A DNA stretch of 64,000 nucleotides from Brachionus manjavacas (Eukaryota > Rotifera > Eurotatoria > Ploima > Brachionidae): positions 3,100,001-3,164,000 of the forward strand of contig JAHQIY010000009.1 of NCBI GenBank assembly GCA_019054805.1. The letters run 5' to 3'. This document shows, in pieces, positions 1 through 64,000 of the stretch. The stretch's first letter is position 1; every line of letters starts with the position of its first letter. The notes beneath the pieces were generated by a model. That model was not told where the DNA came from. It did not search any database and worked only from the letters and a program-made list of their open reading frames with translations. Position numbers and translations under genes: made by a program.

Positions 1-1682
1 AAACCTCTTTTAAATGCTCAATAAAGGTTACTTTAGTTTCTATCATTTTGGCATCCATGTATGAACATTAGTTCTTAATTGGTTTGAGATATGGTGAACG
101 GACACACCATGGCAGAACCTCAATGTTCTGTTCTTTAAACAAGTCGCTTACTGAGTGAGCGGTATGTGCCGAAGCAACATCTTGTTAAAAATCCAAGGTT
201 CATTTGGCTCAAATAGGAGTTCAATAGGTGGTAAAAGATCTGATGTTTTTTCTTAATTTAAATAAAAATTGTATGTTGAATTTGAAAAGTATAATTAAAT
301 TATTTTTTTGATTTTTTATGGGATTAAAATTTTGATTTTTTTAAACAAACTTAAATATTTTTTGTATTTTTTTCATAAATATTATATAAATTAATTTAAA
401 ATAAAGAATTAACAATTTATCAATAATTTTTAATCTCATTTTGATTCGATATAAAAAAATCTATTGAAATATATGAAAAACCTTCTCATCGATGAAAATT
501 CGATTGAATCTTTTTTTTTTCATTGATGCTACATCAAATTTTAATTGACTTCTTGATTATTTAATTTTACTTTTTCAAGATTTATATCAATTTTCTAAAA
601 ATATATTTAGGTTGGCCCATTATTTTTCTCAAGCATTACTTTAATAAATTAAACCTGTTTTTTAATAAAACTTTTAATGGTCAAAAGAAGTCTAAAAAAT
701 TTCCCAGTTTTTATTAAGTTAAAGTTGGGTCAAATAAAATTTCTAATTGAAAAATTATATAATTTATTTGGAAAAAAATATTGTTTAAAAAAATAAAAAA
801 TAAATTTAAATAATTTAATCAGACTTGTTTATAAGTCACAGTTTAAGTCTTTGTCACAAAAATTTAAGTCAAAGTTATGACTTGATTAAATTTTTTTTTT
901 TTTTTTAAATAATTTTAGGTCATTGACTTGACTTGACTTAAGACTTGTGACTTCAAAACAAGTCTGAATTTTACTGCTTGAAATTACTTAAAATTTCACA
1001 TGACAAAAATACATTAAATTAATTTTTCAACTTCAATTTTTTCTTGTGTTTTGTCAACACATACGTTATACTTACCACTTAGTGACCAGTCTTCAGGCAG
1101 GTTTTCTAATTCAGGAGGACTTATTGTTCATATAATGCAATAAAGTCTCGCCTTTATGATAATGCCATTTAAATGACTTTTTGGACTTAACCAATTTAAT
1201 GGTTGCTATTCCAACAAAGAATCGGTATTTGGGGTCTTACATGTTGAAATTAAAAATTTCTTAGTTAAAAAAAAAGTGCTGAATAATAAAAATTTTTTGA
1301 TAAATGAGATTTTAAATTAATTTTTTAAATGAGAAAAAGAAATAATTGAATAAAAAGGTGGAAAAAAGTGTCCCTTAGGAATTTAAAAAATAGCTAGACC
1401 ATACTTAAATATAGCATTAAATTTTATATAGGCTAAATATTCTAGGTCTAAGATAAAGATTTAATTTTAAGACTAAAAAAATTCAAATTTTTAAAAACTC
1501 GTGCAACTTTATTATAATTTATCATGAACACCTCGCCTCCCTCTAGCTCTCAAAAATCTTGCATGCATTCTTTCAAATTATAATGATTCATTCGGCTCTA
1601 AATATATTAAAAGCAAAGTTTTTCTTTCCGAAAGCATTTATTTTAAAACGAAATTAAAAAAAAAATTTCTTAATTACTCAAC
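1..1682. other. AT-rich flank without a gene
   Basis: No convincing open frame or exon chain is visible on either strand. The stretch is dominated by A and T runs. It contains one small inverted-repeat element (820-966, listed separately). The last 150 bases lead into the TAX1BP1-like start codon and presumably hold its promoter and 5' UTR, but no clear core promoter motif can be singled out in such AT-rich DNA. Confidence 0.6.
820..966. mobile_element. Small hAT-like MITE
   Basis: The element starts with CAGACTTGTTT and ends with AAACAAGTCTG, an exact inverted pair, and is rich in AAGTC/GACTT motifs inside. The flanking 8-mers AATTTAAT and AATTTTAC agree in their first five bases, fitting an aged 8-bp target duplication. 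CAG...CTG ends plus 8-bp duplications are hAT-type features. Related sequence occurs at 8757-8824, 14275-14444 and 39140-39570. It has no coding capacity. Confidence 0.55.
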
Positions 1683-3603
1683 ATGGAAGACATTGTGTTG
1701 GTTCAAAGTCAAGACTATGCCCAAGTGGTGTTCGAGGACCTGAACGAAAGCTATCCGGAAAACCAGGACCTGGAGTGTGTGTTCACTCTAAACGAGCTCG
1801 TAAAAGTAGAGAATGGCGACTGGGTCGGAATATACAAAGTGGGATTCACCAACTGCAAGGACTTCGTTTGCAAAAAGGAGATAAATGTGGACCAAGTGAT
1901 TGATTTGAGAGCCAGTGTTGTTTTTAATGCGGAGCAGATTCCGCGAGATGACAGCGAATTTTACCAGTTTGTGTTCGTTTCCCAGTCCAAACAGATTCGC
2001 GGCGCGTCCATTCCGTTCCAGTTCAAAAAAAGACACTTGTCCGACTTCATCGAAATCGAGGACCAGGAGGCCATTATATACAAGTCCAAGGAATCGGCCA
2101 TGAACGAGACCCTGACCGAAATGAGACAAAAATACGAGCACCTCAACGCCGCTAATGACAGCTATGCCAGGCTTATGAAGGAAAACGAGGAGGTCATCGC
2201 TTGCCTAAAGGACGAGCTATCCTCCGTTAAGCTCAGATGCCTCAAGCTCACCATGGACAACGACAGACTCACACACACTCTCAAGACCAAGACAGAAAAT
2301 CTTAAAAATTTACAAGATCAATTGTCCACATTGGTCAGAGAAAACTCCGATCTACAATCAAAATATGACAATCTACAAAATGTAATAAAATTTTTTTTCA
2401 ATTTTTTCAATTTTGTTAATTTTTTCAATTTTTCAATTTTTTCAATTTCTAAATTTTTTCTACCAGGGTCAAATGTTGAACTTGGAAAAAAAAGTGAGCG
2501 AACAAGTTGAAGAAATGGACAAGTTGAGAGATCAACTGAAGCGCAATGAGCAGATTGTGCTGGACCAGTCGAAAACAATACAGTCAATAGTGGGCGAAAA
2601 AGACAACTTGGCAAACACGGTGACCAAAATACTAGGCGAAAAGGCTGACATTGACACCAACTACCAAAATTTGATGCAAGAATTCACCATGTGCAAGGAC
2701 AAGCTGTCAGCTGCCGAGCAGTGCAAAGAGATGCTGCGCTCACAGCTTACGGTCACTTGCAATGAGTTGAAGGAGTCCAGTGAGAAGAACAACGAGTTGA
2801 ACGACCAAATAGCGGACTATTTGGCCAAGTGCAAAAATTCCGACTTGCATTTGTCCGATTTGAATGAAAAAATGGAATCACTCAAGGCTGGCTATGAGAA
2901 CAAACTGAACGAAATAAATGGCTCCTATTATGCATTGAAGTTGGCTCATTCGCACTTGGAGACCAGGCTCAGAGGACAGGACAAGGATGGCGAGAGATTG
3001 AGGCAGGAAAATGAGGAGCTTAAGGACAGAATTAGAGCTGGTGGCAAAGAGTATTCCAAGCTGTTCGAAAAGTACCGTTTGCTAAAGAACAAACAGTTCA
3101 ACCACGATTTGAATGTGTACACGGACTTGTGCGGCAATGAGTTGATCATGAAGCGAAGCGAATCGATTTCGACCGATTCGGCCATCCAGGAAAAAAGCCA
3201 ATCGCGCATGTCATCTGCAGACATTGAGAACACTCTTCTGGACGCCTTGTTGAACTCTTCGCTGAACAATGCGCCACAGAAAAGCACTAGCACAGCCGTT
3301 GGGGTTGTTAACATGAGGGAACAGTTTGGCAAGGGCACGCCCGGCAAGGAAACAATGTCCGATGATGGACTGAACCAAATGAGACAAAATGAGGAGTCAT
3401 TGGGTCTTAATGAAAATTGTGACATCCGCTCATGTGAATTGTGTGAGTATGTTTTTCCGACTGATGCGGGTGTAGAGGAAGTCGAACGACACTACAGCGA
3501 AAAGCACTACGGACCATCGTGTCCAGTTTGTTGTCTTAATTTTAGAAAAGGTTATCCACAGAGCGAGTTTGAAAAACACGTCAATGAACACTTTCCAAAT
3601 TAG
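1683..3603 (+). CDS. TAX1BP1/CALCOCO-like autophagy receptor
   Basis: Two exons, 1683-2381 and 2467-3603, join in phase 0 across an 85-base GT-AG intron and give 611 residues. Residues about 8-120 form a SKICH domain, with the motif DWVGIYKVGF. Residues about 135-460 are heptad-rich coiled coil. The C-terminus has two C2H2/UBZ-like zinc fingers: one starting CELCEYVF and closed by H...H, the second CPVC...FEKHVNEHF ending at the stop. This order (SKICH, coiled coil, C-terminal UBZ) is that of TAX1BP1/NDP52/CALCOCO proteins, cytosolic receptors linking ubiquitinated cargo to autophagosomes. The distal finger resembles the ubiquitin-binding finger of TAX1BP1. It is shorter than human TAX1BP1 and I could not identify an LC3-interacting motif with confidence. 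The start is the first ATG before the SKICH domain. AATAAA at 3818-3823 is a plausible poly(A) signal. Confidence 0.88.
2382..2466 (+). repeat. Intron with TTTTTCAATTT minisatellite
   Basis: The single intron of the TAX1BP1-like gene consists largely of imperfect copies of an 11-base unit close to TTTTTTCAATT, ending in CTACCAG. The array doubles as an extreme polypyrimidine tract for the 3' splice site. Confidence 0.6.
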
Positions 3604-5763
3604 AACATTTTTTAAAGTTATTTATTTATTTTTTTTGCAAAACTTTTATACAAAATGCGCCGAAGCGGTTCTTATGTTTATAGTATTTGAAGTTTTTTCT
3701 TTTTTTTTCTTTTTGGATGATGATGATGTATTTAAAAGTTTTTGTTATCAATGTAACGCATGATTTAATTTTTTTTTCATAAGGCTTATACTTTTAATTG
3801 CAAGTAGATATAATTTTAATAAAACTTTTGAATTTTTCAGCCAATTTAATGGCCAAATTTGAATTTTTTTTTTTTTTAAAAAACAAAAAAAATTTTGTAG
3901 AATTTTTTTAGTTTTATTTGAGAGAAAAAATTAAAGAGTGCATTTTTGCTACAAGGACGATTATTTAATTTTAATAAAATCTTTAATTTAATGCTTTTTT
4001 TGTAGCAGACAAACCAAATGAACAAATATAGAAACAGCTCTTGATCAAAACATAGAATTCGACGACAATGGCTTGAATAAGATTTGAATAAAGAAAAATT
4101 TGCATTAATATTTTGTTTTAAAATTTATAAAAAAATAATTTCATTTTAGTAAATAAAATTAAATACAACTTCTTAAATTTTTTTTTTCTTAACATTTAAC
4201 TTATCTTTTATGAGTAAAGCAAATAGGGCTTTCTTTTAGTAATTTGTATTTTGTTTAAGGCACAGTGATCAAGGTTTAATGAGCGCAATGAGTGTATCAA
4301 AATTACAACATATTAATGAATTTATATCATGCAACTTAAAAAAGGAACAAACAACAACTAAAATAACAATTTTTAACAATTTTTTAATAAGCAATTAATT
4401 TTTGAATAATTCTGTATATTTTGTAAAAAAAAGCTAAATTTTATTTTAACTATCTGTAACTACTTTGTACATATAATTTTCATCTTTTTTGTAACTAGAA
4501 ACAAGAATTACTTAACAAATGTCATTAAAAGCTCCTTTTTTTTTCAATTTTTCACCGCCAACACAGGTGTAATTTTATGAAATAAATATTATAAAAATAA
4601 TTTTATAAAATTAATTTTATAAAATCTTATTATATAATAAGATTTTATAAAAATATTAATATTAATATTTTTAATATAAAATGTTGAAGATACAGAAACT
4701 AAATATTAATGTTGATAAAATACAACATATCTAGCTTACAGTGTTTAAAAATAGAATAAATAAAACCATTGAAAAATTAATTTTATTTAGTCATATTCAT
4801 TATGAGTTTTTTATCTATTTAATTATTTGTTTATCTGGGCCGGGCTTAAGCTCTTTCAGATTAAATATAATAAAAAATTTAAAAATTCAAAGTAAAAAAA
4901 TATAAAATAAATCGAAAGAGTAATCACATGTTTAGATAGTGAACGTTTCAAGAAAGAAGAAGAAATGGAAGGTAGCAATTACACAATAAAGTTGGATATT
5001 TAATAAATCGTCATGATTTTTTAAAAAGAATCTAAAAAAAATCTTATCAACATATTTAAGCTATAATTTCAAAAATATAAAAATGATTCTTAATTTTGAA
5101 ATGTAAAATGATGTTAATATTTATTTATGATCTATTCATCCACTCGATTATGCTATCTCAAAAAAATACATCAACAAAAGTTGTTAATAAATAAGCCTAA
5201 GTTTTATTAAGAATTATTTTTAACCGATCGTATAATAATAAAAAATTAGTATAAAACAATAAATCAAATGAGCTTATGTTAAATATAATGTTAATTACAA
5301 AGTTAAAATAAAATCGAGCATAAAATTATTCAATTCAAAATTAATAAAAAATTTAAGTAAAATTTTATTTTGAGTAAAAAAATGAAAAATTCTTAACAAA
5401 AAATATTAAATTTGGATCAATTTTTTCAGACTTTAATGTTATCTTTCTTAGCTTAAGTCGAAAATCCTTATTTTCTCTCCAAACATCAGCATTCTCTCTA
5501 TTAACGCGCCATATATTGAATGATTTAATGTATTGTTCATTTTGAAAACTTGGAAATCTGAAATCTTATTTCAATAAGTAAAAACTTGAAATCTTATCAC
5601 TCGCAATAAGAAATGTGAAATAAGTTATCAATTGATTGAATTACACATGTTTAGATCACATCTTTTTCATTAGATACTTTGGCCCACTGATACGCACTTT
5701 TCTACAAATTTAATAAGATTGTTATAAACTATTAATGAATATGACTAAATAAAATTAATTTTT
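3604..5763. other. AT-rich intergenic stretch
   Basis: After the TAX1BP1-like 3' end there is about 2.1 kb without a recognisable gene. It holds a perfect palindrome (4615-4652) and one half of a 32-bp inverted repeat (4771-4802), with its partner at 5733-5764. Otherwise I see only A/T runs and short degenerate repeats. Confidence 0.6.
4615..4652. repeat. Perfect 38-bp AT palindrome
   Basis: Every base pairs with its mirror around the centre at 4633/4634; the central core is ATTATATAAT and each arm carries ATCTT/AAGAT. It would extrude as a cruciform with no loop. No function is evident. Confidence 0.85.
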
Positions 5764-5764
5764 C
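4771..5764. repeat. 32-bp inverted repeat pair, about 1 kb apart
   Basis: Positions 4771-4802 (starting GAAAAATTAATTTTATTTAG) are repeated exactly in reverse complement at 5733-5764. The 930 bases between contain no transposase. The right copy lies directly at the edge of the hAT transposase relic, so the pair may be terminal repeats of a degraded element. Confidence 0.6.
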
Positions 5765-7360
5765 TATTCAAACATCCAGTGATTCAGATTTATCAGACAA
5801 ATCTGATTATGAGACGGAACCAGAACCTGAAAAAAAACTTCTAAATGTTGGGAAAATGATAAGACATCTTGAGAGATAACATAATATTTCCATAAAGAAA
5901 AATACCGAAAACCACGAAGAAAATTTTTCTTAAATTTGTGTAACTGCACATTTTTTGGATGAGAATTTTAAGCTAAGTAATATATTGTTGTCAATTCGTC
6001 ACATACTTGGTGAACATTCTTCTCAAAACATGAAAGAGACAATATTATCAATTTTTAACGATTATAATATTATAAATAAAATCAAAGCAATTACAACTGA
6101 TAATGTGAATAGCAAGATAAGAATCCCTTGCATTGCTCACATTTTGCATCTAATAGTCACAAATACATTAAAATTAATCATTAGAAGCAGTAGGTTGACA
6201 ATTGATACAAACTCTGATTCTGGAGCAGTATTTTTATCTCAGACCGAACAGATTCACTTAATCGAAAATGTTCCTTTAAACGAGACAGAAAATTTGAAAT
6301 CAAGATTAGATGCTTCTTTCGAAACATATTCAAATGCTTTAAACTTATTCAATTATTGTAATTATCTTTCATTTAAAATAATATATAATCTAGTATTTTT
6401 TTTATTAGTTCTAAAAAAATGTTGTTCAATTGCAACGCACTACAATCATTCAACAACAACGAAAGAAAAATTGACATATATGCAAAATTTAGGTCAAAAA
6501 CCAGTTCACTCAATAATTCAACAGGTGCCAACTCGATGGAACTCGACTTATTTAATTCTCGACTTATTTAATAATTATAAGAATTGTATAAAATTCAGAA
6601 TTTTTTAATGTAATTTTCTCAAACGATCGTGAATACAAGAATCTTCAGTTAAAAAGTGCCGAAATAGACGTTCTAAAAGCTTTTGGAAATACTTAAACCT
6701 TTTTTCGATATTACTTGTCAGTTTTCAATTGAAAGAGATATCACCCTTTGTCTTGTTATTCCAATTTTTGTATCATTATTTATATTGACAACTCCCTATT
6801 CGGAAGACACTGAAATAAAAGTAGGCTTAAAAAAACTGTTCAATAATTATTAGTGTTGGGGGCGGCCAACTTTGGCCGGCCACTATAAACGGCCTATTTT
6901 AGCCGTGAATTTAACGGCCGCAATTTTGACCGTCCGTGAATTGGCCGGCCGTCTGTGGACCGTTTTTAAAAAGGCCGATCTTTTCAGGGCCGGCCAACTG
7001 ACAGACCGACCGTGAAATGGCCGGCCAAATTTTAGAAGACCGTGTGGTGGCCGGCCGAGTATCGGCAAAATAAAAAACCGACCGTGAAGTGGCCGGCCAG
7101 CTGAAAGGCCGTTAAACGGCCGACCGTATAACGGCCTGGATGTTTGACCAATATGAATTGAATTATCAAAACTTTCCTTCAAAGTTTCTTCTTCATTGCG
7201 TTGAAGTGACCGTAAACGCTTTGTTTGCGAATCATTTCCAATAGTTGATTCTGATCTAGGAATTTTAGAGTTTTCACCAGCTGACATTTTGCAATGATTT
7301 ACACCAAAATTTTTAAATTGTTTAAATTTTTTACTTGATATTTATATCAATAATTTCTCT

Positions 7361-7409
7361 TAGCCAGTAGTTTTTTTTTACCAAAAATACAAAGTCCAGG
7401 TTCAAATCC
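7361..7409 (+). other. tRNA-like A/B-box sequence
   Basis: TAGCCAGTAG at 7361-7370 resembles a tRNA A box and GGTTCAAATCC at 7399-7409 fits the B-box consensus at normal spacing. The T stem pairs 4 of 5, but no acceptor stem or clean anticodon arm can be drawn. This is a degenerate tRNA-derived sequence inside the hAT element, not a working tRNA gene. Confidence 0.35.
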
Positions 7410-7577
7410 TTGTTACATCAGATTTTGCACATTTGTAGAAAGTGTTAAAAACATGATAAAAAAGGTCAGAAAAATAGGAAAAATTTTATCAATTTGCCCT
7501 TTCAGTTTTTTCTTTAATTTAGTGTATTATTGATCAAAATCAATAGTAATTTTGAAAGAAATTTTGAACTGAATAAG

Positions 7578-7635
7578 GATTTGATCCATGCATCTGATGA
7601 TCAAAAATGAATAATTGTACTAGACAACTGTGCTA
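7578..7635 (-). other. Second tRNA-like A/B-box sequence, opposite strand
   Basis: On the minus strand TAGCACAGTTGTCTA (7635-7621) resembles an A box and GGATCAAATCC (7588-7578) a B box. It faces the plus-strand tRNA-like sequence at 7361-7409, so the two form an inverted pair in the centre of the hAT element. Stems are too degraded for a functional tRNA. Confidence 0.35.
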
Positions 7636-8281
7636 TAAGGATTTAAAAAAAATATATTTTATTCTTATTTATATTTTTGAAAATTTTTATTTTAATTTTT
7701 TATTATATTAAAACGTTTATTAAAAAAATAACTAAAATTCAGAATTCAAAATTAATATATATAATTTAAGGATTTCTGAAAAATATCGGAAAAAAATGAG
7801 GTAATAATTAAAAATTAGTTTATCAAGAATATTTGATAAATAATAAATGCAAATTTTAATGTCTTTAAATTTTTTTAAATCATCTACGTTAAATTTTTTT
7901 CCGGTCTGGACACGGTTGGCCGTTTAACGGCCTTTCAGTTTGCCGGCCACTTCACGGTCGGTCCGTCTGTTGGCCGCGGCTTGGCCGGCCATTCACTGTC
8001 ATTGGCCGTTTTTTGGCCGCCTGCACCTCCGGCCACGGTCTCGGCCATTTTTTTTTCTGGCCGGCCACATGGCCTCTCGACCAGCCCCCAACACTAATAA
8101 TTATACTCATTTTTATCAAAAAAAAATACGAAAAATTTTAAAACGACTATTTTTTTATTGCATCTTTTTTGCATCCTAAGTACAAGAAATTCTCAGCATC
8201 GGATCAAAAAAAGTCGAAGATTTTATTCAATATTAAATTTATTTTATTTTGAGAATTATATTTTTAAATAATTTGTTTGGA

Positions 8282-8655
8282 TTAATTTTTGAAAATTTTT
8301 ATTTTAATATATTAAAACGATTTAAAAAAAAAAAAACTAAAATTCCGAATTCGAAATTAATATAAATAATTTAAGTATATCTTAAAAATATCGGAAAAAT
8401 TTGAGGTAATAATTAAAAAATACCTTATTTATAATATTTGATAAATAATAAATGCTAATAATGTTCTTAAATTTTTTTAATCATCTACGTAAAATTTTTT
8501 TTTGGACCGTTTTGTGGTCGGCCACTTTACGGACGGTTTTTATTTAGGGCCTATAGTCGAACGGCCACCACACGGTCCTCTAAAATTTGCCCGGCCATTT
8601 CACGGTCATTGGCCGTTTAATCGACCGGCCGTTTTTTGGCCGCCTGCACTGACGA
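8282..8655. mobile_element. Partial copy of the GC-rich hAT element
   Basis: This stretch repeats, in the same orientation and with scattered differences, the right half of the element at 6851-8096 (compare about 7670-8030). The AT-rich core including AATATCGGAAAAA is followed by GGCCGGCC-type sequence up to TTTTTTGGCCGCCTGCAC, where similarity stops. No terminal repeat or target duplication is visible, so it is truncated at both ends. Confidence 0.65.
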
Positions 8656-8756
8656 TAAGGAAGTTTCTTCCAAATTCCTGTCCGTTAAATGTAGCCAGAT
8701 TTAGAAAAAATTCTTTCAACTGGTCCAGATGAAGCAGGTATTGATAAAAATTTTTG

Positions 8757-8824
8757 TTCAAGTCAAAACTTTTACTTAAATTTATGTGACTTAGATTTAA
8801 AACTGTGACTTAAAGACAAGTCTG
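8757..8824. repeat. AAGTC-rich MITE fragment
   Basis: The stretch ends in GACAAGTCTG and contains repeated AAGTC/GACTT words like the element at 820-966. Only one terminus is recognisable. Confidence 0.4.
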
Positions 8825-9560
8825 AACATAAATATAATTTTTCGGGAATCATAACATTTTTTTCCTAAAATACCAAAAATAGTTTTACATTTAGCTTTAT
8901 TAATATCTAATGTTGGGTCTAGTCGGCTAGGTGAACCATAGTTATTTTCCAAAATTTCTTGTTCTCAGGTTTTGTAAACTATTGGTTCACCCAATTTTTT
9001 TGTTCAAAATATAATTTGACAAAATTTTTAGTTAATGATTATTTTATTTCTAATTTGAAGAATTATTTGCTCTGATCTGGTTGACTTGGTATTACTCTTT
9101 CCATAATTCCAAATACTTAAATGCGTTCTCTACTTAAATATTGCCTTTTAGCATAGAATAATAAAAATTAAAGAAAATTAAAATTAATTTTTCATCTTTT
9201 GAATGTATTCCTTTAGGGAACAAAGAATCATTTATTTCGCAAAATTTACCTACTCAGCCCAATTTTTAATTTTTAATGTAATTGGCAAGTTTTTTTCTAT
9301 TTGACTTTTTGACATTTGAAATTACGTTATTTCAATAAAATTCAAAGCATTTAAAAATTTGAAATATAATTACTCAATTATTTTTAGAAATCAAAAATAG
9401 AAAAAAAAACTTGCTAATTATTTTTTCTATCTTATTCTTTATTATTACATTATATCTGTTGACGTGTAACTATATTATATAGGCGTAGCTAGGCCCCGGT
9501 TATAAGTCTTTTGATATTCATGAGTGTCATGAATCTAGTTGCTAGTTTGTTAGTCTAACT

Positions 9561-9835
9561 TGTAACCGGTTTATAATAAACAATGTTTAATCTTTAAAAG
9601 CTTTATTTAAGATATTGAACGTTCTGAAGTTCTAAGAATGGAATTCTTATTTATACCTATATGCTCGTGAACACGAACACGAGCTTATAATTAACTCAAG
9701 ATGTGAGCTTAGTGCTTAATGTATATGTCAGTATTTCGAAGCGTCTAACTTCTGAGATACGTGACAAGTATAATTCTTACTTATCTTTGTGCATCAGTTG
9801 ACAAGCTGATGAATAAGTGATTATTCAGGGTAACA
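9561..9835 (-). repeat. 3' LTR
   Basis: This is 275 bases, TGTAACCGG...GGGTAACA, nearly identical to 11732-12003. It carries an extra ATT near its end (GTGATTATTCAGG against GTGATTCAGG). The preceding AACT matches the four bases after the other LTR. Confidence 0.85.
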
Positions 9836-10009
9836 TATCCCCCCGTTTAAGATAGCATCGTCCTCGATGAACTCAGTTTTTAGAACTTCAGTTTGACAAA
9901 AAAATATAATTGAAAATTAATTAATTGAATAAATAAAATGATTATTAAAAAAAACTGTTTGTTAATTGCTTCTTTATAAAATAAATCTTTGATTTATTTC
10001 GAACATCTT

Positions 10010-10520
10010 ATACCAACTACACTACGTATCCAAGGACTTTGATTTTTCTTGCAAACCAGTGAAATTTGTTTGGCTTAATTTTTAATTCATTATCCCGTAA
10101 TGCTTTTCCAACCAATTTAATATTTCCAAATATGCGAAACATCATTCTACTAAATTGGGCGGGAGCGTTTTTCAAACCAAAATGAAGTCTTTAAAATTGA
10201 TAATGTCAATCGGGTGTAGAAAATGCTGTTTTTTCTTTAGAGTCAGGGTGCATTTCTACTTGCCAGTAGCCCGATATCAAGTCTAATGTTGAAAAATAAG
10301 TTGAACCATTCAGCCTTGATAGAATATCATCGATTCTGGGTATTTTATTTCTTTCCACAAACTTTCTGCTTAATATTGAAGTTGTACATCCGCTATCAAA
10401 TGCCATAGCTAGTGTTATACCATCTATAGTTGATGATTTATATAAAAGGTTCCCTGTATCACATGTGTGCACATATTCTGGATTTTCTTTCCGATTGTCT
10501 GAATCATTGTTAACTTCCAC
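10010..10520 (-). pseudogene. Protease-RT pol fragments with internal deletions
   Basis: The open frame 10520-10206 contains an aspartic-protease-like active site (FDSGCTTS), then passes without the rest of the protease into a Ty3/Gypsy RT block (STLDLISGYWQVEM). Beyond a stop, 10190-10010 reads further RT pieces (HFGLKNAPAQF, then a late-RT KPNKFHWF...LGYVV block). The catalytic YxDD segment between them is deleted. It is non-functional. Confidence 0.7.
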
Positions 10521-11710
10521 GCCATATTAACCCTTCTTGTATTTCGATATTGCTTATAGTTATTGTTATTGTTATTTAGCCTACATTGTGAAATTTTATG
10601 ACCTGGTTTTTTGCATCCGAAGCATATTAAGTTTTTCTTCAGCTCATTCTGGCTTCTAAATTTTTCTTTTCCATTGTGGTCAAATTTCTGCCCTCTAAAT
10701 TTTGAAACATATTCTTTTCGATTTATGGATGGTTTCATAAAAGAATCCTTATTATTAAAATTTTTTTGTCTTGAATAGTTGACAACCGCGGGTTTGCTAA
10801 AGTTGCTCAATCCTTTTGTAAAAACTCTTGCATGCCGTATTGCATCATTTAGCGTTTCTACATTTTTACTCTCTAACTCGGCCCTAACTCTTGGGTCAAG
10901 GGCTTCAAGAAAGAACCAGACTAATTCGAACTCATCTATCTTATCTATTTTGTTTGCAATTTTCTGGAATTTCATTATGTTTTCCTCAAAATTTGACGTT
11001 AATTTAATACTTTTTAGCTCAGATCTTAGCCCTCTCTGAACATCAGCTGGTTTCAGGGTTGCTAATAATTGATTTTTAAATTTTTCCCACGTAACTGATT
11101 CTTCTCTTTTTTGCATGTTTCTAAGCATTTGTAAGGCGTTTCCTCTTAGGAGTTTTGTAACGCAATCTATTAGCCTACTTCTAATAATTCCTTGGGTCCT
11201 AGCCTCAGATTCTACTAGGTTTATCCATTCATCTACTTTATCTCTATCGTTTCCATATAATTTTGGTATATCGTCGACTTTAAAATTTATGATTCGTGTT
11301 TCCCTAAGTCCGAATCCTAAGTTTTCTTGTAATACATCCTCATGTATTAAAGTTTTCGATGAAGTGGCCATTTATTGAAGGGTGCTTTTTTCTCCTTCCT
11401 CACTTTGTTTTGATTGATTTATATTCCTAAAACTATCTTCTTCTATTTTCATGTTTTTGATACTGGCCAATAGCTCAGCTCTTTTGAAAAGTAGCTCAAT
11501 AAGCAATTTCTTAGGTTTTCCTGAATTTTGAACATTTTGAAGCCATTCCATTTGTTCGGCTTCTGTACAGCTTACCAATTCGCTGTCGTCATCTAATTTC
11601 TGGAATTCATTCTCAAAAGATCCATTTTGTGTCTTTATTAAGTGTACGAGCTCTTGTACACTAAGTTTTTCAAGGTAATCTTTTGAAATGGGTACCATAA
11701 AAAAAATCAT
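10424..11710 (-). pseudogene. Retroelement gag with in-frame stop
   Basis: Two adjacent open segments lie in the same frame: 11710-11372 (112 residues) and 11371-10424 (315 residues). They are separated by a single TAA directly followed by an ATG. The second segment has a gag-like helical capsid region and near its end a CCHC zinc knuckle (CFGCKKPGHKISQC), the RNA-binding nucleocapsid motif. The stop may be an inactivating mutation, or translation may restart at the ATG. The following pol fragment overlaps in another frame. Confidence 0.7.
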
Positions 11711-11731
11711 CTTTTTATCGCTGCTACCAAT

Positions 11732-12003
11732 TGTAACCGGTTTATAATAAACAATGTTTAATCTTTAAAAGCTTTATTTATGATATTGAACGTTCTGAAG
11801 TTCTAAGAATGGAATTCTTATTTATACCTATATGCTCGTGAACACGAACACGAGCTTATAATTAACTCAAGATGTGAGCTTAGTGCTTAATGTATATGTC
11901 AGCATTTCGAAGCGTCTAACTTCTGAGATACGTGACAAGTATAATTCTTACTTATCTTTGTGCATCAGTTGACAAGCTGATGAATAAGTGATTCAGGGTA
12001 ACA
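11732..12003 (-). repeat. 5' LTR
   Basis: This is 272 bases and the partner of 9561-9835. In element orientation it is followed by a tRNA-type primer-binding site beginning TGGTAGC (reverse complement around 11720-11731). Confidence 0.85.
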
Positions 12004-12640
12004 AACTTAATTGATTGATTGCTGGCGCCAAGTTAAGAAATATATAAATATGGTTTAATATAAATAAATAGTTTTTTTTGTTGTTCTGAATAGAATTTGT
12101 TTATATCTTTTACACTACCTTTTTACTACCCTAATTTCACACTTTTCCCACTAATATGCTTTAGAGATCCAGTCAATCTACTCGGCAACAATATCTATAC
12201 AAGCGTGGGGGTTTAGACAAACTGCTTAGAAGCATCTGCTTCCTTTCAGCCCCCATTTGTGCTCGCCGCTTTTTTAAAAAAAGAAAGATAAGGTTAACTA
12301 ATAGTTCATAAAACCTGAGAACAAGAATTGTACCATTAACAGGTGAACCATAGTTTACCTAAGCGACTTAACTCGAAAAGTGATAATTGACTTTCGTTTG
12401 GTGTATTTTAACAAATACTCAATTTAAGAAAAATGGAAAAAAGAGCGTAGATAGTTTTAAAAACTACAAATAATATCTAAAAGATTATCATAATAATAAT
12501 AATAATAATAATAATAATATTTATTCAATGAACGCCTTGTAGGCGATGTAAAATAAAAAAAAAAAATAATAAAATAAAGTAATTAAACAATTAGGACAAA
12601 AATAATTGTAAGACAAATGAAGAGTACTTTTCCATAGCGA
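12004..12640. other. Non-coding stretch with hairpin and ATA microsatellite
   Basis: No gene is visible. It contains a GC-richer hairpin-like segment (12205-12255), the right inverted repeat of the block around the LTR element (12301-12369), and an (ATA)n microsatellite at about 12490-12520. Confidence 0.55.
12205..12255. other. Hairpin-forming segment, unknown role
   Basis: TGGGGG at about 12206-12211 can pair with CCCCCA at 12250-12255, and inside lies GAAGCATCTGCTTC (12229-12242), a hairpin with a short loop. The segment is much more GC-rich than its surroundings. I cannot assign it to a known RNA family. Confidence 0.3.
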
Positions 12641-13110
12641 ATTTTAAATTTAAAAAGGAGAGTGATAAACTTTACTTAAAAATTTATGGAAACAGAATAA
12701 TGAACCAAAAAGAAATCAAGTTTCTTGGTATAAAATTTGATTCTAAGTTAAATTTTAATATGCTGGTAAACAAAATTAGGCTAAATATTGTTACGATACT
12801 GTCGAACTAAAAATAGGGTCTTAATTAAAATACACAAGGAAATTTAAATCTTTTGTCGGATCAATTTTAGACTATTCTTTTTCTTTCTTAAATTCATTTC
12901 CAGAAATATTATCAAAAAACTAAAAGCAATTCAGAATACAGCAGTAAGATCTATCCTTAGGTTAAAATTTGATGCTCCCTCCAACATCGTGCATCATGAA
13001 GCTTTTAATAAACTTAAATTACTAACAGCCTCGAATCGGCTTTTTGAATTGAGTGAGAGATATGTTGGGACAGGACTGAGCCTTCTGTTCCATTAACTGT
13101 TAGACTGGTG
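12640..13110 (+). pseudogene. Non-LTR retrotransposon RT relic
   Basis: Broken frames read KFLGIKFDSKLNFN near 12720 and KKLKAIQNTAVRSILRLK near 12910, then a leucine-rich tail, matching the segment after the RT catalytic core in Jockey/CR1-type LINEs. Frameshifts and stops are present; the catalytic domain, endonuclease and 5' part are missing. Confidence 0.6.
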
Positions 13111-13320
13111 GAAGAATTCAAATAAGGTTTCGAATCGAGATATATGTTTTTTAAACTTTCTATTTTAAACATTTTTTTTAGCTTATTTACTTCTTTTTTT
13201 TTTGGCCTTATTTTATTAACTTATTATTTTTATTTATTTTTTTTTTAATTTATTCTGAAGGAGCTCTAGTTATGTACAAAAAACAAATAACCAAATTTTT
13301 AGAACCAATAAAGCTAAATA

Positions 13321-13735
13321 ATGGAAGATTTAAACAAATTAAAAATTTCTGAATTACACAAGAGATGTAAATCTCTTAAAAGACCTATTTATGGTTCAAA
13401 AACGCAATTGATTGAGCGAATTAATAAAGTATTGATCCAATCGAACAAAAAACTAGCTCGAGTCAAACTCACACTGTCAAAACGTTATAAATCAACTGTC
13501 ATTCAGCATATTAATCAAAACAACCTCAAGAATTATGCCAGAAATACAAGATTACTAAACAGAGAAAACTTGTCGAGCTAGACAAATGGTGCAAGCAACC
13601 AATAATTTTACCAGATGACACGGATTGTGTTTATGTGACTTACAGCATACTGGTCGATTCATCATGGCTAGATTTTGAAGATTATAAAGAACTTTCTAAT
13701 AAAATTTGGATTGTTGGGCTTAATAAACAAACTTG
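13321..13735 (+). pseudogene. SAP-domain ORF with frameshift
   Basis: The open frame from the ATG at 13321 (86 residues) begins with a SAP-like DNA-binding motif (LKISELHKRCKSL...QLIERI). After a one-step frame change near 13560 the reading continues (RKLVELDKWCKQ...DDTDCVYVTYSIL) to a stop at about 13735. It follows LINE debris, so it could be part of a mobile element or a retrocopy. I do not recognise the second half. Confidence 0.4.
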
Positions 13736-14274
13736 AATGAAAAGTTATTGTCCTTGTTATACTTTTTCAAAAGAATTTTGTTAATTATTTTCTTTAGGTT
13801 TTATTATTTGAATATAATAAAACATAAAGAAAACAATTAACTGGTGGTTACGTTGTCAAGCTAAAAAATCACCTTTATTAAATTAAAAGAAAAAATTTTC
13901 TTTCTTATTTTTAAATAAATCATTATTAAAAATTACTATCTTTTTAATAATATAATAATAATAATTGTCCCTATTCTATCCTAGTGGATAATAGGGAGGC
14001 GCTCATCTCCTTTTCAAGTAGCTTTTTGAGCAATGGCTCCGATCTAACACAGAGGCTACTGCATCGAGTTGATCATCTACATCACAATTATTACCCAGTC
14101 GAAACCTGATTGATTGCGAAAAACTTTCAGATAAAGTCAGATCATTTATAAATACCAAAAAGAAATCCATTTGTTCCCAGATTTCATTTGAATTTAATAT
14201 GACTGATATGTCTCAAACCCAAGATAATACTTTTATTAATTTTAAATAAAGTATTTTAAATGCCACAAGTTTTT

Positions 14275-14444
14275 TTGGTTTGTTTTTAAAAAAATATCCC
14301 GACTTGGACTCTAATTTTAGTGACTTTAACTTAAACAAGAACAGGACAGAAATAACAGGGCAGGTCTTTTCAAAAAATAAAATTTCCGGACATGCACTTT
14401 TTTTAATGACTAGGACTTTAACTTAGAACTTTTTAACAACTCTG
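14275..14444. repeat. AAGTC-rich hAT MITE remnant
   Basis: The right end (TTTTTAACAACTCTG) matches the terminus of the intact element at 39140-39570, and the inner sequence carries the same GACTTGGACTTTAA words. The left terminus is degraded. Confidence 0.4.
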
Positions 14445-14529
14445 TTTTAAAACAACCAAAGGGAAACTTTTTTTTGGTAATTTAGGAGAAAAGTATCCAT
14501 TTTATATGTTTATGAATCGAAGATAACAG

Positions 14530-14760
14530 TATACAAATCTTGGACTTATTGTGAGAACGAATCCTCAGGTTTTTAGCAACCGTAAAATCATTTGAAAACA
14601 CCATAACCATTACACCCAAGTACTCATTTTGACAAACGAAAAAGCAAGAAGTGCACTATCGACAATTCAAAATACAGAGACTCGTGGACTTCCATTTAAA
14701 ATATTGTCTCAAATGCTTACCGACAACGCAATGAACTAGAACAGATAATAGAAAACGGGG
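14530..14760 (+). pseudogene. FLYWCH/MULE-like relic
   Basis: A degenerate reading gives LIVRTNPQVF, then KHHNHYTQ, then a helical stretch ending LPFKILSQML. This resembles the end of a FLYWCH zinc finger followed by the N-terminus of Mutator-like transposases. Stops interrupt it. The match is by eye only. Confidence 0.3.
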
Positions 14761-15692
14761 AATAAAATTGGACTTTTTTAAAAGCAAACGAAATAGGAAA
14801 ACCCTCAAATGCAAAAGATATTAGAAACATAATCTAATAGCAAAATGATAATTAATAATTAAAATCTTCTAAAGAAAATTACTATTTTTATACAAATTTA
14901 ATTGTTATAATTGTTATTTTTTTAATGCTGATCAATTAAATTTTTATTTAAATAATAATAATAATTAAAAGTATTTTATTTTTATTTTTTTCCTTATCCA
15001 CTCCTTGTGGAGCATAGGGTCATTACTTTTGATTTCCACTCAAGTCGATCTTTTGCCTTTACCCTTGCTTGCTTGACATGTCATTCCCATTTCGATGAAC
15101 TCTTTCGTGATTGTTGACCTCCATGTTACTGCTGGTCGTCAATTAATATTATATATTATTATTTTTAATAAAATTATATAATATTAGGAAAATAATTTCC
15201 TACAATCAATGGATATTATTAAAAAGAGAATAATGTCACAGTTCTAGGTCAATATGACTCACTGATAGTTTTTAATTTTAAATTTTTTTGATGAAACTTA
15301 GGCGATTTATTAGATATTATCATAAAAAAATAATAAGTTGTTATTCTTAAAGACATTCTTTACTAAAAGAAAGCTTAGACTGCATTCATCAAAAATTTTA
15401 AAGACTTTAAACGAAATTGACGAAGCAATTTTGTTAAATATGCTAAAAAGTACAGTAACAATAAGCGCAAAAATTTTATTTATAAAATAAAACGCAGGTT
15501 TTTAATTAAAAGAAATAAATAAAAATTCTTTGCGGCAAAATTCATATTTTTGAGTTACGAAATTTTTAAACTTAAATCTTAAAATTTGAAAAAAATCAAA
15601 AAGAAAGACTAAACACCTTTAAGCATGGGTTGGAAAATTGCATTCAACAAAAAATGTATAAAAGTTAGCACAAATTGATTTAAAATAAAAAA

Positions 15693-18600
15693 ATGAAAAA
15701 ATTAATTTTATTAAGTGTTTTTTTTTTAATCGATCATTTGCTTGAGGCTTGCACCAACTTTTGGGACGCCGATTTAAATGATCCTAATGTAGAAATTTGC
15801 CCAAGTATGATTTTATATTTTGCTAAATCACGTCTATTTCTAAATTTTTGAATTTCAAGTAAACACAGTGAGTGGAGAATTCTGCAAAATTCCTTTTACT
15901 TTTGAGGGCAAAGAATACAATCATTGTATTATAAATTATCCAAACAATACAATATTAGATTATGTTCCCAAATGCTTGACTTTTTCAGGAAGTTGGTCTT
16001 CTTGTGTTCAACCAACTGATGCCGTAATTGATTATGTAACAACTAGAAAAAATGGAGCCAACTATATCAACACAGTGAGTCGCAATGGTGGAACTATGCT
16101 TTGGATCTACGGAAAAAGTGAAAAAAAATTAATTTTTAGTTTTGGAAATAATTTAAAAAAATATTTTAAATTAAAAGGATTCGCCCAAAATTTGTTTGCA
16201 TTCGCCCCAACAGAAGATAATTCAAATGAAGTAATTATTGTCAATGAATTTAATTCATATGATTGTCCAATTCACACAGACAAGGTGACTTCAACACAAA
16301 TAACCTGCTATGCTGCGTAATTTTTTTTTTTTTTATTTTTTTTGTTTTTAATGCAAACTTGAATTTTTTTCCTAAAGAGCTATGCCAGAAGGAACCTATA
16401 CAGTTCGAGTAAAGGTAAATGGAAACCTGATTCCATTTGAACAGTACATAAATATTGAGAATGCTGATGTGAGAGTGGTTGATTGGACAACACCAAAACT
16501 AACATCCCTAGAGCCCATCAGTGCTACACCTGGCTCAATGGTCACTCTAAAAGGAGATTTCAAGACTTTGTGCTACACTCGCGATGAAGATCCATGCGCG
16601 GATGATGCAGGTGCTAGAATATCCAGAATTTATTTCAATGGTCAACTCTGCAATCTAATCAATCCAGACACCAATTTGGTCTATCAAAACTTGACAACAA
16701 ATACCTTGGTGTGTAAACTTGAGGGTCATGAAGTAAATGTGTTCAATGCCACTATTCTGGTTTCTGAGGAGTATGGACGTTCTTTGGCATCGTCGTCAAT
16801 TTTCTACATTTCAGCTGATGAAAAAATCTACAATTTTGAAAGCTATGCTCAAATTGATGAGCTTAATTATCAAAGTGGAAGCACAAATGGAGGCCTTAAA
16901 CTAACCATAACTGGAAATCATTTCTACACTGACCAAGACATACCAGCTAACATAAAAATTGGAAATGAGCCATGTGCGCTAACAGCATTTATGTCAAATA
17001 ATTACTATGACTCCACATTGGAATGTCAAGTACCAGCTGATCCAGTTTATAATAGAAATTATTTCTATGGAGGCAGAGGCATCAATCTAATTGTGGATAA
17101 TAAAACAACTGATTTTGATAATTTACTCTTGTCTTTGCCATCTTTGTCTGCAGTTGAATATTTCACCAAAAACATGAGTGTTTCGATTAGTCAAGCAGAC
17201 CCAGTCACAGTTTGGTTCAAAGGCTATTTTGCTCCATTGAGATCAGGAAGCTACGATTTTCCCATTGAAACTGATGGCCATGCAAAAGTCTATCTAAGTT
17301 TGACCGAGAATCCAGGTGACATGACCATTGTTTCAAGCAACAAAGATTCTTCTGTTGATTATTCAAAAGTAGATCTAGAAGCTGGAAAAAAGTAATTTTT
17401 TTCCCAAATATTTTTTATTACTTTTTAATTTTTGATTAACTTTTTTTAATAAAGTTATTATATTGAATCAATTGGTTCTTCGAGTTTGGGAACTTTTGAG
17501 TTGAAAATTAATGCAAGATTCTATGACACAAAGTTAGTTGATACAATAACCAGTAATGTTAAAAATGAAATTCAAGAAATCGAGATTCGTTCGACCGAAA
17601 CTAGAGAAGAATTTGTAATTAATGTTTTTTTTTTTTAAATATTTTAGAACAAGAATAATTTAATTTTCTTTTTTTAATTTTCAAAGACAGCTGATTACTC
17701 AAATATAACTTTGGGAACTGGAGTTTCTGAAATTCAAATAATAACTCTCAACTCTTCGTTCAATGTGCCCTATGTTCTTTCATTTGAAAATGTGGAAACA
17801 AGTAATTCACAAATTTATTTTTAAAATAGAAAATAAAATATTTTAATTTTGATTAAACTTATTATTCTAAACTTTTTCTTTTCATTCTAGTTTTGTTTGA
17901 TTTTGAGTCAACTACGGCTCTTAATTTACAAAATGCACTCAACGATTTGCCAACGTTAGGCCCAAATCTAGTTTCTGTCAGTCCAGTTTCATCTAATGAT
18001 CCAATGATCAAGATATTTCGAGTGATATTTTCCGAAGATCTGGGCGATGTATCAAATTTGGAAGAAAAAAGTGGCAATTTGATTATGCAAGTTGAAGAGG
18101 AAACAAAAGGAATTGCATCTGGACAGAATGTTCAAGTAACTGTACAAGGACAACATTCACCGTTGTTTAGCTTTACTGATACAAGTTATAATGTAAAAAA
18201 ATTGAAAATAATTTTAATTTTTGTAGAAAAATTTTGAATTATACTTTTATTTTTAGATAAAAGCTGTTTTGAAAAAGACATTTGGAATACGGTGTCCAGT
18301 TTCTGTTCAAGAAAAAACAGAAAATGTTCATTTTTTGAATGATTTTGAAACATGTTCGAGCATTTTAGAAGGAAATCTAAATGAAACCACCTTTTGTGGC
18401 CTATGTTCATCTAAAAGCTCTACTCTTTTTAATGACATGAAAGCGTTTACTTCATTTAAATACGTAATTATTTAAAATTAAAGCATAAAAATTAAAAGTG
18501 AATTTTAAATTTTGATCAATTTTCAAGCTCTGTTTTGCTTACAAGCAAAAAATCGCTTTTTACAGAATTGATCTTCAATTTAAGAGCTCAAGTGATCAAA

Positions 18601-21600
18601 TTTATTACAAATCAATTTCAGTAGACACAATTGCAGATGGTGAATGGCATTACTCATGCTTTGACATTGTAACTAATGTTGCTGACAACATTGGAACAGT
18701 TCTTATTCATAGAGTATTTAAAAATCTTAAATACCTAATTTTACCAATTTTTTAACACTTTTTCCAAGGCCACATTGTATCCATTTTCTACTCAAACAAG
18801 CTATGTTGATACTGTTTCGCTTAGAAACAATGTGCCACTCGGATATGATGGTAAACAAATTCCTCAAAAATAAATTAAACTTTTATTTTTTCAAAAAAAA
18901 AAAAAATGTTTGTTTAGATCCTAGACTGATTACAACAAGGCGATTGTATCCAAATGTTCCAATTATTCCATCTCAACTAGATTTTATTACTTCACCAAAT
19001 GACAAAACGTTTGCTCTTAGATACAAGCCAAACAATTGCCTAAATGGTCTCGATACTATTTCGATACGTAACTTTCCAGATGTTCCAATAACTCGTGACC
19101 AATCTGCCAATCCACCGGTAAATGGTTCTTTCAATTTGCTGTGGAATACCAAAAATTTCCAAGGTTTTTCTATTAAAAATTGCCAAGGTTTTTTTTATTT
19201 AATTTTTTTCCACAGATATTGGTGCCAATATTGATGATGAATCGCTAAAAAATTATCTAGAGTCAGCAAAGGATATGGGTCAAGTGTCTGTTGAACGTAG
19301 TAAAAACTGTGCTGGCTATAAATGGAGGATTAAATGGCAGTCTGGAGGAAGCAAACCACAAATGACAATAGTAATTTTAATAAGCTTATTTCTAAATAAA
19401 GTTGAAAAAATTAATTTTAAAATTTAAGGATTCACATTCGCTAGTGGGAAATTCAGCACAAATTTCCACAAAGCAAATTCAAATTGGTCATGCAATATTT
19501 GCTCCATTAACTGATAATATCATGAGGACTTTTCATCAAAAGCCTCAAGTGTGTGTTTTCTTTTTGTTTTTTGTCCTTGACACACGTTTTTTTATATTTT
19601 TTGTTTTATATTAAAATTAGATCACCGTGTCTATAGGTGGAATTATTTCAAAATGTTCTGGTTCATGTGATTTCGAATGGACAAATGACAAGACACCTGT
19701 GGTCGAATCAATTAATGAACACAATTCAAGTCTTGTTATTCTAAATGGCTACGGATTTGATCTAAATCGTGAAAACAATATTGTTAGAATTGGTCAAACA
19801 ATTTGTGATATTGTATCAGCAAGTGAGACTAAATTGGAATGTGTTCCTGGCCATGGACCTTTGGGAAGCTATTCTTATAGCTTAAATGTAATCGGAAAGG
19901 GTTTAGCAAGTTTGAATTCGACAGCGGCCAATGCCAAATACACATTTGAGCTTGACGCTTTATCGGTCAGTCCAGTGACAAGTGGTACTGGAGGTGGAGT
20001 AATTGTAAACATCACTGGTAAAGGCTTCACTGTCAACACAAAGGTATCAATTGATGGAAACGATTGTCCAGTCGTGGCAAATAGTTATAATCTAATTACT
20101 TGTATAGTTCCATCTAATGTAATTATAAATTTAAAATGCTTGAATTTTATTAAAAAAAAAAAATAAAATAAAATTTTACAACATTTTATTGTTAAATTAG
20201 TATTTAATTTTAATTTTTTTCAAAGCCAACAAACACCAACAAGACTGTGGATGTTCTAATTACGGAAGGTGGTCATGATAAAACTCTACCTGGAGCATTT
20301 TCCTATGATTATGACAATACACCTCAAGTGACGAGTATATCTAAAACAAAGCTGAGGGTAACAGGCGATGAGACAATAACAATTAATGGAACTTTTTCAG
20401 TGGAGAATATTCAAGTTTATGTTGGTTCTAAACTTGCCAAAATTGTTTCGTCTAATTCTGGTTCTGTTGTAATCAAAAGTCCATCAAATGAACCAGGCTT
20501 GTATCCATTGATAATTCCGATCGGCTCATTAGGAAATGCAAAGTAATTTATTTTTATTTTATTTTTAAGATTTTATTGTTTTGAAAAATTCTTCTTATCA
20601 AGGACTAGCGAGCAATTTGAATATGTTTTTTATGTTTCGTCTTTTGAGCCTAGATTTTCTTCCAAAAGAGGAGGATCACTAATTACCATTTATGGCGACG
20701 GATTCAATGCTGACGATTGTTCTTCTAATAAAGTCTCATTTGAAAGATTCAATTGCATTATTTTGAGCTGTACTACAAACTATGTTATTTGTGAGTCACA
20801 GGCCGCTCATACTGTATATGAAATTACCAATGGTGGACATAATCCGAGTAATGTTCAAAGAGAGAAAAAATTTTGACATATTCTTAAAATGATTAAATTT
20901 TTTTTTTACTTTTCAAAGGATGGGGACGGGGCTACGCTTGGGACCATCCTTATCTTGAAATAAAAAAAGGAGATGTGGTAACATGGTCATGGAAGCCATA
21001 CAATGTGGTAGCTGGTTTGAAATTTATGGTAGAGCAAATAAAAAGTCCGACTGAAATTGAAGCGCAAGGTTTTTGGAGTGGACCACCAACAGAAACAGGA
21101 TCTTTTACATTTCAATTTAATAATCCCGGTACTTACTATTATTGGTCTGGTTACGTTGAACAAAGCAAAGTAGTCAATTTCCATGGGGTTGTTGTTGTTT
21201 TGGACATAGATGAAGAAAAAGATTTGGAGATTGAAGTGACTCAAAATGAGATCAAAGCACTAAAGTGTAATTTTCCTTTCTCTTACAATTCGAACACGTA
21301 CAATGAATGCACTGATCAAGATCAAGCGTTCGCATGGTGTTCTCCATCTGAAAATGCAGATTCTGATCCAGTCAGATTAAATTGTGATCGATCAAGTGAG
21401 TCAAATGAATTCTATTGATTCCTTGTTTTAGTTGAATAACAATAATCCTTGACCAATTTTGTATTGTACATAAATCTAAATTGTATTTTACATATAGATA
21501 AAGTACTATTGACAAGTCCTGTAGATTAACATTGGCACAAACTTTTTTAAATTTGCTTTCAAGAATGAAAATAAAATAAATAATAAATAAAAAAATAATA

Positions 21601-24600
21601 AATTCAAGTGAACAATAAAATACCATCCTAATCAATAATGATAGAATTTTTTTTTCACAAATTACAAATTTTTTATTCAATTTAATATTTTTCTTTTTAA
21701 TTACCTGGTTAATTTTGAATATATTACATTTGAAATAAATGGAAATTTAGAAAAGGTATAAATGAGGAGAAAAGATTTATTCAATTTTGGAAAATTTTCA
21801 TTAGGTTAAAATTTGTTAGGTATTCTTACTTTTTCTAAACTTTTATAATTCTTTCTTTTTTTCAAAGTACTTTTCATTTTGATTAGGAGGATACCAGTTC
21901 CAGTTTAGTTTTACTTCCAAAAATTTGTTCTCAATCTCATTTTTTAAGATCCACCGGCTGATTCACCTTGTGCATCTCAAAACATTACGCAAACAGACTG
22001 TGGCAATGTACCTGCAAATAAATTGAGATTTACAAGTTGTTCAGTGCCAACAATCACAGCCGTGTCTCCTTCTAATGCAACATTTGACACCGAAATAAGC
22101 ATCACTGGAACTGGTTTCAGCATAACAGATTGTGAAAATGAAGTTTACATTGGTGACAAATTATGTACAATTGTTGCAGTTTCAGCGACAGAAATAAAAT
22201 GCAAAATTGGAAGAAATAGCGGATTGAAATCGTTTGCAGATCATGCAATCGAGGTCAAAGTAAAAAATAAAGGATATGCCCTAAAAATGGATGATTTTAT
22301 TGTGGTTCGATTTTTGGCTGTAGCTACCCAAATAACACCAAACATAGGTTCTTCGAATGGAGGTGCTCTAGTCACAATAAATGGAGACGGTTTTGACCAA
22401 TCGACCAAAGTTGTTCTTGATACTTTGGTCTATGATTCGAGCAACTCGCAGATTACTTTTGATTCTTTCAAATTTATAACATTGGCGAACACTGGTCAAC
22501 ATAATTTGTCCATGTACACAAACGGATTTGAAGTTGAGCATTTGACAAGTTTAACATATGAATTTTCTGAAGCCAAAAATCCTCAAATAACATCAATTTC
22601 AGTAAATGAAATTGAACAAGAAACAAATCTGACAATAGCAGGAAACAATTTTGGTTTGGAACCAAGTGAAATTGACCTAAAAATAGGAACACAAATTTGT
22701 CGAGCAATTAGCTTGGACGCTACAACCATAACATGCACAATTCCTGGTCTTGAAAGTGGATCGCACCTTGTGACTCTGAATGTTAGAACAATTGGTGACA
22801 GCAATGAGTTTAATGAGAGAATAACAGGAAGACCAACAGTCAAATCAATTTTTCCCAATTCTGGAAGTACCAATGGAGGCACCATTGTCAAAATTCAAGG
22901 AAACGGATTTACTCTTGGATCAAGTGTTCTTCTTGGCCAAGAAAGCATTTGTTTAGTTAAAAACGTCAAAATAAATGAAATCGAATGTGAAACACAAGCT
23001 GTATCTGCTCAAGTTGTAAATGTGTCTGTCATGACCTCAGGTGTTGAGCACTCAAGTGCTGCTGTTACTTTTACATTTGATTCGGACAAAACTCCAACTA
23101 TTACTTCGATAGATCCAGACCAAGAAAACTTTGGGTCAAGTCTGCTTACTTTAAGTGGAGAAAAGTTCAGTAGTGATAAAAATGAAGTTCATGTTCAGAT
23201 TGACGGCTCTGAATGTTCAGTCATTACATCGAGTTTAACTCAAATTACTTGTCTACTTGGTGAACATGGTGCTGGCACATATCCAATTGAATTGAAAATT
23301 GACTCTGTTGGCTACGCTAATAAGGATTTCAATTTTGTGTACAATCTCAATATTCACGATTTGAGTTCAAACGAAGCTAGTCTTGCTGGTGGTCTGCATT
23401 TGAAAATAAATGGAAGTGGTTTTTCTGACCAAAGTCATGTCACCATTTGTGATAATGAATGTGTACTTTTGAATTTAACAAGCTCACAAATACATTGTCT
23501 TGTTCCATTGGCAAATTCGTCATCTGACAAAGATTGCACCTTGAACATAAATGAAAATGGATTGAGTGCGCAGACAAGCTTTAACTATAGACAAAGTTTA
23601 ACACCAAAAGTTTTAAATTTGTGGCCAAATCGAGGTGGCACTGGTGGTGGAACTATTCTCACAATTACAGGCCAAAATTTTATGTAAAATAACTTTTTAA
23701 TTTTATCATTGATTGATTTTTCTATTGTTGACTGATTTGATTTTAATTTTTTTTTTTTTTTTTATACAAACAGACCTGATTCAACCAAAGTTGAAATAGC
23801 CAAAACAATTTGTCAAATAACTACAATGAATTCAACGAGCATTGTTTGTCGCACTGGGCCTCTTCCTTCTTCGTCAACAAAATCACTTGTTCAAGTTTAT
23901 GTCGACCAAATTGGAAATGCCATAAATGTAACTTTTCAACTCAAACTTTACCAACTAACAATTTTGTTTGTATTTTTTTTTTCTTAAAAAATAAAGCAAG
24001 AGCATTCTTTTGAATACATTGATCTTTGGTCTTCAAAATACACTTGGGGAGGCATGGACTTGCCCGGTGAAGGCGATGTAGTATTAATCAGTGAAAATCA
24101 AGCAGTCTACTTCGACACCCACACACCAATTCTCAAAGGTGTTCTGATCATTGGTGGTGCCTTGATCTTCGACGACATGCAAGATGTTCATCTTCAATGT
24201 GAATACATAATTATAATGTAAGTTTTATCAAGTCTTCTTTTTTCATCCCAAAAAAAACAAAAAAACATTTGGCCAAAAATTAATCTTTAATAATTTTGTG
24301 CAGCGATAATGGTCTGCTCCAGATCGGAACTGAAGATAAGCCTTTTGTGCACAAGGCAGAAATAACAATGTATGGCTCAGCTCGTTCAATTGAAATTCCG
24401 ATTTTTGGAGCCAAAGTAATTGCTCTTAGAAATGGCACAATAGACATGCACGGAAAGCCAGTTGGAGTTACATGGACACAGCTTGGTCAAACAGCTAGTG
24501 CTGGTTCAGATCAAATTGTTCTAAAAGAGTCTGTTTTATGGGAGATTGGCAGCGAAATAGTGATTGCCACAACTGGAGATTTATATTCTGTAAGAGAAAG

Positions 24601-27600
24601 TGAAGTTAGAACTATCAGTGGCAAGTCTGCTGATAACAAGACTTTGACTCTTGACCAGCACTTAAATCATACCCATTTATCGGTAGAAATACAAGTGGGA
24701 CAAAGTCCTGATTTATACACTGTTGAAAAGAAAGCCGAAGTGGGTCTTTTGAGCAGAAACATCAAATTTCGAGGAAACAATGACGAGTCGTGGAATTCTT
24801 TGAAAAGTGCGGCAGCTTGTCCCGAAGGCTTTGACCCTTCTGAATTCGCAACACAAACTTGCTACTTGGGAAGATACGGTGACGAAATAGGATCAAATGA
24901 ATTTGGTGCACAAATAATGATTCATGCGGACATGGATGCGCCACGAAACAAGGAGCATGTGATTGCCAGAATCCAAAATGTAGAATTGTTTCATGTTGGT
25001 CAATCGTTCAGACTTGGAAGGTATCCAATTCACTTTCATTTGAATGGTGACATGCCAAGCTCCTATGTGAGAGAGTGTTCGATAAGAAAATCTATCAACA
25101 GAGCAGTGAATGTGCATGGCACACATTATGTGAAAGTTTCGCGTAACTTCATCTACGACATAATGGGTGGCGCTTACTTTTTGGAAGATAGTGTAGAAAA
25201 TGAATGGAAATGAATTTAGCTACAATTTGGCAATTTTTGTCAAAACAAGCTCTAGCTTGCTAAACGAAGACTCGACACCAGCAGCATATTGGGTTACGAA
25301 CCCGAACAACACAGTTATTCACAATTCAGTTGCTGGAGGCACTCACTTTGGTTTCTGGTACAGACTTTTGGACCGGCCTGATGGACCTTCATTTGACCAA
25401 AATTATTGTCCCAAAAAAATTCCACTCGGACGCTTTTTTAACAACACAATTCATAGCTCTGGTCGAATTGGTCTCTGGATTTTCCCTGGGTACACGCCAT
25501 CGGTTTCTGGCTCATGCTGGGACTCAAGGCCTTCAGTTGCCAAATTTGAAAATTTAATATCATATTCAAATGAAAAAGGAAGTGAGTGGGTTTTTTCAAA
25601 TAGCTTACAGTTCAGAAATTTTTTAATTTATGATCAATACCATGTTGGAATTGAGACTAAAAACAATGTCTATCATTATCGTTTTTCCAAAAGTATTCAA
25701 CCTCTGGTAGCAACTTTCTATAACGAAAATACGGGCCCTGCAATTATCGATTCCATAATTATTGGTAATTCCAACAGTACGGAAAAATCATATACTCAAA
25801 GTGGATTAGTATTAGCTTGGGATAGAGGTCAATTGATTAAAAATGTTAATTTTATTAATTTTCCATCTGATTGGACTCATAGTATGCGAGGTCCAGAAAT
25901 AATTGGAACTTGTGTGTAAGTATTTAAAAAATTTAAAATTTTTAAAAATTCTTGAAAATTGTTTATTATAATGATTCGCCTAATAGAAGCTTTTGCATAG
26001 TTTTTCAAAATTCATAAAGTACAATTCGAAATTCAAATTGAAAAAATTACGATTACAATTATTTAAAGCCAATTTAAAAAATAGATAATAAAAATAATTT
26101 AAAGCAAAGAAAATTTAAAAATTTAAGTCTTTTTATCGGTTTTAAAAAATACTTGAATTTATTTATCAAGTCATTTTAAGTAGTATTTTCTAAAACAGTA
26201 TCAAGTCAAGACTATGATTAAACTTTTTTGACTTAAAAACCAAATTGGTTTAAGGCTTAAGAATTTAAATTTATTAATTGTTAGCTCATCTAGGTAAGCT
26301 ATTCTTGATTTCATTTTTTGAACAATCAACTTACTTTCTATGATCACCGTAAAGCAGTTACTATAAAGGGCTTCCTTAGTAGGTCGTCTCCCCAAGTCTG
26401 CTTGCTATATCTAATTAATAGTATTATTATTATAATTATTTAATATTATTTTAGTTGATATTATTTAAATAAAATATTAAAAATTTTGGTTAAAACATAA
26501 GCAATTTTAAAAAGAATGTCTAGTACATGTTTTATTTTTATAAATGTTAAAAAAACAAACTCTTTTATTCCTGTTAAGTTATTATTTTATTTGGTCAAGT
26601 TCAATAAATTAAATAAATTAAAAAAAGCCTGTAGATCTCTAATTCATCAAAGACTTGTGACAAAATTTATCGACTATATATTTTCGTAAATGGTATTTTC
26701 AATTTCCTTTTTTTTAACAAATTTTTATTTAAAATAAAATTTTTTTTTCTAATAAATATTTCATTTTGATATGAGAAAATAAAAAGTTATGATTCCAATT
26801 GGGATAGAGGTAAATTAATCAAAAATATTACTTTGATTAATATTCCGTCTGATAAAAAGTCATTGCATGAAAGGTTTCTAATTCAAAAATATTTAAATAA
26901 AAATTCCGTATTTATTTTATGATTTTTTGAAAAAGTAATTCAAAAAAAATGAAAACAGCATATTTTTTTTTTGTTGAAAAAATAGAAATTTCCAACTTCT
27001 TGGGCTTTTAATATTTTACCATTATTACTTTTATCTTTTATTAACTTAATTTTCCTTAAGTAATTAAACTAAAAAAAATGGAAAATGACAATGATCATAT
27101 TTATTTAGATAAAGCTCAATTTTTGACCAGAACTTTTTGAAAAAAGTATTTGAAATTTTTTATTTGGAATAATAATTTAAGATTTTCATTTTTTTTTAAA
27201 TATTCAAATCTGAAAGAATAAAATGTTTTTTTAAGGATATTTTGTGGTGGTTGGGTGACCAAACTGGAACAATTGAAATTTGTCAATGTGCAAATTAGAG
27301 CAATTCAGAGATGGGACTGGGACTTGATCTATGATGACTTAGATGGTAGTTTGACAGATGAGACGAATAGTGTTGTGGTTTATAACAACAATTTTACCAT
27401 AAATGATCCCAATTGTAGACCAGACATGCGTTTTATAAATGGTTCTATTTGCAAGGATACAAAAGGCTGGATTAGATTTGCATTCAATGATCTTAATCCT
27501 GATTTAGTGATTAGAGCAAATATCACAAATAATGACGGACAAATGGCATCTACAATTAAGTATGCAAAAAGATTAACTCACATTCTTGGATTTATGAGTG

Positions 27601-30600
27601 CTTTAGAAGCAAACCAGCGCTATCTAATTGAATTCGATCAAGCCTTGTATCCAACCAACATTACATATTCTGCTGGTTTCTATAATATTGAGCCAGGCAA
27701 CTGGATTATAATCATGCATCGAATGTGGAAAAAGCCAGATAGAGTATTTTTCGGAAGCCAATTGCAAATTGAATCTTTTGTTCCACTTAGTACCACTATG
27801 GACACAGGCAGATGGTACTGGGACAATTCAACCCAACTGCTGAGTTACATTTTAAACAACAAGAACAACATCAGTCCATTTGTTGATTATGAAGTTCTGT
27901 TTGATGCTCATGTCTGCCGATATGTTGGCTGTGAGTTGCCAATTCAGCCAGGGTACAGACTACCTGTGACACAACGTCCTCCCAATGCCTTATTTTGGTC
28001 AGATGTCGAAACGTGGGCATTTGCTGAGCCAGGCTGGGGTGGACATGTGGAAACACGCAGCACTCGCCTATCCTATCAATTGCCTCAAGATGGCCAAAGT
28101 GTAAAAATTCCAGACGGAAAATATGTGGTTGTTGATTGTGCCATACCCAAATTGAAATATTTACAGATTGATGGTGTCTTGGAATTTGACAATGGCCTAA
28201 ATCACACTCTAAGTGCTGAATTGATTTTTGTCAATGGAGGCCAATTGATTATTGGATGGCAAAATGATCCTATTTTGAATAGTGTTGACATAATTTTGCG
28301 CGGAACAAAAGATTCGCTCAATTTCTATCTGCCCGATGGACTGAGCAACATTGGTGGCAAAGGAATAGGAGTCTTTGGTGGTCTTGATTTGCATGGTCGA
28401 CCAAGACAACCCTCTTGGACAACACTATCACATTCTTCATTCAAAAACACCAGCACAATCAAATTGACACTGCCAGTCGACTGGCTGCCAGGCGAAACCA
28501 TTGTCATCGGATCCACTTCGTATCATCCAAACCAGACAGAAATATTTAAAATAGTTGCCAAATCAGCTGACAACAAAACACTCACTCTGAATTCAACTCT
28601 AGAGTTCGATCACATGGCCTATGGCGAAACATATCCAAATGGTGAGTCATACACAATTGGTGCACCAGTTGGTCTTTTGTCAAGAAACATACGAATAATT
28701 GGCGAACAATATGCAGATCAATTTGCTCAGCTGTACGGATCAAGAACCATTGTTTCGGACTATTCGACTCTGGACCCGGAAGGCAACCCAGTTTTCTACA
28801 AGGGATATGCGAGGCTATCAGATGTGGAATTTGATCTTTTTGGTCAATTTAGTCGAGGCGATAGCGACGACTACAAATATGGCATTTTGTTCTCGAACTT
28901 GGGCGACTACAACTACTCTCGTCCATCATATGTGCGAAATTGTGCTTTTCATCATGGCTTTGCGGCTGCCGTCGGCATTCTAGAGTCAAACAGCATACCA
29001 ATAGAAGACAATGTAGTTCATCGAACACTCGACTTTGGCATCTACTTGGAAGGACACTCGAACAATGTGAGAAGAAACATGCTTGTCTATGTGCTTTGGT
29101 CATCTTCGATATTGTTTTGGGAAGCTGAATTCAATTCGGAATATTGGGGCGCCATAGACGCTCATTTGGCCAAGTCTGTGGTGCTAGAAGACAACTTCAT
29201 CAGTGGTGTCGAACGACTTGGACTGTTCTACAAAGCTGAAGCATGTGATCACTTGAATGAAACTGTTGGAGTGGGAATGAATAATTCTATCAAAGGAAAC
29301 ACAATTTATTCTTGTTTGGCTGGTGTAGTTCTGCTTCCGGACTTTTACCACGAAAATTTAACTTGTGTGAAAATAGCTGGCTTTACCATTTATAAGGCTA
29401 TGCATTGGGGTATTTATTACCAAGGCCCGCAAAGTGTGGTCCTGGACACAAATAAATTAATAGACAATTTCGTTGGAGCATTTACTTTTGTGATCAAACC
29501 ACCGCCAATTTTACACCAGTTGACAAATAAATTTTACACTAATAAAAATTCATTGATTGTTGGTCAGTCAAAGGATTTTAATTGCGAAACAGATGAACGA
29601 ACATTTGATTTAAATTATAATTCAGCAGTTCGAATTCAAACTTTTGGTGCAGATTCAAGCGAACTTGGCAGAATAGGTCTAGTATGGTCAAACTTTATTG
29701 GCGGCACAAATATGGCACCTTACAAACCTTGGGCTGGCATTAAGACTTTTCAATCAATTGACGGTACAACTAATTTTGAAAATTTAACATTCACTAATTT
29801 TGACGCTAAATGTGGCACCAGAAATTATGCAATATCAACAAACAAATATAATGATGACGGTCAGCATCCAGTTATGATGAAAAATATTCACCTATATGGT
29901 GTTGAAAATTCATCCAAAATTTGGATACATAGACCAAATTTAGATAAAATAAATATCTGGGACTGTATAGATATGGACTGTGATGCGATGAAAAAAGCTC
30001 TTCTGAATGATTTAGATGGATCTTTTTTGGGTGAACGAGGCACAGTCATACCTCAATCGGAATTTGAGTGGGGCAGCCAGAAGAGAGGTCTTGGTGATTT
30101 TAGAATTCCAAAAGAAATGCTTGCTGCACCAAATGGATCAATGATTCCACCAAATCAAACCTACAAGTATCCTGGAATTGTTAGAGACGAAAATTTGTGC
30201 CAATATATTGATGATTGGCAAGCGTACAAATGCCATGGAATTGAGCATAGAGTTTTGATTATTGAAAGTATGGACCCGGAAACAATAAGAAGAAGATTGT
30301 CACCAGTGGCAATTCATGTCAATAATACATATTTGGATTTAATAAATGGACCACAAGGTATGTGAAAATTTATTAAATGGCAACATTTTTTAGGCTTTAC
30401 AAAACTAAGATCTATTTTTTATATATTTTTTAAAAAACAATATAATCAATTTTTTGTTTTTAAAAAAAATTTCCAACTAAGAGAAAGAAGAGGAGAAGGC
30501 TTTTTCATTCATCGTATTCAAAATTTGAAATTAAAATCTTCCTAGGAAATTTCGATTTTTTCAAATGCGACATTCTTCAAAAATATTTTTCTTTTTAATA

Positions 30601-33600
30601 ATGATTCTCTTTGTCATTAAATTTATATTGGGCTTATTTTCTTTGATTCTTGATTATATTTGCTTAAATAGACAATAAAAGTATTTCCGCATTTTTTCGT
30701 ATCAACTTATGCAAATAAAAATAACATCTAAAGCCACATCAATTAATTGAAATGTCATTGTATTTTTTACCTCTCGATCTCTAAAATTATTTTCACCGCT
30801 TTTAGCCAATTCTTCCATCACAACCTTAACCATTCTTAATTGGATTGCATTTTTAAAATCCTGAAAAAATCCTGATTCTTCTTGATTAATTTTTATTAAA
30901 CGTTGAACCAGTTCATTCCATTCATGATTATAATTTTTTTTCCCTCTTTCTATTTTTTTGATTTTTAGAAGGTTTTTTGTTGGGTTTTTTGCCATTTTTT
31001 TCTTTTTTAAATCTGATAATAAATAATAACCTAATGAAAGTATCCAAAAATAAAAAGAAAATTTTTTATTTTATTTTTAAAAATTTAATAGAAAATGAAA
31101 AATAATTTCAGATGTAAAAGCTGTTTCCTTAGTTAAAATATCTCCAGTCATTTGTCTTTAATTGATTCTAATTTAAAAGATCATGGTTGCTGTTTTGGAT
31201 ACACTTGCCTTGAACGTTTATCTACATTTATGGCAATTATAGCTTCAAACATAAACATAGATGTTTATTTGACCAGTTTACCTCCAACTCAATTAAGATT
31301 CAGAATCTTAAATGCAGATGAAAACTACAAAGTTCGATTGTCAATGCATTACTTTACATCAAACAGAATTGATCTGTACAAAAACGATCGATTTGTCCAG
31401 CCTACCAATGCTCACTATGTAGATGGTAAAATGCAACTAAATGATACGACCGGAAACCTGGAAAAATATATGCCTCATTACAGCAATCAATCTGGCACTA
31501 ATTTGGCCGTAAGACAAGATTCAAAAGTGTATTTTACTTTGGGAGGTGGTGATTACATTGATTTGAAAGTGACACCAACAATTTTTGTCAAATTTGGAGT
31601 GCCTGCAATTACAGAATCAGCATTTTTCAACAAAGAGACACTGGTTCAAAACTTTGCAGATTTATTGGGCATACCTGCGAGTAAAATACGCAGAGTTGAA
31701 ATAGTAGCAGAGAGTGCAGAGTTGAGAAAACGCAGGTCGACTCAAACTACTTTTATTTCCTTGACTATTATGGAGGATCCTATTGAGACTATTTCTCTAC
31801 AAGATCAGGACAAATTAATCAGGAGCGAACTGAACAATTTCACTGCTTCGATAATCAATGGATTTACCACTGGAATATTGCAAGACAAAGCTATGCAATT
31901 GTTCAATGTAACTCTGTCTGATCTTTTAGTTCAAAAGCCAAATTCGAATGGAACTGATGCTCAAATTAAAAAGATAAACAGAATTGTTGTTCAGCAAGAA
32001 GCCGATGAATGCAAAGAAATGGTACCATGTCAAGTGCAACCTATTCTGCAAGTTGTTGATGAAAACGTGAGATTTTTAAGATTTATTATTTATTTTTGTC
32101 AAAATTTAGGACAATTTTAGTAACATTCTTAAAATTTAAAAAGTAAAAAAAATTTATTAAGAAACATTGCATAGTTCAAATTTTTTAACGGTAATTTTTT
32201 TCTGCCCAAGTATTTTGTTATAATTAAAAAAATAAATCAAAACTTTATTAAATAATGATCAAATATTTTAAGAAAAAAAAGTGTAATTATTGACACTTTT
32301 TTTTTTTTTAAATTTATTTCAATTTCTTTTTCTTTTTAAAAAAAAAAAATGCAAAATTACAATTGCAATTTGATTTAAATGGAAAGAAAATAAATGTTAT
32401 AACAATCACGAAAAATTATTTTAAAATTAATTAAGAAAAACTTAACGTTAAAGCAGTATAATTAACTATTGAAAATGTTAATTACTTTTTTTCATTATTA
32501 TTATTATTGACTTGATTTTATTTTAAAAAGTAACAGAAAAATAATAAAAAAAAAAATAAATGACTTTAGATTAAAAATAAACTTGGGATTTAACTTTTTT
32601 GGAAATTTTTTAAACGTTTAAAAACAAAGGGTAATTGTAAAAAAAAAAACATTTATTCAAGAGTGCTAAATCATTATTACTTTACTGATTAGAAAAATTA
32701 ATTTATTATTTTTAGATAAATTGAGAATCAAAAAAATTGATTTTTTTATTCCTAAAAGGATGATTTATTATTGAATATGGCAAACGAGGAATTTCCTTGG
32801 ATTGTTGAAGCAGAAATTTACGATTGTGATAGTCCAAGCGCTCAGATTGTATTTCAAAGTGAAGCAAGTCTTGGAGACGATGGTTATGTTAGATTCGAAA
32901 ACATGAGTATTTCAGAGATAACATCTAGCTTCAAAATTCGATACAAATTCAAGACTCCGCAAGGACTCACTGATTCAAACTACACACCACCATCTTTGGC
33001 TTCAACTAAATCTTTAAGTTCGTCAAAAGCCGAATTTTCTTGCATTTCAGATCAATCAAATATGGTTGTTGTTGAAAACGAATTTTTTGATCTAAGTGTT
33101 TCGGTAATTGACAAATTCTCATCCAAAAAAGTCAAAAATTTAGATTGGAAAAATCACACTTGGCAAGCAACTATCGGAATACACAAACTAGAAAGATGCC
33201 AAGCAGAAGGGAGTCTTCAAGTTGACTCCTTGAACACATCGGCATATCTTGCTGATGGTGTGTTCATTTTTGAAAATTTATACATCAACAAAACTGGCAT
33301 GTATGTGCTCACTATTTCTCTGAAAACATCCGATGATGATTACTCTTTCACTTGTCTTTCGAAATCAATCATTGTGAGCAAAGTTAAAACTGTCCTAGAC
33401 GACACCACAATTCCCTCATCTTACTTCACTTTCGAAGGAGATTTCAATGATTACAAGCATAAAGTAGAAGACATCAAGGCTGCCATGTACAACTGCTATC
33501 TAGAAAAATACGGCTTAACTTTAAAAACTCCCATTTCTGTCTACAGTGGCAGCGTAATGGTTAACTTTGACTATTTGGGAAATGCCGAAAATATGACTAA

Positions 33601-33817
33601 ATTTGGTCAAGATGTTGCTGCAGGAATCCAAATTGTTCCCGGTTTGTCACTTGTATCAGCCATTTTAAATGATAGACCCATTAAAATCGAAAAAACTGTA
33701 ATAGATATTCAAGTAACTGAGACAATTCAAGAAACTAGTGCCGCAATTAAAATCAAACAAAATATTTTAGCTCTGCTAGTTTTATCATCATTTAAATTTT
33801 TTTTTATCTTTTTTTAG
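15693..33817 (+). CDS. Fibrocystin-L (PKHD1L1-like), left-arm copy, frameshifted
   Basis: Twenty-three GT-AG exons keep phase: 15693-15804, 15860-16316, 16378-17391, 17455-17614, 17687-17801, 17891-18192, 18257-18463, 18528-18713, 18769-18850, 18918-19163, 19216-19370, 19429-19548, 19621-20118, 20226-20542, 20603-20847, 20919-21395, 21949-23683, 23774-23927, 23997-24217, 24304-25915, 27236-30357, 31180-32066, 32759-33817. Together they encode about 4,492 residues if the exon-20 insertion is discounted. Order: signal peptide (1-19), FN2-like Cys module, IPT/TIG repeats, PA14 (about 430-565), more IPT, a cupredoxin-like domain plus FN2-like module (exon 16), seven IPT starts in exon 17, G8, PbH1 region, second G8, PbH1 region, C-terminal hydrophobic segment (transmembrane or GPI signal). 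This is the order of PKHD1L1, a giant cell-surface or secreted protein. Four extra bases near 25200 bring a stop at about 25211, so this copy is probably inactive unless the insertion is an error. AATAAA lies at 33891. Confidence 0.9.
17170..17580 (+). other. PA14 domain region of fibrocystin-L
   Basis: Across exons 3-4 the protein reads VTVWFKGYFAPLRSGSYDF, ETDGHAKVYLS and LEAGKKYYIES. This is the classic PA14 pattern: a wall of beta strands, a ligand loop with an acidic/glycine element, and KYYI. The domain is split by the intron at 17392-17454, and the spliced codon restores KKYYIE. PA14 domains are carbohydrate- or protein-binding modules; fibrocystin family members carry one among their early IPT repeats. 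Confidence 0.75.
23997..24420 (+). other. First G8 domain (exons 19-20)
   Basis: It reads LWSSKYTWGG, then GDVVLISENQAVYFD, GVLIIGGALIFDD and GLLQIGTEDKPF. The conserved glycines and W/P pattern are those of G8 domains, found in fibrocystins, CEMIP and TMEM2. The intron at 24218-24303 interrupts it within the isoleucine run. Confidence 0.75.
25196..25212 (+). other. 4-bp frameshift in left fibrocystin-L exon 20
   Basis: The left arm reads GTAGAAAATGAATGGAAATG where the right arm (minus strand, about 57808-57824) reads GTAGAAATAGGAAATG. Eight bases replace four, shifting the frame and giving TGA at about 25211. After the insertion the frame is again open to the exon end with normal coding sequence, so the lesion is recent or is a sequence error. 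Confidence 0.9.
26796..26872 (+). pseudogene. Decayed duplicate of exon-20 end inside intron 20
   Basis: The intron contains a stretch reading WDRGKLIKNITLINIPSD, plainly related to the last part of exon 20 (WDRGQLIKNVNFINFPSD, at about 25818-25875) but about a kilobase downstream and not bounded by usable splice sites. The same relic is at about 56145-56221 in the right arm. It suggests an old internal duplication predating the inverted duplication. Confidence 0.75.
27980..28330 (+). other. Second G8 domain (exon 21)
   Basis: It reads LFWSDVETWAF, then GQSVKIPDGKYVVVD, LQIDGVLEFD, GGQLIIGWQNDP and DIILRG, a complete G8 domain inside one exon. GLDLHGRP and SWTTL follow, leading into a long PbH1-type beta-helix region. 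The right arm carries the identical domain around 54690-55040. Confidence 0.78.
30702..30995 (-). CDS. Unrecognised ORF antisense in fibrocystin-L intron 21
   Basis: A 97-codon frame starts MAKNPTKNLLKIKK and is lysine- and glutamate-rich with helical character (QRLIKINQEESGFFQDFKN, VVMEELAKSGENNF). A good splice donor (GAG|GTAAAA, boundary 30771/30770) suggests the real coding exon would be 30995-30771, with later exons toward lower coordinates that I cannot identify. I do not recognise the family. In the right arm the counterpart has lost 13 bases just after the ATG and is frameshifted. It may be a nested gene, a retrocopy or chance. Confidence 0.35.
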   Translation of the reverse strand: MAKNPTKNLLKIKKIERGKKNYNHEWNELVQRLIKINQEESGFFQDFKNAIQLRMVKVVMEELAKSGENNFRDREVKNTMTFQLIDVALDVIFICIS

Positions 33818-33869
33818 AAAAATAAGCTTTCAAAATTGAATTTTATTTATTTAGTTCAAAACTTTGAAA

Positions 33870-35725
33870 AATGTCTAGTATTTTTGCCTTAATAAAATTT
33901 TTAAATTTATTTTCCAGTCTTTTCTTTGCAAATTTTAAAAAAAAAATTTTTTCTCATTCAAACACGCTTTTTTCAGTTGAAAAGGTGACTGTTTATCGAA
34001 ACATGCCTAATATCTAGTTTCTAATTTAACTCTATTTGGATAACATCAACTAAAGTTGATTTTTAAAATTAAAAAAACTTGTTTTTTACCCTAAGAAAAA
34101 GCTTTCCCGAATGACAAATATAAATTAAGCAACCATTTTCTCAACACACATACCATGCTAAAGCAGATAAAGTTAATCTTCTTTCTTCGTTTTCTAGACA
34201 TAGATAGCGTCTAAATCAATGGAATGATCAGGAACTATTAGCTTCTGTGGTAGACAATGATTTGTGAGTGGTATTTACTTTTTTCAATTCTTCTAATAAT
34301 AAATCAATTTGTAATTCTTAAAATTAAACATTTATTTAAATTGAAAAAGTTTAAGTAAAATTTTTTTAATTTTTCAATCAAAAATATTAAATAATCCAGA
34401 AAAATGAGCCAAAAATTGTTCATGATATAATTCAAAATTGTGTTTTTCTATGAAATTATAGTAAATTATAGATCCTCTGATAAACAGTAGTTTTAAAGTT
34501 TTAAAAGGTTTTTTAAGGTGACCCATACAACCTTGATCATCTATGGTTTATCAGTTAAACCTTAGTTCCTTAGGAATATAAGAATTTCATTAAAGACTCA
34601 ATTTTTTAAATTTTTAGAGTGAAAAATTTGATTTCAAACACAAAAATACTTGGTGAAACATAAAAAAAAGAAGATCCATAACTCGATCTTTTAATAAGTT
34701 GATTATACAATAGATAGACTCTAATTGAATTATAATTTTTTTTTGATTTTTTATAAAAATTTACATGCAATTGTTCAAGAATTTTTAAATTTTGATCATG
34801 TTTAAAAAAACATTAAAAAAATTTTCTTTTTTATACTTAAATTTCTTTAAATTTTATGTCATCAAGATGGTAGAGATCATTCATAATAATTAAAAAATGT
34901 TTATATTAATTAATTAATAAAATAAATTAATCAGTTTTTTAGGGTTTGCTAGAACTAGAAAATCAAACATCAATAGTTACCTGAAACCTAAAATTTTAAA
35001 ATCTAGGTGAAACTTTTCTGCATTTTGATTAAAAAATTATATTGTAATGCGTCGAAAAATTGAATCGAATCCTTAAAAAAAAATTTCTTATAAAAGTCTG
35101 TATAGAAAACGTAATTCATTACCATAGCATGAATTTGAACAATTTTTATCTATTTTTTCAATTTTACGAATGGTTTTTATGTGTTGCTTTATGACTAATT
35201 TTTATTAAAGCATTAAAAAAAATATAAATTTATGTGCAATTAACAGACTAGGAATTTTTTTATGTGTATTTTCTCTTTTTAAACAAAAAAATTTTTATTT
35301 ATAGGCTACTCACATTATTTAGTTTGCTTAATCTCCGTACGAAAAATTAGTTAGTACACAATTTTAAAGGAAAAATTTCTAGGCTCATTTCTTAACTAAG
35401 GTTTATCGGTTGGACCTTGGTGCTCGAAGCACCTTAAAAATTGGACCAATATACAACAACCTCTAGTTTCTTGATCTTTTGATGACGTTGGTACATTAAT
35501 CAGAACTAAACTTGCATCCTTGGAATAAGATACTTAGTATTTTTGCCTAAATAAAATTTTTTGATTCATTTTCTAGTTTTTTCTTTGTAAAAATAAAAAA
35601 AATTTTCTCATTCAAACATGCTTAATATCTAGTTTTTAATTTGGCTCTACTTAGATAATAACAACTTAATTTGATTTTTAAAATTTACAAAAACTTGTTT
35701 ATTACTCAAGAAAAAGCAGTCATTA
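33870..35725 (+). repeat. Diverged direct repeat of fibrocystin-L 3' flank
   Basis: Positions 33870-34105 (TAGTATTTTTGCCT ... TTTTTACC) recur with many changes and deletions at 35533-35720 (TAGTATTTTTGCCT ... TTACTCAAG). The second copy directly adjoins the KCC exon relic at 35458-35527. The left arm's inner end is therefore locally duplicated and scrambled, unlike the right arm. Confidence 0.7.
34440..35530 (-). pseudogene. Decayed KCC 3'-end copy in left arm
   Basis: Two pieces of the KCC gene appear on the minus strand. One at about 34440-34495 matches the last exon around the LLIRGSG...stop segment (shared words GATCCTCTGAT and AACAGT, with a deletion). The other at 35458-35527 matches the penultimate exon, reading [12 protein letters not shown] against [12 protein letters not shown] in the intact gene, at roughly 90 percent identity. 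No open gene remains. This is what is left of the KCC tail on the duplicated arm. Confidence 0.75.
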
Positions 35726-36858
35726 GGTTACTAATTATTTTAATTATTCAATTTTTATTATTATTTATTTTCTTGCCTCAAAGAAAAACATTCAACATTT
35801 TTCCAGTTTTGGTCAAGTAAATATTATTTTGATAAAACTTTGAATCTAGATTTTATTTTCAAAAAAATATTTTATTAAAAAATTCTCGGCAAAAATAGAA
35901 TTACTAAATTACAAAACGAAAAATTCTATACAAGGAATATTTAACCAAAAATACATTTTAAAATGGCTACTAGTGATTATTCAAATTTCTGCTTACCAAC
36001 GTCGACCAAGCCAAAAAAGCATGTCAAATTTTTCTTTCAACCCTTTAAAAAAAACGAAAGCAGCATATTATCGGGTAAGGATGACTTGATTATTATTTTT
36101 GTATTGTTTTCTAAAATAATATCAATATACATCATCTTAATTTTTGCATATACAAAAAATACCGGAATTAATAAAAGACAAATTTTCAATAAATTGTCAA
36201 AGATGAATTTATGATTTTTGATAAATTATTTTCCAATTTCTCAAAGCAGTTTTTATTTAATCGAAAACAGTGTCTGATTTTTTTAACATTGAGGCTAAAA
36301 TTAGGATTAAAAATGTTAACTCATTATAAAAAAATTTACTTTTGATTTTTAAAAAAAAGTTATAACAAGCTAAATTATGAAATGCTGCTTATTAAATTTT
36401 ACTTATTTATTATGTTATCAAATAATTTACAATCCTTACAGGAAACTTTATTATATTGATTCTTTCAGTTTAATTCATAATGTTTTACTCTAAAATAAGC
36501 AATATTCAAGAATAAGAAAAACTCTAATTATTTTAGATTGGATTTAATTTCTTAAAAATTTATTATAAAGAAAATAAACGGGTCTAATGCTAATGTTCGT
36601 TATAAAAATTTTATCAGATTGCTAATTATTAATCGTAAATGCATCTCTTGTCAATAAAGATAATTATTCCCTAACATTATCTCGAATCATTATAAAATAT
36701 TTTTAAAAATATTTATTTATTTTTTCAAATTTTACCCTTTTATAAATTGTCAAAACTTCTATCGAGATATTGATTTTAATAAAGATAAAAACGAAAAATA
36801 ATAAAAAATTTGTCTATAGTTTTTATATTTTTATATTTTAATAACTGAAGATAATAAA

Positions 36859-39800
36859 ATGATTTCTGAAGCAAATGTTTTGAGAATCGACAAAGATGTC
36901 AATGTGCCACTCAATCCTGGTTCAAAACATCTAGAATTATATGAGGTAATTTTTAGTTATATTAAATAGCTAAAGAGAATAATTAAAGAAAATTTAATTT
37001 TAAGGATTATGATCAAAAACCAGTAGCTAATTTTTTAAGCAATATACTTAATTTTGATAGCGTTATCCCGGCGAACAAAATACATGACCAGTCTAAAGTA
37101 TTTTTTTCTTATTTTCCACCTAAAATTGCTTCAAAATGCTTATCAAATTTTCTATGGTATCTATTGATTATAAAATGCTGAAGATACACATGAAATTTTT
37201 AGCACAATTAGGCCCAGTTTTGATAATAAAATGAAAGCTTTGATGTGCAAGCACATGTAACGAGGGTTAAGCCTCATCATAATAGCTTGTTTAAATCAAG
37301 TTAATCAATTTAGTTTTTATAAACATTTACTGTATCTGAATTAATAACATTTCTGTTAAGTCGATTCCAAACATTGACCACTCTGTTGCTGAAAAAATTA
37401 AATCTTTCCTCACAGTTTTTTACTTATTGTCTTTCTAAGTAAAATCATGACGTCTAAGGGTTGGAAGAAACGTATTTTCTGGATTGTTCTTAAAGACTAG
37501 GGGTACAAGTCAATTGATCCTTTCATGTCCTTTGATAATTTTAAACATCTCGATCAGATCCCCTCTTAATCTTCTGGTCTCTAGACTGGTTAAATTCAAT
37601 GCAGCTAATCGTTCTGAAAATCTTAACTTTTTTAGCTCTAGAAGCAATTTAGTAGCTCTTTTCTTGACTGATTCTAAGACCTTAATATCTTTTTTAAGTA
37701 CGGATTCCAAACTTTTACTCCATATTCTAAATACGTACGAACAAAAGCTTTATATAACCTATTTAGTGTTTCTTTGTTCTGGAATTTGATAGTTCGCCTT
37801 ATTGAACCCAAAACTGAATTAGCTTTATTTCCGGCGGTGTTGACTAAATTTGACCACTTCAAATTATTCGTAATTCTTAACCCTAGATCTCGTTCCGCCT
37901 CTGTTTTCGAAATACTCGTTTAATTAATTGTGTAGTTGAAATTCGGGTTATTTGTACCACAGTGCATCACTCTACATTTCTCTTCGTTAATCTTGATTAA
38001 CCAGTCGTTCGTCCATTTTGATATTTTGCTAAGATCATTCTCTAAGGCTAAACATGATTCCACGCTGTTTACATTTGACATCAACTTTGTGTCGTCAGCA
38101 AATATCTGACACTGATTTTCTAAAATGTTTGGTAAGTCATTAATGAAAACAATGAACAGAATCGGACCCAAAACCGAACCCTGTGGGACTCCATTCTCAA
38201 TAGTTTTAAACCCAGTTTTAGTTTAATTTCCGATCACAAAATTTAATTTGTTCTTTAATTTCCATTTATTTCTTTAAAACTTGAAAAGAATTTAACTTAT
38301 GAAATAATTAAATGAACGTCATTTCAATGACAGAATTTTTCTTTTATTTACATGTTGATTGTGGCATTATCAAGTTTATGATCAATTTTTGATGCTCAAA
38401 ATGATCAAACCAAGTTTTAATTATTAAATAAATTGTTATTATTTAAAAAATAATTGCAGAGATATATTTTTGGATTTAACATACTATGTTAAATCTGGAG
38501 GTAAATTCTGCAAAAGTCTGCAAAAAATAACTCACTTGAAATTGAATCATTTAGATGGTGTGCACTCTGCAATGTTCATTTTGATATTGCAGAGTTTACC
38601 TTTTGATTTTACAAAATATGTTACAATTTTAACAAAACCCAAAAATATACCTCTGCAATTATTTTTTTAAATAACAACAATTTATTTAATAATTAAAACT
38701 TGGTTTGATCATTTTGAGCTTCAAAAATTGACCATAAACTTGAAAATGCCAATGATTGTCTGATTTAATCAAATTTGATATTTATTCAGCTTGGTGTTAA
38801 TGGCATCAAAAATATTCAAAATCGCATTTTATGAATTATGTCTAGAAAGATTAAAAAAAATTTATTAACTCTTTTAAGTCTAAGCTCAATGGTTTGAATT
38901 TATTTTTTTTATCTATAATACTTAGGAAGACTTAAGTTAAAAGCAACGGAACAGGAGAAAATTACAAAAAATATTTAAATTATTAATATAAAGTTTGAAG
39001 AATCTTTTGCGGCAAATTGAAGTTCATGATCAAATAAAAATTTCAAATCAAAATTATAAAATTTAGATTTAAAAAATGATTAATTAGAAAAAAAAATTAA
39101 ACCTTTTTATTTAAGATAGCAGACATTTAAAGTCTAATTCAGAGTTGTTTAAAAGTCACAAGTCCCAGGTCAAGTCTAGACCTTTTTTTTTTTCAAAAGT
39201 CCGAATAAAAGACTTTTATTTATTTTTTTCACGATGAATAAAATGACTAGCAAAAATTCTTTAAGTATTTTAAAATAAAAAATTGCCTTAATCTTGATGA
39301 CTCGACGTTCCGAGATTCCAAAGTCAATTTTTTGTCAGGTTTTAAAAATTATTCAAATAAATCTTCCTATTTTTCTATGAAAAGTAATTATTCAGGAATT
39401 TTTCACGTTCAATGAATGTGAAGGGACAAATGAAATGTATTCTGTTCCAGGAAATGATAATTTTGCGGTCCCAGGTGGTTATAATGAAAGCCTAGTGAGT
39501 GTTGAACTTTAAAAAAAACAAAATAAAAGTCGTGACTTGGACTTTAATTTGGGACTTTTAAACAACTCTGGTCTAACTAATAAAAAATAAAAAAGCTTAT
39601 TTAATCATTTAAATTTTAATTTTGATTAGTTAAGTTCACGATTATGAACTGTAAGTTGCCGCTTTTGCTCGGTACATAAAACATATAAATAAATCCTTAC
39701 CGTTTTGTCAGTAAAATAAAACCCATTATTTTAGGCACTGAAACCTTTTCGTAAAAATTCGATTCGTAAAAATTTGATTCCAATTATTTTTTTCAATAAA

Positions 39801-42800
39801 TAAATTTTAACCAAAATTTATAATTTCTACCCAAAAATAACTGTTTTTGATTAAAATTTTGAATGTTTTTAGTTAAAAATATGCATTTTTTCCTGTATAA
39901 TTTTTTTCGCATACAATTATTAAAAACTAAAACTAAACTTAAAAATTTCTTTAGTATTTTATTTTATTAAGATAAATCAAAACTAAAATTGCGACTATTT
40001 TTTACAACAAAATTACAATATAGTTACAAGAATTACTGTAAAATATTAAATAAAAATACAGTCATCTAACTAAACTTTACCATCATTGATCTACATTTAA
40101 CGAAGCCGTATCTGAAAGAAAATTAAAAAATTTAATTATTTTTTTATTTTTAGCCAAAGAATAAACTAGGAACAGTATTAGGCGTTTTTTTTCCCTGCGT
40201 TCAAAACATATTTGGTGTTATTATATTTATAAGGGCTTCATGGATTGTTGGCATTGCTGGCGCCTTTCAAGCATCACTTATCCTCTTGCTCTGCTTTTCA
40301 TGTGTAAGTTAAATAATTAAAAATTAATAACCCCAGTTGTTAATTCTAACTAGACTCTTTTGACTGCCATATCAACCAGCGCAATAGCTACTAATGGAAT
40401 AGTTCCTGCTGGTGGTCCTTATTTCATGATCTCACGGGCACTAGGTCCTGAATTTGGTGGAGCCGTAGGAATACTTTTCTATTTGGGCAATACTGTCGCT
40501 GGCTCAATGTACATTGTCGGTGCCGTAGAAATATTCCTCAAGTACATGTTTCCGCAATTCACCTTGATTGGAGACATCGAAAATCAATCCGATGCATTTC
40601 AAAATTTCCGCATCTATGGTTCACTTTTGTTAATCATAATTGGTACCTGTGTTTTTATTGGAATCAAATTTGTCAGCAAATTAGCTCCTGTTTCATTAAT
40701 TGCAGTTATCTTGTCAATTTTATGCATTTATATTGGAGTAATTAAGAGTGCATTTTCGCCTCCAAATTTACCGTAAGTTTTTATTTTTTAAATTTCTCTT
40801 CACTTTATATTTTTTAAAGCATTTGCGTCTTTAATGACACCAGACTAATTAGATACGAATCCTATGTTATAGATGATCAAAGTTTTTGTAATAACCAAAA
40901 AAACTGTATAAACACACATCGAAACGAGAGTTTTATCTGTCCTCTATGGAAGGCCTATTGTGGTCCATATTATGATGCCATCACTGATCATGAGATGAGC
41001 GAGCGACATGAGGACCAAAAAATATACATCGTCGAAAATTTTGTGGCCAAAAAATTTGGTCATTTATGTCACTTTTTTGAAATGCAAGACAGTGTTAAGA
41101 TAAAACAAGGTATTCCAGGCATGTCTAGTAGCGATCCTATTTTAAGTAAAAATTCAATTAATTTAAAATTTTGAAAAAAAAAATTTCCATTTTTTTTAAG
41201 CTAACTACAAAACAAACTATTTGGATGTGGACGAAGTTTTTCCCGGAGAAAAAGGATTACCAGAAGTAGAAATCTTGAACAAAGAATTTACTTCGTTTTT
41301 AATTTTGATAGGAATTTATTTCCCTTCTGTTACTGGAATAATGGCTGGTTCTAATCGATCTGGTGATTTAAAAGATCCATCTAAAAGTATTCCACAAGGA
41401 ACCATAGCTGCTGTTTTGATCACATCATTTATTTGTAAGTTAAAATTTTATTTTTCTTATTTAAAATATATTTTCTTGCAGGGTATTTAGGTGAAACATT
41501 GAATGCATCAGTTGATACAATTTACAGAAATAATTCTTAAATCTAATTCTTATTTTAAATAGAATAAATTAAAAGCTGACTTTTACTAGGACAAGTAGGT
41601 TTTTATTAAATACAAAGATATTTTGTAAAAGATGGTACGGTGGTACAGCCGCGATAAATCGGAATTTAAAATTATTAAAAAAAATGTTGGATAGAAAAAA
41701 CTATATTTACAAAATTAAAATGAAAATGATTTTTAAAAAAAAATTATTTATAATGCAAGTATGCGATTAAAGTAGAGGAAAGGAAATTAAAATTTGGTCA
41801 GATTTTAGCAGGTCGCATTAGAAACAACACTCTTAATGTTGGACACCTAAAGAGAAAAAGAACTAACATTGCATTGACAAAAACGAGTAAGAAATTCGGA
41901 ATTAATTTTTTTAAAGCTTTTAATTGAACTCACAATTAAAATTAAAAATATTTTATGAACATGTAATGCAAATTTTATTTTTAAATAATGACCTTTAGAC
42001 AGTACTGTTTTATTTGAAGAAGTTTTTCAGAAGTAAATTTTATACTATATATTTTTTCTTTTTAAAAAGATTCTTTAATTTACAAATCAATTCAGAAAAC
42101 ACAATGAATAATTTTTAAATTTTATTTCAAGAGTGCTACTGTTTTCGGTTTCCTTTAATTGAGATTCTTTATCTTCTTTTTTCGTGTTAAATTCCCACGA
42201 TGTTTTTTAATTAATCCTTTTTGAAAGAAAAAATAAAATTTAAGTTGCTAATAAATAGATAAATGTTACAAAAAATTTTAAAAAGGTATTCCAGGCATGT
42301 CTAGTAGTTATCCTTTTCTAGGTAGATTAGATCTATCTTTAGCCTTTCGGGTAATAAAATTCCTCCAGATAAATCAGTCTAATAAATTTCTTTAATAAAC
42401 TAAAATAATTTAAAAGGCATACAGGGGTGCTAAAATCTGATATTTGCACTTATTAAATTTTCTAATTTACTTATCATTAAAAAAAAACTTAAGATGAAAA
42501 ATTTAGAATTATTAGCATTATAAGCTCAAGTAGCTTTGTTAACTTTCCTTTTTAGAAAATTAAATTTTTTTCGATGCTGAATGATGTTTTTACTGTAAAA
42601 GAATTTATAATAAACAAATTTTTTTGTTAATTAATTTTCTATTAAAATTAAATCAGATTATAATCTAAAAAAATTTAAGTAGTAATTTTAGTTTTAAAGT
42701 TTCAAGGTTAATCAACAGGCTAGTGCTTCTATCTATTAGACAGATTAACATTTCATTTATTTAATTCTATATAAAAGTATTCATTTAAAATCTTTAGTTA

Positions 42801-45800
42801 TAAAATTAAAAAAAAAAATTTGAAAAAATTTAACAATTAGAAATTCAAGTTAAACAATTCACAATCTGTCACAAATTTAAAAAAAATCAAATCAATGTTA
42901 TTGAAAATTGAGAGCTTGAATGGTGAAAACATCATCATTAATCTTTTAATTACAAACCAGTTTTTTCAATTTGGTTATGTCTATGCAATTTAAAATTAAA
43001 ACATTTCAGAACTCTCCTAAACGAGATAATTCAAAATAAAAGAAATTCATGAATTTTGGTCCAAATTATCTTGCTTTCTAACTATCATGCCTTTTTCTAT
43101 TTTCGAACTAATGTTCCTTTTTTTTTTTTTGTAATTTTATTTTTAGGTAATAATTTTTCATTTTTAAAAAAAAACACAAAAAATCTTTTTATATTTTTTT
43201 TTTACTTCTCCTTAAAGGAGGTTAATTCAATTCAATAAATAAATAAATAACACTATTAAGAAATAATTATTTTAAAGCACACATACCTTATTTTATAATT
43301 TTTTTATTTTTTCAATTTTTTACCGTAAAAATTATTTTGAAACACAATCACGCTCCTTTTTATAAGATCTAAAAAAAAATTATTTTTATTTTTTCAATTT
43401 TTTATTTATCTTTATACGTATTTTTGCACAATAAGGCGTAAATTGTAGTTCGCATTGATACGCTAAAAATCCATAGATAGCGAAGAAATGTCTGATTTTA
43501 ATACTAAATATATTAATTAAATATATTATCTAAAGATTTGTCCAACGTTTTTACATTTGCTGCTTGTGTTGATGGTTTGCTTTTGAGAGACAAATTTGGT
43601 GATAGTATAGACAAGAAACTTCTAGTTGCAGTTCTTGCATGGCCGAACAAATGGGTTATAATGGTTGGTGCATTTTTTTCCACATTCGGTGCTGGGTTGC
43701 AAAGTTTGACAGGAGCTCCAAGACTTTTGCAAGCAATTGCGAGTGACGAAATCATACCATTCTTGAAGCCTCTCTCGAAAAGTCATCACGGCGAACCGCT
43801 TAGAGCTTCAATTGTGACACTGTTCTTTTGCTGGTGTGGCATTCTACTTGGAAATGTGGACTATCTAACCCCACTTATTACCATGTTTTTTTTGATTTGT
43901 TATGGTTTCATTAACATGGCTTGTGCTTTGCAGACAATTCTTAAGACTCCTAATTGGCGTCCTAGATACAAATACTATCATTGGAGCCTATCAGTCTTGG
44001 GACTATTTCTGTGTCTTATAATGATGTTCATTGTCAAATGGTTCTATGCTTTGATAGCCATATTCATAGCTATAATTATTTATAAGTATATTGAATTTAA
44101 GGGGTGAGTTGAAATCGTTTAATTTAGATTGAAGAATAAAATTGTGTCACTAGAGCCGAAAAGGAGTGGGGTGATGGCATCCAGGGCTTATCGATGAGCG
44201 CAGCGCGATTTGCTCTTCAAAAATTAGAGGAATCTCCACCTCATGTCAAAAATTGGCGTCCACAAATCTTGCTTTTGGCAAAATGCAATTTCCAGGAGCC
44301 AGAACTTCTGCGCGAATATGAGAATTTAGAGTACGACATTAGAGTAGAAAATTCAAACAGTTTCGTTTTTGCATCACAACTGAGAGCCGGCCGAGGCTTA
44401 TTTGTTTCAGCAAGTGTCATTCAGGGAGATTATTTAGAAAATTCACAATTGGCCAAAGCTTGTAAATATGTAAGAATTTCAAAAGAGAAAAAAAAGTCTA
44501 AATATTCATTTTTTAAGAAATTAGAAGAACTAATGAATGAATTCAAAATAAAGGGTTTTAGTGATTGTTTAGTGGCTCGAAACATTGAAGACGGAATCTG
44601 TCATTTGTAAGTATTAAATGAGAAAATATTCAAAGCATTGATTATACAATTTTGGTAATTTTTTTCTCTTTTCAAATTTTTGTTAAATTTTAAAGCTAAA
44701 TTAAGTGAAATTTTGATTATTTTAATTATTTAAAAATTATTGTTTGGAATTTAATTAGAAAAAAGTTTTAAAAAAATAATTATTTTTGTTGATTTAAATT
44801 TAAATTTTTCTATGTTAATATAAAAATTTTAAGTTTTTTTTTTCGAAGTTTTTAATTTTCTTTATTTTTATTGAATCCTTTTTTTTCTATTTTTATCTAT
44901 TCAATTTTTCAATTATTCAAATCGTAAAAAAAACTTGGAACTTAGATCTTTATTAATTTTGAATTTTAGATTTTATTTATTCTGGAAAATCCAACAAAAT
45001 AAAATCAGAAAATTTGTTAAATAAATTTAAAAAAATTTCAATAGTAAAAAAAATGGGAGGATTTTGGAAAAAATTTGAAAAAAAATTTAACTAAAAAAGA
45101 CAATGAATAAAAAAAAACAGCTTTCCATTAGTCGATTTTTATCCTTTTTTATTTTTCCAGTTATGTTGTTTTTATTATTATTATATAATCTGCAGCAAGC
45201 CAGTGGCTCGCGGAGCTGGTAGTCAGCTATAGCAAATATGTTTGTTTCCGGTTATCTAGTCGGGTCCATTTTTTGTGTTCGTCAAACTCGACCTTGAATT
45301 GCTCAACAGTTGTCGCGTTCTTGACTTGGTCAAATAATTCATTCCAAGATTGTATTGCTCTGTTTGTGAAGAAGGTATTTCTTGGTAGACAGTTTCTGAC
45401 AAATTGTCCGTAAAACTTTTGTTTTGGTCCTTCTTCCACACTGTTCGGGGTTCCATTTGATTCTATTTATGTTCTTGTTGAATTTGAAGAATTGTATCAT
45501 GTTGAATCGATCGGATCGTTCTTCAACACTTGCCAAATTTACTTCTTGTAGTCTTTTTTCCTAACTTTTGTTTCTTAATTCCCGAACGCTTTTGATGGCT
45601 CTTCGTTGCACTTTCCCCAGTTTTGTTCCTTGTGAGGTTTCCATACTGGCCGCCTATTCAATTAGAGGTCTTACGTGGCTTTTGAAGACGATTTTAAAAG
45701 TTTTTGCATCTCAATAAATGAAGGTCTGTCTTTTTTAGTCACCCGAGCGTCGCTTTTGCTCTCAGCGCTAGCGACGTTGTTTATTGTGATTCCGATGTCG

Positions 45801-48589
45801 CTTTCTGAATTGATTTCACCTAATTTAAAGTATTCGTTTTCGGTTTAGAAAGAGTATCCAGTCAACTTTATTTTAAATGATCCTTAAAGAAATTTTAAAG
45901 AAATTTGTGGAGTTTTTTTAAAGGTTATCGTACATTTTTCTCTAGAATGTCTATGAATTAGTATGTTTATTTCTTAAAATAGGAGATATATAAATTTTTT
46001 TCATTTATCGGCACAAAAAAAAAATAAAAATAAAGAATCTGTAAAGAAACTAAAAAAAATCTCTCAAACTTTTTGACTGGTATAACAGATTTTAAATTTT
46101 AAAGAGAATATAGAGAAAAAACAAAGATTTTTTTGATTAATTTTTGATTTTTATTATCTCTAAAATATATTTTTTCTTCAAAATAGGCCAAATTTTAGAG
46201 ATTTTATAAAGAATCTTTAAAGATACTGCAAAAAATCTCTATAAAATGTTTGACTGGGTACTTTCGGTTGCCGTGATATTTTGTGCCACCTAGAAACATT
46301 CTTTACACTTCTCGGAATTGAAACTCATTTTCCATGTCTAAGACCGCTTAAGTAGTAGTAGTAGTAGTTGGATGACTGCGAGTTGCCGGGTGACTCCAGC
46401 AAGAGAACCTAAGTCCTATGAGCAGCCTGTTCTTTGGTCGTCAATCCTCTTCTTGAAAGAGTTGACACTTGGTGCATCAATGACTAAATCGGGTAGCTTG
46501 TTCCACATTCGTGCTACCCTGTTGCGGAAAGCGTTACGTCTTATTAAACAGTCCTTCACTAGCTCTGGTCTGATGTGGCCTCGATGCCCGCTTCTGGGCG
46601 GTCCAACTTGTAGAGAGGAGTAATTCATTTAAGTCGCACAAAAAAGGTCAAAGGTCGTCTAGTATGTTGTTTATGAAAATTATGAATGGTAGTGGTCCCA
46701 AGACAGAGTCTTGAGGAATTCCACTTAACACTTACTCCATTTTGAGGCCGAATCACAATTTTTTAGAGAGGTTATTCTAAAACAAATTACCGATGGGAGT
46801 TTTCTCATTAGTTTAGTTAACTAAAAATAAGTGACTTAATTTTTAGTTAACTTGTTTTTTTAGTCGGCTAATTTTTAATCATTTTTGATTTCTATTTCTA
46901 GACCTAGTAGTAGTAGTTAGTTAGACTGCAGCATGTATGCAGTACCGAAGTACTTAGCTCAAAAGTGAGCTTTGGCAGCTACCATTCAATTTTACATCCA
47001 AAAAACCCTTGAAACTATTTAAAATCTTCGACGTGACCGCTTTTTCAGACAATTTATTCCAATAAGGTACAATTCTATTTGGCAAAAACAAAGAAAGAGC
47101 CTTCAGTCTTTCGGTATAAGTTAGGTTCTTTAATCCAGCGACAAGCTTAGCTGCTCTTTCTTGAATCTTTTTCAATTCGAGTTATATCATGTTTTAAATG
47201 CGGTGACCAAACACTAATGGCGTATTCTAGGTGTGGACGAACCAGTGTCATGTAGAGCAGACAAAAAGCATTCTTACTATGATTCTTAAAACATCTTCTA
47301 ATTACCTCACGATGTTTGCCTTGTTGACTGCTGTGTTAACATTCATTGACCATTTTAAATCGCTTGGTAGCGTTGTATTTCTAGACTTATATCTCATCAA
47401 GTCTTTAAAATTAGGTCCACAATGGTGAAAATTTAAAAGGCCTTTTTTTACCAAAATTTTCGTAAATTTTCAATTTTTTACTTAAAAAATGAAAAATTGC
47501 AGTGACCAAACCAACACTTTACATTCATTTTTTTATTGATTTAAACCTTTTAGAATTCAAAATGAGGGTCTTGGAGGATTACGCCCTAATACAATTTTAA
47601 TCAATTGGCCAGATAATTGGAAAAAAGATTCGGTAAACAAAAAACACTCTAACAATTTTACTAACAGGATGAATATAAGTGTATTTATGCGTAATTTTTT
47701 TACAAATCACTTTTATAGTGTTTTTACTCAAAATTCTTATTCTAAAGAAATACTTCGCTTTTGTAATGTTAACCATTCGGCAGTGATTATAACCAAAGGT
47801 GTAGAAGAATGGCCTTCTGATTCAAAACATCAAATTCAACATGGAACCATTGACCTGTGGTGGATTATTCATGACGGCGGCTTGCTGCTATTGACTGCAT
47901 TATTGCTAAAACATCACAAGATTTGGCAAAAATGTAACCTAAGGGTATTTACAATTGCTACAGAAAACGAAGATAGCATCCAAATTAAAGATGATCTCAT
48001 TAAATACATGTATCATTTGAGAATTGATGCCGAAGTAGATGTGATAGAGATGAAGGATGCTGAAATTTCGGCTTATACGTTTGAAAAAACAGTGAAATTA
48101 CAGAAAAGAGAGGAAATGATCAAAAAATTGAAGTTAGATAATTCAGAAGCTGATTCGGAACCACAGTTTTTTTTAGAGATGATAAGAAGAAACAGTACGT
48201 CCAATAAAATCAAATCACTAAATTTAATTCATGATACCAAGAGTAAACATTAATCATTATTTATAAATTATAGTTAACTTTTTAAATAAAAAATAGGGCC
48301 TTCAATTTTTTATTCTGAAACTTTGCGGAAAATGCATTCAGCTATTGAATTGAACAAAAAAATATTAGAAAAATCCAAGGATGCAAGTTTAGTTCTGATG
48401 AATATACCAACGCCACCAAAAGATCAAGAAACTGGAGATTATAGTTGTAAATTTTCTGATTTTTTAAAAGTGCTTTAAAATTTAAAATTTCTACAAGATT
48501 TTACCTATATTAATACAGTTACTGAAGGTTTAAATAGAACACTGTTGATCAGAGGATCGGGTAGCGAAGTAATTACTATATTTTCATAG
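36859..48589 (+). CDS. K-Cl cotransporter (SLC12, KCC type)
   Basis: Exons: 36859-36945, 37005-37097, 40154-40303, 40354-40772, 40820-41145, 41201-41434, 43536-44103, 44154-44606, 47554-47632, 47668-47690, 47719-48242, 48297-48446, 48498-48589. They total 3,198 bases, 1,065 residues, with phases consistent. The protein has a short N-terminus (ELYEDYDQKP), TM1 with [16 protein letters not shown], the [31 protein letters not shown] core, a Cys-rich loop (exon 5), which is large in KCCs, GAPRLLQAI, and a cytosolic tail ending GSEVITIFS. KCCs export K+ with Cl- across the plasma membrane. The first WNK/SPAK-site region (AYTFEKT) is conserved; the second reads MHSAI where vertebrates have MHTAV, still phosphorylatable. 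It is convergent with the right fibrocystin-L, with stops 629 bases apart. The 23-base exon 10 is the least certain part. Confidence 0.93.
37230..38215 (-). mobile_element. 5'-truncated CR1/L2-like LINE in KCC intron 2
   Basis: Reading from 38215 downward gives [28 protein letters not shown] with the catalytic [53 protein letters not shown] and a final [13 protein letters not shown] block. That is the RT domain from motif 4 to the end in Jockey-superfamily (CR1/L2-like) order. One internal stop (near 37919) and one frameshift (near 37690) break it. It begins abruptly, as 5'-truncated insertions do, and lies antisense to KCC. Confidence 0.8.
38355..38760. mobile_element. Foldback element in KCC intron 2
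   Basis: About 115 bases at 38357-38475 (containing CTCAAAATGATCAAACCAAG and ATTGCAGAG) recur as a slightly diverged reverse complement at about 38637-38757, leaving a 160-base centre. The long terminal inverted repeats and lack of coding capacity identify a foldback or MITE-type element. No clear target duplication was found. Confidence 0.7.
39140..39570. mobile_element. hAT MITE in KCC intron 2
   Basis: The element starts CAGAGTTGTTTAAAAGTC and ends GACTTTTAAACAACTCTG with the preceding GGG also mirrored. It is flanked by the 8-mers GTCTAATT (39132-39139) and GTCTAACT (39571-39578), a target duplication with one mismatch. The interior is AAGTC-rich. It is non-coding, about 431 bases, and the best-preserved member of the family also seen at 820-966, 8757-8824 and 14275-14444. 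Confidence 0.8.
41482..41540 (+). other. Possible alternative terminal exon of KCC
   Basis: After exon 6 a 47-base stretch of intron-like sequence ends TTTTCTTGCAG (41471-41481), a strong 3' splice site. The downstream sequence continues the exon-6 phase as [19 protein letters not shown] and then stops (41538-41540). Use of this exon would truncate the transporter before its later membrane segments. It may be a decayed exon instead. Confidence 0.3.
41541..43535 (+). other. KCC intron 6, AT-rich
   Basis: Apart from the exon-5 relic (42280-42320) the intron holds no recognisable element. Near its 3' end (about 43285-43410) a TTATTTTTTCAATTTTTTA unit occurs twice. The 3' splice site is CTAAAG at 43535. 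Confidence 0.6.
42280..42320 (+). pseudogene. Relic of KCC exon-5 end in intron 6
   Basis: The sequence GGTATTCCAGGCATGTCTAG followed by TAGTTATCCTTTT repeats the end of exon 5 (41108-41142, protein [10 protein letters not shown]) nearly exactly. No splice donor-acceptor arrangement uses it. It looks like the surviving core of a tandemly duplicated exon. Confidence 0.65.
45190..46370 (-). mobile_element. LINE relic in KCC intron 8, split by a MITE
   Basis: On the minus strand a [11 protein letters not shown] block (about 46350-46290) is followed, beyond the inserted MITE (45857-46258), by [17 protein letters not shown] (about 45800), [15 protein letters not shown] (about 45600), [11 protein letters not shown] (about 45510) and a C-terminal [19 protein letters not shown] block ending at 45227. 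This is the RT C-terminal half of a CR1/L2-like LINE, with frameshifts. It is a different copy from the one in intron 2. Confidence 0.7.
45857..46258. mobile_element. TA-flanked mariner-like MITE
   Basis: The left end TCCAGTCAAC and right end GTTTGACTGGG are imperfect inverted repeats, each bordered by TA (45855-45856 and 46259-46260), as for Tc1/mariner elements. A further internal copy of the end (TTTTTGACTGGTA, near 46070) suggests a nested or tandem structure. It interrupts the LINE relic and has no coding sequence. Confidence 0.6.
46380..46760 (-). mobile_element. Second LINE relic in KCC intron 8
   Basis: The frame 46628-46416 reads [10 protein letters not shown] and [20 protein letters not shown], the C-terminal block typical of CR1/L2-like LINE polymerases. 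Next to it at 46740-46640 lies an RT motif reading [18 protein letters not shown]. The intermediate RT segment is missing, so an internal deletion has joined the two. Confidence 0.65.
46930..47440 (-). mobile_element. Third LINE relic in KCC intron 8
   Basis: On the minus strand the segment reads a diverged [15 protein letters not shown]-like block (about 47250-47210), [19 protein letters not shown] (about 47170-47110) and [18 protein letters not shown] (about 47090-47040), the RT-to-C-terminus part of a CR1/L2-like LINE with an internal deletion. The flank from 47250 to 47430 carries further degenerate RT sequence. Confidence 0.6.
47668..47690 (+). other. Candidate 23-base KCC microexon
   Basis: To keep frame between exon 9 (ending 47632) and the KNVNHSA...-type block after 47719, a 23-base exon (DEYKCIY plus two bases) bounded by introns of 35 and 28 bases is needed. 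The alternative, one intron 47633-47718, gives the family-typical residue count between the conserved W and H but shifts the frame by one. Hence this is either a microexon or a one-base lesion in the KCC gene. Confidence 0.4.
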
Positions 48590-49218
48590 AAGAACACAAT
48601 TTTGAATTATATCATGAACAATTTTTGGCTCATTTTTCTGGATTATTTAATATTTTTGATTGAAAAATTAAAAAAATTTTACTTAAACTTTTTCAATTTA
48701 AATAAATGTTTAATTTTAAGAATTACAAATTGATTTATTATTAGAAGAATTGAAAAAAGTAAATACCACTCACAAATCATTGTCTACCACAGAAGCTAAT
48801 AGTTCCTGATCATTCCATTGATTTAGACGCTATCTATGTCTAGAAAACGCAGAAAGAAGATTAACTTTATCTGCTTTAGCATGGTATGTGTGTTGAGAAA
48901 ATGGTTGCTTAATTTATATTTGTCATTCGGGAAAGCTTTTTCTTAGAGTAAAAAACAAGTTTTTTTAATTTTAAAAATCAACTTTAGTTGATGTTATCCA
49001 AATAGAGTTAAATTAGAAACTAGATATTAGGCATGTTTCGATAAACAGTCACCTTTTCAACTGAAAAAAGCGTGTTTGAATGAGAAAAAATTTTGTTTTA
49101 AAATTTGCAAAGAAAAGACTAGAAAATAAATTTAAAAATTTTATTAAGGCAAAAATACTAGACATTTTTCAAAGTTTTGAACTAAATAAATAAAATTCAA
49201 TTTTGAAAGCTTATTTTT
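48590..49218. other. Shared 3' region between convergent KCC and fibrocystin-L
   Basis: The 629 bases separate the KCC stop (48587-48589) from the fibrocystin-L stop (49219). AATAAA at 48701-48706 (+) and TTTATT at 49140-49145 (-) would end the two transcripts without overlap, leaving about 400 bases. The middle (about 48770-48910) is the least AT-rich part and is conserved in the left arm (34125-34265). Confidence 0.6.
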
Positions 49219-52200
49219 CTAAAAAAAGATAAAAAAAAATTTAAATGATGATAAAACTAGCAGAGCTAAAATATTTTGTTTGATTTTAATTGCGGCACTA
49301 GTTTCTTGAATTGTCTCAGTTACTTGAATATCTATTACAGTTTTTTCGATTTTAATGGGTCTATCATTTAAAATGGCTGATACAAGTGACAAACCGGGAA
49401 CAATTTGGATTCCTGCAGCAACATCTTGACCAAATTTAGTCATATTTTCGGCATTTCCCAAATAGTCAAAGTTAACCATTACGCTGCCACTGTAGACAGA
49501 AATGGGAGTTTTTAAAGTTAAGCCGTATTTTTCTAGATAACAGTTGTACATGACAGCCTTGATGTCTTCTACTTTATGCTTGTAATCATTGAAATCTCCT
49601 TCGAAAGTGAAGTAAGATGAGGGAATTGTGGTGTCGTCTAGGACAGTTTTAACTTTGCTCACAATGATTGATTTCGAAAGACAAGTGAAAGAGTAATCAT
49701 CATCGGATGTTTTCAGAGAAATAGTGAGCACATACATGCCAGTTTTGTTGATGCATAAATTTTCAAAAATGAACACACCATCAGCAAGATATGCCGATGT
49801 GTTCAAGGAGTCAACTTGAAGACTACCTTCTGCTTGGCATCTTTCTAGTTTGTGTATTCCGATAGCTGCTTGCCAAGTGTGATTTTTCCAATCTAAATTT
49901 TTGACTTTTTTGGATGAGAATTTGTCAATTACCGAAACACTTAGATCAAAAAATTCGTTTTCAACAACAACCATATTTGATTGATCTGAAATGCAAAAAA
50001 ATTCGGCTTTTGACGAACTTAAAGATTTAGTTGAAGCCAAAGATGGTGGTGTATAGTTTGAATCAGTGAGTCCTTGTGGAGTCTTGAATTTGTATCGAAT
50101 TTTGAAGCTAGATGTTATCTCTGAAATACTCATGTTTTCGAATCTAACATAACCATCGTCTCCAAGACTTGCTTCACTTTGAAATACAATCTGAGCGCTT
50201 GGACTATCACAATCGTAAATTTCTGCTTCAACAATCCAAGGAAATTCCTCGTTTGCCATATTCAATAATAAATCATCCTTTTAGGAATAAAAAAATCAAT
50301 TTTTTTGATTCTCAATTTATTTAAAAATAATAAATTAATTTTTCTAATCAGTAAAGTAATAATGATTTAGCACTCTTGAATAAATGTTTTTTTTTTCTTA
50401 CTATTACCCTTTGTTTTTAAACGTTTAGAAAATTTCCAAAAAAGTTACATCCCAAGTTTATTTTTAATCTAAAGTCATTTATTTTTATTTTTATTATTTT
50501 TCTGTTACTTTTTAAAATAAAATCAAGTCAATAATAATAATAATGAAAAAAAGTAATTAACATTTTTAATAGTTAATTATACTGCCAGAATGGAAACGTT
50601 AAGTTTTTCTTAATTAATTTTAAAATAATTTTTCGTGATTGTTATAACATTTTTTTTCTTTCCATTTAAATCAAATTGCAATTGTAATTTTGCATTTTTT
50701 TTTAAAAAAAGAAAAAGTTTCAATAATTACACTTTTTTTTCTTAAAATATTTGATCATTATTTAATAAAGTTTTGATTTATTTTTTTAATTATAACAAAA
50801 TACTTGGGCAGAAAAAATTACCGTTAAAAAATTTGAACTATGCAATGTTTCTTAATAAATTTTTTTTACTTTTTAAATTTTAAGAATGTTACTAAAATAA
50901 AAAAAATGAAATGAAAATTGTCTTAAACTTTGACAAAAATAAATGATAAATCTTAAAAATCTCACGTTTTCATCAACAACTTGCAGAATAGGTTGCACTT
51001 GACATGGTACCATTTCTTTGCATTCATCGGCTTCTTGCTGAACAACAATTCTGTTTATCTTTTTAATTTGAGCATCAGTTCCATTCGAATTTGGCTTTTG
51101 AACTAAAAGATCAGACAAAGTTACATTGAACAATTGCATAGCTTTGTCTTGCAATATTCCAGTGGTAAATCTATTGATTATCGAAGCAGTGAAATTGTTC
51201 AGTTCGCTCCTGATTAATTTGTCCTGATCTTGTAGAGAAATAGTCTCAATAGGATCCTCCATAATAGTCAAGGAAATAAAAGTTGTTTGAGTCGACCTGC
51301 GTTTTCTCAACTCTGCACTCTCTGCTACTATTTCAACTCTGCGTATTTTACTCGCAGGTATGCCCAATAAATCTGCAAAGTTTTGAACCAGTATCTCTTT
51401 GTTGAAAAATGCTGATTCTGTAATTGCAGGCACTCCAAATTTGACAAAAATTGTTGGTGTCACTTTCAAATCAATGTAATCACCACCTCCCAAAGTAAAA
51501 TACACTTTTGAATCTTGTCTTACGGCCAAATTAGTGCCAGATTGATTGCTGTAATGAGGCATATATTTTTCCAGGTTTCCGGTCGTATCATTTAGTTGCA
51601 TTTTACCATCTACATAGTGAGCATTGGTAGGCTGGACAAATCGATCGTTTTTGTACAGATCAATTCTGTTTGATGTAAAGTAATGCATTGACAATCGAAC
51701 TTTGTAGTTTTCATCTGCATTTAAGATTCTGAATCTTAATTGAGTTGGAGGTAAACTTGTCAAATAAACATCTATGTTTATGTTTGAAGCTATAATTGCC
51801 ATAAATGTAGATAAACGTTCAAGGCAAGTGTATCCAAAACAGCAACCATGATCTTTTTAATTAGAATCAATTAAAGACAAATGACTGGAGATATTTTAAC
51901 TAAGGAAACAGCTTTTACATCTGAAATTATTTTTCATTTTCTATTAAATTTTTTAAAATAAAATAAAAAATTTTCTTTTTATTTTTGGACACTTTCATTA
52001 GGTTATTATTTATTATCAGATTTAAAAAAGAAAAAAATGGCAAAAACCTTCTAAAAATCAAAAAAATAGAAAGAGGGAAAAAAAATTATAATCATGAATG
52101 GAATGAACTGGTTCAACGTTTAAATAAAATTAATCAAGAAGAATCAGGATTTTTTCAGGATTTTAAAAATGCAATCCAATTAAGAATGGTTAAGGTTGTG

Positions 52201-55200
52201 ATGGAAGAATTGGCTAAAAGCGGTGAAAATAATTTTAGAGATCGAGAGGTAAAAAATACAATGACATTTCAATTAATTGATGTGGCTTTAGATGTTATTT
52301 TTATTTGCATAAGTTGATACGAAAAAATGCGGAAATACTTTTATTGTCTATTTAAGCAAATATAATCAACAATCAAAGAAAATAAGCCCAATATAAATTT
52401 AATGACAAAGAGAATCATTATTAAAAAGAAAAATATTTTTGAAGAATGTCGCATTTGAAAAAATCGAAATTTCCTAGGAAGATTTTAATTTCAAATTTTG
52501 AATACGATGAATGAAAAAGCCTTCTCCTCTTCTTTCTCTTAGTTGGAAATTTTTTTTAAAAACAAAAAATTGATTATATTGTTTTTTAAAAAATATATAA
52601 AAAATAGATCTTAGTTTTGTAAAGCCTAAAAAATGTTGCCATTTAATAAATTTTCACATACCTTGTGGTCCATTTATTAAATCCAAATATGTATTATTGA
52701 CATGAATTGCCACTGGTGACAATCTTCTTCTTATTGTTTCCGGGTCCATACTTTCAATAATCAAAACTCTATGCTCAATTCCATGGCATTTGTACGCTTG
52801 CCAATCATCAATATATTGGCACAAATTTTCGTCTCTAACAATTCCAGGATACTTGTAGGTTTGATTTGGTGGAATCATTGATCCATTTGGTGCAGCAAGC
52901 ATTTCTTTTGGAATTCTAAAATCACCAAGACCTCTCTTCTGGCTGCCCCACTCAAATTCCGATTGAGGTATGACTGTGCCTCGTTCACCCAAAAAAGATC
53001 CATCTAAATCATTCAGAAGAGCTTTTTTCATCGCATCACAGTCCATATCTATACAGTCCCAGATATTTATTTTATCTAAATTTGGTCTATGTATCCAAAT
53101 TTTGGATGAATTTTCAACACCATATAGGTGAATATTTTTCATCATAACTGGATGCTGACCGTCATCATTATATTTGTTTGTTGATATTGCATAATTTCTG
53201 GTGTCACATTTAGCGTCAAAATTAGTGAATGTTAAGTTTTCAAAATTAGTTGTACCGTCAATTGATTGAAAAGTCTTAATGCCAGCCCAAGGTTTGTAAG
53301 GTGCCATATTTGTGCCGCCAATAAAGTTTGACCATACTAGACCTATTCTGCCAAGTTCGCTTGAATCTGCACCAAAAGTTTGAATTCGAACTGCTGAATT
53401 ATAATTTAAATCAAATGTTCGTTCATCTGTTTCGCAATTAAAATCCTTTGACTGACCAACAATCAATGAATTTTTATTAGTGTAAAATTTATTTGTCAAC
53501 TGGTGTAAAATTGGCGGTGGTTTGATCACAAAAGTAAATGCTCCAACGAAATTGTCTATTAATTTATTTGTGTCCAGGACCACACTTTGCGGGCCTTGGT
53601 AATAAATACCCCAATGCATAGCCTTATAAATGGTAAAGCCAGCTATTTTCACACAAGTTAAATTTTCGTGGTAAAAGTCCGGAAGCAGAACTACACCAGC
53701 CAAACAAGAATAAATTGTGTTTCCTTTGATAGAATTATTCATTCCCACTCCAACAGTTTCATTCAAGTGATCACATGCTTCAGCTTTGTAGAACAGTCCA
53801 AGTCGTTCGACACCACTGATGAAGTTGTCTTCTAGCACCACAGACTTGGCCAAATGAGCGTCTATGGCGCCCCAATATTCCGAATTGAATTCAGCTTCCC
53901 AAAACAATATCGAAGATGACCAAAGCACATAGACAAGCATGTTTCTTCTCACATTGTTCGAGTGTCCTTCCAAGTAGATGCCAAAGTCGAGTGTTCGATG
54001 AACTACATTGTCTTCTATTGGTATGCTGTTTGACTCTAGAATGCCGACGGCAGCCGCAAAGCCATGATGAAAAGCACAATTTCGCACATATGATGGACGA
54101 GAGTAGTTGTAGTCGCCCAAGTTCGAGAACAAAATGCCATATTTGTAGTCGTCGCTATCGCCTCGACTAAATTGACCAAAAAGATCAAATTCCACATCTG
54201 ATAGCCTCGCATATCCCTTGTAGAAAACTGGGTTGCCTTCCGGGTCCAGAGTCGAATAGTCCGAAACAATGGTTCTTGATCCGTACAGCTGAGCAAATTG
54301 ATCTGCATATTGTTCGCCAATTATTCGTATGTTTCTTGACAAAAGACCAACTGGTGCACCAATTGTGTATGACTCACCATTTGGATATGTTTCGCCATAG
54401 GCCATGTGATCGAACTCTAGAGTTGAATTCAGAGTGAGTGTTTTGTTGTCAGCTGATTTGGCAACTATTTTAAATATTTCTGTCTGGTTTGGATGATACG
54501 AAGTGGATCCGATGACAATGGTTTCGCCTGGCAGCCAGTCGACTGGCAGTGTCAATTTGATTGTGCTGGTGTTTTTGAATGAAGAATGTGATAGTGTTGT
54601 CCAAGAGGGTTGTCTTGGTCGACCATGCAAATCAAGACCACCAAAGACTCCTATTCCTTTGCCACCAATGTTGCTCAGTCCATCGGGCAGATAGAAATTG
54701 AGCGAATCTTTTGTTCCGCGCAAAATTATGTCAACACTATTCAAAATAGGATCATTTTGCCATCCAATAATCAATTGGCCTCCATTGACAAAAATCAATT
54801 CAGCACTTAGAGTGTGATTTAGGCCATTGTCAAATTCCAAGACACCATCAATCTGTAAATATTTCAATTTGGGTATGGCACAATCAACAACCACATATTT
54901 TCCGTCTGGAATTTTTACACTTTGGCCATCTTGAGGCAATTGATAGGATAGGCGAGTGCTGCGTGTTTCCACATGTCCACCCCAGCCTGGCTCAGCAAAT
55001 GCCCACGTTTCGACATCTGACCAAAATAAGGCATTGGGAGGACGTTGTGTCACAGGTAGTCTGTACCCTGGCTGAATTGGCAACTCACAGCCAACATATC
55101 GGCAGACATGAGCATCAAACAGAACTTCATAATCAACAAATGGACTGATGTTGTTCTTGTTGTTTAAAATGTAACTCAGCAGTTGGGTTGAATTGTCCCA

Positions 55201-58200
55201 GTACCATCTGCCTGTGTCCATAGTGGTACTAAGTGGAACAAAAGATTCAATTTGCAATTGGCTTCCGAAAAATACTCTATCTGGCTTTTTCCACATTCGA
55301 TGCATGATTATAATCCAGTTGCCTGGCTCAATATTATAGAAACCAGCAGAATATGTAATGTTGGTTGGATACAAGGCTTGATCGAATTCAATTAGATAGT
55401 GCTGGTTTGCTTCTAAAGCACTCATAAATCCAAGAATGTGAGTTAATCTTTTTGCATACTTAATTGTAGATGCCATTTGTCCGTCATTATTTGTGATATT
55501 TGCTCTAATCACTAAATCAGGATTAAGATCATTGAATGCAAATCTAATCCAGCCTTTTGTATCCTTGCAAATAGAACCATTTATAAAACGCATGTCTGGT
55601 CTACAATTGGGATCATTGATGGTAAAATTGTTGTTATAAACCACAACACTATTCGTCTCATCTGTCAAACTACCATCTAAGTCATCATAGATCAAGTCCC
55701 AGTCCCATCTCTGAATTGCTCTAATTTGCACATTTACAAATTTCAATTGTTCCAGTTTGGTCACCCAACCACCACAAAATATCCTTAAAAAAACATTTTT
55801 TTCTTTCAGATTTGAATATTTAAAAAAAAATGAAAATCTTAAATTATTATTCCAAATAAAAAATTTCAAATACTTTTTTCAAAAAGTTCTGGTCAAAAAT
55901 TGAGCTTTATCTAAATAAATATGATCATTGTCATTTTCCATTTTTTTTAGTTTAATTACTTAAGGAAAATTAAGTTAATAAAAGATAAAAGTAATAATGG
56001 TAAAATATTAAAAGCCCAAGAAGTTGGAAATTTCTATTTTTTCAACAAAAAAAAAATATGCTGTTTTCATTTTTTTTGGAATTACTTTTTCAAAAAATCA
56101 TAAAATAAATACGGAATTTTTATTTAAATATTTTTGAATTAGAAACCTTTCATGCAATGACTTTTTATCAGACGGAATATTAATCAAAGTAATATTTTTG
56201 ATTAATTTACCTCTATCCCAATTGGAATCATAACTTTTTATTTTCTCATATCAAAATGAAATATTTATTAGAAAAAAAAATTTTATTTTAAATAAAAATT
56301 TGTTAAAAAAAAGGAAATTGAAAATACCATTTACGAAAATATATAGTCGATAAATTTTGTCACAAGTCTTTGATGAATTAGAGATCTACAGGCTTTTTTT
56401 AATTTATTTAATTTATTGAACTTGACCAAATAAAATAATAACTTAACAGGAATAAAAGAGTTTGTTTTTTTAACATTTATAAAAATAAAACATGTACTAG
56501 ACATTCTTTTTAAAATTGCTTATGTTTTAACCAAAATTTTTAATATTTTATTTAAATAATATCAACTAAAATGATATTAAATAATTATAATAATAATACT
56601 ATTAATTAGATATAGCAAGCAGACTTGGGGAGACGACCTACTAAGGAAGCCCTTTATAGTAACTGCTTTACGGTGATCATAGAAAGTAAGTTGATTGTTC
56701 AAAAAATGAAATCAAGAATAGCTTACCTAGATGAGCTAACAATTAATAAATTTAAATTCTTAAGCCTTAAACCAATTTGGTTTTTAAGTCAAAAAAGTTT
56801 AATCATAGTCTTGACTTGATACTGTTTTAGAAAATACTACTTAAAATGACTTGATAAATAAATTCAAGTATTTTTTAAAACCGATAAAAAGACTTAAATT
56901 TTTAAATTTTCTTTGCTTTAAATTATTTTTATTATCTATTTTTTAAATTGGCTTTAAATAATTGTAATCGTAATTTTTTCAATTTGAATTTCGAATTGTA
57001 CTTTATGAATTTTGAAAAACTATGCAAAAGCTTCTATTAGGCGAATCATTATAATAAACAATTTTCAAGAATTTTTAAAAATTTTAAATTTTTTAAATAC
57101 TTACACACAAGTTCCAATTATTTCTGGACCTCGCATACTATGAGTCCAATCAGATGGAAAATTAATAAAAGTAACATTTTTAATCAATTGACCTCTATCC
57201 CAAGCTAAAACTAATCCACTTTGAGTATATGATTTTTCCGTACTGTTGGAATTACCAATAATTATGGAATCGATAATTGCAGGGCCCGTGTTTTCGTTAT
57301 AGAAAGTTGCTACCAGAGGTTGAATACTTTTGGAAAAACGATAATGATAGACATTGTTTTTAGTCTCAATTCCAACATGGTATTGATCATAAATTAAAAA
57401 ATTTCTGAACTGTAAGCTATTTGAAAAAACCCATTCACTTCCTTTTTCATTTGAATATGATATTAAATTTTCAAATTTGGCAACTGAAGGCCTTGAGTCC
57501 CAGCATGAGCCAGAAACCGATGGCGTGTATCCAGGGAAAATCCAGAGACCAATTCGACCAGAGCTATGAATTGTGTTGTTAAAAAAGCGTCCGAGTGGAA
57601 TTTTTTTGGGACAATAATTTTGGTCAAATGAAGGTCCATCAGGCCGGTCCAAAAGTCTGTACCAGAAACCAAAGTGAGTGCCTCCAGCAACTGAATTGTG
57701 AATAACTGTGTTGTTCGGGTTCGTAACCCAATATGCTGCTGGTGTCGAGTCTTCGTTTAGCAAGCTAGAGCTTGTTTTGACAAAAATTGCCAAATTGTAG
57801 CTAAATTCATTTCCTATTTCTACACTATCTTCCAAAAAGTAAGCGCCACCCATTATGTCGTAGATGAAGTTACGCGAAACTTTCACATAATGTGTGCCAT
57901 GCACATTCACTGCTCTGTTGAAAGATTTTCTTATCGAACACTCTCTCACATAGGAGCTTGGCATGTCACCATTCAAATGAAAGTGAATTGGATACCTTCC
58001 AAGTCTGAACGATTGACCAACATGAAACAATTCTACATTTTGGATTCTGGCAATCACATGCTCCTTGTTTCGTGGCGCATCCATGTCCGCATGAATCATT
58101 ATTTGTGCACCAAATTCATTTGATCCTATTTCGTCACCGTATCTTCCCAAGTAGCAAGTTTGTGTTGCGAATTCAGAAGGGTCAAAGCCTTCGGGACAAG

Positions 58201-61200
58201 CTGCCGCACTTTTCAAAGAATTCCACGACTCGTCATTGTTTCCTCGAAATTTGATGTTTCTGCTCAAAAGACCCACTTCGGCTTTCTTTTCAACAGTGTA
58301 TAAATCAGGACTTTGTCCCACTTGTATTTCTACCGATAAATGGGTATAATTTAAGTGCTGGTCAAGAGTCAAAGTCTTGTTATCTGCAGACTTGCCACTG
58401 ATAGTTCTAACTTCGCTTTCTCTTACAGAATATAAATCTCCAGTTGTGGCAATCACTATTTCGCTGCCAATCTCCCATAAAACAGACTCTTTTAGAACAA
58501 TTTGATCTGAACCAGCACTAGCTGTTTGACCAAGCTGTGTCCATGTAACTCCAACTGGCTTTCCGTGCATGTCTATTGTGCCATTTCTAAGAGCAATTAC
58601 TTTGGCTCCAAAAATCGGAATTTCAATTGAACGAGCTGAGCCATACATTGTTATTTCTGCCTTGTGCACAAAAGGCTTATCTTCAGTTCCGATCTGGAGC
58701 AGACCATTATCGCTGCACAAAATTATTAAAGATTAATTTTTGGCCAAATGTTTTTTTGTTTTTTTTGGGATGAAAAAAAAAGAAGACTTGATAAAACTTA
58801 CATTATAATTATGTATTCACATTGAAGATGAACATCTTGCATGTCGTCGAAGATCAAGGCACCACCAATGATCAGAACACCTTTGAGAATTGGTGTGTGG
58901 GTGTCGAAGTAGACTGCTTGATTTTCACTGATTAATACTACATCGCCTTCACCGGGCAAGTCCATGCCTCCCCAAGTGTATTTTGAAGACCAAAGATCAA
59001 TGTATTCAAAAGAATGCTCTTGCTTTATTTTTTAAGAAAAAAATACAAACAAAATTGTTAGTTGGTAAAGTTTGAGTTGAAAAGTTACATTTATGGCATT
59101 TCCAATTTGGTCGACATAAACTTGAACAAGTGATTTTGTTGACGAAGAAGGAAGAGGCCCAGTGCGACAAACAATGCTCGTTGAATTCATTGTAGTTATT
59201 TGACAAATTGTTTTGGCTATTTCAACTTTGGTTGAATCAGGTCTGTTTGTATAAAAAAAAAAATAATTAAAATTAAATCAGTCAACAAAAGAAAAATCAA
59301 TCAGTGATAAAATTAAAAAGTTATTTTACATAAAATTTTGGCCTGTAATTGTGAGAATAGTTCCACCACCAGTGCCACCTCGATTTGGCCACAAATTTAA
59401 AACTTTTGGTGTTAAACTTTGTCTATAGTTAAAGCTTGTCTGCGCACTCAATCCATTTTCATTTATGTTCAAGGTGCAATCTTTGTCAGATGACGAATTT
59501 GCCAATGGAACAAGACAATGTATTTGTGAGCTTGTTAAATTCAAAAGTACACATTCATTATCACAAATGGTGACATGACTTTGGTCAGAAAAACCACTTC
59601 CATTTATTTTCAAATGCAGACCACCAGCAAGACTAGCTTCGTTTGAACTCAAATCGTGAATATTGAGATTGTACACAAAATTGAAATCCTTATTAGCGTA
59701 GCCAACAGAGTCAATTTTCAATTCAATTGGATATGTGCCAGCACCATGTTCACCAAGTAGACAAGTAATTTGAGTTAAACTCGATGTAATGACTGAACAT
59801 TCAGAGCCGTCAATCTGAACATGAACTTCATTTTTATCACTACTGAACTTTTCTCCACTTAAAGTAAGCAGACTTGACCCAAAGTTTTCTTGGTCTGGAT
59901 CTATCGAAGTAATAGTTGGAGTTTTGTCCGAATCAAATGTAAAAGTAACAGCAGCACTTGAGTGCTCAACACCTGAGGTCATGACAGACACATTTACAAC
60001 TTGAGCAGATACAGCTTGTGTTTCACATTCGATTTCATTTATTTTGACGTTTTTAACTAAACAAATGCTTTCTTGGCCAAGAAGAACACTTGATCCAAGA
60101 GTAAATCCGTTTCCTTGAATTTTGACAATGGTGCCTCCATTGGTACTTCCAGAATTGGGAAAAATTGATTTGACTGTTGGTCTTCCTGTTATTCTCTCAT
60201 TAAACTCATTGCTGTCACCAATTGTTCTAACATTCAGAGTCACAAGGTGCGATCCACTTTCAAGACCAGGAATTGTGCATGTTATGGTTGTAGCGTCCAA
60301 GCTAATTGCTCGACAAATTTGTGTTCCAATTTTTAGGTCAATTTCACTTGGTTCCACACCAAAATTGTTTCCTGCTATTGTCAGATTTGTTTCTTGTTCA
60401 ATTTCATTTACTGAAATTGATGTTATTTGAGGATTTTTGGCTTCAGAAAATTCATATGTTAAACTTGTCAAATGCTCAACTTCAAATCCGTTTGTGTACA
60501 TGGACAAATTATGTTGACCAGTGTTCGCCAATGTTATAAATTTGAAAGAATCAAAAGTAATCTGCGAGTTGCTCGAATCATAGACCAAAGTATCAAGAAC
60601 AACTTTGGTCGATTGGTCAAAACCGTCTCCATTTATTGTGACTAGAGCACCTCCATTCGAAGAACCTATGTTTGGTGTTATTTGGGTAGCTACAGCCAAA
60701 AATCGAACCACAATAAAATCATCCATTTTTAGGGCATATCCTTTATTTTTTACTTTGACCTCGATTGCATGATCTGCAAACGATTTCAATCCGCTATTTC
60801 TTCCAATTTTGCATTTTATTTCTGTCGCTGAAACTGCAACAATTGTACATAATTTGTCACCAATGTAAACTTCATTTTCACAATCTGTTATGCTGAAACC
60901 AGTTCCAGTGATGCTTATTTCGGTGTCAAATGTTGCATTAGAAGGAGACACGGCTGTGATTGTTGGCACTGAACAACTTGTAAATCTCAATTTATTTGCA
61001 GGTACATTGCCACAGTCTGTTTGCGTAATGTTTTGAGATGCACAAGGTGAATCAGCCGGTGGATCTTAAAAAATGAGATTGAGAACAAATTTTTGGAAGT
61101 AAAACTAAACTGGAACTGGTATCCTCCTAATCAAAATGAAAAGTACTTTGAAAAAAAGAAAGAATTATAAAAGTTTAGAAAAAGTAAGAATACCTAACAA

Positions 61201-64000
61201 ATTTTAACCTAATGAAAATTTTCCAAAATTGAATAAATCTTTTCTCCTCATTTATACCTTTTCTAAATTTCCATTTATTTCAAATGTAAAATATTCAAAA
61301 TTAACCAGGTAATTTAAAAGAAAAATATTAAATTGAATAAAAAATTTGTCATTTGTGAAAAAAAATTCTATCATTATTGATTAGGATGGTATTTTATTTT
61401 TCACTTGAATTTATTATTTTTTTATTTATTATTTATTTTATTTTCATTCTTGAAAGCAAATTTAAAAAAGTTTGTGTCAATGTTAATCTACAGGACTTGT
61501 CAATTGTACTTTATCTAAATGTAAAATACAATTTAGATTTATGTACAATACAAAATTGGTCAAGGATTATTGTTATTCAACTAAAACAAGGAATCAATAG
61601 AATTCATTTGACTCACTTGATCGATCACAATTTAATCTGACTGGATCAGAATCTGCATTTTCAGATGGAGAACACCATGCGAACGCTTGGTCTTGATCAG
61701 TGCATTCATTGTACGTGTTTGAATTGTAAGAGAAAGGAAAATTACACTTTAGTGCTTTGATCTCATTTTGAGTCACTTCAATCTCCAAATCTTTTTCTTC
61801 ATCTATGTCCAAAACAACAACAACCCCATGGAAATTGACTACTTTGCTTTGTTCAACGTAACCAGACCAATAATAGTAAGTACCGGGATTATTAAATTGA
61901 AATGTAAAAGATCCTGTTTCTGTTGCCGGTCCACTCCAAAAACCTTGCGCTTCAATTTCAGTCGGACTTTTTATTTGCTCTACCATAAATTTCAAACCAG
62001 CTACCACATTGTATGGCTTCCATGACCATGTTACCACATCTCCTTTTTTTATTTCAAGATAAGGATGGTCCCAAGCGTAGCCCCGTCCCCATCCTTTGAA
62101 AAGTAAAAAAAAAATTTAATCATTTTAAGAATATGTCAAAATTTTTTCTCTTTGAACATTACTCGGATTATGTCCACCATTGGTAATTTCATATACAGTA
62201 TGAGCGGCCTGTGACTCACAAATAACATAGTTTGTAGTACAGCTCAAAATAATGCAATTGAATCTTTCAAATGAGACTTTATTAGAAGAACAATCGTCAG
62301 CATTGAATCCGTCGCCATAAATGGTAATTAGTGATCCTCCTCTTTTGGAAGAAAATCTAGGCTCAAAAGACGAAACATAAAAAACATATTCAAATTGTTC
62401 GCTAGTCCTTGATAAGAAGAATTTTTCAAAACAATAAAATCTTAAAAATAAAATAAAAATAAATTACTTTGCTTTTCCTAATGAGCCGATCGGAATTATC
62501 AATGGATACAAGCCTGGTTCATTTGATGGACTTTTGATTACAACAGAACCAGAATTAGACGAAACAATTTTGGCAAGTTTAGAACCAACAAAAACTTGAA
62601 TATTCTCCACTGAAAAAGTTCCATTAATTGTTATTGTCTCATCGCCTGTTACCCTCAGCTTTGTTTTAGATATACTCGTCACTTGAGGTGTATTGTCATA
62701 ATCATAGGAAAATGCTCCAGGTAGAGTTTTATCATGACCACCTTCCGTAATTAGAACATCCACAGTCTTGTTAGTGTTTGTTGGCTTTGAAAAAAATTAA
62801 AATTAAATACTAATTTAACAATAAAATGTTGTAAAATTTAATATTAATTTTTTGTATTTAATAAAATTTAAGCAATTTAAATTTATAATTACATTAGATG
62901 GAACTATACAAGTAATTAGATTATAACTATTTGCCACGACTGGACAATCGTTTCCATCAATTGATACCTTTGTGTTGACAGTGAAGCCTTTACCAGTGAT
63001 GTTTACAGTTACTCCACCTCCAGTACCACTTGTCACTGGACTGACAGATAAAGCGTCAAGCTCAAATGTGTATTTGGCATTGGCCGCTGTCGAATTCAAA
63101 CTTGCTAAACCCTTTCCGATTACATTTAAGCTATAAGAATAGCTTCCCAAAGGTCCATGGCCAGGAACACATTCCAATTTAGTCTCACTTGCTGATACAA
63201 TATCACAAATTGTTTGACCAATTCTAACAATATTGTTTTCACGATTTAGATCAAATCCGTAGCCATTTAGAATAACAAGACTTGAATTGTGTTCATTAAT
63301 TGATTCGACTACAGGTGTCTTGTCATTTGTCCATTCGAAATCACATGAACCAGAACATTTTGAAATAATTCCACCTATAGACACGGTGATCTAATTTTAA
63401 TATAAAACAAAAAATATAAAAAAACGGGTGTCAAGGACAAAAAACAAAAAGAAAACACACACTTGAGGCTTTTGATGAAAAGTCCTCATGATATTATCAG
63501 TTAATGGAGCAAATATTGCATGACCAATTTGAATTTGCTTTGTGGAAATTTGTGCTGAATTTCCCACTAGCGAATGTGAATCCTTAAATTTTAAAATTAA
63601 TTTTTTCAACTTTATTTAGAAATAAGCTTATTAAAATTACTATTGTCATTTGTGGTTTGCTTCCTCCAGACTGCCATTTAATCCTCCATTTATAGCCAGC
63701 ACAGTTTTTACTACGTTCAACAGACACTTGACCCATATCCTTTGCTGACTCTAGATAATTTTTTAGCGATTCATCATCAATATTGGCACCAATATCTGTG
63801 GAAAAAAATAAAATAAAAAAAACCTTGGCAATTTTTAATAGAAAAACCTTGGAAATTTTTGGTATTCCACAGCAAATTGAAAGAACCATTTACCGGTGGA
63901 TTGGCAGATTGGTCACGAGTTATTGGAACATCTGGAAAGTTACGTATCGAAATAGTATCGAGACCATTTAGGCAATTGTTTGGCTTGTATCTAAGAGCAA
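49219..64000 (-). CDS. Fibrocystin-L (PKHD1L1-like), right-arm copy, partial 5'
   Basis: This is the mirror image of the left copy, read on the minus strand from the window edge (within exon 10, ending 63848) to the stop at 49221-49219. Exons 10-23 are visible with the same splice sites, for example exon 22 at 51852-50966 and exon 23 at 50277-49219. Exon 20 (from about 58712 down to 57105) is open throughout and lacks the 4-base insertion, reading LEDSVEIGNEFSYN across that site. Compared with the left copy it shows scattered replacements (H/Y, I/F and N/T in exon 20; S/F, T/A, Y/C, A/V in the last exon). Exons 1-9 (signal peptide, first IPTs, PA14) lie beyond the window if present. TTTATT at 49140-49145 is its poly(A) signal in reverse. 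It is convergent with KCC. This is the likelier functional copy. Confidence 0.9.
52037..52317 (+). pseudogene. Right-arm counterpart of the intronic ORF, 13-bp deletion
   Basis: Aligned to 30702-30995, the right arm keeps the same ATG (52037) and downstream sequence but lacks 13 bases between ATGGC and CCTTCT, so the reading stops after five codons. The rest of the frame is open only from an unrelated upstream ATG (51985). Confidence 0.4.

Follow-up and report, generated by a model that had tools for sequence, protein, structure and literature searches.

A probably old inverted duplication of a fibrocystin-L-like gene around a K-Cl cotransporter gene in Brachionus manjavacas, with signs of later gene conversion between the arms

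Introduction

Of inverted arms subject to gene conversion, the palindromes of mammalian sex chromosomes are the most familiar. Two reports describe large gene-bearing inverted arms on the X and the Y as kept alike by arm-to-arm gene conversion (PMC3723533, PMC8981503). Zhao et al. 2007 (PMC1803023) found old inverted pairs of paralogous genes in Caenorhabditis, divergent or convergent and near-identical within a species, with gene conversion among the causes proposed. For parthenogenetic animals, a survey gives 19 palindromes in Adineta vaga and none in three other bdelloids, and warns that wrong scaffolding can yield artificial palindromes (PMC7953838).

The locus described here resembles all three systems. 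With the mammalian palindromes (PMC3723533, PMC8981503) it shares large inverted arms that bear genes and are probably kept alike by conversion. With the long inverted repeats of Caenorhabditis (PMC1803023), it would share an inverted paralogous pair that is near-identical though apparently old, and with the palindromes of A. vaga (PMC7953838), it has in common genes that are reverse-complementary on one contig. No prior report of this locus was found in the limited literature collection searched.

The window is a stretch of 64,000 nucleotides, C9:3100001-3164000, where C9 denotes the contig that carries it; positions below are those of the window, continued past its ends where required. The genome searched comprises 114 Mb in 61 contigs.

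Results

BLAST of the window against itself gave a single long match in inverted orientation, between 19011-34488 and 64000-48541, at 98.76% identity. The sequence-only reading made before this analysis had placed the left arm from 19011; an inverted match is present there, but 19011 is not the true edge and only appears to be one because the window cuts the right arm at the corresponding point. The arm limits were set after adding 100 kb of C9 on each side of the window. The left arm then begins at 15678, and the full arms, 15678-34488 on the plus strand and 67336-48541 on the minus strand, match at 98.80% identity over 18,858 columns, with 117 mismatches and 23 gap openings. The long inverted arms of that reading were borne out, as was its expectation that the structure runs past the window: the part of the right arm inside the window, 48541-64000, continues for another 3,336 bases (3.3 kb) to 67336. 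The inverted duplication is confirmed as real in the assembly and slightly larger than first reported, an 18.9-kb match at 98.8% being far beyond chance. When three pieces of the arm were searched against the whole genome, no third copy of such identity came up. That arm sequence of 98.8% identity occurs at just two places in the genome, with fairly sharp ends, is what would be expected of a single recent inverted duplication, for example by fork template switching, whose breakpoints fell by chance near the start codon and past the 3' end and which was followed by no conversion.

Each arm consists of one fibrocystin-L (PKHD1L1)-like gene, extending from the start codon (15693 in the left arm, 67321 in the right, aligned with each other) to past the last long reading frame, and the two genes face each other tail to tail. 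The open frames of the arms contain fibronectin type II (fn2), IPT/TIG, G8 and CEMIP beta-helix domains, in agreement with the giant surface-protein gene proposed earlier for the arms. TIG was found in up to seven stretches in one exon, G8 twice, the CEMIP beta-helix twice above the cut-off and fn2 once above it. We take the domain set of fibrocystin-L (PKHD1L1) to be IPT/TIG repeats, PA14, G8 and parallel beta-helix repeats within one large secreted or membrane protein; judged by this set, the arm genes probably belong to the family, PA14 appearing only at a sub-threshold score (16.4 vs 24 bits). Relatives were seen on two further contigs, C12, where the protein encoded by the longest exon is 80% identical, and C17 (48-56%), making four fibrocystin-L-like genes in all. 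In exons, the paralogue on C12 is 70-78% identical to the arms; a search of 1.5 kb for its first exon, made to put an age on the signal peptide, did not reveal a recognisable one.

The spacer between the arms, 34489-48540, is 14.05 kb long, and the separate transporter gene attributed to it was found there as an SLC12/KCC gene. Most of the spacer is occupied by this K-Cl cotransporter (SLC12A4-7-like) gene at 36859-48253 on the plus strand, which carries AA_permease and SLC12 domains and whose start was taken from the translation and its stop from the open frame. One exon of 196 residues matched KCC chains (SLC12A4-7) with E values of about 1e-72 to 1e-74, as against about 1e-26 for SLC12A2 (NKCC) and about 1e-18 for SLC12A3 (NCC); by this exon, the nearest solved relatives of the predicted product are KCCs rather than NKCC or NCC. 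A KCC paralogue lies on contig C41 and is 88% identical in the same exon. A nucleotide search with 24001-27000 as query gave no fibrocystin-L match on C41, so that, by this nucleotide test, the pairing of KCC and fibrocystin-L genes does not recur there.

The two arm genes are not equally intact. Amino-acid changes between them are few, as had been noted (21 non-synonymous differences at about 8,782 sites in 11 exon stretches), but the left copy carries a frameshifting 4-bp insertion at 25199-25202 (plus strand, from the arm alignment and the open frames), which splits a reading frame that in the right copy runs uninterrupted for 543 codons. The relative on C12 is likewise open across the insertion site (559 codons). 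The insertion may mark decay of the left copy, or it may be a sequencing error. It is the sort of small error that polishing can leave, and to that extent it favours an assembly artefact, in which a haplotype misjoin, against which the earlier reading had warned, or a fold-back chimera made the second arm, or polishing mixed the reads of the arms. Such artefacts are known, according to the survey cited above (PMC7953838), and the present analysis used the assembly alone. Nevertheless, an artefact is unlikely. A fold-back or an allele misjoin should carry allelic sequence past the arm, whereas the DNA outside the right arm is different, and the outer flanks have only dispersed repeats in common. 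The locus also lies about 3.12 Mb into a contig of 3.94 Mb and not at its end. No telomere-like repeats could be made out by eye in the terminal 300 bases of C9 on either side.

The edges of the near-identical block were then examined on both sides. At the outer edge, 7 of the first 40 coding bases differ between the copies (15693-15732 on the plus strand, a signal-peptide-like start), followed by 2 of the next 80. The divergence of these 40 bases exceeds the silent divergence inside the arms (Fisher p 6e-8), and the homogenised block is considered to have its outer edge here; it nearly coincides with the transcription unit, beginning some 40 bases past the start codon and ending beyond the last long frame. 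Upstream of the start codons the two sides could not be aligned and retain no locus-specific homology, as a recent duplication would also have it; the few similarities that link the outer flanks are either short or due to dispersed repeats. Short inverted matches in collinear order there (12916-13145, 13211-13290 and 14979-15051 vs 74288-73519) were considered as older arm homology and rejected, both stretches searched being many-copy dispersed repeats.

The inner end of the block is at 34488 on the left and 48541 on the right. Beyond the end of the left arm, 34575-35413 consists mostly of dispersed repeats, with partial matches of about 72-82% on at least nine other contigs, and is interpreted as material inserted in the left 3' flank. 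It is followed by a segment of residual, apparently older homology: 35427-35524 on the plus strand aligns with 48475-48374 at 83.5% identity (of 103 columns, 11 are mismatched and 6 have gaps), the right-hand member, 48374-48475 on the minus strand, being located between the KCC stop codon and the right arm. A degenerate copy (about 70%) of the gene's 3' region (33876-34102, 48935-49160) follows at 35535-35717 on the plus strand, in direct orientation to the left gene. In a genome search with 34440-35730, which skips very common words, the 103-column segment was found elsewhere only at the right flank, whereas the 0.9 kb before it matches other contigs; being confined to these two flanks, the segment is not a dispersed repeat. 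Its divergence is also far above the silent divergence inside the arms (11/97 vs 83/9,815, Fisher p 1.6e-9). Homology of about 83% at both ends suggests that the locus is older than the identity of its arms would indicate, and by the 40 bases and 103 columns of this one genome the duplication itself appears older than that identity implies. A recent duplication does not predict such homology just outside both ends and would further require that a start codon and a signal peptide pre-existed, in phase, at the new site. Nor would a misjoin create old, diverged, locus-specific homology in both inner flanks. At the outer end the evidence consists of 40 signal-peptide bases, and these could instead have diverged fast under selection.

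The arms differ by 121 substitutions in a MAFFT alignment. In the 11 exon stretches examined, whose borders follow open frames rather than splice evidence, 27 of 2,417 synonymous sites (1.1%) and 21 of 8,782 non-synonymous sites (0.24%) differ, 2 of the latter 21 being in the codon beside the 4-bp insertion. The resulting dN/dS of about 0.21 (Fisher p 1.7e-7, arm vs arm) shows net purifying selection on the arm genes, both of which are presumably expressed. The same value argues that the differences are not random error, although true alleles would show it as well. It could also be taken to mean that selection alone has kept two old copies alike. This is hardly conceivable, because the introns, which had been reported to lie inside the arms and which account for 54 substitutions in 7,390 non-coding positions, are as alike as the exons; introns and silent sites are both about 99% identical, yet the paralogue on C12 has diverged far more even in exons. 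The equal likeness of introns and exons also means that copying took place at the level of DNA and not through mRNA.

Silent divergence is patchy along the arms. All silent sites together differ at 83 of 9,815 positions (0.85%), and over 20 equal bins the value ranges from 0 to 2.2%, with a ratio of variance to mean of about 3. In 5,000 simulations of uniform divergence such unevenness was never reached, whichever of four binnings was used. It remains when non-coding sites are taken by themselves (three binnings, p 0.0004-0.0011) and when only synonymous sites are counted (p 0.017 in six exon groups holding 24 of the 27 differences, the first exon with the other 3 being left out). The longest run free of differences, mostly coding, is 2,164 bp, compared with an expected mean maximum of 642. 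Differences of up to tenfold in silent divergence between stretches are not predicted by a single recent duplication, which on all this evidence is rather unlikely. The mosaic is of the kind expected of conversion tracts, but overdispersion could also come from uneven mutation rates or uneven constraint on introns, and patchiness might be mimicked if reads from one arm had served to polish the other. When, with a view to GC-biased conversion, the paralogue on C12 was used to polarise the 22 arm differences in three segments, 11 were derived in the left arm, 5 in the right and 6 gave no resolution (p 0.21, with only 16 polarised).

Another inverted pair on C9 (about 3040091-3055231), 150 kb away and presumably beta-1,4-galactosyltransferase-like by its motifs, was considered as an analogue of the locus. 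It was rejected, as its inner piece of 99.5% identity is a repeat with 43 match rows on several contigs.

Discussion

The most probable history of the locus, to which we give a probability of about two in three, is an old inverted duplication that was later homogenised by arm-to-arm gene conversion, and it is favoured over a single recent duplication. The old duplication would have set two fibrocystin-L-like genes tail to tail around the K-Cl cotransporter gene, after which the flanks and the extreme ends of both genes would have diverged. Later, in at least one event of gene conversion, the arms would have paired as inverted repeats and one would have been copied over the other during repair. 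Conversion would thereby have overwritten nearly the whole transcription unit with its introns, while the signal-peptide end and the 3' flank would have kept the older divergence. Conversion between the arms had been raised earlier as a possibility, and it is now supported by the older homology at the ends and by the patchy silent divergence. It would presumably have proceeded in several tracts, with a direction that we infer rather than observe.

It could be speculated further, although this is very doubtful, that conversion is guided or limited by transcription, that the second arm serves as a built-in repair copy for a giant essential gene, and that occasional crossovers flip the transporter gene. 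If the arms do cross over, a population should carry both orientations of the spacer gene. Should conversion be the cause, the locus would illustrate cleanly how a very large gene can evolve in concert with its mirror image while an unrelated gene sits trapped between the two arms, and the residual old homology outside the block would make the age of the duplication separable from the age of homogenisation within a single genome.

Several features set the locus apart from the known systems. In Caenorhabditis, spacers of 126 bp and 414 bp are given for two examples, and arms of about 2 kb for one, and the age of the pairs is shown with other species (PMC1803023); here the arms measure 18.9 kb, the spacer is a whole unrelated gene and age is indicated by residual homology only. 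Many of the A. vaga palindromes are multi-gene blocks (at least five genes in the original study) that depend on scaffolding (PMC7953838), whereas a single giant gene flanks the spacer gene here, inside one contig of 3.94 Mb. The arms of mammalian palindromes are given as more than 99% or more than 99.9% identical in the two reports (PMC3723533, PMC8981503), compared with 98.8% at this locus. By analogy, the locus is best called one that appears to work like known converted inverted pairs, with arms that are unusually long and made of a single gene, and with a whole gene as spacer.

Other repeats and genes in and around the locus

Within the spacer between the two arms, a degenerate additional copy of the 3' region of the arm gene (fibrocystin-L-like) was found at window 35535-35717; its presence points to other ancient duplication events here. 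Smaller repeats are also present. One intron of the arm gene carries a short dispersed repeat (window 26321-26484); of the 34 match rows from the genome search, 24 are confined to it. Two self-complementary repeats of about 350-400 bp, at window 38362-38751 and, beyond the window, at 71009-71354, are probably miniature transposable elements; the latter repeat is also present near the related genes on contigs C12 and C17. Window 9560-12003 holds a Ty3-type gag frame on the reverse strand between two direct repeats (about 276 bp, 98% identity). No polymerase was seen in this element, which looks like a short LTR retrotransposon.

To the left of the window, RAGATH-11 RNA (Rfam; 106 bits against a cut-off of 79) was identified twice: on the minus strand about 48 kb away (L020:3059-3178, L020 and L019 being sequence pieces of this flank) and on the plus strand about 57 kb away (L019:2393-2512). 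At both sites the RNA is enclosed by a 970-bp unit, for which 43 match rows were obtained, clustered on C9 (the contig carrying the window), C11, C12, C19 and C27. No paper on RAGATH-11 by name was found in the one limited paper collection searched. The same flank contains an inverted pair of putatively glycosyltransferase-like frames at C9 ~3040091-3040974 and 3054285-3055231 (window -59909 to -59026 and -45715 to -44769); they share 89% identity over 949 bp, with other genes in between.

Inside the window, the domain search identified a gene (1674-3603) that combines a SKICH domain with a zinc finger of the autophagy-receptor type and resembles the TAX1BP1/CALCOCO family.
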